Both the position numbers and the translations under genes were made by a program. A DNA stretch of 64,000 bases. It comes from Mucilaginibacter celer. Its GTDB lineage: Bacteria > Bacteroidota > Bacteroidia > Sphingobacteriales > Sphingobacteriaceae. Location of the stretch: contig NZ_CP032869.1 in NCBI RefSeq assembly GCF_003576455.2, forward strand, positions 682,001-746,000. Reading direction: 5' to 3'. The notes beneath the pieces are model-generated. The model saw only the letters and a list, made by a program, of their open reading frames with translations. It was not told the DNA's origin and made no database searches. Shown piece by piece: positions 1-64,000 of this stretch; position 1 is the stretch's first letter; each line of letters opens with the position of its first letter.

Positions 1-159
1 TTTAACAGGCCTTTCAATATCCAGCATTTTATCGGTATCGCCTATATGTTCAGGTCCGGCCGGCTTGAGGGAATGAACAATAACGTGGAAGAGATCACCG
101 GTACCAAACCCAGGTCTTTTGCTGAATTTATCTCGGAGCGACCCGGGTTATTCGGGTAA
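1..159 (+). CDS. NmrA-like NAD(P)-binding protein, C-terminal end only
   Basis: This is the last 52 codons of a gene entering from the left edge; the frame is open from base 1 and ends in TAA at 157-159. The residues match the C-terminus of the five complete NmrA-like proteins in this window, especially the one at 23451-24329: an IQH followed by a Met-Phe-Arg-Ser-Gly stretch, then NNxVEEITGxKP and a final Leu-Phe. It is therefore a sixth NmrA-family paralog, an atypical short-chain dehydrogenase/reductase. The nucleotide-binding half lies outside the window, so nothing can be said about its cofactor. A strong terminator follows. Confidence 0.85.
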   Translation, partial: FNRPFNIQHFIGIAYMFRSGRLEGMNNNVEEITGTKPRSFAEFISERPGLFG

Positions 160-178
160 CAGGCCCCGGGAATGGCTT

Positions 179-225
179 AACGCCGGGCAGTTCCGCACTG
201 CCCGGCGTTTGCTTTTTCTTTATTT
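179..225. terminator. Bidirectional intrinsic terminator
   Basis: A 12-bp perfect stem (179-190 with 198-209, GC-rich, 7-nt loop) is followed on the plus strand by a T-rich run to about 225. It separates the NmrA fragment ending at 159 from the convergent methyltransferase gene ending at 220. Confidence 0.85.
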
Positions 226-1026
226 TGTTCCTTCGAACACCAGCGTAAGTAAGGGAGAGCGCAGGGGCGCGTCGCCGAGTTCCCTGACAAGTTCTTCGGC
301 CAGCGCTGCTTCGATCTGCGGAAGCAGCGCGGGGTCGCGTTGTTTGATGATCATGAAAACGGGTAATCCATGTATAAATCCTTTCGCCGCAAGCGCCGCG
401 CTGCCGGTCTCGCCGGTTACCCGGACGCTGTCAACCTGGTTGTTCGTAAACCCGGTGTTTTTCATCAGGTCCAATACCTCAGCGTCATGCTGCATGGAGA
501 ACGGACCGGGGTTTTGCCTGATCGGGTCGATACCCAGGAATGATCTGATGGTTTCGGCACCTATCTTCCAGATACCGTTCTGATCCAGGTCACCCCAGAC
601 GCTGTAAACCAGTTTGCCTCCCTTTTTCAGCACCCGGTATATTTCCTGCAAAGCCTTCTCCTGGCCGGGGACCAGCATGATCCCAAACTGGCAGACGACC
701 AGGTCGAATGACTCATCTGGAAAGGGAATATTCAGCATGTCGGCCGTTTGCAAGCTGAGGTTGGGGCCGCTTACTTTGGATCTGGCAATTTCCAGCATAT
801 CCGGGTTGAGATCGCTCGCGGTGATCTGAGCAGAGGCCGGCAATTGTTCCAGTAAATGCCGCGTCAGCCTGCCGGTTCCGCTGGCTAATTCCAGTACCTG
901 CTGAACTTTTTCGCCGCTTACCCTTCCGGCCAGGTCTTTTGCAAAATCTTCAAACAGGAACGGTCCGAGGTAGTCCTCGTAGTTTTGGGGAACCGATCCT
1001 TTGAATGTGGTGACGTCGTCTTTCAT
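220..1026 (-). CDS. Class I SAM-dependent methyltransferase
   Basis: A 268-residue protein with a methyltransferase fold of the Methyltransf_11/UbiE type. The SAM-binding motif I is clear at residues 44-54 (VLELASGTGRL), followed by an acidic motif II (ASDLNPDMLEIA), a TADMLNIPF motif III region and a DLVVCQFG motif IV. The C-terminal third probably forms the substrate cap; the substrate cannot be told. It starts 20 bp downstream of the TetR gene on the same strand, so the small ORF, TetR and methyltransferase probably form one operon. That makes it a likely local target of the regulator, perhaps in detoxification of a small molecule. This last point is inference. Confidence 0.88.
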   Translation of the reverse strand: MKDDVTTFKGSVPQNYEDYLGPFLFEDFAKDLAGRVSGEKVQQVLELASGTGRLTRHLLEQLPASAQITASDLNPDMLEIARSKVSGPNLSLQTADMLNIPFPDESFDLVVCQFGIMLVPGQEKALQEIYRVLKKGGKLVYSVWGDLDQNGIWKIGAETIRSFLGIDPIRQNPGPFSMQHDAEVLDLMKNTGFTNNQVDSVRVTGETGSAALAAKGFIHGLPVFMIIKQRDPALLPQIEAALAEELVRELGDAPLRSPLLTLVFEGTK

Positions 1027-1046
1027 GAGCTTAATATTTAAATAAT

Positions 1047-1718
1047 TTAATTGATATGTTGATATGCCGGTGTAGCCGGATCCCGATTATCCGTCAAAAC
1101 GCCTGTGCCGGAGATCAGGCCAATGTGCTCCGTGATGATCAGCAGGTATTCTTTTTCAGTAAGTGGGTTCCTGGTAATGCGTAGTGTCACCAGGCCATGG
1201 ATAAAGGCCCAGGCGGCGTACGCGTTCCGGATGATGCTATCCTCGTCTATATACCGGTCCGCCGGCTGGTTTCCGGTAAAAGTGCTGACCAATCTCAGGA
1301 CCGGGTTGATTTCTTCAGGATAAGATTCAACAGAGTTGGTATCAAGCGCAACACCCAGCATAAGCTGGTATAATGGCTGGTTCTCTTTGGCAAAATCCCA
1401 GTAGGCCAGCCACATGGCAAGATATTGCCGCTCCGGGGGTAAAGCGGGATTCGGTACGGAACGCATGCTGAACAGCAACCTGCGAAAACCTGTTTTCGTT
1501 AATTCGGCCCGCAGCGCTTCTTTGTTCAAAAAATACTGGTAGATCAGCGGAGCCGCTGCATCGATGACCTGTGCGATCCTGCGCATACTCACCGCTTCCC
1601 AGCCTTCCCGGAGGCAGATGTTCAGGGTCGCTTCGAAGATCTTTCTCCGCATCCCGTCCTGCTTAACCTGGCTGTCCGGGCTTCTTTTCTTCGTCGATAT
1701 CGGGGCTGTTGCTTTCAT
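1047..1718 (-). CDS. TetR-family transcriptional repressor
   Basis: A 223-residue protein with a basic N-terminal extension, then a TetR helix-turn-helix at about residues 24-70 (RRIAQVIDAAAPLIYQYF contains the recognition helix) and an all-helical ligand-binding half resembling the TetR_C_13/WHG type. The start 9 bp after the 71-codon ORF suggests translational coupling. TetR proteins usually bind operators in their own promoter. The only repeated element upstream of this operon is a pair of AGTAGTTTTA repeats (2001-2010 and 2018-2027). The same element recurs before the RND pump at 51088 and, more loosely, before the NmrA gene at 23451. I infer that this repressor controls those units and that the pump exports its inducer. 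Confidence 0.9.
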   Translation of the reverse strand: MKATAPISTKKRSPDSQVKQDGMRRKIFEATLNICLREGWEAVSMRRIAQVIDAAAPLIYQYFLNKEALRAELTKTGFRRLLFSMRSVPNPALPPERQYLAMWLAYWDFAKENQPLYQLMLGVALDTNSVESYPEEINPVLRLVSTFTGNQPADRYIDEDSIIRNAYAAWAFIHGLVTLRITRNPLTEKEYLLIITEHIGLISGTGVLTDNRDPATPAYQHIN

Positions 1719-1727
1719 AACACTTGA

Positions 1728-1943
1728 TCAAGCGCTGAAATCAAGCATCGCGGCTTCGGCAACAGGCAGTGCACAGCCTGTTTTTTCGGATCTGCCCGAC
1801 TGCTTTACAGTCTGGTATCGTTCTACCTGCGTCTGCCAGTCTTCTGCTTCAATGCTGATGTGTTTTTCCGCTCCGGCTGCATACAGCGCGATGTTTTCCT
1901 TCTCTGTACTTTCAGCAACATATTCGTTTTTTTCGCTGTTCAT
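1728..1943 (-). CDS. Small hypothetical protein, first cistron of TetR operon
   Basis: A 71-residue acidic, Glu/Ala-rich ORF with no recognisable domain. Support for it being real: an AAAAAGGA ribosome-binding sequence sits 5 nt before the ATG, its stop lies 9 nt before the TetR start, and it occupies the space between the presumed operator and TetR. It could be a small soluble protein or simply a leader ORF that couples translation into TetR. No function is assigned. Confidence 0.5.
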   Translation of the reverse strand: MNSEKNEYVAESTEKENIALYAAGAEKHISIEAEDWQTQVERYQTVKQSGRSEKTGCALPVAEAAMLDFSA

Positions 1944-1990
1944 ATTTGTCCTTTTTCAGATGAAACGCTGTTTCTAATAATTAACCAAAG

Positions 1991-2032
1991 TTAAATAAAA
2001 AGTAGTTTTAAAAAAAGAGTAGTTTTATTTTT
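1991..2032. promoter_or_regulatory. Probable TetR operator, AGTAGTTTTA repeats
   Basis: AGTAGTTTTA occurs twice in the same orientation with 17-bp periodicity (2001-2010 and 2018-2027). The left copy, extended, reads AAATAAAAAGTAGTTTTAA, which matches the reverse complement of a site before the RND pump (about 51043-51062). The right copy shares TAGTTTTATTTT with 50997-51008. It lies about 50 bp upstream of the small ORF-TetR operon, so autoregulation is expected. Confidence 0.6.
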
Positions 2033-2160
2033 GAATTGCTTTTGTGACATTTCAACGATAATTCGCTTCAGTGCCGGTAACAGATGAATTAAAATGCCCT
2101 GTCTGTTGCGACAAGGCATTTCACAGATCCGGAAAGAGGCCCGGGGACTTCCGGTATCGA

Positions 2161-2979
2161 CTACGAATTAATGAAAGTTAACAGGTCGGCATTGATCGTC
2201 GCTGCCTCCGTGGTCGGCATACCGTGCGGAAAACCGGGATATGTGATCAGCGTGCCGTTTTTCAGTAGTTTGATGACTTTTTCAGCTGAAATAGGGAAGG
2301 GGACGATCTGGTCATCCTCACCATGCATCACCAGTACCGGCAGGTCGACGCTTTTCAGGTCTTCGGTAAAATCGGTTTCAGAGAATGCACTGATGCAATC
2401 GTACTGGGCTTTGATACCGCCCATCATGGCCTGGCGCCACCAGTTATCCCTGACCCCCTGGGAGATCTTTGCGCCCTCGCGGTTATAGCCAAAGAAGGGG
2501 AATGTGAAATCCTGGAAATATTGCTGGCGGTGGGTCGCGGTATTCAGCCGGATGTCGTCGAATATCGCCATAGGGGCACCAACAGGGTTAGTTTCACTGG
2601 CTACCATCAATGGCGTTACCGAGCTGATCAGCACGATCTTAGCCACCCGGTCTTTTCCGTATTTTGCAGCATACCGTATCGCTTCACCTCCGCCGGTGGA
2701 ATGGCCGATATGGATCGCGTTTTTCAGGTCGAGGAAGGAAGTCAGTTCGGCAACATCGGCTGCATAGGTGTCCATATCGTTGCCTTCCCAGGTTTGGGTA
2801 GACCTGCCGTGGCCCCTCCGGTCGTGGGCAATGACGCGGAAGCCCTTTTCAACAAAGAACATCAGTTGCGTATCCCAGTCGTCCGAGGATAAGGGCCAGC
2901 CGTGGTGGAAAAAAAGTGGTTGCCCGGTTCCCCAGTCCTTGTAGTAGATCTCTGTGCCGTCTTTAACTGTAATTTTCAT
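2161..2979 (-). CDS. Alpha/beta hydrolase, non-heme haloperoxidase-like
   Basis: A 272-residue cytoplasmic alpha/beta-hydrolase of usual length for the chloroperoxidase/esterase group. The catalytic triad is visible: nucleophile Ser94 in GHSTGGG, Asp223 in HGEDDQIVPF and His252 in YPGFPHGMP. The oxyanion-hole region is FFHHGWPLSSDDW. Such enzymes hydrolyse esters or lactones, and perhydrolysis with weak halogenation is a side activity. It lies 48 bp downstream of the AhpD-like gene on the same strand. The two probably form one operon under the sigma-54-like promoter at 3594-3609. The physiological substrate is not evident. Confidence 0.9.
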   Translation of the reverse strand: MKITVKDGTEIYYKDWGTGQPLFFHHGWPLSSDDWDTQLMFFVEKGFRVIAHDRRGHGRSTQTWEGNDMDTYAADVAELTSFLDLKNAIHIGHSTGGGEAIRYAAKYGKDRVAKIVLISSVTPLMVASETNPVGAPMAIFDDIRLNTATHRQQYFQDFTFPFFGYNREGAKISQGVRDNWWRQAMMGGIKAQYDCISAFSETDFTEDLKSVDLPVLVMHGEDDQIVPFPISAEKVIKLLKNGTLITYPGFPHGMPTTEAATINADLLTFINS

Positions 2980-3027
2980 GGTTTTAAAATATTGATAGAT
3001 TAATGGTGTTTTTTAAAACGGATCTGT

Positions 3028-3564
3028 TCAGATCTCTTTGGCAAGCGGGTAGTCAATAGGAATCTGCGTCAGGCGATAAACGTAGTTGGTCAGGCTCATG
3101 ACCATGATCAGGGAGATCAGGTCCATCAGGGCGGCATTACCGTAACCCAGGCTGGAAAAAGCTTCGAGCAGCCCGCGGTCCACCGCGCCTTTATTTTCGA
3201 TCACGGATTTTATAACCCGGTATAAAACCTGCCATTTTAACTCGGGATGCGTTCCTTTCCTGATCTCCAGTGTTTCTTCTTCCGGCCAGCCGTGCGCTAT
3301 GGCTGATTCCGTATGGGAGGCCAGGCAGTAATGACAGCCGTTCAGTTGAGAAACGATCAGGTAAATGGCTTCGCGGTCCTTCGCATGAAAGGTCCCTTTG
3401 CTTTGCCTGGCAGCGAATTCAGCATAGGCGTTTAGCGCGTTTGGAGAATAGCCGATGGTCGCATAGAGGTTCGGGACAAACCCGATGGTTTTTTGAAATT
3501 TATCGTAGACCTCTTTCAGCGCTTCGGGCGTTTCGCTGTAAACCGGTACTTCAAATGATGTCAT
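3028..3564 (-). CDS. AhpD-like carboxymuconolactone decarboxylase family protein
   Basis: A 178-residue CMD/AhpD-fold protein. The redox motif is intact: Cys77-x-x-Cys80-x3-His84 within NGCHYCLASHT, with an acidic residue (Glu65) upstream as in peroxidase-type AhpD proteins. Family members use the cysteine pair in alkylhydroperoxidase-type or disulfide chemistry. The N-terminal PNLYATIGYSP stretch is typical of the uncharacterised peroxidase-related branch. It is the first gene of a two-gene operon with the haloperoxidase-like hydrolase. A complete sigma-54-like promoter with two enhancer sites lies directly upstream, giving a predicted leader of about 20 nt. Confidence 0.88.
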   Translation of the reverse strand: MTSFEVPVYSETPEALKEVYDKFQKTIGFVPNLYATIGYSPNALNAYAEFAARQSKGTFHAKDREAIYLIVSQLNGCHYCLASHTESAIAHGWPEEETLEIRKGTHPELKWQVLYRVIKSVIENKGAVDRGLLEAFSSLGYGNAALMDLISLIMVMSLTNYVYRLTQIPIDYPLAKEI

Positions 3565-3593
3565 AGGGCGTTGATCTTTGTTGCGAACAGGAA

Positions 3594-3706
3594 AGCCAGA
3601 ATAATGCCATTGCTTATATGCTTGTTTTACAGTATGTTGCGGTTGTGTTGTTTTTGGAGCGTTATGTTATCTCGTAAATCGGCGGGCTTAATCCGAAATA
3701 GCGAAA
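3594..3706 (-). promoter_or_regulatory. Sigma-54-like promoter with paired upstream sites (AhpD-hydrolase operon)
   Basis: The -24/-12 element is TGGCATT-ATTC-TGGCT, reading from 3609 to 3594 on the minus strand. GG and GC are spaced as sigma-54 needs. Upstream cores lie at 3666-3673 (GAGATAAC in transcription sense, 64 bp from the -24) and 3695-3702 (29 bp further), in inverted orientation with a 21-bp gap. Confidence 0.7.
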
Positions 3707-3738
3707 CGGCTGCTGGTCCTGCCGCTAGCCCGGCCGGT

Positions 3739-4599
3739 TTATTTATGGACCGGTGGCAGCCCGATCTCCCGCCTTCTGAAATTCAGGCTGTCCGCGTTTT
3801 CAACAGGTAAGGGCAGGTTGTCCGTCCCCAGCTGGGTACCGTAGATCTGTCTGCCCTTATCTTTTAACGCGATTCTGTCAGCGATATCGGCAAATCGTTT
3901 CGCGTCAAATGTTCCCTTCCTAAAGGCGGCGGAGATCATGGGGAAATACCGTTTCTGGTCGCTGAAACTTAATTTCCAGAACAGGTAGATCATGGAATCG
4001 ACGCCCCGCTCATCGATCTGATCGGCGCTCATCCAGCCCCAGCTCCTGATCATCGAAAGCAGCTTGATCGAATTCACGCTGTCCCGCTCATGCGTGGTAT
4101 CCCGGTAAGCCAGGTATCTTTTCGAACGGGATCCAAATTTTTTTGCCAGCAGCATCAGCCGGGTATCCATTTTTAAGCGCTCCTGGTGGAGCGAATCCAG
4201 TTCTTTCGCGTTTGCGCCCAAATAGCTGTCAAGCGCGGATTTCAGCCGGATCCAGCGTGCGTCATGTTTGAATTTCAGGTAATCGGGGTCGGAGAGGATG
4301 TACACATAATCGCTATGGGCTTTACGGGTGACGATCAGGGTCAGGCAGCTGAACATGCTGTCGGGAAGCCCTGCCCGCATACAGATCTTCGCTGTTTTGA
4401 GCAGGTTCGCATTGCTTCTGCAAACCGGGGATTCGTCAAAGGCCTGGAAACAGAGCCTGGCGGCTGCCTGGTATTGTTTCCGGCTGATCAGGGTGTCTGC
4501 CTTAAGGAACAGCGCATCGCAGGCAGGTCTGACCTGTGCACCGGCGGTAACCACGGACAAGATACCTAACAGGGCGGTAATGAATAATTTACAGTTCAT
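3739..4599 (-). CDS. Secreted DUF6624-like protein
   Basis: A 286-residue protein with an N-terminal signal peptide (hydrophobic residues 4-20, cleavage near AGAQ). Its second half matches the DUF6624 pattern: a WGWMS segment in place of the usual GxP, then DRIALKDKGRQIYGTQ, a D-L-P-L-P run and a terminal RRREIGLPP. The N-terminal half is helical and TPR-like, with several cysteines. DUF6624 proteins are common in Bacteroidota and have no known biochemical role. It lies 95 bp downstream of the NmrA gene, with a hairpin between them, so it may be only partly co-transcribed. Confidence 0.75.
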   Translation of the reverse strand: MNCKLFITALLGILSVVTAGAQVRPACDALFLKADTLISRKQYQAAARLCFQAFDESPVCRSNANLLKTAKICMRAGLPDSMFSCLTLIVTRKAHSDYVYILSDPDYLKFKHDARWIRLKSALDSYLGANAKELDSLHQERLKMDTRLMLLAKKFGSRSKRYLAYRDTTHERDSVNSIKLLSMIRSWGWMSADQIDERGVDSMIYLFWKLSFSDQKRYFPMISAAFRKGTFDAKRFADIADRIALKDKGRQIYGTQLGTDNLPLPVENADSLNFRRREIGLPPVHK

Positions 4600-4622
4600 C
4601 GGGTTAAGGTTTAAAAGCAGCA

Positions 4623-4645
4623 GGGGCAGAGCATATCCATGCCCC
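4623..4645 (-). terminator. Probable intergenic terminator
   Basis: A GGGGCA/TGCCCC stem closes an 11-nt loop. On the minus strand it is followed after a few bases by CTTTTAAA. It lies between the NmrA gene ending at 4695 and the DUF6624 gene starting at 4599 and may attenuate read-through. Confidence 0.45.
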
Positions 4646-4694
4646 GCCCCGTTTTAATGATGCGGCTCCTGTCCCTCATCACCTGCTGTTTGAT

Positions 4695-5570
4695 CTATAG
4701 TAAAGCGGTTTTGTATTTTACGATAAAATCCATCATACTCATCGGTTTCTGGCCGGTGATCTCTTCCACATAATTATTGGTACCGGAAAAATAACCGTCA
4801 CGGCAATCCTGAGCAACGGCAAGGATATGCTGTGTGAAGTAATCATTACCCCTCATAGCGGTCCGCAGAATCGGTTCGAAATCCGGGATTTCTACCGGTT
4901 GGTAAGTGATCTTGCGCCCGATCACTTCAGACACCATATCCGCGATCTGGTACTGGGTCAATTCCTCCAGCCCGAACAGCGGGTAGGTCTTTCCTGCATG
5001 CGGAGCCGGGTTGGACAGTATCGAAGCAATTACACGGCCCTGGTCTTCGCCGGTGATCGGTGCGTAAGCGACGTCCCCGAACGGATAGATCAGGGCATCC
5101 TGGGTTTTTATCGAACGGATGGAATATAACAGCCATTCCGCGAAAAAGGTTGGTTTCAGGTGGGTCACCGGTACACCGAATTTGTCGAATACCCGTTCAG
5201 CCACCCAATGGTTCTGCGAGCCGTGGCTGACCGATGTGCGGCGTGCAGGCACCTGGGACATATTAACGATAGCTTCAACGCCGTTTTCCAGCGCGGCCTG
5301 TGCAAAGTAGGCGGTTGATTCGATGATTCCCGGAACCTGGATAGGAAAGAGGTAATAAGCCGCGCGGATATCCTGCAATACCTCCCCGATACGGTTAAAA
5401 TCTGACAGATCGCCTTCGACAACCTCTACCCCCTGCGCGGCCAGGGCTTCTGAACGCTCGTCCAGGCGATGGACCAGGGCCCTCACCGGGATGTTCATTT
5501 TTAAGAGATTTGCTATGGCATGTTTGCCCGTTACACCGGTTGCGCCGGTGATCAGCACTTTTTTTTCCAT
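4695..5570 (-). CDS. NmrA-like atypical SDR
   Basis: A 291-residue NmrA/HSCARG-type protein. The Rossmann glycine motif GATGVTG is at residues 9-15, followed by a basic VRALVHRLDER segment that usually indicates NADP binding and a VVEGDLSD second strand end. The classical YxxxK catalytic pair is absent. At its place stands SHGSQNHWVAER, conserved in all copies in this window. Such proteins are either redox-sensing NADP binders or NAD(P)H-dependent reductases of quinones and similar compounds; sequence alone does not decide. It follows the DinB gene by 80 bp and may belong to a long operon starting at the 7163 promoter. Confidence 0.9.
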   Translation of the reverse strand: MEKKVLITGATGVTGKHAIANLLKMNIPVRALVHRLDERSEALAAQGVEVVEGDLSDFNRIGEVLQDIRAAYYLFPIQVPGIIESTAYFAQAALENGVEAIVNMSQVPARRTSVSHGSQNHWVAERVFDKFGVPVTHLKPTFFAEWLLYSIRSIKTQDALIYPFGDVAYAPITGEDQGRVIASILSNPAPHAGKTYPLFGLEELTQYQIADMVSEVIGRKITYQPVEIPDFEPILRTAMRGNDYFTQHILAVAQDCRDGYFSGTNNYVEEITGQKPMSMMDFIVKYKTALL

Positions 5571-5650
5571 GATTTCTGATATTTACGTTGTTGTATAGCG
5601 CCGGCCGGTCTGACCCGGAATATCCGGCATTTCTTGAGCCTTAAACCGGC

Positions 5651-6142
5651 TTATTGATTATTTAAATTTTGAGTGGCAGATGATATTTCCTTGACCATTT
5701 CCATCAGTTTACCGATCCTGTAATAATGGATCTTCTCGTGAAATAAAAGGAATTCCATCCGCTCCCCGCTGATCATCTGAACGAAATTGCCCTGCTGGAT
5801 TTTAGTTTCCCCGTTCTGATCCCCGATACCTGCAGCTTTTTTATAGAAGCGGACCGTTTGCATCAGCGCATAGCGGATCAGAAATATTTCGTCGTCGTCG
5901 ATGTTCGTTTCAGGCCTGGAGCCCCGCTGAAACTGTTGCCGGATCACTTCCTGTACAGGGCGCTGGAAAGCAGAGTCTTTGAACAGGATATTTTCACTGA
6001 CCACAAGGATGTGTCCGAGATTCCAGATGATGTTGTTACTGAAACCCTCGGGAATGAAATTATACTGTTCCTCCGTCAGGGATTCCGTTACCTGCAGCAG
6101 CAGCTTCCGGTCTTCTTCGAGCTTATTGAGATAGGGTAACAT
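5651..6142 (-). CDS. DinB-superfamily metal-binding protein
   Basis: A 163-residue four-helix DinB_2-type protein. Three histidines expected to bind a divalent metal are present: His44 in WNLGHI, His135 in LLFHE and His139 in KIHYYRIG. The length is normal. Members of this superfamily include thiol-S-transferases (bacillithiol or mycothiol dependent) and many of unknown role. Its position between two NmrA genes on the same strand is consistent with a small-molecule modification or detoxification unit. No promoter of its own is evident in the 83-bp gap upstream, which contains a hairpin. Confidence 0.82.
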   Translation of the reverse strand: MLPYLNKLEEDRKLLLQVTESLTEEQYNFIPEGFSNNIIWNLGHILVVSENILFKDSAFQRPVQEVIRQQFQRGSRPETNIDDDEIFLIRYALMQTVRFYKKAAGIGDQNGETKIQQGNFVQMISGERMEFLLFHEKIHYYRIGKLMEMVKEISSATQNLNNQ

Positions 6143-6175
6143 AGTGTCCGGTAGTTTTATAGATACGGGTGATTG

Positions 6176-6203
6176 TTTCCGGGCGCATGATTCCGCCCGG
6201 AAA
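6176..6203 (-). terminator. Intergenic hairpin after NmrA gene
   Basis: A perfect 10-bp stem TTTCCGGGCG/CGCCCGGAAA with an 8-nt loop lies just downstream of the NmrA stop codon at 6226. There is no long T-run on the minus strand. It may be a weak terminator or an RNA-processing or stabilising structure within the operon. Confidence 0.5.
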
Positions 6204-6225
6204 GCTGATAGTTCGCTGACTTGTT

Positions 6226-7101
6226 TTACGCGAACGCTGCTTTGTTCTTGAGAATATAGTCTGCCATCTGAAGCGGTTTCTGGCCGGTCAGCTGCTCTAC
6301 CAGGTCGTTCATACCGGCCTCGCGCCCGTCAGCCAGGTCCTGACCCAGGGAGGTTACATGCTGGATAAAGTAAGGCCCTGCATTCAGGAATTTCTTCAGG
6401 ATACCTATAAAGGTTTCTGTATCTATCGGTACATAGGTCACCGGTCTTTCCAGCACACTGGTAAATATCTCGGCGATCTCCGCCATGCTCAGTATTTTGG
6501 GGCCGAACAGGTCGTAACTTTTTCCGGCATGCGGCGCAGGATCAGCAAGTATAGCCGCTGCTACACGGGCGATATCCTCCGTTGCGATCGGTGCAAATTT
6601 AGCGTCGCCGAAAGGGAGGTAATATTTGCTTTCAGACCTGATGACCATGGCCTGGTACATGAACCATTCCGCGAACAGGGTCGGACGAAGGTGTGTTACC
6701 GGTACCGGGGCGCGGTCGAACAGGCGCTCGGCGATCCAGTGGTTTTGCGCACCGTGACTTTTAACATGGCGGTTAGCCCCGAACTGCGACAGGTTCACGA
6801 TCGCTTCCACGCCGGTTTCGTACGCCGCCTGCGCGAAGTAGGCAGTAGCGTCCAGAATTCCCGCTTCCTTGATCGTGTAAACAAAAAAGGCGCTTTTGAT
6901 ATCTTTCAAGGCAGCAGTTACGGCGTCCAGGTCGGTCAGATCGCCCTCAACGATTTCAACACCCCGGGCTGCCAGTGCATCGGAACGTTCATCAATTTTG
7001 CGGACAAGGGCCCTTACAGGAATGCCCTGGCTTAATAAGTTTTCAATGACGTGACCGCCGGTGTTACCGGTTCCGCCGGTAACCAAAACTTTGTTTTTCA
7101 T
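6226..7101 (-). CDS. NmrA-like atypical SDR
   Basis: A 291-residue paralog of the other NmrA-like proteins here, with GGTGNTG at residues 9-15, basic VRALVRKIDER, VEGDLTD, and SHGAQNHWIAER in place of the SDR catalytic tyrosine. A central THLRPTLFAEW motif is shared by all copies. It is the first gene after the regulatory region at 7102-7356. That region carries a sigma-54-like promoter with paired upstream sites and a palindrome (7327-7337) matching one before the adjacent TetR gene. Double control, by sigma-54 activation and TetR repression, is therefore likely. Confidence 0.9.
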   Translation of the reverse strand: MKNKVLVTGGTGNTGGHVIENLLSQGIPVRALVRKIDERSDALAARGVEIVEGDLTDLDAVTAALKDIKSAFFVYTIKEAGILDATAYFAQAAYETGVEAIVNLSQFGANRHVKSHGAQNHWIAERLFDRAPVPVTHLRPTLFAEWFMYQAMVIRSESKYYLPFGDAKFAPIATEDIARVAAAILADPAPHAGKSYDLFGPKILSMAEIAEIFTSVLERPVTYVPIDTETFIGILKKFLNAGPYFIQHVTSLGQDLADGREAGMNDLVEQLTGQKPLQMADYILKNKAAFA

Positions 7102-7147
7102 GATTTTTCTGTTTGTTTAATTTGTTACGACACTTCCTGAATCGGTT

Positions 7148-7260
7148 CTCCAAGATGGTGCCTGTATGTAAATTATTGATTGTTAGTTATTTGTGTTTTT
7201 GTCTGTATTTGTAATTTACTTTATCTCATAATTCAACCGGAATCATTCGATATATCATAG
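7148..7260 (-). promoter_or_regulatory. Sigma-54-like promoter with paired upstream sites (NmrA 6226)
   Basis: The element AGGCACC-ATCT-TGGAG reads from 7163 to 7148 on the minus strand; the -12 half is imperfect (GA instead of GC). Upstream cores are at 7220-7227 (64 bp away) and 7249-7256 (GATATATC), separated by 21 bp. Confidence 0.55.
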
Positions 7261-7324
7261 GAACGATTCGCCTGAAGCTGCCCCGGCATGTTCATAGTTT
7301 TTAAAATTTATCACTGTTTTAAAT

Positions 7325-7341
7325 TAGAACAGTGTTCGAAA
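7325..7341. promoter_or_regulatory. TetR operator candidate, distal copy
   Basis: The sequence GAACAGTGTTC (7327-7337) inside TTAGAACAGTGTTCGAA is the reverse complement of GAACACTGTTC at 7995-8005 just upstream of the TetR gene. It lies 20 bp beyond the TetR stop codon and about 70 bp upstream of the enhancer-like sites of the NmrA promoter. It is well placed to let the TetR protein act on the NmrA operon. Confidence 0.65.
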
Positions 7342-7356
7342 TAATGTCAAATTTTT

Positions 7357-7968
7357 TTATAACCTGTCCATCATCGCCATGAAAGTCTGGTACCCATCCC
7401 TGATCAGCTGTTCGGAAGTACGGTCAGTAAAGGTGCTCGTCCTGTCTTTACAGAATAAGGCGCACATACCGTGCAGGGCGGACAGAATGGTGAAGGAAAG
7501 GTTTTCGGCATTCAGGCCTTGGAACTTTCCTGCGGCGATACACTCCCTGACCACGTGGATCAGGAAATCCAATGTTTTGACGCCCATTCTCCAGGGTTCG
7601 TCTTCCTCTTTCTTTTTCAAAGGGGCGTCAACGATGAACATCAGGTTATAAAAGTCTTTATTATGGATGGCAAAGTCTATATAGACGCCGCCCATGGCCT
7701 TCAGGCGCTCGAAAGGGTCATTGACGTGTTCCAGGACCTTCATGTTATTCAGCAGCAACCGAAACCCCTCCTCATGCAGTTCATGAAAAATCTCCCCTTT
7801 CTCCCTGAAATAAAAATAGATGCTGCTGGGGCTGTAACTGATCTCCTCCGCGATATTCCTGATGCTGGCGGATTCGTAGCCGTTTTCAAGAAACACTTTA
7901 CGGGCACCGTTCAGTATCAGCTTCCGCATTTCTTCTTTTTCCTTTATTTTCCTTTCTGTAATCGACAT
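7357..7968 (-). CDS. TetR-family transcriptional regulator
   Basis: A 203-residue protein if the ATG at 7968 is used; a longer reading frame would need a TTG at 7986 that crowds the operator. The helix-turn-helix spans about residues 14-60 (ASIRNIAEEISYSPSSIYFYF), followed by a helical ligand-binding domain. The short lysine/glutamate-rich segment KKKEEDEPW is a surface loop. A palindromic site GAACACTGTTC begins 27 bp upstream of the start and is repeated downstream of the gene. The gene therefore probably represses itself and the divergently placed or downstream NmrA operon. The ligand is unknown. Confidence 0.9.
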   Translation of the reverse strand: MSITERKIKEKEEMRKLILNGARKVFLENGYESASIRNIAEEISYSPSSIYFYFREKGEIFHELHEEGFRLLLNNMKVLEHVNDPFERLKAMGGVYIDFAIHNKDFYNLMFIVDAPLKKKEEDEPWRMGVKTLDFLIHVVRECIAAGKFQGLNAENLSFTILSALHGMCALFCKDRTSTFTDRTSEQLIRDGYQTFMAMMDRL

Positions 7969-7992
7969 CTGTAAATTTCTTTGCAAAGATAA

Positions 7993-8009
7993 TTGAACAC
8001 TGTTCGAAA
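7993..8009. promoter_or_regulatory. TetR operator candidate, promoter-proximal copy
   Basis: TTGAACACTGTTCGAA (7993-8008) contains the 11-bp palindrome GAACACTGTTC centred at 8000, in the immediate upstream region of the TetR gene. It matches the site at 7327-7337 on the opposite strand. Confidence 0.7.
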
Positions 8010-8171
8010 AAGCAATACTTTTGCCGAGATATGCTCCCGATTGGCTAATTTATGACTTATTCCAGACACTGAGGTCCGGAAGGTCATTTTTGAGCTGCGA
8101 AAGGGGGGCAGCCGGTATTTAATGTAAAAAGAAGAATTAATTGACAGACCCTTTGATCCAAAAACAGAGTT

Positions 8172-8594
8172 ATGAAAGCAGCCGTTAAAATTTCAGTGAT
8201 CTTCGTCATTGTCGTCCACCTGATGTTTTTTTTCTGGAAACCCTGTTATAGATGAACCCTATGGTTTACCAGCCGCTCATTCAATTACTCCATAACCCCG
8301 TCAACCTGGATTACGCCACCCAGGCCCTGGCCCTGAAGAACCTTTTTGTGAACCAGGGTTTTTATAACCTTTTCCTGGCGACGGGGGATCGCGGGCCTGT
8401 ACCTCAGCGGAAAAGGCCGGGAAGCCGCAGGTTACAGCCTGATCCTGCTGCTTTGTTTTGCCGGTACGGGTGCCGGTACCGTGCTGGCCCTGAGTACCAG
8501 GGCTTATATCCTGGCGCTGATCCAGGCCGGGTCGGCCGCTTTTACCTTCTTAAAAGTATGGCCTTATTACAAAAAGGCAGCACTGACTTCCTGA
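8172..8594 (+). pseudogene. DUF1304 membrane protein, broken by two frameshifts and a nonsense codon
   Basis: Read across three frames, this stretch encodes a close relative of the intact DUF1304 protein at 57306. The pieces are an N-terminus MKAAVKISVIFVIVVH, a middle LKNLFVNQGFYNLFLA and an end with AGYSLILLLCFAGTGAG and LALSTRAYILALIQAG. There are three lesions. One T is missing from a T-run near 8228. A TAG replaces the expected Trp codon just before the Met-Asn-Pro at 8252. A frameshift follows the Phe-Leu-Ala codons near 8383. The lesions are independent of each other, so decay rather than a single reading error is likely. The parent was a small four-helix membrane protein of unknown function. 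Confidence 0.85.
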
Positions 8595-8721
8595 AAAGGT
8601 GTATGCGGCGGTGGATTTTTGTCGCGAAGCGTGATACCAGGAAGCCATTGGTGATCCCGTCTTCGGATCACTAAGCTGCAAGCCTGACGTGCTACCATAT
8701 GAAGTATTAAAAACGGTTCAA

Positions 8722-8805
8722 ATGCGAAATAAAGTAAAGAAAATAAAGGAGAGGTTGTTTAAATGTTTATGAATTAGTTGTTTAGGATGTGGCACTTTAA
8801 TGGTG
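8722..8805 (+). promoter_or_regulatory. Sigma-54-like promoter with one upstream site (DUF302 operon)
   Basis: Upstream site ATGC-GAAATAAA-GTAA is at 8722-8737. The element TGGCACT-TTAA-TGGTG is at 8790-8805; its -24 half is perfect and its -12 half has GT for GC. Core to -24 distance is 64 bp. No second site is seen at the usual spacing. Confidence 0.6.
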
Positions 8806-8848
8806 ACTTATCCGAGTAAAATAACATTCACAGTTTAGATCATCTCTT

Positions 8849-9343
8849 ATGGAAAGCGTAAATTCAGTCAGGCATATCGTACTTGAACTCATGTCGACTT
8901 TTGATGAGTTTGTCAACAACCTGGAAAGTGCTGCCGGTAAGTTCGACGAACCGGTATTACTGGAGATCAGCCATGATCCAAAAGGGGCACGGGCCAAAAT
9001 GGAAGCTATGGCCGGCCGTGAAGGCTTAATGATCTTTTCCCGGCTGGACCACGGGCAGCTTTTGAAGCTTTACGGCATAGAAACAAAAGCCTTTGTATAC
9101 GGCATCGGAAACCCTTTGATCGCCGGGTCCATGACCAGGACAAATCCCGCCGCCGGCCTGTATGCACCGGTCAGGGTCATGGTCTATCAGGAAAAAGGTA
9201 AGCCGGTAACCGTGGAATATGATGAGCCTTCCTCTTTTTTCGGGCAATTCGGCAGTGAAATAGGGGCGGTAGGCCTTGCCCTGGACAAAAAACTGTATGA
9301 CCTTATCCTGGCCGCTGACCTGGGGAATACCGATTTCTGTTAA
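8849..9343 (+). CDS. DUF302-family protein
   Basis: A 164-residue cytoplasmic protein with the DUF302 pattern: an N-terminal helix followed by LMIFSRLDHG, a YGIGNPLIAGSM motif, LYAPVRVMVY and VEYDEPSSFF. DUF302 proteins have a small alpha/beta fold and no established function. A tandem paralog follows after 40 bp and a drug antiporter gene after that, all on the same strand. One transcript from the promoter at 8790 is likely. Association with an efflux pump hints at small-molecule binding, but this is inference only. Confidence 0.8.
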   Translation: MESVNSVRHIVLELMSTFDEFVNNLESAAGKFDEPVLLEISHDPKGARAKMEAMAGREGLMIFSRLDHGQLLKLYGIETKAFVYGIGNPLIAGSMTRTNPAAGLYAPVRVMVYQEKGKPVTVEYDEPSSFFGQFGSEIGAVGLALDKKLYDLILAADLGNTDFC

Positions 9344-9383
9344 TTCAGCCACTTAAATAACATTTAGTATAAACAAAACCACC

Positions 9384-9869
9384 ATGGAAAGAACGTTTTC
9401 TGTCACCAAAGTGACCCAAAAAATTGAATCTACTTTCGATAATTTCGTTAAAAACTTCGAAGCCGCCATCGGGCGTTTTATCGCACCTTCTGATGAAGCG
9501 GCAAATGCAGATCCCGAAGGCACCATCGAAGCGATCAAAGCCAAAGCCGGAATGGAGAATATGTACATGTTCCCTACAGGAGATCCCGGACAGGTGCTCC
9601 GGCTGCAGGGTGGTACCTACCGCGTAAAACAATTTGCCTGGGGAAACCCGCTGATGGCCGGCAACCTGATCAAAATGAATATTGGTGTTGCGCTGTATGC
9701 GCCATTCAGGATGATCGTTTTTGAGAACGATGAAAAGGAAGTTTTTGTAGAATACGATAAGCCATCCACTTATTTCAGCCTGTTTGACGAAAAAGTGAAG
9801 ACAGTGGGCCATGGCCTGGATGAAAAGATCGAAAAACTGATCGCTTATTCTGCGCAGGATTTGTCGTAA
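9384..9869 (+). CDS. DUF302-family protein, tandem paralog
   Basis: A 161-residue paralog of the preceding gene, with WGNPLMAGNL, LYAPFRMIVF and VEYDKPSTYF at corresponding places. The N-terminal part differs: the aspartate-histidine loop of the first copy is MFPTGDPGQ here, so the two are probably not redundant. An ACCACC stretch precedes the ATG, with no clear Shine-Dalgarno sequence. It lies between the first copy and the MFS gene in the putative operon. Confidence 0.8.
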   Translation: MERTFSVTKVTQKIESTFDNFVKNFEAAIGRFIAPSDEAANADPEGTIEAIKAKAGMENMYMFPTGDPGQVLRLQGGTYRVKQFAWGNPLMAGNLIKMNIGVALYAPFRMIVFENDEKEVFVEYDKPSTYFSLFDEKVKTVGHGLDEKIEKLIAYSAQDLS

Positions 9870-9945
9870 ATACTAGCTCATACCGGGTGTGGTCGGATGC
9901 TGAACCTGTTCGATCATTCCCGGCCAATGGGCCAAATCAAGTAAT

Positions 9946-11364
9946 ATGCCAGAAAGTAAATCCCGTTGGATCGCGTTGCTGATCGTGCTTTTCGCTCCCC
10001 TATTGTCTGTAATTGATGTTTTTATCATCAACATAGCCATTCCCGCAATCCGGAAGGGTGTTCATGCGACGGAAGCGGAAGTGCAGCTGGTCATCGCCAG
10101 CTACCTGCTCGGCTATGCCGCTTTTCTGATCACAGGAGGGCGTCTCGGCGACCATTTCGGCAGGAAACGGATTTTTTTAACCGGGATGCTTTTGTTTACA
10201 GCGACGTCCTGCTGGTGCGGGTTATCCGGTTCTGCGCTGGAACTGAATATCGCCCGCTTTTTCCAGGGTGTCAGCGCGGCGCTTATGGTGCCGCAGACCT
10301 TGTCCTATATCCAGTTGTTGTTCCAGAACCCTGAAGACAGGGCAAAGGCAGTGGGTTGGTTTGGATTTACGCTGGGTGTCGCCAGCATTGCGGGGCAGTT
10401 TCTCGGCGGTTTTCTCACCTGGTTTCATTTCTTTATCCCGGGCTGGCGGCTGATATTTTTTATTAACCTGCCGCTTGGGATCATCTCCCTGGCCGGGGCG
10501 TTCAGATATCTGAAGGAAACCGGCGTAAACGCATCCAGCAAATTTGATATCCCGGGTGTTGTGCTGCTTACCGTTTCCCTGTTCTGCCTGATCATCCCGT
10601 TAATCCTTGGCCGCGAATACGGCTGGCCCTGGTGGAGCTGGGCCATATTGTTAAGCTCAGCATTGTTGTTCTTTCTTTTTTTTAAAAATCAGGACCGCAA
10701 ACGTCTTCGCGGCGGTGCTCCGCTGATCAATACGGACCTGTTAAAGTTCAGGGATTTCAACATCGGTTTGCTTTGTGTTTTTTGCCTTTTCGTCTTTCAT
10801 AATACCTATCTGCTGATCAGTACATTGCTGTTTCAGAACGGATTTCAGTATAATCCCTTTATTGCCGGGAAATTATTTGTGATCTTCGGCATAGGCAGCA
10901 CCATCTCTTCCCTGTACTCCGGAAAGCTGATCGGAAGGTATGGAAAAAAGGTCGTACTGGCCGGCGTGTTCTTTTTATTTGTATCGATCGGGGCCCAGCT
11001 CTTTTTCTTTTCATCTGATCATTATTCACAGCCTTTCATCGCCCTGATGCTTTTTATCCATGGCGCCGGGATGGGCGTTGCTATTCCTTCAACATTAAAT
11101 GTAACTTTGAAGAGCGTTCCTGCTGAATTTGCGGGGGCCGCATCTGGCTTATACTCAACGTTTCAGCAAACGTCATCAGCGCTCGGGGTTTCCGTGATCG
11201 GGGGAGTCTTCTTCAGTGTCCTGGGGAAATATGCAGACAGGCTGCATTACGAACAGGCGTTTAAAGCGGCCGGGCTTTGCGAACTGCTTACGCTCCTGAT
11301 CCTGTCCGTTCTGTTGTTGATCATGCCGGATAGCCCTGGTGCAGCAGTGCATATCGGAGAATAA
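9946..11364 (+). CDS. MFS drug:H+ antiporter, DHA2 (14-TMS) type
   Basis: A 472-residue inner-membrane protein of the EmrB/QacA group. The loop 2-3 motif A is present as GRLGDHFGRKR (residues 65-75), and motif C lies in the stretch around GVASIAGQFLGGFL. It opens with the hydrophobic helix APLLSVIDVFIINIAIPAI typical of this family. About 14 hydrophobic segments can be counted. It exports hydrophobic toxicants using the proton gradient. It is nearly identical in layout to the MFS protein at 61901, and both are downstream of sigma-54-like promoters. It ends in front of a hairpin terminator. Confidence 0.9.
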   Translation: MPESKSRWIALLIVLFAPLLSVIDVFIINIAIPAIRKGVHATEAEVQLVIASYLLGYAAFLITGGRLGDHFGRKRIFLTGMLLFTATSCWCGLSGSALELNIARFFQGVSAALMVPQTLSYIQLLFQNPEDRAKAVGWFGFTLGVASIAGQFLGGFLTWFHFFIPGWRLIFFINLPLGIISLAGAFRYLKETGVNASSKFDIPGVVLLTVSLFCLIIPLILGREYGWPWWSWAILLSSALLFFLFFKNQDRKRLRGGAPLINTDLLKFRDFNIGLLCVFCLFVFHNTYLLISTLLFQNGFQYNPFIAGKLFVIFGIGSTISSLYSGKLIGRYGKKVVLAGVFFLFVSIGAQLFFFSSDHYSQPFIALMLFIHGAGMGVAIPSTLNVTLKSVPAEFAGAASGLYSTFQQTSSALGVSVIGGVFFSVLGKYADRLHYEQAFKAAGLCELLTLLILSVLLLIMPDSPGAAVHIGE

Positions 11365-11415
11365 TAGTGTTACTGATTTTGCTTACGTTCCGGGATGCAT
11401 ATCATAACCGGTACA

Positions 11416-11450
11416 TGACACGTTTGCAGCGTGTCAGTGATTTAATTTTA
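11416..11450 (+). terminator. Intrinsic terminator after MFS gene
   Basis: A TGACACG/CGTGTCA stem (11416-11422 with 11430-11436, 7-nt loop) is followed by GTGATTTAATTTTA. It separates the MFS operon from the regulator gene starting at 11523. Confidence 0.6.
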
Positions 11451-11522
11451 TGGATATTTGAGGTATATTTTTAGTATCTTAAACAAGTATCCCAAGCGGG
11501 AACCGTATTTAAATCCGCATGA

Positions 11523-13463
11523 ATGAAAGAGAGTATATTGATTGTCGAAGACCAGTTTATAGAAGCAAATGACCTGCGTTCTACGCTGGAAATGGAGGGC
11601 TACCTGGTTTGCGGGATCGCCAGGTCCGTCGCACGCGCGCTGGAACTCATCAGAAGCAAGGCTCCTGACATCGTTATTATTGATATTCTTCTACAGGGCG
11701 CGCCGACCGGTATAGATCTGGCCAAACAACTGATGTCACAGAATATGCCTTTTATCTATCTTTCGGCTAATTCCAATAATTCAACCTTCAACGAAGCAAA
11801 AAAAACGCAGCCCGACGGTTTCCTGGTTAAGCCCTTCCGGAAAAAGGATGTCCTGATCGCCCTGGAGATCGCAACCTACAGATCCAGGTATAAAAGAGAG
11901 CTGCTCCAGCGTCACGCGACCTGGCTTAACGGTTTGCTTTCAGAAGTTTATGAAAAGGAAGTCCCTGCGGAGGAAAAACTGAAACTGATGTTGAAAGCAT
12001 TTCAGCCGCTGATCCCGTTCGAACTTTTATTGGTAGATCTTAATTCACTCTCGGAGCCTTTACTGGGTTTTAAACGGGTCAGCTTCGACGAGTATGAGGC
12101 TATCGACCTTCACGGTTCCAGTCCGCTTGCCGGTTCGGTCAGGGATATGAATGAATTCAGGCAGCCTTACCTGACAGGACAGCAGATCTACTACCGTAAC
12201 GGTGAAGACTTCCTGGAAAGAAGCAGGAACGGTAAGATCATTAATCAGATCGTAAGTGACTTTGACATTAAATCAGAACTGACCGTCAGGATGCCTGGTA
12301 TCAGGGATACTGCCGGCGGAGTTTGTTTTTACAGTTCCCTTGCGGACAGTTTCAGTAACGAACATGCAAAACTGATCATTAGTGTGCTACCGGAACTGAC
12401 GTTGCTTGTCGGGCAGATACAGGAATTCTTCTTAAAAACAAAACCCAAAGTACGGCCCTCGGTAAAAGATGACCTGTCCGTTTTGAAGCAGTTAACCTCC
12501 AGGATAGTAGGCAAAAGCCCCAAACTGCTTTTTGCGCTCGACCAGGCGGTGCAGGTTGCCCAGCACGATACCTCCGTCCTTGTACTGGGAGAAACAGGTG
12601 CGGGCAAAGAGGGCATCGTGAATATTATTCATCATTTATCACCGAGGAAAAATAAACCCTTCGTTAAAATCAATTGCGCTGCTATCCAGGAAACCCTGGT
12701 AGAATCCGAATTGTTCGGTCACGAAAAAGGGGCCTTTACAGGTGCATTTGAAAGACGGATCGGAAAGTTTGAACAGGCCCAGGGGGGAACCATTTTTCTC
12801 GACGAGATCGGCGAACTCCCGTTGGATATTCAGTCCAAGCTTTTAAGGGTTATACAGGAAAAGGAGATTGAGCGTTTGGGTGGGCACCAGACGATCAAAA
12901 CAGATGTCAGGATCGTCGCGGCAACCAACCGCAACCTGGATAAAGAGGTGGCGCTGGGCTTTTTCCGGATAGACCTCTATTACCGGCTGAACGTATTCCC
13001 GATTATGGTCCCTGCATTGCGGGAACGTAAAGAGGATATTCCGGCGCTGGCCGAATTTTTTTTGAAGGAACAGGCGAAATTGTCCGGCCAGCCGGAAAAG
13101 AAACTGGACCCCGTAATGATGGCAAAGTTTGTGGAATATTCCTGGCCGGGGAATATCAGGGAATTGAAACATCTGATCGAACGGTTTGCGATCATGTCAA
13201 AGGGAACGGTCATCTCCAGGCTGGAAATACCCGTAATAAAGGAGGGCACGGCGACAGTAATTGTTTCAGCTCCGGCAAAAGAATTTCAAAGCATTGACGA
13301 GATTGAAAAAACACATATCATGGCGGCTATAAAAAATTGCAAAGGAAAAATTGCCGGCGCGGGCGGGGCCGCGGAGGTCTTAAAGATTCCGGTGACGACT
13401 TTGCGTTATAAAATGAAAAAACTGGGAATCGGATGGCACTACTTTCATGATGATCCCCAATAA
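11523..13463 (+). CDS. Sigma-54 enhancer-binding response regulator (REC-GAF-like-AAA+-Fis HTH)
   Basis: A 646-residue regulator. The receiver domain (1-120) is complete: acidic pocket Glu9/Asp10, phospho-acceptor Asp54, Ser81 and Lys103. A GAF-like sensory or linker region spans about 130-310. The AAA+ domain (about 325-565) has Walker A GETGAGKE (356-363), the sigma-54 contact loop GAFTGA (403-408) and Walker B with Asp427/Glu428. Arginine-finger residues lie in the [12 protein letters not shown] stretch. A Fis-type helix-turn-helix (about 603-636, [18 protein letters not shown]) ends the protein. It should hydrolyse ATP to open sigma-54 promoters when phosphorylated. The kinase gene starts 44 bp downstream and is the likely partner. 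It is the only one of the four with the canonical GAFTGA loop and an intact receiver. Confidence 0.92.
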
Positions 13464-13507
13464 GCAAAAAATAACCAAGTAAATTTATTCACCTAAATCA
13501 GGCATTT

Positions 13508-16012
13508 ATGCAATGGGTTGATAACCGGCTTTTATCGGGTCTAACAGGATATAGCCTGTGCCGAATTGGCTTATCCGGGCTTTTTCTATTAGCTTCTTTG
13601 TTTGCCAGGGCGCAATATCGAGGTACCCCCGCGGCGCTGAATGCTGCCCGGATCCAGCTTTGTTCCGGTTTACTGACCGTGGCTAAAGATGCGGGGGTTG
13701 ATCTGGACAGTACCCTGGTACTGGCCAGTCATGCGAGCCGGATCAGCCGGGTTCCGGTCATTATGGAAGATATGACCGGTGATTACGCGGCGGAAAGCCT
13801 GACGTGGATGGATAAAGGACAGCAAAAGGTTTTCGAGCAACGCATCGCAGGTGAAAAAGGAGAAGCACACGCGAAAGACATGCTTGCCCTGGGCGCTTAC
13901 CTGGCGTTCAGCCCGGGTTTGAGCACTGTCCGGAATGATCAGGCCATTAATGTGCTGAATCAGGCGTTGAGAGAACTGGCGGCGTGTAAGCTGAGTCGCC
14001 TGTATGCGCAGGGGCTTATCTTAAAAGGTAAGTGCCTGATCAAAAAAGTGGATACGCTGGCTGGCGTACCATGCTTTGATATCATCAAAAGCGATCCGCG
14101 GTTCAGAAACGATAAAAGGCTGATGGCAAAAGCGCTGACCTACGAAGGTACGTATTATCCTTACCTGCCTTCTACGTCCCCGTTAAGGATCAAGTTTTTA
14201 CAGGCGGCTGTGAAAATTTATCAGGAACTTAAGGATGAGATAAGCCAGGTGAACGTGCTTCAGAACATCGCTTATCTGAGTTTCGCGGCCGGTAAACCTG
14301 ACCGGACGCTGGCAGCGGTTCAGCAGACTTTGGCTATTCAACATGAAATTAAATTTCCTTACACCCATTATTCAACCGATCTGCTATGTTTTCTTGCCTT
14401 TATCCGCGGAGATTATCCCAGGGCACTTTCTATAGCCGTCGAGTCCGTCAGGACCGCAGAAATGACTAAAGATAGTATAGGCCTGGCTTATTTCTACCTG
14501 CGGGTATCTGACGCCTATTGGGCAGCTGATGGCCACAGCGCTGAAAGTAACCTCTGGGCAAATAAAGCGTTACGGGGATTTATGAAATACGGCGGTGACG
14601 CCAGTCTTTACAGGGTTCTTGGTAACATGGATTTGGTACATTACAGCTACGGAAGCAGTAAAAAGCTGCTCCGGCTGTTAAATGGGATGATGAAAAGCTA
14701 TCCACCGAGGAATACCATACAGCGACAGGACCTTTACAGCGTTTTTGGTTCCTGTTACGAAGAGATCGGTGATTTCAGAAATGCCGAAAAGTACTATCTG
14801 AGCGCAGTAGCGCTTGCCGATAGTAACGATTTTTCGACAGCGAACCGTTTCCGAGGGTATGTATACATCTCTATTGGTAATTTTTATATTCATAGGAAAA
14901 ATTATTCCAGGGCCAGATCTTATTTTATCAGTTACCTGACAGGGAAACCAGGAAGGGGCGCTGAGTGGGCTTACCGGCTTGATGCCTATCATTCACTGTT
15001 TCGGATCGATTCAGCACAAGGCAAATTCGATGCCATGAAAAATTTGTATCAGTTTTTCAGATTGCGTGACAGCATATATACGGGTCAGAAAAATAAAGCA
15101 TTTGAAGAATTAAATGTGAGGTATCATACATTGCAGAAGCAGAAAGACCTCGACATGTACCGGTCGAAAAGTCTGCTTCAGCAACAGGAGGCCAGGGCTT
15201 CCCGACGGAACATGTATATCGGCTTTGCCGCTCTTTTGATCGTTATATTATTTATACTGGCGCGCTTTATCAGCAAGCAGAAAAGCAACCGCCTCTTAAG
15301 TCTTCAGAAAGAAGAGATCGACAAAAAAAACCATCTGCTGGAAACTATCGTTCGGGAAAAAGATGAGCTGCTGGTCTCTAAAGAATGGCTGCTTAAGGAG
15401 GTGCACCACCGGGTAAAAAATAATTTGCAGCTGGTAATGAGCCTTTTAAATTCGCAGACCAATTACCTGAAGGACGAGGCGGCGATGAAGGCGGTGCTGG
15501 AAAGCAGGCACCGGGTGCTGGCCATGTCCCTGATCCATCAGACCTTATACAGTTCTGAAAATGTTTCAAGCATCGAGATGGGCAATTATATCCGGACGGT
15601 CGTTGAGCAGTTGCAGGAAAGTTATGAGACAAGGGGACATATTTATATCGAGTTGCAGATCGAGCAATTGCGCCTCGACGTCAGCCTGGCTGTCCCGGTT
15701 GGCCTGATATTGAACGAGTTGGTTACGAACGCGATAAAGCATGCTTTCGAACTCAGGGACGCCAACCGGATTGTAGTATCCTTTTTTAAGTCGGCCGAGG
15801 AGGAGATCACGCTGATCGTTGCAGATAACGGGAAAGGCATCCCCGGTGACCTGGACACCTCAACCACAGGCTCATTCGGAATAACGCTGATCAATGGTCT
15901 CACCGAAGATTTAAACGGGAACTTTTCACTGGAGAATCTTGCTGGAACAACTGCTACACTGGTATTTCGATATGAAGATGTATTCAGCAGGGCGTCGTTA
16001 TCGGAACTTTAA
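13508..16012 (+). CDS. TPR-containing HisKA_2 sensor histidine kinase
   Basis: An 834-residue membrane kinase. An N-terminal signal or anchor helix (about 20-36) is followed by a roughly 500-residue periplasmic-like array of TPR helices. A transmembrane helix (about 572-592) and a coiled coil lead to a HisKA_2 dimerisation domain with phospho-acceptor motif HHRVKNNLQ (His633/His634). The HATPase domain has N-box LNELVTNAIKHAF and G1 DNGKGIP. All catalytic motifs are intact. It is the probable cognate kinase of the regulator at 11523. The TPR region is also shared with the degenerate kinase at 47458 (for example YYPYLPSTSPLRIKFL against YTPFLPSTSGMRIIFL), so they are close paralogs. Confidence 0.92.
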   Translation: MQWVDNRLLSGLTGYSLCRIGLSGLFLLASLFARAQYRGTPAALNAARIQLCSGLLTVAKDAGVDLDSTLVLASHASRISRVPVIMEDMTGDYAAESLTWMDKGQQKVFEQRIAGEKGEAHAKDMLALGAYLAFSPGLSTVRNDQAINVLNQALRELAACKLSRLYAQGLILKGKCLIKKVDTLAGVPCFDIIKSDPRFRNDKRLMAKALTYEGTYYPYLPSTSPLRIKFLQAAVKIYQELKDEISQVNVLQNIAYLSFAAGKPDRTLAAVQQTLAIQHEIKFPYTHYSTDLLCFLAFIRGDYPRALSIAVESVRTAEMTKDSIGLAYFYLRVSDAYWAADGHSAESNLWANKALRGFMKYGGDASLYRVLGNMDLVHYSYGSSKKLLRLLNGMMKSYPPRNTIQRQDLYSVFGSCYEEIGDFRNAEKYYLSAVALADSNDFSTANRFRGYVYISIGNFYIHRKNYSRARSYFISYLTGKPGRGAEWAYRLDAYHSLFRIDSAQGKFDAMKNLYQFFRLRDSIYTGQKNKAFEELNVRYHTLQKQKDLDMYRSKSLLQQQEARASRRNMYIGFAALLIVILFILARFISKQKSNRLLSLQKEEIDKKNHLLETIVREKDELLVSKEWLLKEVHHRVKNNLQLVMSLLNSQTNYLKDEAAMKAVLESRHRVLAMSLIHQTLYSSENVSSIEMGNYIRTVVEQLQESYETRGHIYIELQIEQLRLDVSLAVPVGLILNELVTNAIKHAFELRDANRIVVSFFKSAEEEITLIVADNGKGIPGDLDTSTTGSFGITLINGLTEDLNGNFSLENLAGTTATLVFRYEDVFSRASLSEL

Positions 16013-16047
16013 AAGAGGAGGGGGATATGAATTCCCCCTCTTCTTTT
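16013..16047. terminator. Bidirectional terminator between convergent genes
   Basis: AGGGGGA/TCCCCCT with flanking purine/pyrimidine extensions forms a long stem around ATATGAAT and ends in TTCTTTT. It lies between the kinase stop and the convergent NmrA stop at 16049. Confidence 0.75.
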
Positions 16048-16048
16048 A

Positions 16049-16921
16049 TCAGTTAAACAGGTTTATGTTCTGCCTGATATAATCCCTGATCGAGAGCGGC
16101 TTTCTGCCGGTGATTTTTTCAATATTGTCATTCATCCCATTTGAAAAGCCCTCGTTGAAGTCTTTCGTTATGCCTTCAGCATGCTGGATAAAATAAGGTG
16201 TGAACTGATTGGCTTTTAAAACTTCGCCAAACGACCCGGCATCCATCGGAACATAACTGATGGTCTTGCCCAATTCTTCCGAAAGGATTTGACTAACTTC
16301 CAATTGCGTAAGTTCCTCCGGACCGTAAAGTTCATAGGTTTGTCCTAAGTGCCCTTCAGGTTGCGCTATCACGGTGGAAATAACGCGGCCGGTGTCTTCC
16401 CCGGCAACCATCGCGTATCTCGCTTCCGTAAAGGGTGTAAGTAAACGGTTGTTGTGTTTGATCTCCGCAGAAAAATACTGCAACCATTCGGCGAAGAGTG
16501 TAGGACGCAGGTGAGTCACCGGAATGCCACTGTAGTCGAACAGTCTTTCCGAAATCCAATGGTTCTGGGCACCATGACTGGGCGACTCCCGGCGGGATGT
16601 CCGCTGGGACATATTGACGATATGTCCAACTTTTGCTTCAATGGCGGCCTGAATGAAGTAAGCGGTCGCATCCAGGATGCCGGGTACCTGGATCGGGTAC
16701 ACAAAATAGGCCGATGTGATGCCTTGCAATGCCTGGGTCATCGCATCCAGGTCGGTCAGGTCCCCCTCGACGATCTCCGCGCCAAGGTTTTTCAGTTGAT
16801 CCGAGCGTTCATCCTGTTTGTGTACTAAAGCACGGACAGGAATTTGCTGTGCAAGTAAATTCGCAGTCGCATTTTTACCGGTAGCACCGGTAGCGCCGGT
16901 TATTAAAACTTTCTTTTCCAT
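16049..16921 (-). CDS. NmrA-like atypical SDR
   Basis: A 290-residue paralog with GATGATG at residues 9-15, VRALVHKQDER, VEGDLTD and SHGAQNHWISER. It starts 26 bp downstream of the signal-peptide hydrolase gene on the same strand, so both are expected on one transcript from the sigma-54-like promoter at 17810-17825. Pairing of an NmrA protein with an alpha/beta hydrolase recurs at 34550/35790, which suggests the two protein types act on a common class of compounds (inference). Confidence 0.9.
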   Translation of the reverse strand: MEKKVLITGATGATGKNATANLLAQQIPVRALVHKQDERSDQLKNLGAEIVEGDLTDLDAMTQALQGITSAYFVYPIQVPGILDATAYFIQAAIEAKVGHIVNMSQRTSRRESPSHGAQNHWISERLFDYSGIPVTHLRPTLFAEWLQYFSAEIKHNNRLLTPFTEARYAMVAGEDTGRVISTVIAQPEGHLGQTYELYGPEELTQLEVSQILSEELGKTISYVPMDAGSFGEVLKANQFTPYFIQHAEGITKDFNEGFSNGMNDNIEKITGRKPLSIRDYIRQNINLFN

Positions 16922-16947
16922 TACTTAAATTTTAAAGTGTTGTATAA

Positions 16948-17760
16948 TTACTGAGCGATTTTAAGAAGCAGGCCGGTCAGTTTGTCGGGCATGGATAAGA
17001 ATGGCGTGTGGCTGCTGTCGAGGGAATAGGTTTCACTCAGGCCGTTCGCGCTGACCATTTGTTTCTGCACATCGATGCTGATCACGTGATCCTGGAGGGT
17101 ATGTATATATGCTTTTTTCACTTTGCCAAAATTGTCGGCGGTTAGTACGGCAGAATTGGTAAAAGGAATTGCGGGCTCTGGTTTGTAGTTTTTCATGACC
17201 AGCGCCTGAGTTGCCGGTGATGAATCCGCACAGAAAATATTGATGATGTTTTCATGTTTGACATCCAGTGTTAGCTTGTCAGCGGAGGGGATCAATGAAG
17301 GGCCGAGCAATGACTTGGCATCTGTCGATGCGATAGCCAGCAGTGATTGCCCGTTAGCGGGTAAATAGGCGCCCACATAGATCAGTTTTTCGATTTTATC
17401 GGGATTTGCCTCTGCTACGACCGATATGATCATGCCGGCAAGACTGTGCCCTACCAGGATTACCTTACCTTCGGCACTGTTAACGGCCTCAGCAACTTTG
17501 TTTTTGTATACGTCAAGGCTGAGATTCTGTGGGGCCGTTGTATCGCTGCCATGCCCGGGAAGCTCAACGACAATGACTTTAGCGCCGGCTTTCTTCAGTG
17601 ATTTGGTAACGTTTTCCCATGCATAAGGTGCCATCCAGGCGCCATGAACAAGCACGAATGTTTTGTTTGTTTTTGTTTTCAGGGGGAGGGTCTTTTTGGC
17701 TGCAGAAGCACCAAAGATTACTGAAATAGTTAACAGTAAGATTAAAGCTGTAGTTTTCAT
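16948..17760 (-). CDS. Exported alpha/beta hydrolase (EstA/salicylate-esterase-like)
   Basis: A 270-residue protein with a signal peptide (hydrophobic 4-20, Ala-Ala at the end). The hydrolase opens with FVLVHGAWMAPYAW, the oxyanion strand typical of plant-esterase-like and pyrethroid-hydrolase-like enzymes. The nucleophile is Ser106 in GHSLAG and the base His lies in SSHTPFL near the end. It probably acts in the periplasm on esters. A lipoprotein paralog is at 35790. Both are preceded by sigma-54-like promoters. Confidence 0.88.
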   Translation of the reverse strand: MKTTALILLLTISVIFGASAAKKTLPLKTKTNKTFVLVHGAWMAPYAWENVTKSLKKAGAKVIVVELPGHGSDTTAPQNLSLDVYKNKVAEAVNSAEGKVILVGHSLAGMIISVVAEANPDKIEKLIYVGAYLPANGQSLLAIASTDAKSLLGPSLIPSADKLTLDVKHENIINIFCADSSPATQALVMKNYKPEPAIPFTNSAVLTADNFGKVKKAYIHTLQDHVISIDVQKQMVSANGLSETYSLDSSHTPFLSMPDKLTGLLLKIAQ

Positions 17761-17809
17761 TTTAAATCAATTTTAACGGCGGTTTGTCTGAATGCCGTGT
17801 ATTGGATTG

Positions 17810-17924
17810 GGCTATTTTGATGCCATTGGTTAAGTTGTTGATAGTTAGATCTTTGTGTTTTATTGTGATAGGTGTTGATTACGATATATCATATTTGTGC
17901 AAATGAAGCAATGATATCCCGTAC
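17810..17924 (-). promoter_or_regulatory. Sigma-54-like promoter with paired upstream sites (hydrolase-NmrA operon)
   Basis: TGGCATC-AAAA-TAGCC reads from 17825 to 17810 on the minus strand, with GG and GC correctly spaced. Cores lie at 17883-17890 (GATATATC, 65 bp away) and 17913-17920 (weaker), separated by 22 bp. Confidence 0.7.
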
Positions 17925-18005
17925 CAGATGGGCCTGCAGGCTCATCCTGACTATGACACATAATCACAGGATCGAATAACAGGAAGGACAGCTCTCCAAG
18001 GAAAA

Positions 18006-18021
18006 TTACGATATATCAATA
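18006..18021. promoter_or_regulatory. Extra copy of the TTAC-N8-GTAA-type site
   Basis: TTAC-GATATATC-AATA lies in the middle of the divergent region. It is not at the standard distance from either promoter: about 155 bp from the -24 of the gene at 18274 and about 190 bp from that of the hydrolase. It may be a shared distant enhancer site. Confidence 0.4.
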
Positions 18022-18067
18022 TTCATGAAGATGTTTTCCTGCTTTCGTCCCAGGAAATTCTAATGCA

Positions 18068-18180
18068 TCACGTTATATCGTTTTTAGTTTGTTTATTTAC
18101 GAAATAAAGTAATTTGCATGCTGTTTTATTTAAATTTGTATCTGTATATCAATTAATTATGAGTTGGAACGATATTCGCA
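18068..18180 (+). promoter_or_regulatory. Sigma-54-like promoter with paired upstream sites (five-GAF regulator)
   Basis: TGGAACG-ATAT-TCGCA is at 18165-18180. Cores are GTTATATC (18072-18079) and GAAATAAA (18101-18108) with a 21-bp gap; the proximal one, TTAC-GAAATAAA-GTAA, is a perfect consensus 16-mer 64 bp from the -24. It implies that the regulator gene is itself a sigma-54 target. Confidence 0.72.
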
Positions 18181-18273
18181 TATAAACTGTTTTTCGGAGC
18201 GGATTTAAATCAGCTGGCTTAACCCAATTGATATCCGATATTTTTATTAAGCAGTCAAAATGGAGATCCTTGA

Positions 18274-21200
18274 ATGAAAAGATTTGATACAGGTGAGATT
18301 ATGCCGGGGACCGCATTGCTGAACGGACCATACAGTAACCTGCTGAGCGCGGCGATCCGTCGTATTTTAAATGTTACGAGCAAACAGGAGCTTAAGCTGG
18401 TCATCGAAAATGCGCTCCGGGAATCCCTTCAGTTTAATTCCTATCTGCTGTTAAAGAGAAATTCAGCGCATACCGCCTTTGAAACCTATTTGTCCGATGA
18501 CGCCTTGCAGGATGCCAGGCTGCATCTGCCAGTTAATGACCCTTTTATTGAAAGTTTAAAGCAGGGGCCGGGAATCCGGTTTGTTTCTGCAGGAGACATC
18601 AGGCACTCGTTTCAGTTTTCGTCGAAATCAAAAACGCTTTCAGCGGTACCTGCCGCCGATCTGGCTGTGGTTAACCTCTTTGAAGGCGAGGTGCTCACCG
18701 ATATCATGCTCTTTTTTGCAGAACATGCCGGCGTGCTTCCGGCTAAGGATAAGGAAATCAGGGCTTTGTTACCTGTCCTGACGAGCTGCATGAAAATCGT
18801 GTCGCTGACAGATGATAATCGGCGTCTCGACTATGAAAAGGAAATTCTCCTGGCACTGCTCGATGATATTAATGGGATAAAAGACAAGCAGACACTGTTG
18901 GCGACGATTTATGAAAGGTTGAAGTTTCTGATCCCGTTCAATGATATCTGGATTACCTGTATCAATTCGGATAAGAAAACCTACCGTTTTTTGGATAGTC
19001 ACTTTGATGAGAAGCGTCGTGACCTCCCGGCGCTAAGCCGCTTTGCTTCCGCGGAATATTCGCTCACCAACCGGATGATCAGTATTCTGTCGTCACAATC
19101 GAACCCGGTCAGGTTTGGTGCTGAGGTGTTAACCGATATCGGAAACCCGGGTGAGATCTCCGGGGTTTTTCAGGAGACAGGCGTAAACCAATTCCTGGCG
19201 ATGCCGCTTAAGGACGGCAAAACCAGTTTTGGCGGGATTTACCTCGCTACGGAGTCAAACGTGCTTTTTACAGATCATCAGTTGAGGATTCTACGGACCA
19301 TGGCCGGCCGTTTGTCGCTTGCCATAACCGGAATGCAGCTTGCAGAAAATCTGAAAGAAAAAGAAGCTGAAAAATCTGCCCTGCTGGCACTGAGCGGGGA
19401 AATAGCCAATATCCGCGATCAGAAACAGTTGCTGGAGATTGTAAAGGGCACCATCAAAAGGCTGATCCCATTCAATGATATTTCCGTGACCCTGTACGAT
19501 TTCAAAAAGAAAACGCATTACGGGTATCTGGTATCCTGCGAGGCCCGGCGGACCGAGCATCCTGAATTTATGGAAGCGTCCAAGGTGCACTCGCCGATCA
19601 ATGATTCCGTAGTCGACCAGACACTAGCGAGTGATAAACCTGTAATTTTTCGGGTCAATGAACTGATCAGGTTACCAAATCCGTCCAGGTATATCGATTT
19701 CTATCACAAAACAGGGATAGTTGAATTTGTCGGGACATCCATGTATAACAAAGACGGGATTTTTGGCGGCCTTTATATTTTTGCCGAACAATATAACACA
19801 TATCATCCCAAACAATTTGATCTGATACAGGGGATAGCCAACCAGCTTGCGGTCACCATATCCAATATACTTGCTTACGAAGAGCTGCTGAGCAAGGAAG
19901 AAGAGAAAGGCATCCTGCTCGCCGTCAGCAACGATCTGGCCAGCATCAAAAACAAGTCGGATCTGTTAAAAGTGCTTCACAATCACCTGAAATCAATCTT
20001 TTATTTCGATCATGCCTTGATCGCCTTGTGCGACAACGCCAGGAAGGTGTACTATGGTTATGTATTCGATCCGAATTCCAAATGCCTTGGACATCCCGAT
20101 TATCAGAATGTATGTGAGATGGAGTATAGTATGGACGATACGATCATACATGCCGTTCTGACCTCTGACAGACCCAAGGTATTTGATATAGCCAATGTGA
20201 TCCTTCAAAATGACTGCCCGGCATATATGCATATGAATTATGATTCGGGAATGCGGGAGGTTGTATTCGCACAGCTGCATTCCGGGAACAACCTGATCGG
20301 GTTCCTGATGCTCATGTCTGACATCAAAAACAGTTTCAGCCTCCAGCAGCTTGAACTGATCCGGGGTTTGTCTTATCAGATGTCCAACGCCGTTGCCAAC
20401 ATCGTCGCTGACGAAAAGATCCGGGAAAAAGACAATGAAAAATCGATCCTGTTATCCATGAGCAATGACCTGGCGGGCGTACGGATGACAACAGACCTGT
20501 ATAAGGTATTGGACCAGCGGTTACGCAGCCTTTTCAGTTACAGCCATTTTATGCTGGCCAGGGTAACGGAGGACGGGAATTCCCTATCCGCTATGATCCT
20601 CGATCCCAGGTCTAAAAATAAGATTCACCCAGATTACCAGGACTTCGTATCTACCAAAATTCCGATTAATGACGGGTTCTTCAACGTTGCGTTTGAAACC
20701 GGCCGGCCGGTACTTTATCATTTGGGGGATATCATCAACAGGACTGATCTGCCCGGTCATGTGAGGATGAGCTACAGCAGCGGGATTAAAGAAATGATAT
20801 TGATCGGCCTGAGCAACGGACAAAGAAGAACCGGCATGCTGGGTATCTTTACTGAAGAGTCAAACAAAATAAAGGCAGAGCACATCAATCTTCTTCATGG
20901 TATCTCCTCCCAGTTAGCTACCGGGGTTGCCAATATTCTCGCCAATGAGAAAATAGAACAGCAGGTGCTGGAAATTTCCAATTTTAAAAAACAGCTTGAA
21001 GTGGAGAACCTTTATCTTCAGGAAGAGATACAGACCACGAATAACTATAGCGAAATCGTAGGCAACAGTACAGCGCTCCGCGATGTTTTCCGATTGGTTT
21101 CCAGCGTTGCGCCTACCAGCAGCTCTGTATTGATACTGGGGGAAACCGGTACAGGTAAGGAACTGGTCGCACGTGCCATTCATAATTCTTCTCCGAGGAA

Positions 21201-21999
21201 AGGCAAGCTCATGGTGAAAGTGAATTGCGCCACATTGCCGGCCAACCTGATCGAAAGTGAACTTTTTGGTCATGAAAAAGGGAGTTTCACCGGGGCTACG
21301 GATAAGCGGATCGGGAAATTCGAGCTGGCGAACAACAGTACTTTGTTTCTGGATGAAATCGGGGAAATGCCGCTGGAATTACAGGTGAAACTTTTACGTG
21401 CGCTGCAGGAGAAGGAAATTGAACGGGTTGGCGGCCGGACGGTAATTAAAACAGACGTGCGGATCATCGCTGCTACCAACCGGGACCTGGAAAAGGAAGT
21501 TTCCCTTGGTAATTTCCGTAGTGACCTGTTTTTCAGGCTTAATGTTTTTCCGGTTTTTATTCCTCCTTTAAGAGAACGGAGAGAGGATATCCCCCTTTTA
21601 GCGGCCCACTTTTTAGCAAAGCATTCAAAAAAAGCAGGCAAGAAAGTGATCGGTTTCTCTGCTAAAGTGATCAAAGCCCTGGGTGCATACAGCTGGCCTG
21701 GTAATGTCCGGGAGCTGGAGCACCTGATAGAAAGAAGTATATTGCTGACCTCGCAGCAGCTGATCACCCAGCTGCAGCTTCCCTCAGCGGAAAAAGACGG
21801 ATTGGAATCATATTTGGCTACAGGGGACTTCAGGACGATCGATGATGTGGAGCGGGAGCATATCATGTATGTGCTGAATGCCTGCAAAGGAAAGGTGGCT
21901 GGTCCCGGGGGGGCGGCCGAAGCGCTTAAAATTCCTTCGACCACGCTCAATTCCAAGATGAAGCGCCTCGGAATAAAAAAAGAGTATCTGCAGGAATAA
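18274..21999 (+). CDS. Five-GAF sigma-54 enhancer-binding protein
   Basis: A 1241-residue cytoplasmic regulator without a receiver domain. The N-terminal 890 residues hold five GAF-like units at about 20-175, 188-357, 366-535, 544-712 and 722-890. The last four are clear internal repeats, each opening with an E-K-x-x-L-L-A/S-x-S segment about 180 residues apart; the first is divergent. The AAA+ domain has Walker A GETGTGKE (956-963), a sigma-54 loop altered to GSFTGA (1003-1008), Walker B with Asp1027/Glu1028 and a Fis-type helix-turn-helix at about 1196-1232. FhlA and NorR are known single- or double-GAF analogues; five units is exceptional. The GAFs may bind several ligands, or most may be structural. 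Confidence 0.92.
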   Translation: MKRFDTGEIMPGTALLNGPYSNLLSAAIRRILNVTSKQELKLVIENALRESLQFNSYLLLKRNSAHTAFETYLSDDALQDARLHLPVNDPFIESLKQGPGIRFVSAGDIRHSFQFSSKSKTLSAVPAADLAVVNLFEGEVLTDIMLFFAEHAGVLPAKDKEIRALLPVLTSCMKIVSLTDDNRRLDYEKEILLALLDDINGIKDKQTLLATIYERLKFLIPFNDIWITCINSDKKTYRFLDSHFDEKRRDLPALSRFASAEYSLTNRMISILSSQSNPVRFGAEVLTDIGNPGEISGVFQETGVNQFLAMPLKDGKTSFGGIYLATESNVLFTDHQLRILRTMAGRLSLAITGMQLAENLKEKEAEKSALLALSGEIANIRDQKQLLEIVKGTIKRLIPFNDISVTLYDFKKKTHYGYLVSCEARRTEHPEFMEASKVHSPINDSVVDQTLASDKPVIFRVNELIRLPNPSRYIDFYHKTGIVEFVGTSMYNKDGIFGGLYIFAEQYNTYHPKQFDLIQGIANQLAVTISNILAYEELLSKEEEKGILLAVSNDLASIKNKSDLLKVLHNHLKSIFYFDHALIALCDNARKVYYGYVFDPNSKCLGHPDYQNVCEMEYSMDDTIIHAVLTSDRPKVFDIANVILQNDCPAYMHMNYDSGMREVVFAQLHSGNNLIGFLMLMSDIKNSFSLQQLELIRGLSYQMSNAVANIVADEKIREKDNEKSILLSMSNDLAGVRMTTDLYKVLDQRLRSLFSYSHFMLARVTEDGNSLSAMILDPRSKNKIHPDYQDFVSTKIPINDGFFNVAFETGRPVLYHLGDIINRTDLPGHVRMSYSSGIKEMILIGLSNGQRRTGMLGIFTEESNKIKAEHINLLHGISSQLATGVANILANEKIEQQVLEISNFKKQLEVENLYLQEEIQTTNNYSEIVGNSTALRDVFRLVSSVAPTSSSVLILGETGTGKELVARAIHNSSPRKGKLMVKVNCATLPANLIESELFGHEKGSFTGATDKRIGKFELANNSTLFLDEIGEMPLELQVKLLRALQEKEIERVGGRTVIKTDVRIIAATNRDLEKEVSLGNFRSDLFFRLNVFPVFIPPLRERREDIPLLAAHFLAKHSKKAGKKVIGFSAKVIKALGAYSWPGNVRELEHLIERSILLTSQQLITQLQLPSAEKDGLESYLATGDFRTIDDVEREHIMYVLNACKGKVAGPGGAAEALKIPSTTLNSKMKRLGIKKEYLQE

Positions 22000-22016
22000 G
22001 ATAGGCTGATTAAACC

Positions 22017-22057
22017 AAGGCTGCAAGTCCGGGCTGTTTGTCCGGACTTGCAGCCTT
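22017..22057. terminator. Strong bidirectional terminator
   Basis: A perfect 16-bp stem (22017-22032 with 22042-22057) and 9-nt loop lie between the convergent stops at 21999 and 22064, with GTTTTAA on the plus side. Confidence 0.85.
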
Positions 22058-22063
22058 GACGTT

Positions 22064-22786
22064 TTAAGCTGACGGAAGTTCATGCTTCCCGATCAGTCTT
22101 CTCAGGGATACAATGTGGCCGAACAGCACCAATGGTACGATGAATGTAGGCAACCAGACAAAAGGGAATACAAGAATTGCCACGTTAGGCTGGTCAAAAG
22201 CAAATTTCTGAACAGGTAATGGTGCCGATAGCAGCGCTTTGGTTACTACATTGATTAAAAGCAACAGGCAGATAATATTCCAGATCAGCAGCAGGTTGCG
22301 TTTAAATGGCTTCTTCGAAAACACCAGGTACGCGATCAGGGGGGCGCTAAGACCGGAAAAGATGTCAAAGTTCCCACCTTCAAAAGTCATTAAACGGGGG
22401 ATTGCTTTGTTGAGGAAAAGCGCGAAAAGCATTAGTTCTACAGCGATCCTGACCATGTTTAAATAAGTGATTTCTTTTAAAGGCAGGCTGTCCATAAAAC
22501 GTCTGCCGTTTGTGGTAGCCATCAGGATAATGATCAGCAGGATTCCGGGCCATATCCCCAGTACGAAAAGTTTAGGCGGAAAACTTTGCAGATTTGAGCT
22601 GTAAATGTCCAGGCCCGCGAGAATTCCCTGTACGGCCAGCCAAAGCAACATCAGCAGATAAACGATGCGTTTTGTTTTGTCGCTCAGAAACGTTGATTTC
22701 TTTAAGATCACGATATAGGCCAGAAAGGTTGCGACGGTTGTCAGGCCAAAAGCGATGGCCAGGTAACCAGGGAGGTGTAAGTTCAT
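22064..22786 (-). CDS. Seven-helix integral membrane protein of unknown function
   Basis: A 240-residue, strongly hydrophobic protein with about seven predicted membrane helices. I do not recognise the family. The start is a simple ATG with no obvious ribosome-binding sequence. It has its own regulatory region, with the longest paired enhancer-like repeat in the window (perfect 15-bp arms) and a sigma-54-like element, so it probably belongs to the same regulon as the neighbouring pumps and SDRs. A role in membrane sensing or transport is possible but unsupported by motifs. Confidence 0.75.
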   Translation of the reverse strand: MNLHLPGYLAIAFGLTTVATFLAYIVILKKSTFLSDKTKRIVYLLMLLWLAVQGILAGLDIYSSNLQSFPPKLFVLGIWPGILLIIILMATTNGRRFMDSLPLKEITYLNMVRIAVELMLFALFLNKAIPRLMTFEGGNFDIFSGLSAPLIAYLVFSKKPFKRNLLLIWNIICLLLLINVVTKALLSAPLPVQKFAFDQPNVAILVFPFVWLPTFIVPLVLFGHIVSLRRLIGKHELPSA

Positions 22787-22827
22787 TTCGTTGTGTTTGA
22801 AGTTTGATGTTAGATCATGGCATTGTT

Positions 22828-22943
22828 TTCAATAAAGAGGCCATATTTTAAGTAACTTGTAATCAATGTATTGTAATATTATTTAATTTGATATGTTACT
22901 TTATATCGTAATTGAGCATCGCTGCGCTGATATAAAGTAACAT
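22828..22943 (-). promoter_or_regulatory. Sigma-54-like promoter with perfect 15-bp inverted repeat
   Basis: Arms ATGTTACTTTATATC (22893-22907) and its exact reverse complement (22929-22943) place the two cores 21 bp apart. The element TGGCCTC-TTTA-TTGAA reads from 22843 to 22828, 64 bp from the proximal core. The -12 half has GA for GC. Confidence 0.6.
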
Positions 22944-22961
22944 GTCTTTTTTCTAGCGCAG

Positions 22962-23426
22962 TTAGGCGCTTACCGGTTCTTCATTCAGAAATTGCAAAAC
23001 TTTTTGCGGATGTGCCTCGCCGTTAAGAAAAGCCCTGAACTTAAAGGCGATCGTTCCGTCTGTTCCGGTAACAAAGGTTTCTCTTCCTTTCAGGAAAAGC
23101 CATGGTTTAACTCCGAATGCAGCCCTGACTTTATTGTCCGGGTCACTCAGCAGCAGAAAGGGCAGGCGGTTTTTCTCGGCGAATTTCCGGTGGCTGTCTA
23201 CGCTTCCTTCATTAATCCCGACAACCAGGGCGCCGCTTTCTATGAAGTCAGTAAAGCTGTCCCTGAAAGCGCAGGCTTCAGCCGTGCATACAGCGCTTTC
23301 ATCTTTCGGATAAAAATAAATAACCAGTTTCTGATGCTGAAGGTGGTCGCTGATATTAAACAGATGGCCATATTGATCGAGTAGTGAAAATTCGGGAACG
23401 TTATCCCCGGTCTCTAAAGTTTTCAT
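22962..23426 (-). CDS. bcp: Peroxiredoxin, BCP/PrxQ type
   Basis: A 154-residue thioredoxin-fold peroxiredoxin. The peroxidatic Cys47 and resolving Cys52 lie in VCTAEACAFRD, the 5-residue spacing typical of PrxQ. The usual Thr before the peroxidatic cysteine is Ser44, a common substitution. It would reduce hydroperoxides using thioredoxin. It begins 24 bp after the NmrA gene at 23451 and is probably co-transcribed with it from the TetR-type operator region at 24500. Confidence 0.9.
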   Translation of the reverse strand: MKTLETGDNVPEFSLLDQYGHLFNISDHLQHQKLVIYFYPKDESAVCTAEACAFRDSFTDFIESGALVVGINEGSVDSHRKFAEKNRLPFLLLSDPDNKVRAAFGVKPWLFLKGRETFVTGTDGTIAFKFRAFLNGEAHPQKVLQFLNEEPVSA

Positions 23427-23450
23427 TATTATATGCTTAAATTGTCATTA

Positions 23451-24329
23451 TTAAAAAAGTTCAATATTCTTGGCGATAAATTCGCGGAAGGAAAGCGGTT
23501 TGCTGCCGGTGATCTCTTCCACAAAATTGTTATGTCCTGCCATTTCGCCTGACCTGAACATATCTCCGATGGCCGCGATATGCTGAATATTGAAAGCAGT
23601 ATTGTAGGGTGAATTGCTGGACCTGATGATATCTGAAAAGGCCTCCGGTTCAACAGGCAGATAATTAATTTCTCTGCCTAAAACCTCAGATAAAATAGAG
23701 GCTACTTCCGGCTGTGTCAGTTCGTCCGGTCCGTAAAGCGGGTATGTTTTACCTGCATGACCTTCCGGGTTCGCCAAGATGGCCGCGCCAACCCGGCCGA
23801 TATCCTCGCTGTTGATCGAAGCGTATTTCGAACCGGCACCAAATGGTGAGATCAGCAGGTTGTTTTCTTTGATAGCTTGTGCGAAATAAGCAGGCCATTC
23901 CATGAACAAGGTTGGCTGCAGATGGGTTACCGGTACCCCGGAACGATCAAGCAGGCGTTCAGCTACCCAATGCGCCTGCGCGGAATGGCTCGGCGCATCT
24001 TTAAGCGCAGTCCGTTGTGATACGTTTACGATAAGCTTAACGCCCGCTTCTTTAGCCGCTTCAGCGAACAAAGCGGTTGCTTCCAGAAGACCGGGCGCTA
24101 CCGGATATACGAAATAAGTGCTTTCTACTCCATGTAACGCGGCCCTCAGTGAGTCAAAATCGCCAAAATCACCAATAACGATTTCCGCGCCCAATGCAGC
24201 CAGTGCTGCCGAGCGTTCATCATGCTGACGCACCATTGCCCTTACAGGTATATCCAATTTCAATAAACGTTTTGCAGCAAAGTTGCCTGTTACACCGGCA
24301 GCACCGGTTACTAATACTTTATTTTTCAT
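23451..24329 (-). CDS. NmrA-like atypical SDR
   Basis: A 292-residue paralog with GAAGVTG at residues 9-15, VRAMVRQHDER and SHSAQAHWVAER. This copy is the most diverged around the glycine loop and has VIGDFGD in place of VEGDLTD. It heads an operon with the peroxiredoxin gene, linking the NmrA family to oxidative or electrophile stress here. Upstream there is no sigma-54-like element. Palindromes resembling the AGTTTTA-type TetR operators lie there instead. Confidence 0.9.
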   Translation of the reverse strand: MKNKVLVTGAAGVTGNFAAKRLLKLDIPVRAMVRQHDERSAALAALGAEIVIGDFGDFDSLRAALHGVESTYFVYPVAPGLLEATALFAEAAKEAGVKLIVNVSQRTALKDAPSHSAQAHWVAERLLDRSGVPVTHLQPTLFMEWPAYFAQAIKENNLLISPFGAGSKYASINSEDIGRVGAAILANPEGHAGKTYPLYGPDELTQPEVASILSEVLGREINYLPVEPEAFSDIIRSSNSPYNTAFNIQHIAAIGDMFRSGEMAGHNNFVEEITGSKPLSFREFIAKNIELF

Positions 24330-24499
24330 GATCTTAAAATTTATAAGAAGTGGTTAAAAATTCCAGGTCCTGATCTCTCAACCGCTTCGCTGATTCTCTT
24401 TGCCCAGTCTCCCTGTTATAACGTTGTCCTGAACTTCATAGAACGGACATACTTCATTGAATGGGAAATTATACCAGCAAACCGAATGATGTTTGAAAG

Positions 24500-24570
24500 C
24501 GGTTTTAAATTAAAACCGGTACAAATATAGTTAACTGATTTTAATTTGCAACTGCTTTTAAAATAAAATC
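24500..24570. promoter_or_regulatory. Candidate TetR-type operators upstream of NmrA-peroxiredoxin operon
   Basis: CGGTTTTAAATTAAAACCG (24500-24518) is a perfect 9-bp inverted repeat around one base. GCTTTTAAAATAAAATC (24554-24570) resembles the reverse complement of the RND-operon site at 50998-51014. They lie about 170-240 bp upstream of the start codon. Assignment to the TetR at 1047 is by resemblance only. Confidence 0.45.
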
Positions 24571-25246
24571 AATTTTTTATCGAAAATCTTAGATTATTAT
24601 GGCAAACCTGTGCTGTCTTGGATAGCATTATGTAGTATGCTCGTTGCTATATTGCTGGTAGTCAGTTTTTTTTTGAGTTAATGGATTTCGTCTGCTTGCA
24701 CTGCCTGAACATAGAGAAACTGAAAGGGTTGCTTTGTTAGTACGCTCAGAAGGACGCAGGCGGATTCAATTGAAAGACATTTTTGTGATGGTTACAGTTA
24801 CGAAGGGCTGTTTTATCGAAGATGATTTATTTACGCCTTTAACGGAGCAGGTAAAAAAAATGTTGGTGGGGTAAATGTCAGATCGTTCCTGTTGGGTTGC
24901 TATCAGCGTGCCTGTGTCCGGAAATTGCCCGTTGTTCTGGTTAAATTATGAAAAGGACCTTTCACTGGTAGTGCCGGATACAAAGGTTTCAGATAGAGCG
25001 CGCAGCTATCTGTTAAAAGGACATTTGCTTGATTTTCAATATGTCCATCTCACAAAGGTTTTTGAATGATATTTTACTGGGATCCCAGGTGATGGACATA
25101 GCTTTGGGTTACCGGCTACGGAACCTTTATTAATGTCGGTCTTTTGCTCCCCCGGCCACCGTGAACCGCCCGCTACGGAAATTTAGGTGCGGTTCACAGC
25201 TCCAAGGCAAGGCCGGCTGATTGGGGATAGGGAGACGCTTTATAAT
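24571..25246. other. Gene-poor stretch with short ORFs
   Basis: No convincing gene. A plus-strand frame ending in TAA at about 24872-24874 (containing SEGRRRIQLKDIFV) slightly resembles part of a LytTR domain but lacks a start. A 64-codon ORF (24875-25069) overlaps its end and has no recognisable features. A 9-bp stem GTGAACCGC/GCGGTTCAC (25161-25197) lies just downstream of the MFS stop at 25247 and could be its terminator. Confidence 0.4.
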
Positions 25247-26797
25247 CTAATGATCCGAAATGATGATATTCCCCGCCTTGCGTTTGACCTGATCTGCCAC
25301 CAGGAGGAGCAATGGTAATGCCAGGACAAATATCAGCCCCAGGAGCAGAAACGCATTATCATAGCTCAGTAAGTTAGATTGCCTGACAACAACCTGATCA
25401 ACCAGCTTTAGTGCTTTTCGCTGCGCATCCAGAATCCCGAACCCTTTGGCCTGAAAGTAACTGGTATAACTCTGGAGCCTGAGCTGCGTCTGTGGATCCG
25501 TCGCCGTAATATGTGACAGCAAATCAACCCTGTGAGAGGCAACCCTCCTGGCAAGATAAGTATTGAATATCGAAATGCCGAATGATCCCCCGAGCTGACG
25601 CATCATGTTGTTGAGCGCCGCGCCTTGCGGTATTTCCTTGTCAGCTAGGGAGGAGACCGCGAGGGCGGTCAGCGGTACCGTGAGTAATGCCAGGCCGACA
25701 GCCCTGAAAATTAGGGTAAAGGTAATTTCACCGGCGGAAGTGTCCAGGGTGAGGCCTGACATCCGCCAGTTAAAATAGATAAATAAAGCAAAACCTGCAA
25801 TGATAATATAGATTGGTGACAGGCCTTTCTGCAATAACCTAGCGGAAATTATAAGCCCGAAAATGGCGATTACTGCACCGGGTAATAACAGGAGCCCGGT
25901 TTGTGAAGGCGTGAAACCCAGTAAGCGCTGCGCAACCACCGGCGTCAGGTAGACCGAAGTGAACAGGCCGAGCCCTGTCACGAAGGTGAGGATTGCAGCA
26001 ACGCTCAGCGTCTTGCTCTTCAGTACGCGAAGATTAACAACGGGGGCTTCGATATGTAATTCCCAAAGTACAAAAATGGTCAGGCAGATAATCGCGGTCA
26101 CGGTCAGCCAGATAATGTAGCTTGCCGAAAACCAGTCATCGGTTTCCCCTCGTTCCAGTACGGTCTGTAAAGATCCTATACCGACCGCCAGCAAGCAGAT
26201 GCCTGTCCAGTCAACCTTTTTGACGGTTTGCCTGACGGCTGGTTCTGACAGCAGAAAATAACAGGAGATAGCTGCCAGAGCCCCGAGCGGTACATTGATA
26301 TAAAAGATCCAGGGCCAGGAATAATTCTCCGTAATAAAACCGCCCAGTGTGGGGCCTATGGTCGGGCCGACAAAAACACCCACACCGAACAGCGCGCTGG
26401 CGACACCCTGTTTTTCTTTAGGGAACAATTCAAAGACCACGACCTGGGACACCGACAACAGCGCCCCTCCGCCCAGTCCCTGGATAAATCTAAAAAAAAC
26501 CAGCGTCCAGATATTACCGGCCTGGCCGCACATCAGCGAGCAAAAGGTGAAAAGAATGATCGAACCGATATAATAGTTCCGGCGCCCCAGCTTGGTGGTC
26601 AGGAAGCTGGTGATCGGTATAATGATCACGTTCGCGATAGCGTAGGAAGTGATCACCCACGAGGTATCTTCCAGGGTCGAGCCAAGATTACCGCTCATGT
26701 AATTCAGCGCGACGTTCACAATGGATGTATCGATCAGTTCCATGATAGCTGCAAGTATCACGGTGAAAATTAAAAGGTTTCGTTTGAAAGGGCTCAT
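25247..26797 (-). CDS. MFS multidrug transporter, EmrB/QacA type (DHA2)
   Basis: A 516-residue inner-membrane protein with about 14 helices. Motif A appears as TTKLGRRNYYIGS, motif C as GVFVGPTIGPTLGGF, and the WPWIFYINVPLG signature of EmrB-like pumps follows. EmrB normally works with a periplasmic EmrA adaptor; none is adjacent here, so it may act alone or share the adaptor encoded at 38826. Its promoter region faces that of the kinase gene at 27364; both carry sigma-54-like elements, so the pump and the sensor are probably induced together. Confidence 0.92.
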   Translation of the reverse strand: MSPFKRNLLIFTVILAAIMELIDTSIVNVALNYMSGNLGSTLEDTSWVITSYAIANVIIIPITSFLTTKLGRRNYYIGSIILFTFCSLMCGQAGNIWTLVFFRFIQGLGGGALLSVSQVVVFELFPKEKQGVASALFGVGVFVGPTIGPTLGGFITENYSWPWIFYINVPLGALAAISCYFLLSEPAVRQTVKKVDWTGICLLAVGIGSLQTVLERGETDDWFSASYIIWLTVTAIICLTIFVLWELHIEAPVVNLRVLKSKTLSVAAILTFVTGLGLFTSVYLTPVVAQRLLGFTPSQTGLLLLPGAVIAIFGLIISARLLQKGLSPIYIIIAGFALFIYFNWRMSGLTLDTSAGEITFTLIFRAVGLALLTVPLTALAVSSLADKEIPQGAALNNMMRQLGGSFGISIFNTYLARRVASHRVDLLSHITATDPQTQLRLQSYTSYFQAKGFGILDAQRKALKLVDQVVVRQSNLLSYDNAFLLLGLIFVLALPLLLLVADQVKRKAGNIIISDH

Positions 26798-26830
26798 GGC
26801 ATGGTGGAGTTAAAGCGTGTTTTCTATATC

Positions 26831-26914
26831 TGCCAAATCGATGCCTTTATATAATCTGCTGTAGTTTAGTTTGTTATCTCGTTTTGTATGGTGGCTTGTG
26901 ACGTTATTTCGTAA
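26831..26914 (-). promoter_or_regulatory. Sigma-54-like promoter with two same-direction sites (EmrB-like pump)
   Basis: AGGCATC-GATT-TGGCA reads from 26846 to 26831 with both GG and GC in place. The core at 26903-26910 (GTTATTTC) is 64 bp away as usual. A second core at 26873-26880 lies only 34 bp away and in the same orientation, unlike the other promoters. Confidence 0.68.
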
Positions 26915-27216
26915 TTCAACTGATAAATCCTCCGCTTAAGCAGGTTGTTATGCGCCCTGAATTGACCTTTCTGTTATCAAATTGCTTGACGGGACATCAG
27001 CTTCATGTTCGGATGGCTTCGCGTTAAATTGATAATTTTTTAGAGGGTTGACTGGAAGGCACACAAGAGCTTCAGTTTTCAGAAAAAAAATTGGGTACCC
27101 GGCATATTGATATAGGTCATTCCTGTATGAACGACCATCTTCCCTGCTGCGAACCTAAGTTCAGACCCGTTTTCCGGTAAACGGAAATTAATGCTCTACA
27201 GGGTATATGAACGATG

Positions 27217-27330
27217 ATACTTTATATCACAATCTGGGTTGTTTTTTTACGAAATAAAGTATTTAAAGCTTTGTTTTTTTTATTTAACTATCTGTAAGAA
27301 AGCTATTTAAAAGGTGGCACGTCATTGGCG
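27217..27330 (+). promoter_or_regulatory. Sigma-54-like promoter with paired upstream sites (kinase-regulator-kinase cluster)
   Basis: TGGCACG-TCAT-TGGCG (27315-27330) has the perfect -24 sequence and a correctly spaced GC. Cores are TTTATATC (27221-27228) and GAAATAAA (27251-27258), 22 bp apart, the proximal one 64 bp from the -24. The predicted transcript starts near 27340, favouring the ATG at 27364 over that at 27343. Confidence 0.75.
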
Positions 27331-27363
27331 ATTTTCTGACTGATGACAGCGTGTGGAAAAGTA

Positions 27364-29676
27364 ATGTTAGCGGTAATCTTAGGGATTATGTTTTCAGGTG
27401 TTTGGGACTTGAAAGCCCAGTCATCCTATGAACCCGGCATCAGGGAGCTGAAAGGACAACTGGGCCATTTAAAAAGAGATACTGCAAAATTTAACGTTCT
27501 ACTGTTGCTGAGCCGTTCTTACCTTTTTAAACCTGAAAAGTCTTCCCGTGATGCTGATTCTGCACTGATGTACCTGAACGAGGCGGCAGTGCTGAACGGG
27601 GAACTTAGGGACAGGCGTGGATCAGGACGTATTGTGTTACTTCAGGCCATGATCTATAATTATCAGGGATTGGTGGATAAAGGACTGCAGTCTTCAGAGG
27701 CCGCCCTGAAAATATTTACAGATCTTAGGCTGAAAGCCGATATCGCTGAAGCCCAGATCATCATCGGGCAGCATTACAACAACGATGAACCCGGCCTGTC
27801 CAGGAAAATCGGATATTATCAAAAAGCCGTCCGGTTGTTCGAAGAAGCCGGCTACAAAAACAGGATGGCGACAACATTGAAAGATCTTGCCGATTTTCAA
27901 ATGATCGCCAATCAAAGTACAGAGGCCCTGAAAAACCTGAGAGCCGCTGTCTCCATTTACCTGTCGACAGGATATAGGGATATGCAGGGGGTGTACGACC
28001 TCCTGGGCTTTAATCTGGCCAGAATGGGAGACTACGTCGATGCCCTTAAGTTTGGCTTGCTGGCAGTGAAAACGGCAGAGGCGGTAAATGACACTTCTTT
28101 ACAGTTAGGTACGATATATTATCGTACGTCGTTCGCCTGCTACATGACCCGGCAATATGCTTCTGCAGATATCTACGTGAACAAAGCGCTTAAGGTAGCC
28201 GCTAAATACAAAGACACTTCCGCGATGGTTATCATGACCCTGAATAAAGGCTATTTTTTAATGAAGATGGCAAAGTTTAAAGAAGTAATACCGCTTATCG
28301 CAGAACTGAACCGCCTCGGGGCGGCCACCAGAAGTCCGGGGGCTCCGGTGGAAATGGCTTATCTATCAATGACTGATTACCTTTATCTGAAACAGTATGA
28401 TAAGGCCCGGATACACTTTGAGCGGCTCAGATCTTTATCCGCCGATCCTGGTATTCAGGGCGAAATTCACGAAAAGGCACTTAGGGGGATGATCAGCTAT
28501 TACCAGTTTACAGGTCGTTATGCTGAATCGTATGCTTTTATCGCGGAACATCAGCGATTCTGTAAGGCAAATGGTTACCGGATTTTTATGCCGCAGGAAG
28601 AACTCTGGCTTTTCAAGGCTGATTCGGCTCTGGGGAATTACGTGTCAGCCATCAAACACTACCAGGCCTTCAAAAAGGTCGATGATTCCATATTGATGGA
28701 AAAAAATACCCGCCAGACCGCCCTGCTTAACATTCAGTACGAATCAGAAAAGAAGGACAAGGATATCCTCTCAAAAACCAAAGATATCAGGTATCTGAAA
28801 AAACAATCACAGTTGCAGCAGATCAGGCTGGAGCAGCAAAAGTCGATCAAAAATATAATCATATGCGGCAGCGGCATGCTGATGCTTATTCTGATCATCG
28901 GTTACAACCGTTTTCGTCTGAAACAGCGCAATAATCTCCTGTTGCAGGCCCAGCAAACGGAGATCAACGAACAAAATATTACGCTGAAAAATTTTAACGC
29001 CAGGCAGTCCTCCCTTTTAAATGAAAAAGAGTGGCTGTTAAGGGAAGTTCATCACCGGGTGAAGAATAACCTTCAGGTAACCATGAGCCTATTGAATATC
29101 CAATCCTCTTATCTCGACAATGAGCAGGCGCTCCATGCGATCCAGGATAGCCAGCGCCGCATTCATGCAATGTCCCTCATTCACCAGAAGCTCTATCAGT
29201 CGGATACGCCTACTGAAATCGACATGTCCGTCTATATCCCTGAGCTGGTTAAATATTTAAAGGAGTGCTTCGGTATAGAATCGGATATACGGTTTGTATT
29301 TGATGTTGTTCCGGTAACACTTGATGTAGCCCAGGCCATACCCCTTGGCCTCATACTTAACGAAGCAATTACGAACGCCATCAAATATGCATTTAAGAAC
29401 GGACAGCTCGGAACGATCGTCATTTTAATGAAGATAGAAATGCCGGATCATATCAGGCTTTCCATCGCAGATAACGGAATCGGGTTGCCACCGGATTTCG
29501 ATCCGGATGCTTCAAATTCGCTGGGGATGAATTTAATGAGAGGACTTTCCGCGCAGATTGACGGTCAAATGCATATCGAACGGTACCAGGGAACGAGGGT
29601 CAATATCGTGTTTCGCGATTTTCGATCCCTCCAGGTGCAGCCTGACCACGAAAAAAACGAATTAACAACAGCATAA
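27364..29676 (+). CDS. TPR-containing HisKA_2 sensor histidine kinase
   Basis: About 770 residues from the ATG at 27364; an in-frame ATG at 27343 would leave almost no leader after the predicted promoter. A signal peptide or anchor (LAVILGIMFSG) is followed by a TPR array to about residue 470, a transmembrane helix near 505-525 and a coiled coil. The HisKA_2 domain contains HHRVKNNLQ (His563/His564). The HATPase has LNEAITNAIKYAF and DNGIGLP, all intact. It is the first gene of a kinase-regulator-kinase cluster; the regulator begins 21 bp after its stop. Signals are unknown; the TPR array probably binds a protein or cell-wall-derived partner. Confidence 0.92.
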   Translation: MLAVILGIMFSGVWDLKAQSSYEPGIRELKGQLGHLKRDTAKFNVLLLLSRSYLFKPEKSSRDADSALMYLNEAAVLNGELRDRRGSGRIVLLQAMIYNYQGLVDKGLQSSEAALKIFTDLRLKADIAEAQIIIGQHYNNDEPGLSRKIGYYQKAVRLFEEAGYKNRMATTLKDLADFQMIANQSTEALKNLRAAVSIYLSTGYRDMQGVYDLLGFNLARMGDYVDALKFGLLAVKTAEAVNDTSLQLGTIYYRTSFACYMTRQYASADIYVNKALKVAAKYKDTSAMVIMTLNKGYFLMKMAKFKEVIPLIAELNRLGAATRSPGAPVEMAYLSMTDYLYLKQYDKARIHFERLRSLSADPGIQGEIHEKALRGMISYYQFTGRYAESYAFIAEHQRFCKANGYRIFMPQEELWLFKADSALGNYVSAIKHYQAFKKVDDSILMEKNTRQTALLNIQYESEKKDKDILSKTKDIRYLKKQSQLQQIRLEQQKSIKNIIICGSGMLMLILIIGYNRFRLKQRNNLLLQAQQTEINEQNITLKNFNARQSSLLNEKEWLLREVHHRVKNNLQVTMSLLNIQSSYLDNEQALHAIQDSQRRIHAMSLIHQKLYQSDTPTEIDMSVYIPELVKYLKECFGIESDIRFVFDVVPVTLDVAQAIPLGLILNEAITNAIKYAFKNGQLGTIVILMKIEMPDHIRLSIADNGIGLPPDFDPDASNSLGMNLMRGLSAQIDGQMHIERYQGTRVNIVFRDFRSLQVQPDHEKNELTTA

Positions 29677-29697
29677 CGACAACTATCCAAAAAAAAT

Positions 29698-31662
29698 ATG
29701 AAAATGAACGGAAAGATACTTATTGTGGAAGACGAATTCATCATCGCTGAAGATCTTCGCAAGATACTGGAGAAGGCCGGGTATGAAATCAGCGGGATTG
29801 CGCCTTCGGTGCCCAAGGCGCTTGAGATTATTAAACTCAAGAGGCCTGCCTGGGTCTTTGTCGACATCCAGCTGACCGGTAAATTAACTGGGCTTGACCT
29901 CGCTGCATCATTGAACGAAATGGAAATTCCGTTCATTTATGTTTCGGCAAACTCTAACCAGGGCGTACTTGAACTAGCCAAAGCGACTAAACCCTATGGT
30001 TTTATGGTAAAGCCTTTTCGCGAAAAGGATGTGTTGGTTGCGCTCGATATCGCAATTTACCGGCACGAGAATAACCTGGAATCCAAATTGGTAAAGGAGG
30101 TGGCTCTTCAGGGCGAAGTACTGCAGATCCTGGAGAGCCGTAATGACTGGCAGACAAAAATCATGGCGATCTTAGCCTCTTTTCACAACCATATACCATT
30201 TGACTATTTCGCAGTATGCTGGGATGACGAAAATAGGGGTAACAATGGAATGGCTTATTTAAAAGAAGATGGCGACATCTTCCAATTTTTGTCCATAGAG
30301 CAACTCGCCTCGAGGATCGGAAAAACAAGAGAAGATTTGTTAACTGCCAAATCCAAGGGGATTGTTCCGAAGGATGCAATTTTCTACGGCGGACCTGACT
30401 TTGAGCAGATGCTCGATCAAAACCCTTTCAGGAAATTAATCAGCAGGGAGTTCGAATTAGGATCCATACTGTTGCAGCCCGTATCACTCCCGGTAAGCGG
30501 CAAGCTTTTATTTTCGTTTTACAACCGGGACGGCAAAGCTTACAAGCAGGAGCATGTCGCGTGGCTGGAACGACTACAGCTATTACTGATACAGATCGGC
30601 GATAAGTTGCTGAGCCACCAGCAAAGCCCTGAAATTCCCAACCCGATGATCGCTGATCCGCGGGAGGCAGTGGAAGAACCGGTGATTGAAATCATAGACA
30701 GGAGCGAGGAGTTGGGTTTGGTCGGCTCCAGTGAGGCCTTCGATAAAATTAAAGAGCAGCTGAAAGTGGTTGCTCCATTCGATATTTCTGTACTCATTTT
30801 GGGAGAAAGCGGGACGGGAAAAGAAAGGGTCGCCCAAGCGATTCACCGTATTTCTGACAGGAGGACCAAACCGCTGGTTAAAGTAAACTGCGGTGCAATA
30901 CCTGCCGCGTTGATGGAATCCGAGCTTTTCGGACATGAGAAGGGGGCTTTCACCAGCGCGGTTAACAGGCGGATCGGAAAATTTGAAGAAGCGATCGGCG
31001 GAACGATATTTCTCGATGAGATCGGCGAACTTCCCTTGGATCTCCAGGTCAAACTGCTTTGCGTTCTGCAGGAGAAGGAGATTGTCAGGGTAGGCGGTAG
31101 TCAGGTGATCAAAACCGATGTTCGGGTGATCGCCGCGACCAACCGCAACCTTGAAAAGGAGGTAGCAGAGGGCCGTTTCAGGCTGGATTTGTATTACCGG
31201 CTTAACGTTTTTCCGCTCACACTGCCGCCCCTGCGCAGGAGGAAAGAAGATATCGCAGCTTTGTCTGCCTATTTCCTTAAAGCACTGTCAAAAAAAATGG
31301 GAAAAACCGTTACCTCTATGTCTGAACAGGTGGGTTATGCATTGCAGGCCTACGAATGGCCCGGTAATATCAGGGAGTTGGAAAACATCCTCGAACGCGG
31401 TATTCTCCTGTCGGCAGGCTCTGTATTAACGCATGTGGATCTTCCTGAGAAAACCTTGCAGGATGCCGCCGCCGCCGGCGGAGGAGAGCAAGGGGTGAAA
31501 ACTTATAAAGAGATGGAAAAGGAGTATATTTTTTCGGTTCTGAAAAAATGCGGAGGCCGTATTGGCGGTCCGGGAGGAGCGGCTGAAATGCTCGATCTCG
31601 CACCGACAACGCTCATTTCAAAAATGAACAAGTTAGGTATCGTAAAAAAATTTACCACTTAA
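29698..31662 (+). CDS. Sigma-54 enhancer-binding response regulator with altered GAFTSA loop
   Basis: A 654-residue protein with the same layout as that at 11523. The receiver domain is intact (Glu11/Asp12, Asp56, Ser83, Lys105). A GAF-like middle covers about 130-310. The AAA+ domain has Walker A GESGTGKE (369-376) and Walker B Asp440/Glu441. The sigma-54 contact loop reads GAFTSA (416-421), with Ser in place of the conserved second Gly. In characterised activators changes at this glycine often weaken contact with sigma-54, so activation may be altered or may need a compensating promoter. The arginine-finger segment [12 protein letters not shown] is intact. The C-terminal Fis helix-turn-helix carries GGAAEMLDLAPTTLISKM. 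Confidence 0.92.
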   Translation: MKMNGKILIVEDEFIIAEDLRKILEKAGYEISGIAPSVPKALEIIKLKRPAWVFVDIQLTGKLTGLDLAASLNEMEIPFIYVSANSNQGVLELAKATKPYGFMVKPFREKDVLVALDIAIYRHENNLESKLVKEVALQGEVLQILESRNDWQTKIMAILASFHNHIPFDYFAVCWDDENRGNNGMAYLKEDGDIFQFLSIEQLASRIGKTREDLLTAKSKGIVPKDAIFYGGPDFEQMLDQNPFRKLISREFELGSILLQPVSLPVSGKLLFSFYNRDGKAYKQEHVAWLERLQLLLIQIGDKLLSHQQSPEIPNPMIADPREAVEEPVIEIIDRSEELGLVGSSEAFDKIKEQLKVVAPFDISVLILGESGTGKERVAQAIHRISDRRTKPLVKVNCGAIPAALMESELFGHEKGAFTSAVNRRIGKFEEAIGGTIFLDEIGELPLDLQVKLLCVLQEKEIVRVGGSQVIKTDVRVIAATNRNLEKEVAEGRFRLDLYYRLNVFPLTLPPLRRRKEDIAALSAYFLKALSKKMGKTVTSMSEQVGYALQAYEWPGNIRELENILERGILLSAGSVLTHVDLPEKTLQDAAAAGGGEQGVKTYKEMEKEYIFSVLKKCGGRIGGPGGAAEMLDLAPTTLISKMNKLGIVKKFTT

Positions 31663-31724
31663 GGCCGGAATAAATTTACCGGCATTTTACTTATTATTAG
31701 CTTATCATTTCTTGTCCTGTCGGA

Positions 31725-34172
31725 ATGAAACGGAAAAGAATTCTGGTTATCCTATTGTCCCTGCTGACGTCCTGGCAAAGCGCCTTTAGCCAGAATAACC
31801 AGGCAGGGAAGATCGCCGTGCTGTATAACCTGCTGCGCAAAAGCAGAGCTGATACTGTTCGGGTCGGCATGTTGCTGGAACTGGGAAGGCTTTATCTGGA
31901 CAGCGGGAGGGGCGACAAAGATCTCGACAGCGCTTCCTATGTTGTGGGGCAGGCAAGCATGCTGAGTAGGAAACTGGGATATCAGATCGGTCATGGCCGG
32001 TCGTTGCTAACGTCTGCATTGGTTCTGATAAAGAAAAACAGGAACCAGCACGCACTGCTCCTGTGCCGGGAGGCGCTCCATTGCTTTCTTCAAAGCAGTG
32101 ATCTGAAAGATGCCGGTGAAGCATATATCATTATCGGACAACGGTATGGGAACCTGGCACCGGATATAGGAATCAAGATCGAAAATTTTAAAAAAGCAGC
32201 CGATGCTTTTCTTAAATCTGATGCAATAAAACGTGCGGGTGACGCTAACAAAGATATAGGCGAAACCTTGTTGCTCGTTGACAAAGGCGAAGATGCACTG
32301 CCATACCTTCGAACGTCAATTAATCTTTACCAGTCTATCCATTATCGAGAGATTGGGACCGCTTACCATCTTATTGCTATGGCCTTAAGTAAAACAGGCG
32401 ACTTCGTAAGTGAATTAAAGTACAGCCTTCTCGCGATCGCAAGCATCGAGGCGACCGGTGACAGGACTTCACCGGTTTTGAGGAACATCCTATACGGTAC
32501 AGGAATGGCCTATTACAGAATCCTGAACTATGAAAAGGCCCACATCTATCTGGCCAAGGCCAGGGAGTTGGCCTATATGCAAAAGGATACTCCTGCAATG
32601 ACGGAAATCACGTTCAATATGGGGAGATCCCAGTTGCATGGCGGAAAATTTAAGGACGCCATATCCCTGATCAAAAGTATGGAACAACTGGGGGATACTA
32701 CGTCGACTATCGAGTTCGTGGTCAATATAGCCGGTGAACTTAGGAAAGGGAGCGATACCGATAGTAAAAAACTAGCGCATTCTATCCTCCGCGGGCTTGA
32801 TAAATACCGGAAATCTAAACAGGATGCCGGTATTCGCGAGAAATTGGCATCTGTTGAATTACATACCAGTCTTGACTTGATGGACGTTAGGGGCGCTGCC
32901 CATTTTTATCGACAGCTTGTTGACATCCTTTCCGTCAAAGAGTTGGTGCTGACGGACAGGCTCGATGCGCTGAACGGTATCATCCGGTATAATAATATCA
33001 CGGGACAAAACAAGGTGGCGCTGGCCGCGATCAAAACTTACAGGGATCTTTGCAAAGCGAACAACCTGAAAACTTTTAATAAGGAATATGAATTCTGGCT
33101 GTTTAAAACCGATTCAGTGATCGGCAATTACCTTTCAGCGATCAGACACTATCAAAATTATAAAAGGGGGGAGGATTCCTTGCTGAATGAATTAAACAGC
33201 AGGCAGATCTCCGTGCTGAACATCCAGTTCGAGACCGAAAAAAAGGATAAAGATATTTCGCTTAAGAACCGGAATATCCGGTTACTCGGACGTCAGTCCG
33301 CACTGCAGCGAACTACCTTGAAGCAGGAAAACGTCAAAAGAAATCTGACCATTGCCGCCGCAGTTATGCTGCTGGCGGCGCTGGGGGTCGGCTATAACCG
33401 TTACCAGCTTAAGCAGGAAAGTAACGTCTTGTTAAAGGCCCGGCAACTCGAAATCGATAAACAGCACCAAAACTTGCTGAGCTCAGCGAAAAATCTCACG
33501 CAGTTACTGAAAGAAAAAGAATGGCTGCTGCGGGAGATTCATCATCGGGTCAAAAATAATCTCCAGGTGACCATGAGCCTGTTAAATATGCAATCCTTCT
33601 ACATTACAAATCATCAGGCACAGGAAGCGATTGGTGCCAGCAAACGCAGGATGTATGCGATATCGCTTATTCACCAGCAACTGTATCAGTCCGAAGCTCT
33701 TTGTAATATCAATATCGGTGCCTACGTGACTGAATTGTGCGGCTATCTGTTGGATAATCTCGGAGAGGAAAGGAAAATCAGGTTCGCATTCGCTGTCACT
33801 AACCTGGAAATTGATGTGGCGCAGGCTGTACCGCTTGGCCTGCTCATTAACGAAGCGATAACGAATAGCCTGATACACGCTTTTATGTTGAAAAAGGAGG
33901 GGCTGATCAGCATACGGGCCTATCATGAGAATGAGGGAAGTATTACCGTGGAGATAACCGACGACGGAGATGGTTTGCCGGCCGGGTTCAATTGGGGGAC
34001 TGCCCAGAGCCTGGGCATAAATCTGATGCGGGGGCTTGCCGGCCAGTTAGACGGGAATCTGCACATTATTTCAGAGCAGGGAACTACGATCAAAATTACA
34101 TTTAACCGGATTAATGAACTGGTTAACGAATTTGCAGAAGTACAACAGGAGCCGGCCTTTGCTCATGAATAA
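31725..34172 (+). CDS. TPR-containing HisKA_2 sensor histidine kinase, second of cluster
   Basis: An 815-residue paralog of the kinase at 27364, starting 62 bp after the regulator. It has a signal peptide (ILVILLSLLTSWQSAFS), TPR repeats, one transmembrane helix near 545-565, and the HHRVKNNLQ motif (His606/His607). The HATPase has INEAITNSLIHAF and DDGDGLP in place of the usual DNG, still with the essential Asp and glycines. Two complete kinases around one response regulator suggest either dual signal input or a heterodimer. It is the last gene of the cluster. Confidence 0.9.
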   Translation: MKRKRILVILLSLLTSWQSAFSQNNQAGKIAVLYNLLRKSRADTVRVGMLLELGRLYLDSGRGDKDLDSASYVVGQASMLSRKLGYQIGHGRSLLTSALVLIKKNRNQHALLLCREALHCFLQSSDLKDAGEAYIIIGQRYGNLAPDIGIKIENFKKAADAFLKSDAIKRAGDANKDIGETLLLVDKGEDALPYLRTSINLYQSIHYREIGTAYHLIAMALSKTGDFVSELKYSLLAIASIEATGDRTSPVLRNILYGTGMAYYRILNYEKAHIYLAKARELAYMQKDTPAMTEITFNMGRSQLHGGKFKDAISLIKSMEQLGDTTSTIEFVVNIAGELRKGSDTDSKKLAHSILRGLDKYRKSKQDAGIREKLASVELHTSLDLMDVRGAAHFYRQLVDILSVKELVLTDRLDALNGIIRYNNITGQNKVALAAIKTYRDLCKANNLKTFNKEYEFWLFKTDSVIGNYLSAIRHYQNYKRGEDSLLNELNSRQISVLNIQFETEKKDKDISLKNRNIRLLGRQSALQRTTLKQENVKRNLTIAAAVMLLAALGVGYNRYQLKQESNVLLKARQLEIDKQHQNLLSSAKNLTQLLKEKEWLLREIHHRVKNNLQVTMSLLNMQSFYITNHQAQEAIGASKRRMYAISLIHQQLYQSEALCNINIGAYVTELCGYLLDNLGEERKIRFAFAVTNLEIDVAQAVPLGLLINEAITNSLIHAFMLKKEGLISIRAYHENEGSITVEITDDGDGLPAGFNWGTAQSLGINLMRGLAGQLDGNLHIISEQGTTIKITFNRINELVNEFAEVQQEPAFAHE

Positions 34173-34226
34173 TTTGGCAGACATGGTCATCATGTAAGCA
34201 GGTCGAAAGACAGGGAAATCTACACC

Positions 34227-34344
34227 TCCATACTTTATATCATATTTATGATGTTGAAATATGATATAAAGTAAGTATTATCATATCTTTTTTTCGATAA
34301 TATTCTGTTTTGTAAGTATTTATAACTGTGGTATTATATTGGTA
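34227..34344 (+). promoter_or_regulatory. Perfect 15-bp inverted repeat with weak sigma-54-like element (NmrA 34550)
   Basis: TACTTTATATCATAT (34231-34245) and its exact reverse complement (34259-34273) hold two cores 21 bp apart. TGGTATT-ATAT-TGGTA (34329-34344) stands 66 bp from the proximal core; it has GT for GC at -12. The leader would be about 195 nt. Confidence 0.55.
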
Positions 34345-34549
34345 TTGTTCTTAGGAAGATTTTCCGTCCGGTGTGATCTAAAAATGCTGTCATCATATCC
34401 GGTATCCTGCCGCTGTCAGCCTTAGTTTATCCGGAAATCATACAGGTTGCAGGATAACCGGCGGGAACGGGAACCATTATAAACAAGCAGAACTAACGAA
34501 AGTCATCGGTATCGGTGAAATTATTCTTAGTAACCATACAATATTGTAT

Positions 34550-35419
34550 ATGGACGCTAAAATTTTGATAACGGGTGCTACCGGCATAAGCGGTGAAAAC
34601 ACAATAGAACGACTGCTGCAGTTACAGGAGCCGGTGAGGGCTATGGTGCGCAAAGCTGATAGCCGGACTGACGCGCTTGCCGGTCGTGGGGTGGAAATCG
34701 TGGAAGGCGACATGTCGGATTTTGATTCGGTCAGTGCTGCACTGAAAGGTATTGAATATGCCTATTTTACCTATCCGGTCCACTTAGCCGGATTACTGGA
34801 AGCATCCGCATATTTTGCGCAGGCAGCACTGGAGGAAAATGTCAGCCTGATTGTAAATTTATCACATCGTAGCGCCAGAAGGATGGCGCGAAGCCGGAGC
34901 TCAAGGGATCATTGGTTCGCAGAACGGATTTTCGACCGGTCAGGCGTACCGGTGACTCATCTGAGACCGACGTTATTCTCCGAATGGCTAGCCTTTTTTT
35001 CAGATGAGATAAAAACAAGATCAAGGCTCGCTTTCCCTTTTAAAAATACATTTTACGCTCCGCTGGCTGGTGAAGATATCGGACGGGTAATTGCATCTAT
35101 TCTTTTAAACCCGGAGGGCCACAAAGGGCAGATCTATCCGCTTTTCGGTCCCGTTGAATTATCACATTTTGAGATGGCAGATATTTTATCTGCAACCCTC
35201 AACAGAACTATTCACTTCGAAACGGTAGATGAGCCCGAATTCATCAGCGTTATGGAACGGGCTCGCTGTACCCCACATTTCATAAGGCATATGTGCGCGA
35301 TGACATATGATATTCAGGATGGTATGTTGTCCGGAACAAGTGACTGGGTGGAAAGGATTACGGGGAGAAAGCCAATGTCACTGAAAGATTTTGTTAAAAA
35401 AAACAGTAACCTTTTTTAG
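34550..35419 (+). CDS. NmrA-like atypical SDR, diverged active-site segment
   Basis: A 289-residue paralog; the ATG at 34550 places MDAKILITGATG in register with the other copies, while an upstream TTG at 34544 is unnecessary. GATGISG and VRAMVRKADSR keep the NADP-binding features. The segment that reads SHGAQNHWIAER in other copies is SRSSRDHWFAER, with an unusual run of arginines before it (SARRMARSRSSR), so substrate or partner may differ. It lies between the second kinase and the lipoprotein hydrolase, each unit having its own regulatory region. Confidence 0.9.
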   Translation: MDAKILITGATGISGENTIERLLQLQEPVRAMVRKADSRTDALAGRGVEIVEGDMSDFDSVSAALKGIEYAYFTYPVHLAGLLEASAYFAQAALEENVSLIVNLSHRSARRMARSRSSRDHWFAERIFDRSGVPVTHLRPTLFSEWLAFFSDEIKTRSRLAFPFKNTFYAPLAGEDIGRVIASILLNPEGHKGQIYPLFGPVELSHFEMADILSATLNRTIHFETVDEPEFISVMERARCTPHFIRHMCAMTYDIQDGMLSGTSDWVERITGRKPMSLKDFVKKNSNLF

Positions 35420-35623
35420 TGAGCTCCCGTTTCCTGATGGCAGGAAAAAAATGCTGTCTTCAACACGGACCGGAAGTTATTTGCCCTTGGCATTTCAGGA
35501 ATCGCGACGCGTGCAGCCCGTAATCTATCTTTTGCGCTTAATTTCTTTGACGACCGCTCTGGAATGTCTGACAGGGCTAATTACCTTTTAACTGATGTAT
35601 TTCGGTGTTACTCCTTTGCTGAT

Positions 35624-35708
35624 TTATGATATAAAGTAGCTGTATGTCGCGCTGTTGTCTCGTAAGTTCTTGATAGTTAAAATGTTGCTGATCGGCATCG
35701 GATTGGCA
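35624..35708 (+). promoter_or_regulatory. Sigma-54-like promoter with upstream site (lipoprotein hydrolase)
   Basis: CGGCATC-GGAT-TGGCA (35693-35708) has GG and GC correctly spaced. The site TTAT-GATATAAA-GTAG (35624-35639) is 65 bp from the -24. A weak second core may lie near 35596-35603. Confidence 0.68.
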
Positions 35709-35789
35709 ATATGGAGGCAGCGCCTATGAGGGCATTAGCCGGGACAGCGCAGGCAGATATTGAGTTATTAATTACTAAAAATCAAAACG

Positions 35790-36605
35790 ATGAAAAATTT
35801 ATTAGCAGCTGTTTTTTGTGCAGCAATTGTAGCGTTTACTTTTACGGGTTGTTCGAAGGACGATAACGTGCCACCCGTTAATTCCAAAACTTTCGTAATC
35901 GTTCATGGGGCCTGGTCGGCACCTTACGCGTGGCAATCGGTTAAAGCCAAACTGGAAGCTGAAGGGCAAAAAGTGGTGATTGTCCAGCTGGCGGGACACG
36001 GCTCAGATAACACGACTGCGTTTAACACCATTCACCTGAACACCTACCGTGACCAGGTGGTGCATGTAATCGACAGCCTGAATACCAAAGTGATTCTTTG
36101 CGGCCACAGCATGGGGGGCATGGTCATTACGCAGGTTGCGGAAAAAATTCCGTCGAAGATCGAGAAAATGGTCTATGTTAATGCATTTTTGCCGGTTAAC
36201 AACCAGACCTTGCTGGACTTGGCAAATACCGACGGAGGTTCACTTCTTGGCCAGAAGCTCATACAGATTCAGGATGGAGTTATACTGGACGTTCCGCACG
36301 ATCTGATTACGGATATCTTCGTTCAGGATGGTTCTGATGCGGTAAAAAATTTAGTTATAAGCAATTATCGCACTGAGCCAGGAATGCCGTTTGGTGAACC
36401 TGCAACTATTACCAAAGCCAACTACGGATCGGTAGACAAATACTATATTCATACCCTGCAGGACCATGCCATTACTTATAACCTGCAACAGCGTATGGTT
36501 GCCGCGGCCGGTATCAAAAAAACCTACACCTTAAATACAAGCCATTCACCGTTTTTGGCAAAACCAGACTCCTTGTCAATTATCTTAGAGAAAATCGCTA
36601 AATAA
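35790..36605 (+). CDS. Lipoprotein alpha/beta hydrolase
   Basis: A 271-residue protein with a lipoprotein signal peptide ending in the lipobox FTGC (Cys21), so it is membrane-anchored outside the cytoplasm. FVIVHGAWSAPYAW and the nucleophile Ser107 in GHSMGG match the hydrolase at 16948; the catalytic His is in SHSPFL near the C-terminus. Relatives cleave esters of aromatic or plant-hormone type, but the substrate here is unknown. It is a single-gene unit with its own promoter and a strong terminator. Confidence 0.9.
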   Translation: MKNLLAAVFCAAIVAFTFTGCSKDDNVPPVNSKTFVIVHGAWSAPYAWQSVKAKLEAEGQKVVIVQLAGHGSDNTTAFNTIHLNTYRDQVVHVIDSLNTKVILCGHSMGGMVITQVAEKIPSKIEKMVYVNAFLPVNNQTLLDLANTDGGSLLGQKLIQIQDGVILDVPHDLITDIFVQDGSDAVKNLVISNYRTEPGMPFGEPATITKANYGSVDKYYIHTLQDHAITYNLQQRMVAAAGIKKTYTLNTSHSPFLAKPDSLSIILEKIAK

Positions 36606-36628
36606 CTTTCCTGGAGGATGATGCCGGA

Positions 36629-36665
36629 ATGGGCTGCCCTTTTTGATGGGCAGCCCATTTTTGTT
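36629..36665 (+). terminator. Intrinsic terminator
   Basis: An 11-bp stem ATGGGCTGCCC/GGGCAGCCCAT with an 8-nt loop is followed by TTTTTGTTTT, 23 bp after the hydrolase stop. Confidence 0.9.
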
Positions 36666-37048
36666 TTACCGTTTAATATCAGCTGATCGGTATCTGATAA
36701 TTGACAGGTTATCGTCAGGGGGAAATGCCCGGTTACGACGCTCTGCCGCGTAATGGCAGGAAAGATATGGGTATTTATTCCTTAACCACAGTAAAAGGCA
36801 GGTAAGGGAGATTTTATACAGTTCAATTAACTGTAAGAGCGAAGAAAAAAGGGTACCGCCGGAAAACCGAAAATCTGCGATCTGAAAAGTAATTGGGAAG
36901 AATACCTGATTTTACCGGGATAAAAATCAGCGTGAGCATCTTAAGACAGGGTAATTTATCGCTGACGAGGGAATTATCTCATAAATACAGGATTATCAGG
37001 AGCGATATCACAGCAAACTTGCATACATGCTGTTTTTTCAGGGCCTGA

Positions 37049-37213
37049 TTAACCGGCGGGCCCGTATTATGGCTGCAAACGCTTGCTCTCGGGCACCTGC
37101 CGATTATCCCAAATGAAAGTTTTAAAGGATTTACTGAGGCAAATTTACTGCCGGAACTGAAGTGCGGACTTTCGCCGGTAATGGGACGGGATAATTTGAT
37201 CCGGCTGCTGTAA
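37049..37213 (+). pseudogene. Possible decayed ORF tail in otherwise empty stretch
   Basis: The 560 bp between the terminator and the MFS stop at 37230 hold no intact gene. A start-less plus-strand frame of 55 codons ends in TAA at 37211; its reading (for example ESFKGFTEANLLPEL) looks protein-like, but I recognise no family. It may be the remnant of a lost gene. Confidence is low. Confidence 0.2.
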
Positions 37214-37229
37214 ATGTTAGCGCTAAGCC

Positions 37230-38816
37230 TTAAATCAGTGTAAATCCCCTTTCGTCATTTTGAGCTGGCTTCTGATATATTTTTACAACCAAAAGCACCA
37301 TGATAAATAAACAGGCCAGGACAATGATCATTCCGAACGTTTCCTTGACAGTTACCAGGGCGGCCTGGGTTTGAAAGTTGTTGAATACTATCTTAAGTTC
37401 CGTATTTAAAGCCTGATCAGAAGCTTGTCCGTTACTTTGTGCCTGGTGGTAAGCCGGGTTATACGCAGCAACGTATAACGGGTCTGCCTGTTCGGTTTTT
37501 GAAGCCAGCAGGTTAATATTGTGGATCAATCGGTGATAATAAAAGTACGATAAATAGGCTGTCCAGACCGCAGGTCCTATAAATACCCTGATACCCAGGT
37601 AAAATACCGTGACAGAAAAGAATTCGAGGAAAGGGAGGCCGTTGGCTACATAAATCCCCACCGCCATGTAAGATAACAAGGTAGCCGCCCCCCGGAATAC
37701 CATGGGCAGGTAAAAGTCACGGGACGTAGCATTAAGTGTTGTTAAAAAATACAGCTGGATGAAAGATATCGTGTAGCAGAAAACAATGAACACGATCATA
37801 AACCGGAAACTTGCAAAGTTCCTGTAATAAAGGTATCCTATGGCAGTTGCAATCATAAAGCCGGGGATCATATACATGTTTATTCGTGTGATTTCGACAG
37901 CATTGCCCTTTAAAATAATATTCATCATATTATTTTGGACGCTGCTTGCAGCGAAAAAAAGACTGAGGATGAACATGGTTATTAATCCCAGGCGTACATT
38001 CTTATAGCGAAGGACGTGGAAGTTAAGCAGCGGCTGACGGACGATATAGGTTCTGCTGAGCAGTAAGGTCAGCGTGAGCAGGCAAGTAATTGTTCCGAAA
38101 ATAATTTTCGGGGAGTTCAGCCAGTCCTCGGTCAGACCGTAGGACAGTACATAGTCGAGTAACAGCATACTGATGATCATCAGTACAAGGCCCAGCCAGT
38201 CGAAGTTATACAGCGGGATTTTTTCTCCCGGGAAATCCGGGTGAACAAATATCAAGACAAGCACAATTCCGCCAAGAAGCGGGATCATCAGAAAGAAATG
38301 ACCGAACTGCCAGTTAATGTGATCGGCCATATAAGCCATGAACATCGTTGTTAATTGAGCAGCAATGAGCGTAACCGGGTAGTAAACGGCGTACAGGCGA
38401 TATCGTTCTCCCTTGGGCATCAATATGGGTATCAGCGTTGCGAAAACTTCCAGGAGGCCCAATATTTTAAGAAACCCGGCTATGAATGATGCCATTACGA
38501 GGATCAGTGGCTGATCGGTATTGCCGATGATCAGGTTGAGAATGATCAAACCTGAAAAAACACCAAGCAACAGGTTTTTGCTGGTGATGATCTGTTTAAA
38601 GCTCAGAACGAAGGGCACACCGGCGATAAGGCCGATCGTATGGGCGTATGAAGCCATCGTGATGTCGGCCGGAATAGCGCTCAGGCTGCCGGTCATATAG
38701 CCGGCGACGTTGCCGATAATGCCCGAAGTGAAACCCAATGGGATCAGCAGAAGCACCAGCAGTAGCAAATGCAGTTCTTTTCGTACCCATTCGAAAAAAA
38801 TTTTGTTTTCAAACAT
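37230..38816 (-). CDS. MFS transporter of an Emr-type tripartite pump
   Basis: A 528-residue membrane protein with about 14 helices, related to the DHA2/EmrB group but clearly diverged: motif A is degenerate and the second half has a long non-hydrophobic loop (about 450-485). It begins 9 bp after the adaptor gene and is the last gene of an outer-membrane factor/adaptor/transporter operon. It should provide the inner-membrane, proton-driven component. The substrate is not predictable. Confidence 0.85.
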   Translation of the reverse strand: MFENKIFFEWVRKELHLLLLVLLLIPLGFTSGIIGNVAGYMTGSLSAIPADITMASYAHTIGLIAGVPFVLSFKQIITSKNLLLGVFSGLIILNLIIGNTDQPLILVMASFIAGFLKILGLLEVFATLIPILMPKGERYRLYAVYYPVTLIAAQLTTMFMAYMADHINWQFGHFFLMIPLLGGIVLVLIFVHPDFPGEKIPLYNFDWLGLVLMIISMLLLDYVLSYGLTEDWLNSPKIIFGTITCLLTLTLLLSRTYIVRQPLLNFHVLRYKNVRLGLITMFILSLFFAASSVQNNMMNIILKGNAVEITRINMYMIPGFMIATAIGYLYYRNFASFRFMIVFIVFCYTISFIQLYFLTTLNATSRDFYLPMVFRGAATLLSYMAVGIYVANGLPFLEFFSVTVFYLGIRVFIGPAVWTAYLSYFYYHRLIHNINLLASKTEQADPLYVAAYNPAYHQAQSNGQASDQALNTELKIVFNNFQTQAALVTVKETFGMIIVLACLFIMVLLVVKIYQKPAQNDERGFTLI

Positions 38817-38825
38817 ATCTTTCGG

Positions 38826-39926
38826 TCATTTGATCAGTTCGACTTCTGCATTCATCCCCGTTTTTAGCAGCGCGACTGACTCCGGTTTATTATCGGCGGA
38901 TAGTTTTATTTTGACGGGAAAACGTTGCTGCACCTTAACGAAATTCCCGGTCGAGTTATCCGTTGGAACGGTGGAAAAACGGCTTCCCGTCGCTTCGGAG
39001 ACAGAAAATATTTCTCCTTCATACAGCTTGCCACTGACGGCATCAACCTTTATATTTACTTTCTGGCCAATCCTCAGATAACCCAGCTGCGCTTCCGTAT
39101 AATTGGCGGTTACCCATTTTTCATCTCCCCTTACAATACTCACCAATGTCTGGCCGGGTTGGACCAGCTGCCCTTCTTCGATGGTTTTTCGGCCGACAAC
39201 GCCATCATATGGGGCTGTGATGATGGTGTAGGAAAGATTTAATTTGGTGTACTCGAGTGCCGCCCGCGCCTTAGCTATAGCTGCATCAGCAACGGTTAAG
39301 CGTTTCTGCGATTCATCGGTCGTCAGGCGCGCGCTTTGCCTGGCGTGTTTCAAAGCTGTATATTTTGCCTTTAAGGCATCACGTTCGGCTTTGATCTGAT
39401 CGAATTGAAATTGAGTGACCACATCATCAGCAACCAGGCTTGCATATCTTTTATAGTTCGCTTCAGCATTGTCCAGCCTTGCTTTAATCTCCGATATGTT
39501 CGCGGTCGAAATATCAATGCCATTGCGGGCAACATCTTCCGAGGAATTAACCACTAACCGTCCGGCTTGTGCATCCATAAGCACCGCTGCTGCCTGATCG
39601 ACCAGGATCTGATATTCCCGGTTGTCGATGATGACCAGCGTATCTCCCCTTTTAACCCGCTGGTGCTCTGTAAATCTGATGTCCCTGATGTATCCTGTGA
39701 TCCTGGTGTTGATCGGATTGATGTAGGCTTCCACCTGGGCGTCGTCTGTAAAAACGGATTTATCCAGATGGAAATAGGTAACAGCAGCCCAGGCCAGCGC
39801 GGCGAAGACGATCAGAAACGAGACAACGTTGAACAAGATGATCCTGTGCTTGCGTTTTCTTTCTTTTGCCAGTTCGGTAGCCGTTAATTTTTCCGGCGAT
39901 ACTTGCTGATTCACGGAATTTTCCAT
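38826..39926 (-). CDS. Periplasmic adaptor (HlyD/EmrA family)
   Basis: A 366-residue membrane-fusion protein. A single transmembrane helix (about 29-50) follows a charged cytoplasmic N-terminus. A biotinyl-lipoyl-like half motif lies around GYIRDIRFTEHQRVKRGDTL, then a long alpha-helical hairpin (about 100-215), the second lipoyl half (APYDGVVGRKTIEEGQLV) and a beta-barrel domain. It would bridge the MFS pump at 37230 and the outer-membrane channel at 39948, with gaps of 9 and 21 bp. Confidence 0.92.
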   Translation of the reverse strand: MENSVNQQVSPEKLTATELAKERKRKHRIILFNVVSFLIVFAALAWAAVTYFHLDKSVFTDDAQVEAYINPINTRITGYIRDIRFTEHQRVKRGDTLVIIDNREYQILVDQAAAVLMDAQAGRLVVNSSEDVARNGIDISTANISEIKARLDNAEANYKRYASLVADDVVTQFQFDQIKAERDALKAKYTALKHARQSARLTTDESQKRLTVADAAIAKARAALEYTKLNLSYTIITAPYDGVVGRKTIEEGQLVQPGQTLVSIVRGDEKWVTANYTEAQLGYLRIGQKVNIKVDAVSGKLYEGEIFSVSEATGSRFSTVPTDNSTGNFVKVQQRFPVKIKLSADNKPESVALLKTGMNAEVELIK

Positions 39927-39947
39927 GTATATGAAAATTAGACGTTA

Positions 39948-41255
39948 TTAAAAATTACCAGCGGCTTTTTGAAGCCTGAACCACTGGTTGATGATATTTA
40001 TTTTCTCGTTATTCAATCGAAGTTCCGCAGATAGTTTTGCCGTACTCGCATCCAGCATATCCGTAACCTGTGCCAGCTGGTTGATATATTTCTTTTCTAC
40101 GACCCGGAAATTATCGTTGGCGAGATCCAGGCTTTTACTTAAAGTAACCGCACGTTCTCTAGCCTCCTGGTATCGCGTGAATGCGGTGGTAACCTCTATT
40201 TCTGCCTGCTGTTCCCGGTAGGCAGTTTGCGCTTTTTGTTGTTCCTGTTCAAGTCTCGCAAGCTTAATGCGGTCCCTGGCATGATAGATCGAGGAAATAT
40301 TATATTTGAGTTTAAAGCCTGCCTGGTATGCGTTGTAGTAGATATTTAAAGGCTCAAGCGTATTGAGAAAAGGGCGCTGTAAGGCGTCTCCCGCATAAAC
40401 TGACAGCTCGGGGAGTCGTGCCGCTTTTTCAATGGCCACATTTTTACCGGCAATTTGTTCACTTATACGGCTGGACTGGATAGCCGGCTGGTTCTTTTGA
40501 GCCAGAGCGCTGTAATCAGTAAGCGTGCTGACGGATATCGGCTGGGAAGTAAGCGTGGTGTCCGGCAAGATCCTGGTGCGCTCCGGCAGGCCGAGCACTA
40601 CCTGGAGTTCTTTATTCAGAATTGTGATGTTGTTCTCTACTTGTTGGAGGTCAAGCTGGAAATCTGACAGGAGCAGTTCGTTTCTGATAATATCATTTTG
40701 TGTAACCAGGCCCTGCCGCTTCAGTTTATTAAGATCATCGAGCCTCTTTTTTGCCAGGCGGATATTTTCCCGGTAAATAAGACGGTTATTGTATTGTTGA
40801 AAAAGTTCAAGATACCTGCCTAATAAAAGGAGTTTAATATCTTGCCGGTCTTTTTCGTAGTTCAGAGCGGCAAGTTGTTCGCCCAGCTCACCCTTTTTTA
40901 TATTAAGACGGATACTGCCCCCTTTGTATAAAGTCTCACTGGCACCCAAAAAATAATTGTTGACAAAATGAGGGGTCTCAACATTGGCATACCAGGAAAA
41001 GTTGGGATTCAGGATCGTGATTGTACTTAGATAACCTGCCTCCGCCGAGGTTTCAATATCGGGCAACTTTTGTGACCTGGCAATTTCTGTCCGGGCCTCA
41101 TTGATACCCACGTTTTGCTTCGAGGCCTGTAGTTGACGGCTGTTTACTTCTGTCAACTGGAATAATTCAGTTAAGGGGAGCACTTTAACAACGGTGTCCT
41201 GGGCGATAACCCGGTTAAAGCATACTATCAGTCCTATTGCCAAAAGTTTTTTCAT
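39948..41255 (-). CDS. TolC-like outer-membrane efflux protein
   Basis: A 435-residue OEP-family protein with a signal peptide (LLAIGLIVCFNRVIA) and the two long coiled-coil repeats typical of TolC-type channels. It is the first gene of the Emr-type operon. A sigma-54-like promoter with an upstream site lies at 41538-41621, leaving a leader of about 270 nt, so the whole pump may be in the regulon. Confidence 0.9.
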   Translation of the reverse strand: MKKLLAIGLIVCFNRVIAQDTVVKVLPLTELFQLTEVNSRQLQASKQNVGINEARTEIARSQKLPDIETSAEAGYLSTITILNPNFSWYANVETPHFVNNYFLGASETLYKGGSIRLNIKKGELGEQLAALNYEKDRQDIKLLLLGRYLELFQQYNNRLIYRENIRLAKKRLDDLNKLKRQGLVTQNDIIRNELLLSDFQLDLQQVENNITILNKELQVVLGLPERTRILPDTTLTSQPISVSTLTDYSALAQKNQPAIQSSRISEQIAGKNVAIEKAARLPELSVYAGDALQRPFLNTLEPLNIYYNAYQAGFKLKYNISSIYHARDRIKLARLEQEQQKAQTAYREQQAEIEVTTAFTRYQEARERAVTLSKSLDLANDNFRVVEKKYINQLAQVTDMLDASTAKLSAELRLNNEKINIINQWFRLQKAAGNF

Positions 41256-41296
41256 TGTAGCTGTTCTTTGGAAGGGTGAGACTCAGACCCTGATAA

Positions 41297-41626
41297 TCAA
41301 TAATGGTGTTTTGAATGTTCCAGCATATAATTCGGTAACATGATCAGTCCCGAGCCAAACCTTTCATTCAGGATCAGCGCGTGGCGGAGTACTTCCCCTG
41401 AATGGGTGGAAAAGGCTCTGGGGCACAAAATAGTTGTATATGGCATATATCTCAATGGTGCTAATGGTAATGTCCAGTTGAACACAGGGCCCGTCTGCTC
41501 TATCCCATCCAGCCTGATGTTCAATGACTGACCAGTTTCCATTATAATGCCATCGTTTAACCGGCTGATAGCCAGTTTGGAAGTCGAAAACAGGAGAAGG
41601 GGTTGTTGCTTTATTTCGTATTTCAA
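41297..41626 (-). other. Uncertain ORF overlapping the promoter of the Emr-type operon
   Basis: A 109-codon frame that opens only with TTG and overlaps another minus-strand frame at 41364-41687. The C-terminal reading (HALILNERFGSGLIMLP) looks protein-like, but no family is recognised. The sigma-54-like element at 41538-41553 lies inside it. It may be a decayed gene whose remains now form the leader of the efflux operon. Confidence 0.25.
41538..41621 (-). promoter_or_regulatory. Sigma-54-like promoter with upstream site (Emr-type operon)
   Basis: TGGCATT-ATAA-TGGAA reads from 41553 to 41538; the -24 is good and the -12 has GA for GC. The site (ATAC-GAAATAAA-GCAA in transcription sense, 41606-41621) is 64 bp away. 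A weak distal core is at 41640-41647. Confidence 0.5.
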
Positions 41627-41760
41627 CCGGCTGGGATACCAAATACGGTAATGGAAATAAATTATTGCAGCCTGCTGTGCATAACATATGTTTACAGGAA
41701 CTTGAATAATCTATATGTCGTCAAACATATTTAATATTTCCGAAGGGTTTGTCGAAGTAG

Positions 41761-41869
41761 CGATTTGCCACGCCTATTGGTTTTGCTTTCCACGCAATTA
41801 GCGGCTGCTTCGCTGACGGGGTATATATTGGAAAACCAGGGCTATATGCTTGATGCATCAGGAAGTTAA
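41761..41869 (+). pseudogene. Possible remnant of a receiver-domain gene
   Basis: The plus-strand reading around LLVLLSTQLAAASL and YILENQGYMLDASGS, ending in TAA at 41867, aligns without gaps to the first 30 residues of the receiver domains here (ILIVEDEF, then a KILEKAGYEI-like segment). The acidic pair is missing and nothing of the rest follows. The remainder of 41700-42109 is AT-rich and shows no gene. Confidence 0.25.
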
Positions 41870-42109
41870 AAAGTAAAGATCTAACAGAATCCTTATTTAG
41901 ATGTAACTTAATTCATCTCTCGAATTAAATATTATGGCTTAGGTTTGTTTTAACAAAATTTAGTGCGGAAATCCAGTTACCTATCTTTACTGATCAGCGG
42001 TTACTTTGACCGTGTTAAAGAAAGCATATTTGATTTTTAGTGGAAAATGCAGATATGCCGTTACGGTATAATCATGTATCAAAATTGATGATCTAATAAG
42101 ATAAAACGA

Positions 42110-44041
42110 CTAATAGGTATGTTTCCAGTATATTTTGAGCTTTTTCATTTTTAGGCTCAAAGAAGAAGGGGGAAGACCGAGGATCTCCGCCGCGCCGCCT
42201 TTTCCGTTGATTTTTCCGTTACAGCTTTTCAGAACCTTTAGGATATGGTTGCGTTGTATCTCTTCATAGGTTTCCAGGGGTTGGATGGTACTTTTCTGTT
42301 CATCCTTGTTGTTGTCAACAGGCAGTGTAAATGATCGGATCTCGCTTTCAGGTGTCGTCAGAATCGTCCGCTCAACGACCGATCGCAGTTCTCTGATGTT
42401 GCCGGGCCATTCGTATTGCGCCAATTGTTGAATCGCATCCGGGCTTACTGTTTTACGGGGCAGGCGGTGGTCCGTTGCTAACTGATCAAGGAAATGGAGT
42501 ACGAGTTCGGGAAGGTCCGCTTTCCGGTCACGTAACGTCGGCAATTCTATAGGGAATACATTAATCCGGAAATACAAATCAGGTCTGAAACGTTTTGCCC
42601 TCACTTCTGAGCCCAGATTTTTGTTGGTGGCAACAATGACACGTACGTCGATTTTTATAGTCGTTCTGCCACCAATGTGTTGAATCTCTTTTTCCTGCAA
42701 AGCCCGCAGTAGTTTACTCTGCAGGGAAATGGGAAGGTCACCGATCTCGTCAAGAAAAATGGTTCCTCCCTGCGCTTTTTCAAACCATCCGATTCTTCTT
42801 TCCACAGCTCCCGAAAACGCCCCCCTTTCGTATCCGAAAAGCTCGGATTCGATCAGACTTTCAGGGATGGCCGCGCAATTTATTTTGACAAGCGGTTGCC
42901 GGTTCCGGGGAGATAACGAATGGATCGCTTCGACCAGGGCTTCCTTCCCGGTTCCTGTTTCACCGGTTATAAGTACTGTGGTGTCAAAAGGTGCAACCCG
43001 GATAATCTGATCTTGAACCAGCAACAGAGCAGGGCTTTTTCCAACGATGTTTTTAAATACCTCCGGCGGAGGTATTTGCAGGACCGGATGATTTGTGCGG
43101 TGTCGCTGACCGTTTGCGGAATCCCTATCCCTGATCCATTTGATTGCCCGGATCATGAACGGTTGCGCCAGTTTTAACAGCTCGGCCTGGTCTTCGGTAA
43201 ATGGCCCGCTCTGGGTGCTGAAAAAACCTACTGACGCATAAAGCCTTTTCTCCTCAATGACGGGCACTGTCATGCTGGAATTGATACAGTAAAATTCACG
43301 TAGCCTTCGTGCGAAAAGAAATTGGTTACAGCCCGCATCAAATTCAGGTCCGTTTTCAACATAAATACCCTTATATCCCAGCATCCGGTCGCGGTATGAG
43401 CGCAAATCAACGTTCTTCAGCTCTGCCTTCTGGATATACGAAATATGGTCTTTGCGGCGATAGGTGTTTAATCCAAGTCTTTCAAAGGCATATACCGATT
43501 CCTTGCCGCCATCCATCAAATCCATATTAATAATGATATTGTCAAATTGAATGAAGGGCTGAAATGCTTTGATCATCCATAACAATTTCTGTTCTTCATC
43601 GCCGGGACAATCCAGTACGCCGATCAGTAGTTCGTTAAGCCATCGGCTGAGTTTGTCCTGGAAATTTTTATCATGCTGTTGACGGAACAAACCTATCTCA
43701 ACAGCACTGATGACGTCGTGACTCCGGACTGGCCGGTTAATGATGCCGTAGATATGCGGCAGTTTAGCAGACTCCAGCGTTTCCCGGGTAGCATTTGGCA
43801 AAATCAGAACCACCGCGATAGCTTGCTCCCTGCAAAGACGGGCTAGTGAGGGGCCTCCCGGCGCTGTATATAGAGAAAGCGGAAGGATGATCAGTTCCGG
43901 TTTTTGTTTTTCCAGTAAATCCTGTGCAGCGCCGGCCGAAGTGACGGTTCCCGTAACATGAAACCCTGCACGCAACAGTATAGCCTGCAGTTTATTGGCC
44001 TCGGCCGTCAGGTCGTCAAGGATCAGCACGCTTTTATTCAT
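42110..44041 (-). CDS. Sigma-54 enhancer-binding protein with a dead receiver domain
   Basis: A 643-residue protein from the ATG at 44041, chosen because it aligns MNKSVLILDD with the starts of its paralogs; the frame stays open upstream to 44134. The receiver fold is recognisable without gaps against the protein at 11523, but the key residues are gone: Asp54 is Pro, Ser81 is Leu and Lys103 is Arg, while the acidic Asp9/Asp10 remain. It cannot be phosphorylated in the usual way. A GAF-like middle follows. The AAA+ domain is intact with Walker A GETGTGKE (360-367), loop GAFSGA (407-412), Walker B Asp431/Glu432, and a Fis-type helix-turn-helix (GGAAEILGLPPSSLSLKM). It may be constitutive, or controlled by the GAF region or by protein binding. 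Confidence 0.9.
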   Translation of the reverse strand: MNKSVLILDDLTAEANKLQAILLRAGFHVTGTVTSAGAAQDLLEKQKPELIILPLSLYTAPGGPSLARLCREQAIAVVLILPNATRETLESAKLPHIYGIINRPVRSHDVISAVEIGLFRQQHDKNFQDKLSRWLNELLIGVLDCPGDEEQKLLWMIKAFQPFIQFDNIIINMDLMDGGKESVYAFERLGLNTYRRKDHISYIQKAELKNVDLRSYRDRMLGYKGIYVENGPEFDAGCNQFLFARRLREFYCINSSMTVPVIEEKRLYASVGFFSTQSGPFTEDQAELLKLAQPFMIRAIKWIRDRDSANGQRHRTNHPVLQIPPPEVFKNIVGKSPALLLVQDQIIRVAPFDTTVLITGETGTGKEALVEAIHSLSPRNRQPLVKINCAAIPESLIESELFGYERGAFSGAVERRIGWFEKAQGGTIFLDEIGDLPISLQSKLLRALQEKEIQHIGGRTTIKIDVRVIVATNKNLGSEVRAKRFRPDLYFRINVFPIELPTLRDRKADLPELVLHFLDQLATDHRLPRKTVSPDAIQQLAQYEWPGNIRELRSVVERTILTTPESEIRSFTLPVDNNKDEQKSTIQPLETYEEIQRNHILKVLKSCNGKINGKGGAAEILGLPPSSLSLKMKKLKIYWKHTY

Positions 44042-44438
44042 ATTTAACTTGGGCGGCATCTGGAAACCGGAATTCATAGCCGTGGTAAATATAAACACAT
44101 TCACCTGAAAAAAAGCGTGCCAGCCAGAAATCAAGATAAAACCCTGTTATGAGGTATAAATGAACCTTTGGGCGGATTGCCGGATATTGGTAAACAGCTT
44201 GATAGACTGCCGGCGGCATTCAGAAGCCCGAGAGCCGTACAGATTATAAAAGCATTCTTTTTTACGGCTTAAGGGGGGATGTGTTACCGATTTCCCGGAG
44301 TAAGTCAGAGGGGAATTGCGGATAAAGCAAAATAGAGCAAGTGAAATAGTTCGATGGAACCATTGGCCCGGTTAGAAATGAATAGCCACCTTATCATGGT
44401 TTTTTATCTGCTCGATACCATGGTCAAAATAGTTGTTT

Positions 44439-44521
44439 TATGAAATAAGGTCAAATCTTGATTTCTTTAATATGACATATCTCTGGTAACCAGTTATTTG
44501 CGAATAGGCACGAATTTGGTA
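44439..44521 (+). promoter_or_regulatory. Sigma-54-like promoter with upstream site (small membrane protein)
   Basis: Site TTAT-GAAATAAG-GTCA (44439-44454) and AGGCACG-AATT-TGGTA (44506-44521) are 63 bp apart core to -24. The rest of the 44042-44594 gap shows no other gene. Confidence 0.5.
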
Positions 44522-44594
44522 AATGTATCTCACCGGATTGTTTACTATTGAAATGAAACGATCCCGCATATGAAAGTTGAATCCCGGATATAGT

Positions 44595-44813
44595 ATGGAA
44601 CACTTAACCTCCTGTTTTGAAATTTGGTTGGGCATTGTAGCCAGTGTAAGGACAGCTGGTGAAGGCTTGTCTAAAAATGCCTCGCAGTTCTTTCTGTCTT
44701 TTGTAGAAGGAGTGATCCTTTTCATAGTTTTAATGATGCTACTCGTATTGTCGAGGCTGATGCGCGGCAACCGGAGACGTATTAACCCAGAAGAACAGGC
44801 CGTCGGTCTGTGA
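44595..44813 (+). CDS. Small single-pass membrane protein
   Basis: A 72-residue ORF from the ATG at 44595 with one strong hydrophobic helix (FVEGVILFIVLMMLLVLSRL) followed by a basic tail (MRGNRRR), which predicts the C-terminus in the cytoplasm. I do not recognise the family. Its reality is supported by a sigma-54-like promoter and upstream site at the standard distance. Location beside the degenerate kinase pair and the pseudo-receiver regulator makes a signalling accessory role conceivable. Confidence 0.5.
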   Translation: MEHLTSCFEIWLGIVASVRTAGEGLSKNASQFFLSFVEGVILFIVLMMLLVLSRLMRGNRRRINPEEQAVGL

Positions 44814-45073
44814 TAACTGATGTGATCAAGAAATGGAAAACCGTTGCCGTATTCTATTTTGCGATTTAATAAATCGCGTACCGCGCTCTTCCGGTTACTG
44901 TAGCTTTACATCAAATTTTACAAGGGTTTGGACAACGCTGGTTTCATTGAAATTCCGGTATCTGAAGAAATGACAATCATGAGTACTGCCTTACAGCCGG
45001 GTTGATCAGCATCTCCGTCGACGATAGGAGTTTGAGGTGTTATGGAAATAAACAAAGACGGAAATAATTTGCA

Positions 45074-45333
45074 ATGCTTGCTATACCAAGCTTGCAGATC
45101 CGGTTATTTAGCCTAAAACAAATACGCTTACTGAACACCTTACGTGGTTGTTTTACCGGGGTGCATGAGCGGATAAAAAAGTTACCGGAGCTTGATGAAG
45201 GGCAGCCGCTGCGCTGCACGAAGCGATCCTGACGGGAGTTCGTGAAAAAACTTATCGTGATGAATACGCTGTTCTGCAGAACCGGACGGATCAGCTTAGC
45301 TATCATTTGGGACAGCCGATTTTCCTTTATTGA
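45074..45333 (+). pseudogene. Possible frameshifted small gene of unknown family
   Basis: Two overlapping plus-strand frames give a plausible continuous protein: a 52-codon part starting at an ATG (45074) with FTGVHERIKKLPELDEGQPL, then, one frame over, LHEAILTGVREKTYRDEYAV to a TGA at 45331. A single frameshift near 45208 would join them. No family is recognised. The remaining 44814-45724 bases hold nothing else I can support. Confidence 0.3.
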
Positions 45334-45724
45334 GCCGAAGGCATTAAATTATTGTAGCCTGGACCCTAAACTCTGCATATTAAGTGGTTCGTCTACCATT
45401 TAACAAGAAATAGGATATTGGTTTCCCTGAACGATAGACTTTTCTGGTATTTGAATTTTGATAGTAAGCACATTTTTGATAGCAAAATGCCCGGGTACGC
45501 TAAGCCTGCGTTAGAGACAGCCGGATTGCAATGAAATTCCGGCTGGCTCGTTTGGCTACCGTTATTTACCGTTTGGTTTACGGTGTTTGAAAATATGATT
45601 TATCTATATTAAGATTTGTGCCCGGAGTTAGGGATAGCTGAACTTTATATTAAATGAACAATAAAAACAGAAAGAATGCACAATTTTTTTTCCTCATGCT
45701 TTTTTGGGTTTTTGATTTCGTTTA

Positions 45725-45809
45725 ATTACGATATATCGTAATGTAAAAGATTTGTTATTGATTTAACTTATTGGTTTATAGTTGATTGTTTTGTGGTATG
45801 GGTTTGGCA
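45725..45809 (+). promoter_or_regulatory. Sigma-54-like promoter with an 18-bp perfect palindrome (split-kinase operon)
   Basis: ATTACGATATATCGTAAT (45725-45742) is a perfect palindrome containing TTAC-GATATATC-GTAA. TGGTATG-GGTT-TGGCA (45794-45809) has correctly spaced GG and GC, 64 bp from the core. It is probably the best single site for defining the binding protein. Confidence 0.72.
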
Positions 45810-45880
45810 AAAGCACTCCGAAGCTGTTGTGGAAAATGTATCTCGTAATATTTTTCAAAGACCCGGCGCTTCCGTAAGTC

Positions 45881-47449
45881 ATGTTGAAATTCGTTTTTAT
45901 GATTATTGGTACGCTGTCTTTATCCTTATGCAGGGAACACAGTAAAGCCGGAATAACCGGCGGGCGTTCTTACCGGTTATATCCAGAGATGGACTGTGGT
46001 CGCCGGTTGAGAATTGTTGTAGCATCGTTGCCGAAAACAAAAAAGTCCCTTTCAGTTAACCAGGTTTATGGAAACTTGCTGTTAACACTCGATACCCTGA
46101 TTTTTAGTGGCCGGGAGAATGATGCCTACAGCTTGTTGAGGGGAACGCTTAGGGAAGTCCCCGCGTCTAGTCTGCAAAGCAGGTTATACAAAGCAAAGGC
46201 CTGCGGCGATGTATTCTATGCGCTCAAAAAGCCGGAAATAGCTAAAGATTATTACCTGTTACTTTTACGGCTGGCCAGCCAGGCTAAAAAGCCTTATCAC
46301 CAGATGCTTGAAGACTGGTTATCCTCAGCCGCGTTTGTAAAGGTAAATGATCAAAGCCGCTTTCATTATCGTACAGCCAGCAATTATCTCAATAAAGAAC
46401 TGATGTCCGAAGGCCCGTTATTAAATCAGCGATTCCGTGCGGGGTTTTACCTGAATTTATTCCGTTTGAACTCAGCGGCAAAAAATTATAAACGATCATT
46501 TGATTATTACCGTGAATATAAATTGATAAGTGATTCGCTTTTCAGGCAGGCGAACTTACAGGAATTGAACCATGTAAGGCGAGCATATATGCCGTCCGGT
46601 ATAGCAACGCCTGTCGTCAAGCGGGAGCGAAAAACAAGATCTGGAAATACTATATATTTATTGGAATCATTCGGCATAGTTGTCGTGATTTTATTGGGCC
46701 TGTTGATATCCGGCATGAAGACCGCACGCCGGAAAAACTACGTCAATCAATTCTTGAGTACAGATACAAAGCTTTCGCCGCCCGGGGAGGCCTTATTGAA
46801 AATACTTGAGGAGCAGGACAGATTGAAGGAAGAAACCGAAGAATTGCTGAGGGAAGCGCATCATAAGGTTAAAAATAATCTTCAGCTCGTAATGAGCCTT
46901 CTAAGCAGCCAAACTAAGTACCTGAGCAACGGTCTAGCCATCGACGTGATCGACGAAAGTCAGGAACGACTGCAGGCAATGATGATTCTGCATCAGAGAC
47001 TTTATGGCATTGATGAAATAACAAGCATTGATATGATGGCCTATATCAGTGAACTAAAAGTTTACCTGTCGGGAAAACTTTCTGAGAAAGGCCTGGAGAC
47101 TGAAATCAATATAAGGATTGACCGGATATCGCTGGTTAATACCGAAGCTGCGCTTTTGGGCCTCTTTATCGGAGAAGCAATCTCCAATGTGATAAAAACC
47201 CTCAATAGCAATACTCTGTCATGTACAATTGCTGTCTGCCTGGCCGTCCGCCAACCAGGTTTGGTCCGAGCCTCGGTCACATCTCAGATATCTTCTTCAG
47301 TTGTCAGGAACTGCGCATACGATCTGGGCAGCGCTCTGATGATGAAGGCCTTAAGCGACCAGTTAAACGGTTTATTCCTGATAGAACTGGAAAATGGTCT
47401 GACGGTAAGTACCGAATTTTATTACCAGAAAGAAACCGCCCATTACTAA
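45881..47449 (+). CDS. Kinase-like protein with phospho-acceptor His but degenerate ATPase domain
   Basis: A 522-residue protein, much shorter than its TPR-kinase paralogs because the N-terminal repeat array is reduced. A transmembrane helix lies at about 260-278. The HisKA_2 motif is HHKVKNNLQLVMSLL (His327/His328), so the acceptor is kept. The HATPase domain is damaged: the N-box reads IGEAISNVIKTLN (first Asn lost, second kept). The G1 motif that is DNGxG in paralogs is SQISS, losing the adenine-binding Asp and both glycines. The later LGSALMMKALSDQLNG segment still aligns. It probably cannot bind ATP productively by itself. The next gene starts 8 bp downstream and has the opposite defect. 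Confidence 0.88.
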   Translation: MLKFVFMIIGTLSLSLCREHSKAGITGGRSYRLYPEMDCGRRLRIVVASLPKTKKSLSVNQVYGNLLLTLDTLIFSGRENDAYSLLRGTLREVPASSLQSRLYKAKACGDVFYALKKPEIAKDYYLLLLRLASQAKKPYHQMLEDWLSSAAFVKVNDQSRFHYRTASNYLNKELMSEGPLLNQRFRAGFYLNLFRLNSAAKNYKRSFDYYREYKLISDSLFRQANLQELNHVRRAYMPSGIATPVVKRERKTRSGNTIYLLESFGIVVVILLGLLISGMKTARRKNYVNQFLSTDTKLSPPGEALLKILEEQDRLKEETEELLREAHHKVKNNLQLVMSLLSSQTKYLSNGLAIDVIDESQERLQAMMILHQRLYGIDEITSIDMMAYISELKVYLSGKLSEKGLETEINIRIDRISLVNTEAALLGLFIGEAISNVIKTLNSNTLSCTIAVCLAVRQPGLVRASVTSQISSSVVRNCAYDLGSALMMKALSDQLNGLFLIELENGLTVSTEFYYQKETAHY

Positions 47450-47457
47450 AGACAGCC

Positions 47458-49860
47458 ATGCTAAAAATAGTATTTACTTCAGCATTTATTTTCTCAGCGT
47501 GGTCCGTCGCAGCACAAGTACCAGATAGCAGCCCTAACAACAAAGCGCTGATGCTGCTCAGTTCCGCTTTCATCACAGTTTCACGTGAAGCTGCCATTGA
47601 TCTGGACAGCTCATTGGTGCTTACAGCAAAGTATCACCATCTCAGCAGGGCAGTTCTGATCTCCGAGGGGATAGACGACGCATATGCGATCAAATGCTGC
47701 CGCTGGATCGATGACCGGAACACCAGTGTACCTGAAAACGAAATAAAGCAACTGCACGGGAGCCGCAAAGTCCGCCTGCAAATGCTGCTCGGCGCTTATT
47801 ACGCTTTTCAGCCGGGATTCCGTAAAAGTGACACGAAAAGGGGGATATATTGGCTCAGGCTGGCTGAAAAAGGAAACAACGTTGTAAATAACCATAATTG
47901 GGGAATGCATATCAACTGTTTGCTCGGGAAATGTTACCTGAAATCCGGAGCGATTGGTAGGGCGAAGGAATGTTTTCGTAAAGTCACTGCCTCGCCGTAC
48001 TTTACCGATCAGCGGATTGTTGCCAAGGCCTGGAATTACGAGGGGATGTACACGCCCTTTCTTCCATCGACTTCCGGCATGAGGATAATTTTTCTGACCA
48101 GGGCCTGCAAATTATTTTTTAGGGTCCGGGATGAAGGAAACAGGGCCAATGCCTTGGCTAATATAGCATACCTTAATTTCGCCAGGCAAAACTTCCGCGA
48201 TGCAGAAATGGCCGCCATGGAATCTCTCCGCGTTCAGCGGTATGCGGGCATTCCATATTCGCATTACACCACTGATCTGCTGAGCCTGATCGCGCAGATG
48301 AAAGGAAATTATGTCGGGCACCTGCGATGGGCATTGGAATCCATCAGGTCAGCTAACTTTTCCGGCGACCACATGGAGCTGGCATTATTCTATGCCAGGG
48401 TGGGCGATGCCTACGCGACCAGTTCCGATAAGAGGGGAAATGCAGTGGTCTGGTACAAAAAGGCGCTCAGTGAGTTTTTGAAGAACAAGGACGGCAGGCA
48501 TGCCTATAAACTGCTGATCCGTTTCTATAATGAAGATTTGAGCAGTTCGGAAAGCAACCCGCTAATTGGATTGATTAATCGCCTGCTTATCGCGAGTCCG
48601 CCTGAGAATACCATTGATCAGCAAGATGCGTACATTGCATTGGGGGAGGCATACCGGAGAATGAAGGACTATAAAAAAGCAGAAAAGTATTTCCTGGAGG
48701 CACGGGGACTGTCCGCTGCCAATCAAAGGATCAGGGGAAAGATGAACGACGGGAACCTGAATTTTTTATTAGGACAATTTTATTTTCAGGCCGGAAACCT
48801 GCCGAAAAGCAGGAGGTATCTTACCGCGCTCGTCCGGGATTCTGCCGCCAGCCGGGAAGCGGCCGGAAACCTGGCAGAAGCTTACTGGCTGTTACACCAG
48901 ATCGATGCTGGCCTAGGAAAGTACGTCTCATCAATGCATTACCTTCAGTTACACAATCAACTCGCGGATTCCATCCATCATATAACCGACCAGCCTGGAT
49001 ACGCTGCGATATTTAAACTGCCAATGTCCAGGCCGGTCGTTCCCGTAAACAGCGCGAGTGCGGCTTCCGGCAGTGCGCGCATCAACGTTACCGTTTTGGT
49101 TTTGATTGCCTTAACGCTCATCGGTTTTGGCTGGGTGCTGATCTCCCGGTTTAAGGTGAGCATCAGAAAATTGCTCGATAATCAATATCAAAAGCGGCTG
49201 CTGGCAGAAGCGACACGCAAACAAATAGGACTTTTAGCATCCAGGGAAAAGCTTCTCAAGGAAGTTCAGTTCAGGGTTCAGGATAATCTTAAGATCATCA
49301 TCAGCCTGCTGAGCCGCCAGTCTGATTTTATTACTGACCAGGATGCGCTGGAAGCTATCGGGCAAAGTCAAAGCCGGATGATGGCCATGTCGCTTGTCTA
49401 CGGACTGGTGGAACCGGAAAACGAGCATACCGGCGTTAATCTTGCCGCTTATGTTTCAACACTCGTAGCTTTTTTGCAAGAGAACCATCAAAAGGCAAAA
49501 TATATACGGTTTGTCTTGAACCTTGATCCCGTTCATGTCGACCTTTCCAAAGCAGTTCCCCTGGCTCTGATGGTTCATGAGATTCTTACGAACAGTATCA
49601 GGCATGCTTTTCTATTTCAGGAATACCCCGAAATAAATATCGAACTGCAGCTGCTACCCGGCGAACCTGTTCGTTTGTTTATACAGGATAACGGCTCCGG
49701 GCTTCCGGATGACCTTGACCCGGTGACCAGCCGCTCGTTTGGCTTCAGCCTGATAGTGGGACTGGCATCCCAGATAGATGCGCTGCCGGTCTTCCGTAGC
49801 CACATGGGCCTTGCGGTCGAAATCAGTTTTGCGTTACAGGAAGAAAAAAACCTTGGATAA
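47458..49860 (+). CDS. Kinase-like protein with intact ATPase motifs but no phospho-acceptor His
   Basis: An 800-residue protein; the ATG at 47458 begins a clear signal peptide (MLKIVFTSAFIFSAWSVAAQ), whereas the longer frame from 47221 lies inside the preceding gene. A large TPR array closely resembles that of the kinase at 13508. A transmembrane helix is at about 544-562. At the dimerisation domain the motif is KEVQFRVQDNLK: both histidines of HHRVKNN are replaced (Gln604, Phe605). The ATPase keeps EILTNSIRHAF (Asn712) and DNGSGLP (Asp744, Gly746, Gly748), followed by SFGFSLIVGL. It could phosphorylate a partner in trans, the obvious candidate being the product of the gene just upstream. 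Confidence 0.88.
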   Translation: MLKIVFTSAFIFSAWSVAAQVPDSSPNNKALMLLSSAFITVSREAAIDLDSSLVLTAKYHHLSRAVLISEGIDDAYAIKCCRWIDDRNTSVPENEIKQLHGSRKVRLQMLLGAYYAFQPGFRKSDTKRGIYWLRLAEKGNNVVNNHNWGMHINCLLGKCYLKSGAIGRAKECFRKVTASPYFTDQRIVAKAWNYEGMYTPFLPSTSGMRIIFLTRACKLFFRVRDEGNRANALANIAYLNFARQNFRDAEMAAMESLRVQRYAGIPYSHYTTDLLSLIAQMKGNYVGHLRWALESIRSANFSGDHMELALFYARVGDAYATSSDKRGNAVVWYKKALSEFLKNKDGRHAYKLLIRFYNEDLSSSESNPLIGLINRLLIASPPENTIDQQDAYIALGEAYRRMKDYKKAEKYFLEARGLSAANQRIRGKMNDGNLNFLLGQFYFQAGNLPKSRRYLTALVRDSAASREAAGNLAEAYWLLHQIDAGLGKYVSSMHYLQLHNQLADSIHHITDQPGYAAIFKLPMSRPVVPVNSASAASGSARINVTVLVLIALTLIGFGWVLISRFKVSIRKLLDNQYQKRLLAEATRKQIGLLASREKLLKEVQFRVQDNLKIIISLLSRQSDFITDQDALEAIGQSQSRMMAMSLVYGLVEPENEHTGVNLAAYVSTLVAFLQENHQKAKYIRFVLNLDPVHVDLSKAVPLALMVHEILTNSIRHAFLFQEYPEINIELQLLPGEPVRLFIQDNGSGLPDDLDPVTSRSFGFSLIVGLASQIDALPVFRSHMGLAVEISFALQEEKNLG

Positions 49861-50093
49861 ATCGAGAGTTATCGCAGCACGTGTTATGTCAAAAGAGGTC
49901 CGCTGTAATAACGGGACCCTGGGTGCTGGGACATTATTTGAAGAACACCGTTATAACGGCGGGGAGCAGTGGAAAATTGCACGCGGGGCGGCGCTGCCGG
50001 AGAAGTGTGCCGCTGTCCGCGTAGCAATCCAACCATCATCATGAAACAAAAAAACGTAGATTTTTTATGCCTAACAGCGTTGCATTGCCGGAT

Positions 50094-50390
50094 TCAGGCT
50101 TCGGCAACTTGCATTTCAAAAAAAATGCCATCTGTAATGAGCAATCCGCTCTCCCCATTATAGGTTTCGACGGTATGCACGTATTTAATACACCGGAAAA
50201 GGTAATCATACCCTAGATCCACCAGGCGGACTGAAGCGTTCTCCGCTGAAATCAGCTCGCTGCTCTGTACGCAGTAGAGATGTTTGTTACTAAGCGCAAG
50301 GTAATCAAAATGAAAACCTTTATCCTGTAGTTCAATTACACACCTGGTAATGGAACCATTAAGTTTTTTAGACGGTCTTTCTGTTTTCAT
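50094..50390 (-). CDS. Small conserved-looking protein of unknown function
   Basis: A 98-residue soluble protein with mixed alpha/beta character and no motif I recognise. It ends convergently with the kinase operon. A perfect TTACGA/TCGTAA palindromic site and a weak sigma-54-like element lie at the standard distance upstream, so it is probably part of the same regulon. The 230 bp between it and the kinase stop show no further gene. Confidence 0.55.
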   Translation of the reverse strand: MKTERPSKKLNGSITRCVIELQDKGFHFDYLALSNKHLYCVQSSELISAENASVRLVDLGYDYLFRCIKYVHTVETYNGESGLLITDGIFFEMQVAEA

Positions 50391-50419
50391 GTGATGAACA
50401 ATAGGGTTCGTTTATTACC

Positions 50420-50503
50420 TTAAATAATTGTGCCTGTTTTTATGTTGTTGATTTGTAGGTATTTGTGTTTTTTTTAATTGAATATTCTTACGATTTGTCG
50501 TAA
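50420..50503 (-). promoter_or_regulatory. Upstream site with weak sigma-54-like element (gene 50094)
   Basis: TTAC-GATTTGTC-GTAA (50488-50503) has perfect outer arms. AGGCACA-ATTA-TTTAA reads from 50435 to 50420, exactly 64 bp from the core; the -24 is good, but the -12 lacks GC. Confidence 0.45.
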
Positions 50504-50761
50504 ATCAACAAATCCTGTTCCTCGTTTTCGTATTGTGGCCGCGACCAGTGCAAGGCCGCAGACAGCCGATGTAAAAGAAACGTCAGGCCATATTTGTGTT
50601 TTTCTATGGTTTTTCCGGCATTACCCGGTCCCTTATAGCCCAGTCCTGATCATTGATGGTAAAAACCCGGATCTGCCGGTTTCGCGGCCGTCCCGATGCA
50701 GGCATTTGAGATGCTTTCGAATGGAGAACATCCTTGAAGTTCGGTTGCAGGTCTTACCGAT

Positions 50762-50847
50762 TTACGATATAAAGAATTTTTGTTAGTCCTTTGGTTTTTA
50801 TAATTTACTGATTTTCAGGATTTTGTTGTTGTGGCATTTGTTTGGAA
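50762..50847 (+). promoter_or_regulatory. Upstream site with sigma-54-like element ahead of the RND operon
   Basis: Site TTAC-GATATAAA-GAAT (50762-50777) and TGGCATT-TGTT-TGGAA (50832-50847) are 66 bp apart, core to -24. A 29-codon ORF (50866-50955) follows directly and may be a leader peptide or chance. The RND adaptor starts at 51088, about 230 nt downstream. Confidence 0.5.
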
Positions 50848-50997
50848 TCAATGGGGATAACTACTATGAGGATTTACAAACGCAAGTCATGCATTCCTGC
50901 CGAAAGATTGACGGAACGCAGTACTCGTTTTGACACCCGCTGCAGACGTCTGTGACGGTACTCTTCAATGTAATCAGAATGTCAAGTATGAAAATAT

Positions 50998-51062
50998 AGT
51001 TTTATTTTAAAACTGGTTCTTATTTATATTTGCTTTCAAATTAGAACTACTTTTATTTTAAA
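50998..51062. promoter_or_regulatory. Probable TetR operators of the RND operon
   Basis: AGTTTTATTTTAAAACT (50998-51014) is an imperfect palindrome. The second element, about 51043-51062, is the reverse complement of the site at 1993-2011 with one length difference and one substitution. They end about 26 bp before the adaptor start codon, a typical repressor position. Confidence 0.6.
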
Positions 51063-51087
51063 TGTGATAAAGATATAAATCAAAACA

Positions 51088-52218
51088 ATGAAAACTCCGT
51101 ACCTTTTAATTTTGGGATTTTTAGCCAGTTGTGCCGGAAAACCCGCTCAGGTAGCTACGGCACCTCAGGAACTTCCCGTTATTCAGTTAAACTCCGGCGA
51201 TGCCTCAACTTACGAGGAATATCCGGCCTCTCTTGAAGGAATAACCAATATCGAGGTGCGCCCCCAGATATCTGGGATTCTGAACCACATTTTTGTGGAT
51301 GATGGCGCATATGTGAAAAAGGGGCAGCCGCTCTTCCAGATCGATCCGGCGCCGTTTATCGAGAAACTAAATAATGCGAAAGCAAGTTTTCACGCTGCTG
51401 AAGGAAGCCTCAAGAACGCGCAGCTGGAAGTAGAAAAACTGACCCCTCTGGTTTCTGGTAAAGTCGTATCCGATATCCAGTTGAGGACTGCCCAGTCCGT
51501 GCTAGAGACCGCGACCGGAAATGCTGAACAGGCCAAAGCCGATATCGCCTCGGCCAGGATCAACCTGGGTTACACCATTGTCAGAGCCTCCGTCAACGGC
51601 TATATAGGCCGCGTGATGCGCAAGGAAGGTAGCGTGGTTGGTCCTGCTGATCCATCGCCGCTGACAGATCTATCAGATGTCCACCAGGTTCGTGCTTTTT
51701 TCGCCTTTGGTGAAAATGACTTCATCCGTTTCAAATCGCTTTATGCGGGTAACACACTCGATGAGAAACTCAGAAGCCTGCCACCAGTGGAACTTGTACT
51801 GGCCGATGACAGCGCCTATGTCAGCAAAGGCCGCGTTGACATGATCAACGGGCAGTTCGACAATAACACCGGTGCGATCACCGTGCGCGCTACTTTCAAC
51901 AATGAACACGGCTTATTGCGTTCCGGCAATACCGGCAAGATCAGGTTATCTTTAAAATTAAACAATCAGGTTATCGTTCCTCAGTCCGCTACCCAGGAAA
52001 TGCAGGAAAAGACATTTGTTTTCCTTTTGGATGACCATAATAAGGTGATCAAACAGGTAATCACCATTTCCGGCAAAAGCGGGAATAACTATTTGGTGAA
52101 AGATGGCCTTAAAAAGGGTGACCGTATCGTGTACCGTGGTTACGACCATCTCCGTGAAGGTGACCAGATCCAGCCTCAGCTGACCGATCTGAACACTGCA
52201 TTAGCCGTTAACAATTAA
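51088..52218 (+). CDS. RND efflux periplasmic adaptor lipoprotein (AcrA/MexA family)
   Basis: A 376-residue membrane-fusion protein with a lipoprotein signal (lipobox LASC, Cys15). The lipoyl halves are at PQISGILNHIFVDDGAYVKKGQ and VRASVNGYIGRVMRKEGSVV, separated by a coiled-coil hairpin; a beta-barrel and membrane-proximal domain follow. It is the first gene of a complete adaptor-pump-channel operon (gaps 11 and 2 bp). Control by a TetR operator at the start codon side and possibly by a sigma-54-like promoter is inferred. Confidence 0.93.
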   Translation: MKTPYLLILGFLASCAGKPAQVATAPQELPVIQLNSGDASTYEEYPASLEGITNIEVRPQISGILNHIFVDDGAYVKKGQPLFQIDPAPFIEKLNNAKASFHAAEGSLKNAQLEVEKLTPLVSGKVVSDIQLRTAQSVLETATGNAEQAKADIASARINLGYTIVRASVNGYIGRVMRKEGSVVGPADPSPLTDLSDVHQVRAFFAFGENDFIRFKSLYAGNTLDEKLRSLPPVELVLADDSAYVSKGRVDMINGQFDNNTGAITVRATFNNEHGLLRSGNTGKIRLSLKLNNQVIVPQSATQEMQEKTFVFLLDDHNKVIKQVITISGKSGNNYLVKDGLKKGDRIVYRGYDHLREGDQIQPQLTDLNTALAVNN

Positions 52219-52229
52219 TCTTATCAGCC

Positions 52230-55200
52230 ATGTTAAAGAAATTTATTGATAGACCGGTGTTGGCAACAGTCATATCGTCTATCCTCGTGATCCTTGGCCT
52301 GTGGGGAATGGTCAGCCTTCCGCTGGAACGCTTCCCCGATATTGCTCCACCCTCGGTCCAGGTTACCGCAATATACCCGGGTGCAAACGCGGAGACGATT
52401 CTTCGTTCGGTTGCTCCTTCGCTTGAAGAAGCCATAAATGGTGTCGATAATATGACCTATATCAGTTCCGTTGCAAGCAATGACGGCTCCCTGGTGATCT
52501 CGGTATTTTTTACCAAAGGCACAGACCCGGACCAGGCTGCAGTAAATGTGCAGAACCGTGTTGCACAGGCAACCAGCCAGCTGCCTCCTGAAGTCGTTCA
52601 GCGCGGGATCGTTACTGCGAAAGCGCAGAACAGCCTGATGATGGTTCAGGCGGTGCTCAGCGAAAACCCTAAGAAGTATGACCAGCAGTTTATCGCCAAC
52701 TACGCCAATATAAATATCATTCCGGACCTTAAACGTATCCAGGGTGTCGGCAGTGCTTTCATTCTTGGCGGAAATAAAGAATATGCGATGCGCATATGGC
52801 TGAAACCAAGCCAGCTGGCCAGTTATAAAATGTCGGCTTCCGAAGTTCTTGCCGCCATCAATGACCAGAACCTCGAAGCGGCCCCGGGTAAGTTCGGTGA
52901 AGGAAGCAAGGAATCGTTTGAATATGTGGTTAAATACGACGGCAAGCTCACCAAGCCGGCTGACTATGAGAATATCATCATCCGTGCGAACCCTGACGGA
53001 TCATTTTTAAAGCTCAAAGATGTGGCTCGGGTTGAACTGGGATCATATACCTATAACAGTTTAAATACTGTAAATGGCAAACCAGCCATTACGATCGTTA
53101 TCTTCCAGTTGCCAGGTTCAAATGCAGATGCTATTCAGATTGAAGCACAGAAACTTTTTGCCAAAGCAGAAAAAAATTATCCGGTGGGAATAGTCAATGC
53201 GACATTCTACAATACAAAAGAAGCCCTGGACGCATCTATCGACCAGGTTAAACATACCTTGCTGGAGGCTTTTATCCTCGTATTTATTGTCGTTTATCTG
53301 TTTCTTCAGGATTTCAGGTCAACACTTATTCCCGCCATCGCGGTTCCTGTCGCTATCGTAGGTACGTTTTTCTTTATGTATGTTTTCGGGTTTACGATCA
53401 ACCTGCTTACGCTTTTCGCACTTGTACTGGCCATAGGTATCGTCGTCGATGATGCTATTGTGGTCGTCGAGGCTGTACACTCAAAAATGCAACACAAAAA
53501 ACTGGCACCTGCGCCAGCGACGCTCGAAGCCATGCATGAGATTACCGGTGCTATCATTTCCATTACGCTGATCATGGCTGCGGTATTCTTGCCGATCGGC
53601 CTGATGAAAGGAGCCACAGGACTGTTCTATCGGCAATTCGCTTTCACGCTGGCAATCGCCATTGTTATTTCCGCCGTTAATGCACTGACATTAAGCCCGG
53701 CTTTGTGTGCGCTGATCCTGAAAGATGTTCATGGCACTGAAGACCAGACAGCTCCTAAAAATTTTAAGGAAAGGTTCTTCCTGTTTTTCAACGTGACCTT
53801 TAAAATGCTGACGGACCGTTATGTCAGCAGCCTGCGGTTTTTAATCCGCCGGAAATGGCTTACCCTCGGCGCCCTCGTTTTGATTGCTGTGACAACCGGG
53901 TATATGATCAAAAGGACCCAGACTGGATTTATCCCAACCGAAGACATCGGCTTTATCGGTATCGCGATCAATATGCAACCGGGTGCCTCGCTGGAGCGGA
54001 TGCATGAATTGGACGAAGAGGCCGTCAAAGAACTGGAGAGCATGCCTCAGATCAAAAAAGTTAACAATCTGGCAGGTTTCGATTTTCTTACTTTCTCCAA
54101 CAGTCCGTCTGCCACTCAGATATTCGTGATCCTTAAGCCGGTTGCCGAGCGCGGGCCGGTGAACACGATCCCGGAAATAAAAGCGATCGTTCAGCAAAAA
54201 CTCGCTAAGATCAAAGGGCTAGATGCTTTTGCCTTTGAATTGCCGTCAATACGTGGATACAGCAATGTGGATGGTTTGGATGTGGTACTTCAGGACCGTA
54301 CCGGTGAGGCTAAATTGGATAAATTCAGTAATGTGTCCGACGCCTTCATAGGCGAGTTAATGAAGCATAAGGAGGTGGGTTTTGCCTTCACTACCTTCAA
54401 AGCGAATTATCCGCAATTCAGGTTAGAAATAGATAAATATAAAGCCAAGCAACTTGGTGTCAGCATCAGGGATATCCTACAGACCATGCAAACCTATTTT
54501 GGCAGCATTCAGGCCTCTGATTTCAACCGCTTCGGGAAATTTTACCGGGTGGTTGCCCAGGCAGACGTAAAAGAGCGTACAGATCCTTCAAAGATCGATG
54601 GCGTATTCGTGAAAAATGACAAAGGAGAAATGCTGCCAATCAATACCCTCGTAAAACTAAAAAGAGTACATGGCCCGGAGACAGCAAAACGGTATAATCT
54701 CTACAATTCAATCTCTGTGACGGTGATGCCGCAAAAAGGCTTCAGCTCCGGCGACGCAATAAAGGTCGTGAACGAGGTAGCGCAAAAGCTGCCCGCTGGT
54801 TATACGCAGGAATTCTCCGGTCTGACCATGGAACAGATCAGCTCCGGCGGGCTTGCGGTGATCGTATTCGGGATCTGTCTGATTTTTGTTTACCTGTTGC
54901 TATCCGCGCAATATGAAAGTTATATTCTCCCTTTGGCGGTTATTTTATCGATACCCAATGGTATACTGGGCGTATTCCTGGCCATCGGCCTTACCGGGAT
55001 CGAAAATAATATCTATGTACAGGTGGCACTGATCATGCTGATCGGCCTGCTGTCCAAGAATGCGATTCTGATCGTAGAATTTGCCGTGCTTCGCCGAAGG
55101 GCCGGTCATGGGCTGATCCAATCGGCCCTGGAAGCCGCTGCCCTGCGTATCCGCCCGATCATTATGACCTCTCTGGCATTTGTCGTGGGAATGATACCGA

Positions 55201-55400
55201 TGATGAGTGCCACCGGGCCGTCTGCGAATGGTAACCATTCGATTAGCATCGCGGCCGCGGGCGGAATGCTGGTCGGGGTTACGCTCGGCTTGTCATTTAT
55301 ACCGGTATTATTTGTTGTATTTCAAGCGCTTCAGGAAAGGATCAGCCGCAAAAAGATCGTGGAAACCGCCCGGAACGCAGATGAATTAATTCTGAACTGA
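52230..55400 (+). CDS. RND multidrug efflux transporter (HAE1 family, AcrB-like)
   Basis: A 1056-residue inner-membrane pump of normal length. The typical N-terminus (FIDRPVLATVISSILVILG), the helix-4 proton-relay pair in VLAIGIVVDDAIVVVE and two large periplasmic loops are present, and the C-terminal half repeats the fold (LLSKNAILIVEFA, RPIIMTSLAFVVGMIP). It exports hydrophobic or amphiphilic compounds as a trimer with the adaptor at 51088 and channel at 55403. Confidence 0.95.
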   Translation: MLKKFIDRPVLATVISSILVILGLWGMVSLPLERFPDIAPPSVQVTAIYPGANAETILRSVAPSLEEAINGVDNMTYISSVASNDGSLVISVFFTKGTDPDQAAVNVQNRVAQATSQLPPEVVQRGIVTAKAQNSLMMVQAVLSENPKKYDQQFIANYANINIIPDLKRIQGVGSAFILGGNKEYAMRIWLKPSQLASYKMSASEVLAAINDQNLEAAPGKFGEGSKESFEYVVKYDGKLTKPADYENIIIRANPDGSFLKLKDVARVELGSYTYNSLNTVNGKPAITIVIFQLPGSNADAIQIEAQKLFAKAEKNYPVGIVNATFYNTKEALDASIDQVKHTLLEAFILVFIVVYLFLQDFRSTLIPAIAVPVAIVGTFFFMYVFGFTINLLTLFALVLAIGIVVDDAIVVVEAVHSKMQHKKLAPAPATLEAMHEITGAIISITLIMAAVFLPIGLMKGATGLFYRQFAFTLAIAIVISAVNALTLSPALCALILKDVHGTEDQTAPKNFKERFFLFFNVTFKMLTDRYVSSLRFLIRRKWLTLGALVLIAVTTGYMIKRTQTGFIPTEDIGFIGIAINMQPGASLERMHELDEEAVKELESMPQIKKVNNLAGFDFLTFSNSPSATQIFVILKPVAERGPVNTIPEIKAIVQQKLAKIKGLDAFAFELPSIRGYSNVDGLDVVLQDRTGEAKLDKFSNVSDAFIGELMKHKEVGFAFTTFKANYPQFRLEIDKYKAKQLGVSIRDILQTMQTYFGSIQASDFNRFGKFYRVVAQADVKERTDPSKIDGVFVKNDKGEMLPINTLVKLKRVHGPETAKRYNLYNSISVTVMPQKGFSSGDAIKVVNEVAQKLPAGYTQEFSGLTMEQISSGGLAVIVFGICLIFVYLLLSAQYESYILPLAVILSIPNGILGVFLAIGLTGIENNIYVQVALIMLIGLLSKNAILIVEFAVLRRRAGHGLIQSALEAAALRIRPIIMTSLAFVVGMIPMMSATGPSANGNHSISIAAAGGMLVGVTLGLSFIPVLFVVFQALQERISRKKIVETARNADELILN

Positions 55401-55402
55401 TC

Positions 55403-56821
55403 ATGAGAACACTAATGAAATATAGTATAGCAGCCACTGTTTTGCTGACTATCCACGTCATGGCAGGGTGTAAGGTATCGAAAGATGTCACAGTGCCTGA
55501 CATGAAACTTCCTGTCGCTTTCCGTGATAATCCGGAAGATTCGGTCTCCATCGGGGCATTGCCCTGGAAATCATATTTTGATGACCCGGAACTGAAAACG
55601 CTGATTGCCGACGCTATCGATCATAATTTCGACCTGCAGGTCGCCGTAAATAATATACAAGCCGCGGAGCTGGTGCTTAAACAGGCGAAACTGGGGGATG
55701 TTCCATCTGTGGGAGTCGGCTTGTCCGCAAGTTCGGGCCGTCCATCCGACAACAGTTTAAACGGCATGCAGCTGAACAGTTTTCTGGGGCAGCAACACAT
55801 TGAAGATTATTCCCTTGCAGCCTCGCTGACATGGGAAGCGGATATCTGGGGGAAAATACACGGCCGGAAGGAAGCCGCGCTTGCCGGTTACCTTAGCACC
55901 CAGGAAGCGCGGAAAGGGGTACAGACCAGGATCGTCAGTGATATCTCCAAAGGATATTACAACCTGCTCATGCTGGATGCGCAGCTTCGGATAGCGAAAA
56001 ATAACGTCTTGCTAAATGACAGTACTTTATCCTTGGTGCAATTGCAATATAAATCCGGAAAAGTAAGCAACCTGGCTATACAGCAGGTTGAAGCACAGAA
56101 ACTGACCGCAGAAGCATTGGTGCCCAGGTTTGAGCAGCAGATCGCGGTTCAGGAAAATGCCATCAGCGTTTTGTCGGGGCGGCTACCAAATCCGGTTAAC
56201 AGGTACAGGGTCCTTGATTCGCTCGTTTTCGCTGAAAAATTGACTACTGGCCTCCCTGCAGAGTTGTTAAAGAGAAGACCGGATGTCCGCCAGGCTGAAC
56301 TTGCCCTGGATAAAGCGAATGCCGAAGTTGGGGTTGCAAAAGCCAGCCTTTATCCGTCACTAACCATTAACGGGCAGGGAGGACTGGATGCGATTAGAGC
56401 GAGTAACTGGTTCAATCTCCCTGCTTCCCTGTTTGGAACAGTTGTAGGGGGGATAGCCCAACCGCTGTTTGACAAGAAAAGACTGCGTACCAACTTTAAT
56501 GTTGCCAAAACTGACCGCGAAATTACCGTGATCAGGTTCCGCCAATCTGTTCTGACGGCGTATGGTGAAGTTTCGGATGCGCTTGTTAAACTCGATAAAC
56601 TGAAGCAGCAGCAATACCTTGCGGCCGAGCGGACAGGTACGCTGCAGCAGGCTACACGGAATTCCCAACTGCTCTTCAAAAATGGTATGGCAACCTACCT
56701 GGAAGTTATTATAGCAGAAAGTAATGTATTACAAAGCCAGCTGGAGCTTGCATCCATTAAAAAAGCAAGATTGGATGCAACCGTAGACCTTTACCGGTCA
56801 CTCGGCGGTGGCTGGAATTAA
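55403..56821 (+). CDS. RND outer-membrane channel lipoprotein (NodT/OprM family)
   Basis: A 472-residue OEP-family lipoprotein (lipobox VMAGC). It has the NodT hallmarks: a WKSYFDDPELKTLIADAIDHN segment early on, LKRRPDVRQAELALDKANAEVG and ASLYPSLTINGQGG in the centre, and two coiled-coil pairs. It starts 2 bp after the pump stop and is followed by a strong hairpin terminator. Confidence 0.93.
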   Translation: MRTLMKYSIAATVLLTIHVMAGCKVSKDVTVPDMKLPVAFRDNPEDSVSIGALPWKSYFDDPELKTLIADAIDHNFDLQVAVNNIQAAELVLKQAKLGDVPSVGVGLSASSGRPSDNSLNGMQLNSFLGQQHIEDYSLAASLTWEADIWGKIHGRKEAALAGYLSTQEARKGVQTRIVSDISKGYYNLLMLDAQLRIAKNNVLLNDSTLSLVQLQYKSGKVSNLAIQQVEAQKLTAEALVPRFEQQIAVQENAISVLSGRLPNPVNRYRVLDSLVFAEKLTTGLPAELLKRRPDVRQAELALDKANAEVGVAKASLYPSLTINGQGGLDAIRASNWFNLPASLFGTVVGGIAQPLFDKKRLRTNFNVAKTDREITVIRFRQSVLTAYGEVSDALVKLDKLKQQQYLAAERTGTLQQATRNSQLLFKNGMATYLEVIIAESNVLQSQLELASIKKARLDATVDLYRSLGGGWN

Positions 56822-56852
56822 AATAAGTGTTGTGAGTGTTGTTTTGATTGAT

Positions 56853-56890
56853 GCCTGTGTACCCTTGATCGGGACACAGGCTATTTTTAT
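56853..56890 (+). terminator. Intrinsic terminator of the RND operon
   Basis: GCCTGTGT/ACACAGGC stem (56853-56860 with 56874-56881, with inner CCC/GGG pairing) followed by TATTTTTAT. Beyond it, 56891-56998 reads as a start-less acidic tail (TMLITDDEIVLVDDFEL) that may be a gene remnant. Confidence 0.8.
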
Positions 56891-57141
56891 GAAAAGATCG
56901 TAACAGAGCAGGATGATGAATATTATTACACAATGCTGATTACCGATGACGAAATTGTTTTGGTAGATGACTTTGAACTTGAAGAGACAATTTGTTAGGT
57001 GTGACCTTTATGCAGAGGTTAACAGTTCAAATCCAAGGTGAGCTGTTTTCCATAGCGACACTTGTAAAAAGATTCCATTCGCTTTAATGATTAAAGTTAA
57101 TGGAGTAAGACCTATGGCATACAAAAAGAAACGGGTTTAAT

Positions 57142-57224
57142 TGCGAAATAACGTAGTGTTTTTTAAGGGTGTGTCTTGCAATTGGCTGTAAATTAAATAT
57201 TTGCAAATTGGCATAAGAAATGAA
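57142..57224 (+). promoter_or_regulatory. Upstream site with partial sigma-54-like element (DUF1304 gene)
   Basis: Site TTGC-GAAATAAC-GTAG (57142-57157) and TGGCATA-AGAA-ATGAA (57209-57224) stand 63 bp apart. The -24 is perfect; the -12 has GA for GC. Confidence 0.45.
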
Positions 57225-57305
57225 TAATAATATTCGGTTCCGCATTAAATGATCTGCTGTAACAAACAAGACATAGATAATTTCACTACGTGAACAATAT
57301 TTAAA

Positions 57306-57731
57306 ATGAAAAGAACTACAAAATTACTTGTTACCATTGTGATTATCGTGCACTTTATGTTCTTTCTGATAGAAGCCATCTTTTGGATGCAACCTTTTTT
57401 GAATGAGCAGTTACTCGTATTATTAAATAACCCTGTCGGTTCTTCTTTTGAAGTGCAGGCTATTACGCTTAGGAATCTGTTCATCAATCAAGGATTTTAT
57501 AACCTTTTCATCATGCTTTCAGGAGTGACAGGAAGCATTTTAATCAATAAACGGAAATATTTGCCCGGTTATACCTTGATTTTGTTCCTGTGTTTTTGTG
57601 GCACCGGTGCAGGGATCGTGCTGGCCTTTTCGACTAAGGCTTACCTTCTGGCAGCCGCACAAGCTTTGCCCGCACTGGCAGCATTCATTCAGGTATATCC
57701 ATTGTTTCACAATGAGATTTCCAAAATTTAA
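57306..57731 (+). CDS. DUF1304-family membrane protein
   Basis: A 141-residue protein with four hydrophobic helices. Family features: an N-terminal IVIIVHFMFFLIEAIFWM helix, the NQGFYNLFIMLSG motif at the second helix, a CGTGAGIVLAFSTKAYLLA helix and a final AQALPALAAFIQVYP. DUF1304 proteins are widespread and uncharacterised. This is the intact counterpart of the broken genes at 8172 and 57783; the three arose by duplication or repeated acquisition. Confidence 0.85.
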   Translation: MKRTTKLLVTIVIIVHFMFFLIEAIFWMQPFLNEQLLVLLNNPVGSSFEVQAITLRNLFINQGFYNLFIMLSGVTGSILINKRKYLPGYTLILFLCFCGTGAGIVLAFSTKAYLLAAAQALPALAAFIQVYPLFHNEISKI

Positions 57732-57782
57732 GGAGTTATCACCATAATAAATCATTAGGTACAACTGAAGGTTAATTTAACT

Positions 57783-57951
57783 ATGAAAATTATTTCTCAG
57801 ATCCAAATCTTACTCGTCAGCATATCTCACGTTTATGTGCTATGGTTGGAGATCATCGCATGGGAGACTCGCCGTGACAGGTCTAAAATTTTTTTTTTTT
57901 CAATCCGTACTCGCACTCATGGCATTGCTTGCCGTGCTGGTACATCTTTAA
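57783..57951 (+). pseudogene. Internally deleted DUF1304 gene
   Basis: The first 33 or so codons (IQILLVSISHVYVLWLEIIAW) are a good DUF1304 N-terminus with the HxYVLWLE motif. After a run of about a dozen T residues (about 57889-57900) the reading continues only in another frame as QSVLALMALLAVLVHL and a stop at 57949-57951, matching the family C-terminus. The central helices, including the NQGxYN motif, are absent. Deletion plus slippage at the T-run is likely. Confidence 0.7.
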
Positions 57952-57973
57952 CAAATAACATATAGGAGGCAAA

Positions 57974-58774
57974 ATGCGCTTAACCAATTTAAATCAGCAG
58001 ATCAAGCGGCTAAAAACATTTATTTGTAAGAGACCCGATCTTATTACGAATGGTATCTGTAAAGCATTGAGTGTAAGCATAGCATGTCTTTGCTTTATTA
58101 CTAACTCAAATGCGCAAAGCATTCCCTCTAAAGAGGATGGAAATAAAGGCGTTACCATGACTATCACCGCAAAAAAATACATCCTGCCAAATGGCGACAC
58201 CATCTCAATCGCCAAATTGGATAGTGTGATCAAATCCTGGAAAAAGGCAGAGATCATGTTTCACCCGGACAGGTCTGACCCGGAGATATTGCACATCCGG
58301 CCCTTAGACGACGCTTATTATCAGGAGCTGGCAGCACACGAGGTCAACATAAATTCTTTGTTGAATAAGCCCGCTCCGATCATTTCCTTAAAGGCTATCA
58401 ATGGCAAAAACTATAGTCTGAACGAATTCCGGGGGAAGGTAGTGGTCCTTAACTTTTGGTTTACTTCCTGCGGCACCTGTATACAAGAAATGCCGAAGCT
58501 CAATGCAATAACCACTCAATATGCCACCTCTAAAGTGGTATTCCTCGCATTAGCACCTGACAACACTTCCATGATCAAAGCATTTCTCAAAAAACATCAG
58601 TTTAAATACACGCTGTTATCAGATGCGGAAAAGACGATTAGTACTTATCAGATATTTGGCTACCCAACTTCTATGGTCATTGATAAAAACGGCATAATCA
58701 GATCGATCCACTCAAACCCTGACAATATCAAGCAGAAGTTGACTCAGTCCATTGATCAATTACTGGCAGAGTAA
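57974..58774 (+). CDS. TlpA/ResA-like membrane-anchored thioredoxin
   Basis: A 266-residue protein with an N-terminal anchor or signal helix (about 31-47), a short linker domain and a C-terminal thioredoxin fold (about 133-262). The redox motif is CGTC (Cys166, Cys169) after FWFTS, and the cis-proline loop is FGYPTSMVID. It should reduce or exchange disulfides in the periplasm. An unusually strong AGGAGG ribosome-binding sequence precedes the ATG, in contrast to nearly all other genes here. It follows the deleted DUF1304 gene by 22 bp. Confidence 0.9.
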   Translation: MRLTNLNQQIKRLKTFICKRPDLITNGICKALSVSIACLCFITNSNAQSIPSKEDGNKGVTMTITAKKYILPNGDTISIAKLDSVIKSWKKAEIMFHPDRSDPEILHIRPLDDAYYQELAAHEVNINSLLNKPAPIISLKAINGKNYSLNEFRGKVVVLNFWFTSCGTCIQEMPKLNAITTQYATSKVVFLALAPDNTSMIKAFLKKHQFKYTLLSDAEKTISTYQIFGYPTSMVIDKNGIIRSIHSNPDNIKQKLTQSIDQLLAE

Positions 58775-59542
58775 TGTACTAACTTTCAAATTCAATCAAG
58801 GACACTCGCTGTCTGTGTTGGTGAAGTAGGTTGCTTATCAGCCTTTCCTGGTCATCTGCTGACTGAACCAGAGATAAAGCGATCACAAATTCGCAATTAA
58901 GAAATTGTTTAAGGTTAAATAATATCAAGGTTGAAAAGCCGCATTATACAAGATAGCTGTATTAACAGTATACTTCCGGCCTTATTTTACGCAAAATGAA
59001 TCTTGTTACCTAACTGCATCTCATATTCGATCTTGAACGTGGTCAGGTTTTTTTCCAACTAAAGTAATCGAACCATTGTTAATTTACCTTGCATTCCACG
59101 GCAAAAATCATTTTTTTCTGAGCATTCAAAGATCAGGTAGATCTCGCCAGCAGATTGATGGCTGATAAAGAGATGTTGCAGCGGTACTGCCGGAGACTTT
59201 TTATACTCCTTTCATAAGGCTATCCCTTGAGTTTAAGTTTGCAACTGAAGCATCAATGAGTATGGCAGCATGTGTGTTGTCTAATTGCTGAATCCATTCT
59301 TTGATCTTTTCATGACATAATCTCATGGGCCAGCCTAACCCATGTCAATGCATTTTTGGTTAGCGTGGTCAGAGATTCCTGCTATACTTAGTAGCCCGCA
59401 ATGAGGAAAAAACAATCGCCTATCTCAACTTCAATTAAGGACCTCATTGGGCTTAATTAAATTCATTGATCTTGAATTCAATTCCATCATTTGACATTTA
59501 CATTAAATTCAAAGTTTCAGAAATACAACTTGTCGGCTAAAT
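58775..59542 (-). other. Gene-poor, AT-rich stretch with a possible decayed ORF
   Basis: No intact gene in these 770 bases. On the minus strand, readings in two frames around 59372-59201 (LTKNALTWVRLAHEIM, then WIQQLDNTHAAILIDAS and a stop) look like one protein broken by a frameshift. The family is not recognised. Confidence 0.3.
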
Positions 59543-59658
59543 ACAAGATCATATCGTTTTAAAAAATGCCGATTTACGAATTAAAGCAAATAATATCTGT
59601 ACAAGAATATTATAATGTATTATAAAACAAATCATTATAGTCTGGCATCATTATAGGA
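59543..59658 (+). promoter_or_regulatory. Sigma-54-like promoter with paired upstream sites (SDR operon)
   Basis: Cores ATCATATC (59547-59554) and GAATTAAA (59577-59584, in TTAC-GAATTAAA-GCAA) are 22 bp apart. TGGCATC-ATTA-TAGGA (59643-59658) stands 66 bp from the proximal core; the -12 has GG for GC. The leader would be about 19 nt. Confidence 0.55.
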
Positions 59659-59686
59659 GTTTGATTTCAAAAACACACAAAATTAT

Positions 59687-60517
59687 ATGGAAAAAGTTTG
59701 GTTTATAACCGGAGCCGGAAAGGGTTTCGGCCTCGAAATCGCAAAAGCTGCACTTTCAGTGGGGGACAAAGTTATTGCAACACTACGGAAAACCGGATCT
59801 GAACTTGAGTCCGTGTTAAAGGACCATAAGAATTTGTTGATTCTAAGAATGGACGTTACCAATGAATTACAGGTTAAACTTGCTGTAGATGAAGGTATCA
59901 ACCATTTTGGCAAAATTGACATTGTTGTCAACAATGCAGGATTCGGTTTAATAAGCAGTGTTGAAGAAGCTTCTGATAAAGAAGCAAGAGGTCAGTTTGA
60001 TACCAATGTATTTGGGATTCTAAATGTAAGCAGGGCAGTGCTTCCTTACCTGCGTAAACAAAGAAGTGGACACGTAATTAACATATCAGCTTACTTTGCT
60101 TTTGGTACTATTCCCGGCTGGGGAATCTATAGTGCTACGAAGTTCGCGGTGGAAGGTCTTTCAGAAGCGATGGCGATGGAGTTGAATCCTTTGGGCATCC
60201 AAGTTACTGTTGTCGAACCGGGCATGTTTCGTACCAATTTTCTTGATGAGAGCTCATTTGTGCAGGCCGATTTAATTATTGAAGACTACGATCAAACCTC
60301 TGGTAAAATAAAAGCGCTCACTTCTCAATTTAACGGAGCGCAACCGGGTGATCCAAGTAAATTGGGACAGGCCTTGTTAAAACTGGTCAATTTAGAGAAC
60401 CCACCTGTCCACCTTCCATTAGGAAAGGATTGTCTCGACTTTTACGAAAAGAACAAGTCCCTTCGTGAAAATGAAATGGTGAAATGGAAAGAAATGATTT
60501 TGAGCACGGACTTCTAA
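59687..60517 (+). CDS. Classical short-chain dehydrogenase/reductase
   Basis: A 276-residue classical SDR. Cofactor motif TGAGKGFG (8-15), NNAG (82-85) and the catalytic Ser134, Tyr148 and Lys152 (YSATK) are all present. Arg34 just after the second strand (ATLRKTG) favours NADPH. It probably reduces or oxidises a carbonyl or alcohol substrate that cannot be named from sequence. It leads a two-gene unit with the protein at 60546, 28 bp away. Confidence 0.92.
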   Translation: MEKVWFITGAGKGFGLEIAKAALSVGDKVIATLRKTGSELESVLKDHKNLLILRMDVTNELQVKLAVDEGINHFGKIDIVVNNAGFGLISSVEEASDKEARGQFDTNVFGILNVSRAVLPYLRKQRSGHVINISAYFAFGTIPGWGIYSATKFAVEGLSEAMAMELNPLGIQVTVVEPGMFRTNFLDESSFVQADLIIEDYDQTSGKIKALTSQFNGAQPGDPSKLGQALLKLVNLENPPVHLPLGKDCLDFYEKNKSLRENEMVKWKEMILSTDF

Positions 60518-60545
60518 TACACGATTCTTACAATCAACCAATAAA

Positions 60546-61265
60546 ATGAACGATCTTTTAACATTGGCTGTAGCGGCCCACGGCGGTTTAGATCGCTGGA
60601 AAAAATTTAAATCAGTAAAAGTTCATGCTTCCATAACCGGCGCGATATGGCATGTAAAAGGCAGGCCTGATGTCTTGAAAGATGTTATTATGACTGCTGA
60701 AACTCACAAAGAGAGACTTATTATGGACTTTCCCGGGAAAAATAAAAAAACAATTTTTGAGGCAGAAAAAATTTCTGTAGCAAACGGAGAGGGTGTAGTT
60801 TCAAAAGTATTTGAGAATCCAATAATGTGTTTTGAGGGTCACCTACGTGATACTCCCTGGGAAGACGTACATGTAGCGTATTTCAGTGGGGAGGCCTTAT
60901 GGACATATCTTACGACGCCATTTTTGTATACCTATCCGGGGTTTGAAACTGTGGAGATTGAACCCTGGGAAGAAAATGGCGAGATTTGGAGGCGTCTAAA
61001 AGTAACTTTCCCTGACTACATAGCAAGTCACACAAGGGAGCAAATATCATTCTTTGGACCTGATGGCCTGCTTCGGCGACATGATTACACAGTTGATATA
61101 CTTGGCGGAGCAACAGGGGCGAACTATGCGACAAATTATCGGGATGTAGATGGTATCATAATACCAACTTCAAGAAGAATATATGCATTTGAAGGAGACC
61201 ATATCGCAGTTCCTGAACCTCTTTTGGTTGCTGTGGACATGGGTGAGATCTCATTTTCAAGTTGA
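60546..61265 (+). CDS. Conserved hypothetical protein, possibly LolA-like fold
   Basis: A 239-residue protein without signal peptide. It opens with an AVAAHGGLDRWKKFKSVKVH segment of the kind seen in outer-membrane lipoprotein-sorting (LolA-like) relatives, followed by alternating beta-strand-like stretches; this is only a resemblance. It probably shares a transcript with the SDR upstream. Function unknown. Confidence 0.65.
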   Translation: MNDLLTLAVAAHGGLDRWKKFKSVKVHASITGAIWHVKGRPDVLKDVIMTAETHKERLIMDFPGKNKKTIFEAEKISVANGEGVVSKVFENPIMCFEGHLRDTPWEDVHVAYFSGEALWTYLTTPFLYTYPGFETVEIEPWEENGEIWRRLKVTFPDYIASHTREQISFFGPDGLLRRHDYTVDILGGATGANYATNYRDVDGIIIPTSRRIYAFEGDHIAVPEPLLVAVDMGEISFSS

Positions 61266-61804
61266 TGGGCTGATCGCATTTATTTAAAATGCAATGGCGG
61301 GAATTTAAGTTGCAAAATAAAAATTTGGCTTGCATTTGTTTATTCCAGATGTCTGCGATTTAAACGGGCGACATATTTCCAAGACATCCTCGGCATTCGT
61401 GCGCAGCGTAAGTTCCATTAGTGCCGAGGGTGGTTTAGAAATAATCAAAGCGATCACTACAAAATAAGAAAAATGCTTTGAAGAGTATGAGTGCTTTCTT
61501 TAGGTATTTCCTGAAATAAAGATTCAGTTATTGAGTAGGGTATAAGCAGTTGGGAGGCCGCGCTTTTCGATAGGCGCCCTTATGTGTTAACATCAGCATT
61601 ATCTTATTGATACGCAATTTTGACAATACTCTATTACAAGATGGAACCCATACTAAAGCAATCTCAGGGCGGTTTCGATAAAGTCGTGAATTACTGAAAG
61701 TTCTTTTTATAATATATCTTAATGATTTTAATCCTGGCACTGCGAAACTGTCAAATTTGTGGTCGCTTAACAACTTTCTTTTTCTATATACTGAAATTGT
61801 TGAT
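61266..61804. other. Gene-poor stretch with one stem-loop
   Basis: I see no supportable gene. An 8-bp perfect stem CCTCGGCA/TGCCGAGG (61388-61395 with 61422-61429) encloses 26 nt; it lacks a T-run, so it may be a transcript-end structure rather than a terminator. A minus-strand frame at 61528-61773 has no recognisable features. Confidence 0.35.
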
Positions 61805-61888
61805 TTATGATATAAAGAAACAAATTTTAAATGATCGTTTCGGATTCAATTGATTTGCAATGTTATATGATATGGCATTAAAATGGTT
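61805..61888 (+). promoter_or_regulatory. Upstream site with sigma-54-like element (MFS 61901)
   Basis: Site TTAT-GATATAAA-GAAA (61805-61820) and TGGCATT-AAAA-TGGTT (61873-61888) are 64 bp apart. The -12 has GT for GC and overlaps an upstream ATG at 61883. A transcript starting near 61898 would be almost leaderless for the ATG at 61901. Confidence 0.45.
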
Positions 61889-61900
61889 ATTTCTAAGTTC

Positions 61901-63304
61901 ATGAAATTACCCAGGAACAAATGGCTCGGATTGATCATCGTTTTAGCAGCACCTCTTCTATCTATCATAGATGTCTTTATTATAAATGTAGCTATCCCGG
62001 CGATTAAGATAGGAGTGCATGCAAATGATGCTGAGCTGCAATTGGTGATAGCCGGATACCTCTTAGGCTATGCCGGATTTTTGATAACGGGCGCCCGAGC
62101 AGGTGACCATTATGGAAAAAAGCATGTGTTTTTCTGGGGTATGTTAGGCTTTACCATATCATCTTGCCTATGTGCAATGGCCATAACTCCACTTCAACTA
62201 AACGTTATGCGATTCTTGCAGGGCACGAGCGCATCTTTTATGGTTCCACAGGCAATTGCATATATACAAATCTTATTTACAGAACCAGGAGAACGGGCTA
62301 AAGCATACGGATTATTTGGCATAACGCTAGGAGTTGCTTCTGTTGCAGGACAAATATTAGGGGGCTACTTATCAGACGTACATTGGATTATACAGGGATG
62401 GCGACTTATATTTTTTATTAACCTACCGATCGGTTTTATAACATTAGTGGCGGCCTATTATTGTTTGGAGGAGACTAAAACAATTAAAGCGGGTAAATTT
62501 GACTACTCCGGGATTTTGATTCTCACGCTAGCACTTTTTGCCCTCATATATCCACTGATTGAAGGTCGCCAAGCGGGATGGCCTTTATGGAGTATTTTAT
62601 TAATCTTATCGTCTTTTCTACTCTTTGTTTATTTTTACAAAAATCAAGAAAAGAAATTAAAGTCTGCAAATGAACCGCTTGTGGATATGCGTTTATTTAA
62701 ACTCAAGGATTTTGATATCGGACTTGTTGCTGTATTCTTCCATTTCATGATGCATACTTCATTTTTAATGATTAGCGCTATATACATTCAAAATGGCCTG
62801 TCAATTTCAGCTACAGACTGTGGTATTTATTTTATACCTGCAGGAACTTTTTTCACAATTTCATCTTCTTTCGCACCGCGGCTTACAAGTCGCTATGGCA
62901 AAAAGGTTCTGCTCGTCGGATTGAGTATTATTTTTGCAGCCTTGATATTACAATGGATCTATTTGAAGCCACAAGGTATTCGTATAATCATACCGATTCT
63001 TTTAGGGACTTATGGATTTGGAAATGGGCTCGTTCTGCCATCTCTTTTAAACCTTACCTTGATGAACGTGCCAGTCGAATACTCTGGAGCAGCAGCGGGA
63101 GTTTACTCAACTGTTCAACAAACTGCTTCCGCATTGGGAATTAGTATAATTGGAGGTGTTTTCTTTTATTATAAACCAAGCGGGTGGGAGCTAGCCTTCA
63201 TTGCCAGTGTTGTTTCCTTTATTGCTTGTCTATCATTAGTTGCCCTAATGCTTTTTCTTCTTCCCGACACCAAGAAAGCGATAAGCGGAGCCAGCTTAGA
63301 ATAA
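61901..63304 (+). CDS. MFS drug:H+ antiporter, DHA2 type
   Basis: A 467-residue pump, aligned along its whole length with the protein at 9946 (for example APLLSIIDVFIINVAIPAIK). The ATG at 61901 matches the paralog start; the frame is open from an ATG at 61883 that lies inside the promoter-like element. Motif A is ARAGDHYGKKH. Codon use is visibly more AT-rich than in the 9946 copy, in line with the surrounding 57-64 kb stretch, which may point to separate acquisition rather than recent duplication. Confidence 0.9.
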   Translation: MKLPRNKWLGLIIVLAAPLLSIIDVFIINVAIPAIKIGVHANDAELQLVIAGYLLGYAGFLITGARAGDHYGKKHVFFWGMLGFTISSCLCAMAITPLQLNVMRFLQGTSASFMVPQAIAYIQILFTEPGERAKAYGLFGITLGVASVAGQILGGYLSDVHWIIQGWRLIFFINLPIGFITLVAAYYCLEETKTIKAGKFDYSGILILTLALFALIYPLIEGRQAGWPLWSILLILSSFLLFVYFYKNQEKKLKSANEPLVDMRLFKLKDFDIGLVAVFFHFMMHTSFLMISAIYIQNGLSISATDCGIYFIPAGTFFTISSSFAPRLTSRYGKKVLLVGLSIIFAALILQWIYLKPQGIRIIIPILLGTYGFGNGLVLPSLLNLTLMNVPVEYSGAAAGVYSTVQQTASALGISIIGGVFFYYKPSGWELAFIASVVSFIACLSLVALMLFLLPDTKKAISGASLE

Positions 63305-63895
63305 ATTCGGTCTTAAGATATTATACGTAACCACAGATTTGAATACAGGACGGATCTTGATTGCTATTTGAAAATATTACAAATCTGCATTAGTTAAGGT
63401 TTTTTTTGTGCGCCTTAATTAAAAGTAGCAGATCGTTGTTCTTAAAAAAGCAATCTGGACACCACATTTTTTTATCGTAAAAAATGCCGTCAATACTTAG
63501 ATTTGTTGTATCATTTAAATTAAATATTCATAAAATAAAAGTGAGTTTTTGGTAATTTATGGTTATTGAATTTAATGATATATTGATGCTGCGGAGGTAA
63601 GCAATTTTATTTGGTTTAGGACTGGAGAGGGATTAGTTTAAGCTTATTCCAATCGATGGCTATTTCTATTGGTAATTGATTTAATGGTTTTATCTTCAAG
63701 GTTTTGATAGTTATTCGAAGCAGTTTTTGAATGTGTAAATAACTTTGCATGCCTGAAAAATGGTGTTCACAATATCCTAATTGGTTTTTGTGTTTTAGGT
63801 TGCCGTATTTGTTTTATTAACAAATATCAAACGTTATTACTCAATAAAGTAACATTTACAGGCTGACTGGTAACCGGATAACAAGGTTGGAGTTA
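63305..63895. other. Gene-poor AT-rich stretch
   Basis: No gene is evident in this 590-bp stretch. TTAC-TCAATAAA-GTAA (63837-63852) matches the outer arms of the enhancer-like site, but no -24/-12-like element lies at the standard distance on either strand, so it is recorded only as a possible isolated site. Confidence 0.35.
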
Positions 63896-64000
63896 ATGCG
63901 GATTCCGGCGCAGCAGAACAAAGCAACGATTGTAAAGGTTTTTCAGCACATATTCAACAGCCGTGGATTGACAGGTTTTAAAAAGCAAAAGAGAAAGAGT
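63896..64000 (+). CDS. Possible start of a gene running off the right edge
   Basis: An ATG at 63896 opens a frame of 35 codons that is still open at the window end. The product begins MRIPAQQNK and is basic (ending KKQKRKS). Nothing identifies the family, and such a short open frame could be chance. Confidence 0.25.
   Translation, partial: MRIPAQQNKATIVKVFQHIFNSRGLTGFKKQKRKS

What the first reader, a model, noticed from the sequence alone, without database searches (positions are those of the whole stretch)
3594..61888. A window-wide sigma-54-like regulon: 18 promoters with an enhancer-type 16-mer at fixed distance
A -24/-12-like element (TGGCAT-N5-TGGCA type) occurs upstream of 18 units. 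The positions are 3594, 7148, 8790, 17810, 18165, 22828, 26831, 27315, 34329, 35693, 41538, 44506, 45794, 50420, 50832, 57209, 59643 and 61873. In every case a TTAC-GAWATAAA-GTAA-like site has its 8-bp core 63-66 bp upstream of the -24. GG and GC have strict sigma-54 spacing in about eight; the others have one mismatch at -12. The constant distance across unrelated genes on both strands is hard to get by chance. I know the sigma-54/enhancer model; the consensus and targets are read here.
Basis: partly seen in the sequence, partly recalled or inferred. Interest (0 to 1): 0.93.

Follow-up and report, generated by a model that had tools for sequence, protein, structure and literature searches.

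The report
Sigma-54 regulon with fixed bend ruler
Eighteen control sites in this stretch of a bacterial chromosome, and about as many just outside it, share one rigid layout: a 22-letter activator-type site, then a palindromic block that looks like a DNA-bending site, then a sigma-54-type promoter at nearly constant spacing; the layout likely lets four related activator proteins encoded in the same stretch switch on a cluster of predicted detoxification and efflux genes.

Summary
All 18 sites exist: the enhancer 16-mer starts 68 (12 sites), 69 (4) or 70 (2) bp upstream of the -24 element; 200 resampled windows gave none. The genome has one rpoN and 19 strong sigma-54 activators; the only four at 596-791 kb lie in this window.

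The enhancer is a 22-mer, GTTGAWTTAYGAWATAAAGTAA, with a second dyad 29-30 bp upstream in 20 of 36 promoters. Eighteen more promoters flank the window; 640 kb elsewhere had none at the threshold. A third block, YAANNNNYTGATWATCARNNNNTTR, centred 18 bp upstream of the -24, was not used for selection and recurs in 17 of 18 flank promoters. It is a recalled IHF consensus in both orientations; the genome has one HU/IHF-family gene, which suggests a homodimer.

Beside related activators of the same genus the same ruler occurs with other letters around the GAWATA core. Class-wide spread is suggested, not settled. No binding or transcription was measured.

The parts
3594..3683 (-). Promoter 1 (22-mer enhancer to -12), d=68, upstream of CMD/AhpD-like gene 3028-3564
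7148..7237 (-). Promoter 2, d=68, upstream of NmrA gene 6226-7101
8716..8805 (+). Promoter 3, d=68, upstream of two DUF302 genes and an MFS gene
17810..17900 (-). Promoter 4, d=69, upstream of alpha/beta hydrolase 16948-17760
18091..18180 (+). Promoter 5, d=68, upstream of GAF-type sigma-54 activator 18274-21999 (likely autoregulation)
22828..22917 (-). Promoter 6, d=68, with distal inverted copy; upstream of 240-aa ORF 22064-22786 (no Pfam match)
26831..26920 (-). Promoter 7, d=68, upstream of MFS gene 25247-26797
27241..27330 (+). Promoter 8, d=68, with distal inverted copy; upstream of kinase, activator and kinase genes 27343-34172
34253..34344 (+). Promoter 9, d=70, with distal inverted copy; upstream of NmrA gene 34544-35419
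35618..35708 (+). Promoter 10, d=69, upstream of alpha/beta hydrolase 35790-36605
41537..41627 (-). Promoter 11, d=69, upstream of OEP and HlyD efflux genes (39948-41255, 38826-39926); overlaps doubtful ORFs
44432..44521 (+). Promoter 12, d=68; a 72-aa ORF starts at 44595, no ORF of 80 aa or more on this strand within 1.3 kb downstream
45720..45809 (+). Promoter 13, d=68, perfect palindrome TTACGATATATCGTAA; upstream of HisKA_2 kinase frames
50420..50509 (-). Promoter 14, d=68 (lowest -24/-12 score), upstream of 98-aa ORF 50094-50390
50756..50847 (+). Promoter 15, d=70, upstream of HlyD, AcrB-type and OEP efflux genes 51088-56821
57135..57224 (+). Promoter 16, d=68, upstream of DUF1304 gene 57306-57731
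59568..59658 (+). Promoter 17, d=69, upstream of SDR gene 59687-60517
61799..61888 (+). Promoter 18, d=68, upstream of MFS gene 61883-63304 (the mechanical ORF start lies too close, so the true start is likely further in)
18135..18159 (+). Example of the IHF-like palindromic block (25 bp, -30 to -6 of the -24 T); at the same place 15 of 18 window promoters have >=7 of 9 fixed letters in one orientation
11523..13463 (+). Sigma-54 activator, receiver + AAA+ (GAFTGA) + Fis-type HTH
18274..21999 (+). Sigma-54 activator, GAF + AAA+ (GSFTGA) + Fis-like HTH (aligned, no Pfam HTH_8 match)
29698..31662 (+). Sigma-54 activator, receiver + AAA+ (GAFTSA) + Fis-type HTH
42110..44134 (-). Sigma-54 activator, receiver match below cut-off + AAA+ (GAFSGA) + Fis-type HTH
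13508..16012 (+). TPR + HisKA_2 histidine kinase
27343..29676 (+). TPR + HisKA_2 histidine kinase
31725..34172 (+). TPR + HisKA_2 histidine kinase
45881..49860 (+). Two overlapping HisKA_2 kinase reading frames (45881-47449, 47221-49860)

Best explanation
These 18 sites are likely sigma-54 promoters of one regulon, each made of an activator-type dyad (often a pair), a palindromic IHF-like block predicted to bend the DNA, and a -24/-12 element, held at near-constant spacing. Sequence shows directly: the 22-mer GTTGAWTTAYGAWATAAAGTAA starting about 74 bp upstream of the -24; in 20 of 36 promoters a second, inverted dyad 29-30 bp further up; the block YAANNNNYTGATWATCARNNNNTTR centred 18 bp upstream of the -24; GG-N10-G(C). 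Inferred: RpoN-RNA polymerase sits silent on -24/-12; one or more of the four activators encoded in the window, phosphorylated by the TPR-HisKA_2 kinases or, for the GAF protein, triggered by a ligand, bind the dyads; the single HU/IHF-family protein, as a homodimer, bends the DNA at the palindrome so that the activator meets polymerase and remodels it by ATP hydrolysis. A fixed bend would explain why the spacing barely varies. The targets (NmrA and SDR oxidoreductases, alpha/beta hydrolases, an AhpD-like protein, MFS and RND efflux, kinases and activators) suggest a response to toxic small molecules with autoregulation; the signal is not known.
For: Two blocks: 18 of 18 in the window, 0 in 200 resamplings, 0 in 640 kb elsewhere. 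rpoN with box ARRTVAKYRE. Of 19 strong activators (7 weak PF00158 matches left aside) four lie at 596-791 kb, all in the window, with GAFTGA-type loops and alike HTHs. Third block, not used for selection: the window-trained matrix scores 5.9-20.8 in 17 of 18 flank promoters, background mean -15.8, 99th percentile 2.2; >=7 of 9 IHF-type letters in one orientation in 31 of 36 promoters, 2.4% of background 25-mers. Distal dyad: best inverted match at -29/-30 in 20 of 36 among 64 offsets. One PF00216 gene in this genome, and exactly one in 38 of 41 genomes of the genus, own included. Test in 20 stretches of congeners picked by activator protein only: 24 bend+(-24/-12) promoters, 15 with GAWATR at -64 to -67; conversely all 10 enhancer-selected pairs at 63-66 bp have a bend score >=10.
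Against: No transcription start, binding or mutant data. The C of -12 is kept in 7 of 18. 10 of 36 promoters overlap reading frames by more than 20%, four of them wholly, and 5 of 36 have no ORF of 80 aa or more starting within 300 bp. In 16 of 36 the best inverted match is not at -29/-30. An eight-pair symmetry test peaked at the enhancer in the island (-60) but not in the larger other own and congener sets. One flank promoter lacks the bend block. In 10 of the 20 congener stretches no such promoter was found. Which activator acts where is unknown; the one at 29698 has GAFTSA, which might weaken sigma-54 contact.
Confidence: 0.63

Rival explanations
1. The sigma-54 promoters and activator sites are real, but the middle block is not an HU/IHF site: it is a contact of polymerase (alpha C-terminal domain, sigma-54) or the site of another palindrome-binding protein.
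For: Bend and binding are inferred from letters alone; the IHF consensus is recalled. A paper says IHF proteins are found almost only in proteobacteria (PMC5683647, passages). The HU-family protein is below the curated cut-offs of every IHF and HU model it matched, and its single-domain PDB matches rank HU above IHF.
Against: The block matches the recalled IHF consensus in both orientations as a 25-bp dyad, as expected for a homodimer; the genome has one HU/IHF-family gene, and among NCBIfam models IHF beta scores best (63 bits; HU-beta 48).
Confidence: 0.3
2. The promoters look alike because promoter-gene units were copied recently in a paralogous gene cluster, not because spacing and letters are selected.
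For: The region holds many paralogues: NmrA genes, hydrolases, kinases, activators.
Against: Spacer letters at -50 to -31 are no more alike than after shuffling (0.282 against 0.282), while the blocks stay; the same layout occurs in congeners.
Confidence: 0.04
3. The 22-mer is the site of a repressor or of an activator of another sigma factor and the GG/GC letters are coincidence.
For: TetR-type regulator genes lie among the genes of the region.
Against: GG is kept in 18 of 18 at a near-constant distance, rpoN and four sigma-54 activators are present, and two activator genes lie downstream of such promoters.
Confidence: 0.03

Closest known systems
NtrC/NifA-type sigma-54 regulons of Proteobacteria with IHF-assisted looping (nifH class recalled; the role of IHF is stated in passages of PMC11150451)
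   Same: -24/-12 promoter, upstream dyad for an AAA+ activator, IHF-type site between them
   Different: Near-constant enhancer position over 36 promoters, an IHF-like block in nearly all of them and palindromic, one HU/IHF-family gene instead of an alpha/beta pair, promoters packed around four activators that appear to share one enhancer type
Two-site NtrC enhancer of glnAp2 (recalled)
   Same: Two activator dyads about three helical turns apart
   Different: Here 29-30 bp apart, with a one-sided GTTGA beside the proximal dyad, and fixed close to the promoter
Sigma-54 promoter survey by matrices over many phyla (PMC12316311, passages found by term search)
   Same: Predicts sigma-54 promoters in Bacteroidota too
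   Different: Term search of its text found no IHF, integration host factor, UAS or spacer; no fixed enhancer distance in the passages seen
Single homodimeric HU/IHF proteins such as Borrelia Hbb (homodimer recalled; a single HU/IHF protein in Spirochaetales is stated in a passage of PMC5683647)
   Same: One HU/IHF-family protein, so a specific site would be met by a homodimer
   Different: I recall no link of those to sigma-54 promoters and did not search for one

Membership tests
sigma-54-dependent promoters | GG-N10-GC (-24/-12) | tested here: inconclusive
   GG 18/18, G of -12 17/18, C 7/18; strict in 7
sigma-54-dependent promoters | rpoN in the genome | tested here: met
   one PF04552 match, box ARRTVAKYRE (box motif recalled)
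sigma-54-dependent promoters | start about 12 bp after -12, lost without rpoN | not testable with these tools
   no RNA data
bacterial enhancer-binding proteins | AAA+ Sigma54_activat domain with GAFTGA-type loop and HTH | tested here: met
   four in window; loops GAFTGA, GSFTGA, GAFTSA, GAFSGA
bacterial enhancer-binding proteins | binds the dyad seen upstream of its targets | not testable with these tools
   co-location only
IHF-assisted sigma-54 promoters | IHF consensus WATCAANNNNTTR between enhancer and promoter | tested here: met
   >=7 of 9 letters (R allowed for the last A) in one orientation in 31 of 36, background 2.4% (consensus recalled)
IHF-assisted sigma-54 promoters | IHF alpha/beta heterodimer encoded | tested here: not met
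   one PF00216 gene only, below IHF model cut-offs
IHF-assisted sigma-54 promoters | protein binds and bends the site | not testable with these tools
   none

The most novel reading that the evidence does not exclude
Bacteroidia use a standard sigma-54 promoter ruler: an activator dyad centred about 60 bp and a palindromic bend site centred about 18 bp upstream of the -24, the latter read by a lone homodimeric HU/IHF-family protein that does the job of proteobacterial IHF. New regulons arise by changing only the letters flanking the dyad core, and here four paralogous activators and some 36 promoters form one compact regulon island.
Probability: 0.42. Interest if true: 0.82.

Novelty: new variant of a known kind. 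Interest (0 to 1): 0.7.

Why it matters
Activation from a distance by enhancer-binding proteins is usually described (as I recall it) with variable enhancer positions and optional IHF. A genome with near-constant geometry, a bend-like block in nearly every such promoter and a single candidate bending protein makes the question of what sets the enhancer-promoter distance directly testable, gives a matrix for finding sigma-54 targets in Bacteroidota, and points to a homodimer that may do what an IHF heterodimer does elsewhere.

Tried and rejected
Single-block 16-mer genome scan: 76 hits against 52 for the reversed control, too weak alone. Genome-contig scan with an activator alignment drew AAA+ proteins from many phyla; it was not used beyond its best named hit. 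Eight-pair contiguous dyad test: peak at -60 in the island (4.6 SD of its own profile), a weak one at -61 in five promoters around other activators (2.1 SD), none in the other own or congener sets. Exact -24/-12 pattern over 60 class genomes: of the 30 loci taken (one match from each of 30 genomes), 2 had the bend block at -31 to -28 (0.44 expected per four offsets); most look like chance sites, so it says little. GAWATR was not at a fixed place in those 40. Recent duplication: disfavoured. Structure prediction and fold search were not run.

Caveats on counts: the stretches were picked mostly around hits of model R1, which contains the enhancer, so enhancer positions in those sets are partly circular; the cleaner tests are (stretches picked by activator protein; 20 stretches covering 23 of the 41 matches listed in other genomes, and a 24th in part) and the flank set for the bend block. 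R2 was built from 54 own promoters and contains the bend block, so its class-wide hits speak for the block only against the reversed control R3.
Full report
Setting. The window is C1:682001-746000 of a 7,149,106-base genome in one contig with no name given. The best named activator hit is Chitinophaga sp. S165 (55% identity over residues 341-650); with the gene families this fits Bacteroidota (inference). No call names the genus.

Observation. Each listed position was read out and rescored. All 18 have GG of a -24 element with an enhancer-like 16-mer upstream at 68 (12), 69 (4) or 70 (2) bp. With matrices built from the 18 sites, leave-one-out scores were 17.5-30.2 bits for the enhancer and 6.8-19.1 bits for -24/-12. 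The pair (>=14 and >=6 bits, 66-72 bp) occurs 18 times in the window, 0 times in each of 200 first-order resamplings, 0 times in 400 kb at 20 spread places, 0 times in 240 kb around other activators, and 13 times in 152.5 kb flanking the window. The offset was 68 in 19, 69 in 9 and 70 in 3 of 46 enhancer hits, and at most 1 at any other.

Anatomy. Its core is a dyad, TTAC-N8-GTAA, perfect at promoter 45794. A second dyad, best read inverted, starts 29-30 bp upstream: best of 64 offsets in 20 of 36 promoters; in three of four regions asked it forms inverted repeats of 17, 12 and 18 nt (34329, 27315, 22843).

Third block. Columns of the 'gap' are conserved although nothing there had been used to pick sites. 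In 18 window and 18 flank promoters alike (thresholds 10 and 5 bits at 66-72 bp) the pattern is YAANNNNYTGATWATCARNNNNTTR at -30 to -6 of the -24 T; A at -29 in 16 and 18, A at -14 in 17 and 18. The matrix from the window alone scores 5.9-20.8 in 17 of 18 flank promoters and -6.6 in one; background mean -15.8, 99.9th percentile 7.7. The right half is WATCARNNNNTTR, the left half its mirror image: the IHF consensus as I recall it. At least 7 of 9 fixed letters in one orientation: 15 of 18 window and 16 of 18 flank promoters, background 2.4%; both halves together >=13 of 18 letters: 15 and 16, background 0.23%.

Proteins. One PF04552 (RpoN) gene, box ARRTVAKYRE. PF00158 gives 26 matches, 19 of them strong (E <=2.2e-64); at 596-791 kb only the four of this window. 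Their loops are GAFTGA, GSFTGA, GAFTSA and GAFSGA. Of 18 activators whose C-terminus could be read (one of 19 could not), 11 including these four share an HTH with an inserted stretch before GAA (GGAA in most) and TL-x-SKMKKLGI-like letters. PF00216 finds one gene, 98 aa, at C1:5222273; PF18291 finds the same place only. Is it IHF or HU? Mixed: PDB single-chain IHF scores 72 bits, but over two stretches; single-domain chains rank an HU chain (1b8z, 55 bits; Thermotoga from recall) above IHF beta and alpha (44); among NCBIfam models IHF beta is best (63), HU-beta 48, all below cut-off. Among 41 genomes of the genus, own included, 38 have one match, two have two (one of these below cut-off) and one, 58% complete, none. 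PMC5683647 (passages) states that IHF proteins are almost only in proteobacteria. A specific site here would thus have to be met by a homodimer, and a palindrome fits that.

Extent. The 36 promoters span 596020-791103; one more, at 765.5 kb, lies across the border of two fetched stretches and shows only. With model R1 (built from the 18), of 23 further own hits at E <=1e-4, 15 lie at 596-791 kb, 2.7% of the genome, and 8 outside (my count from its table). 26 of 36 overlap reading frames by at most 20%; 31 of 36 have an ORF start within 300 bp. Spacer letters between enhancer and bend are no more alike than shuffled, so the layout is not a trace of recent copying. In 40 other genomes (24 of the genus, 16 of the class) the best R1 match reached only E 6.6e-7, so this exact enhancer type looks particular to this genome among those searched.

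Beyond this regulon. Related activators exist in 18 other genomes among 61 of the genus, own included, at E <=1e-120, best identity 51%. In 20 stretches around them (395,851 bases) 24 promoters were found by bend plus -24/-12 alone, in 10 of the 20 stretches; 15 have GAWATR at -64 to -67, of 20 such hexamers at all upstream places counted. Selecting by YGAWATR plus -24/-12 and ignoring the bend, 28 pairs lie 40-109 bp apart: 10 at 63-66 bp, all with a bend score of at least 10.1; of the 18 others 5 reach 5. Flanking letters differ between places, so core and position are shared and the outer letters vary. Over 149 genomes of the class, the bend plus -24/-12 model matched 109 and the same model reversed 42; own genome 40 (the number scored) against 0. 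Promoters fetched from those hits carry other dyads, such as TTCC-N5-GGAA: 8 of 38 centred at -64 to -57, shuffled mean 1.8, though the neighbouring bin held 7. This is suggestive, not settled.

Mechanism. Shown: the letters, their spacing, the protein families and the clustering. Inferred: sigma-54 dependence (which I hold at about 0.9), activator binding, bending (about two in three), signal. Genes downstream include NmrA and SDR oxidoreductases, alpha/beta hydrolases, an AhpD-like protein, MFS and RND/OEP efflux genes, and activator and kinase genes, which suggests a self-reinforcing response to toxic small molecules.

Literature. Ten full-text searches were judged by their listings; none listed a paper that seems to describe this layout, and the last (sigma54, IHF, Bacteroidota) found no paper. 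Of three papers I saw passages only (PMC12316311, PMC5683647, PMC11150451). The library lacks most subscription journals.

Changes after checking. The IHF-or-HU ranking and the blunt peak were mended; confidence in the full mechanism and in the class-wide reading was lowered for that reason.

Noticed in passing
45881-49860: Two overlapping kinase reading frames: the first has a HisKA_2 match but no ATPase match, the second TPR, HisKA_2 and a partial ATPase match; an odd or split kinase pair.
   Followed up: no
29698-31662: The activator has GAFTSA in place of the GAFTGA loop, unusual for a protein that should contact sigma-54.
   Followed up: partly
L002-L020 (own activators): Eleven of 18 readable activators share an HTH with an inserted stretch that the other seven lack; it may define the group that reads GAWATA dyads.
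   Followed up: partly
L222, L223, L228, L229, L231: Other sigma-54-like promoters of the genus carry CGTAC/GTACG-type or similar letters upstream, perhaps another activator's sites.
   Followed up: no
L160-L162, L041 (2172-2234 kb of own genome): A second cluster of bend+(-24/-12) promoters beside activators 2188424 and 2197320, with GCGAAATATCGC-like enhancers; looks like a sister island.
   Followed up: partly
44595 onward, + strand: 72-aa reading frame with a hydrophobic stretch just downstream of promoter 12.
   Followed up: no
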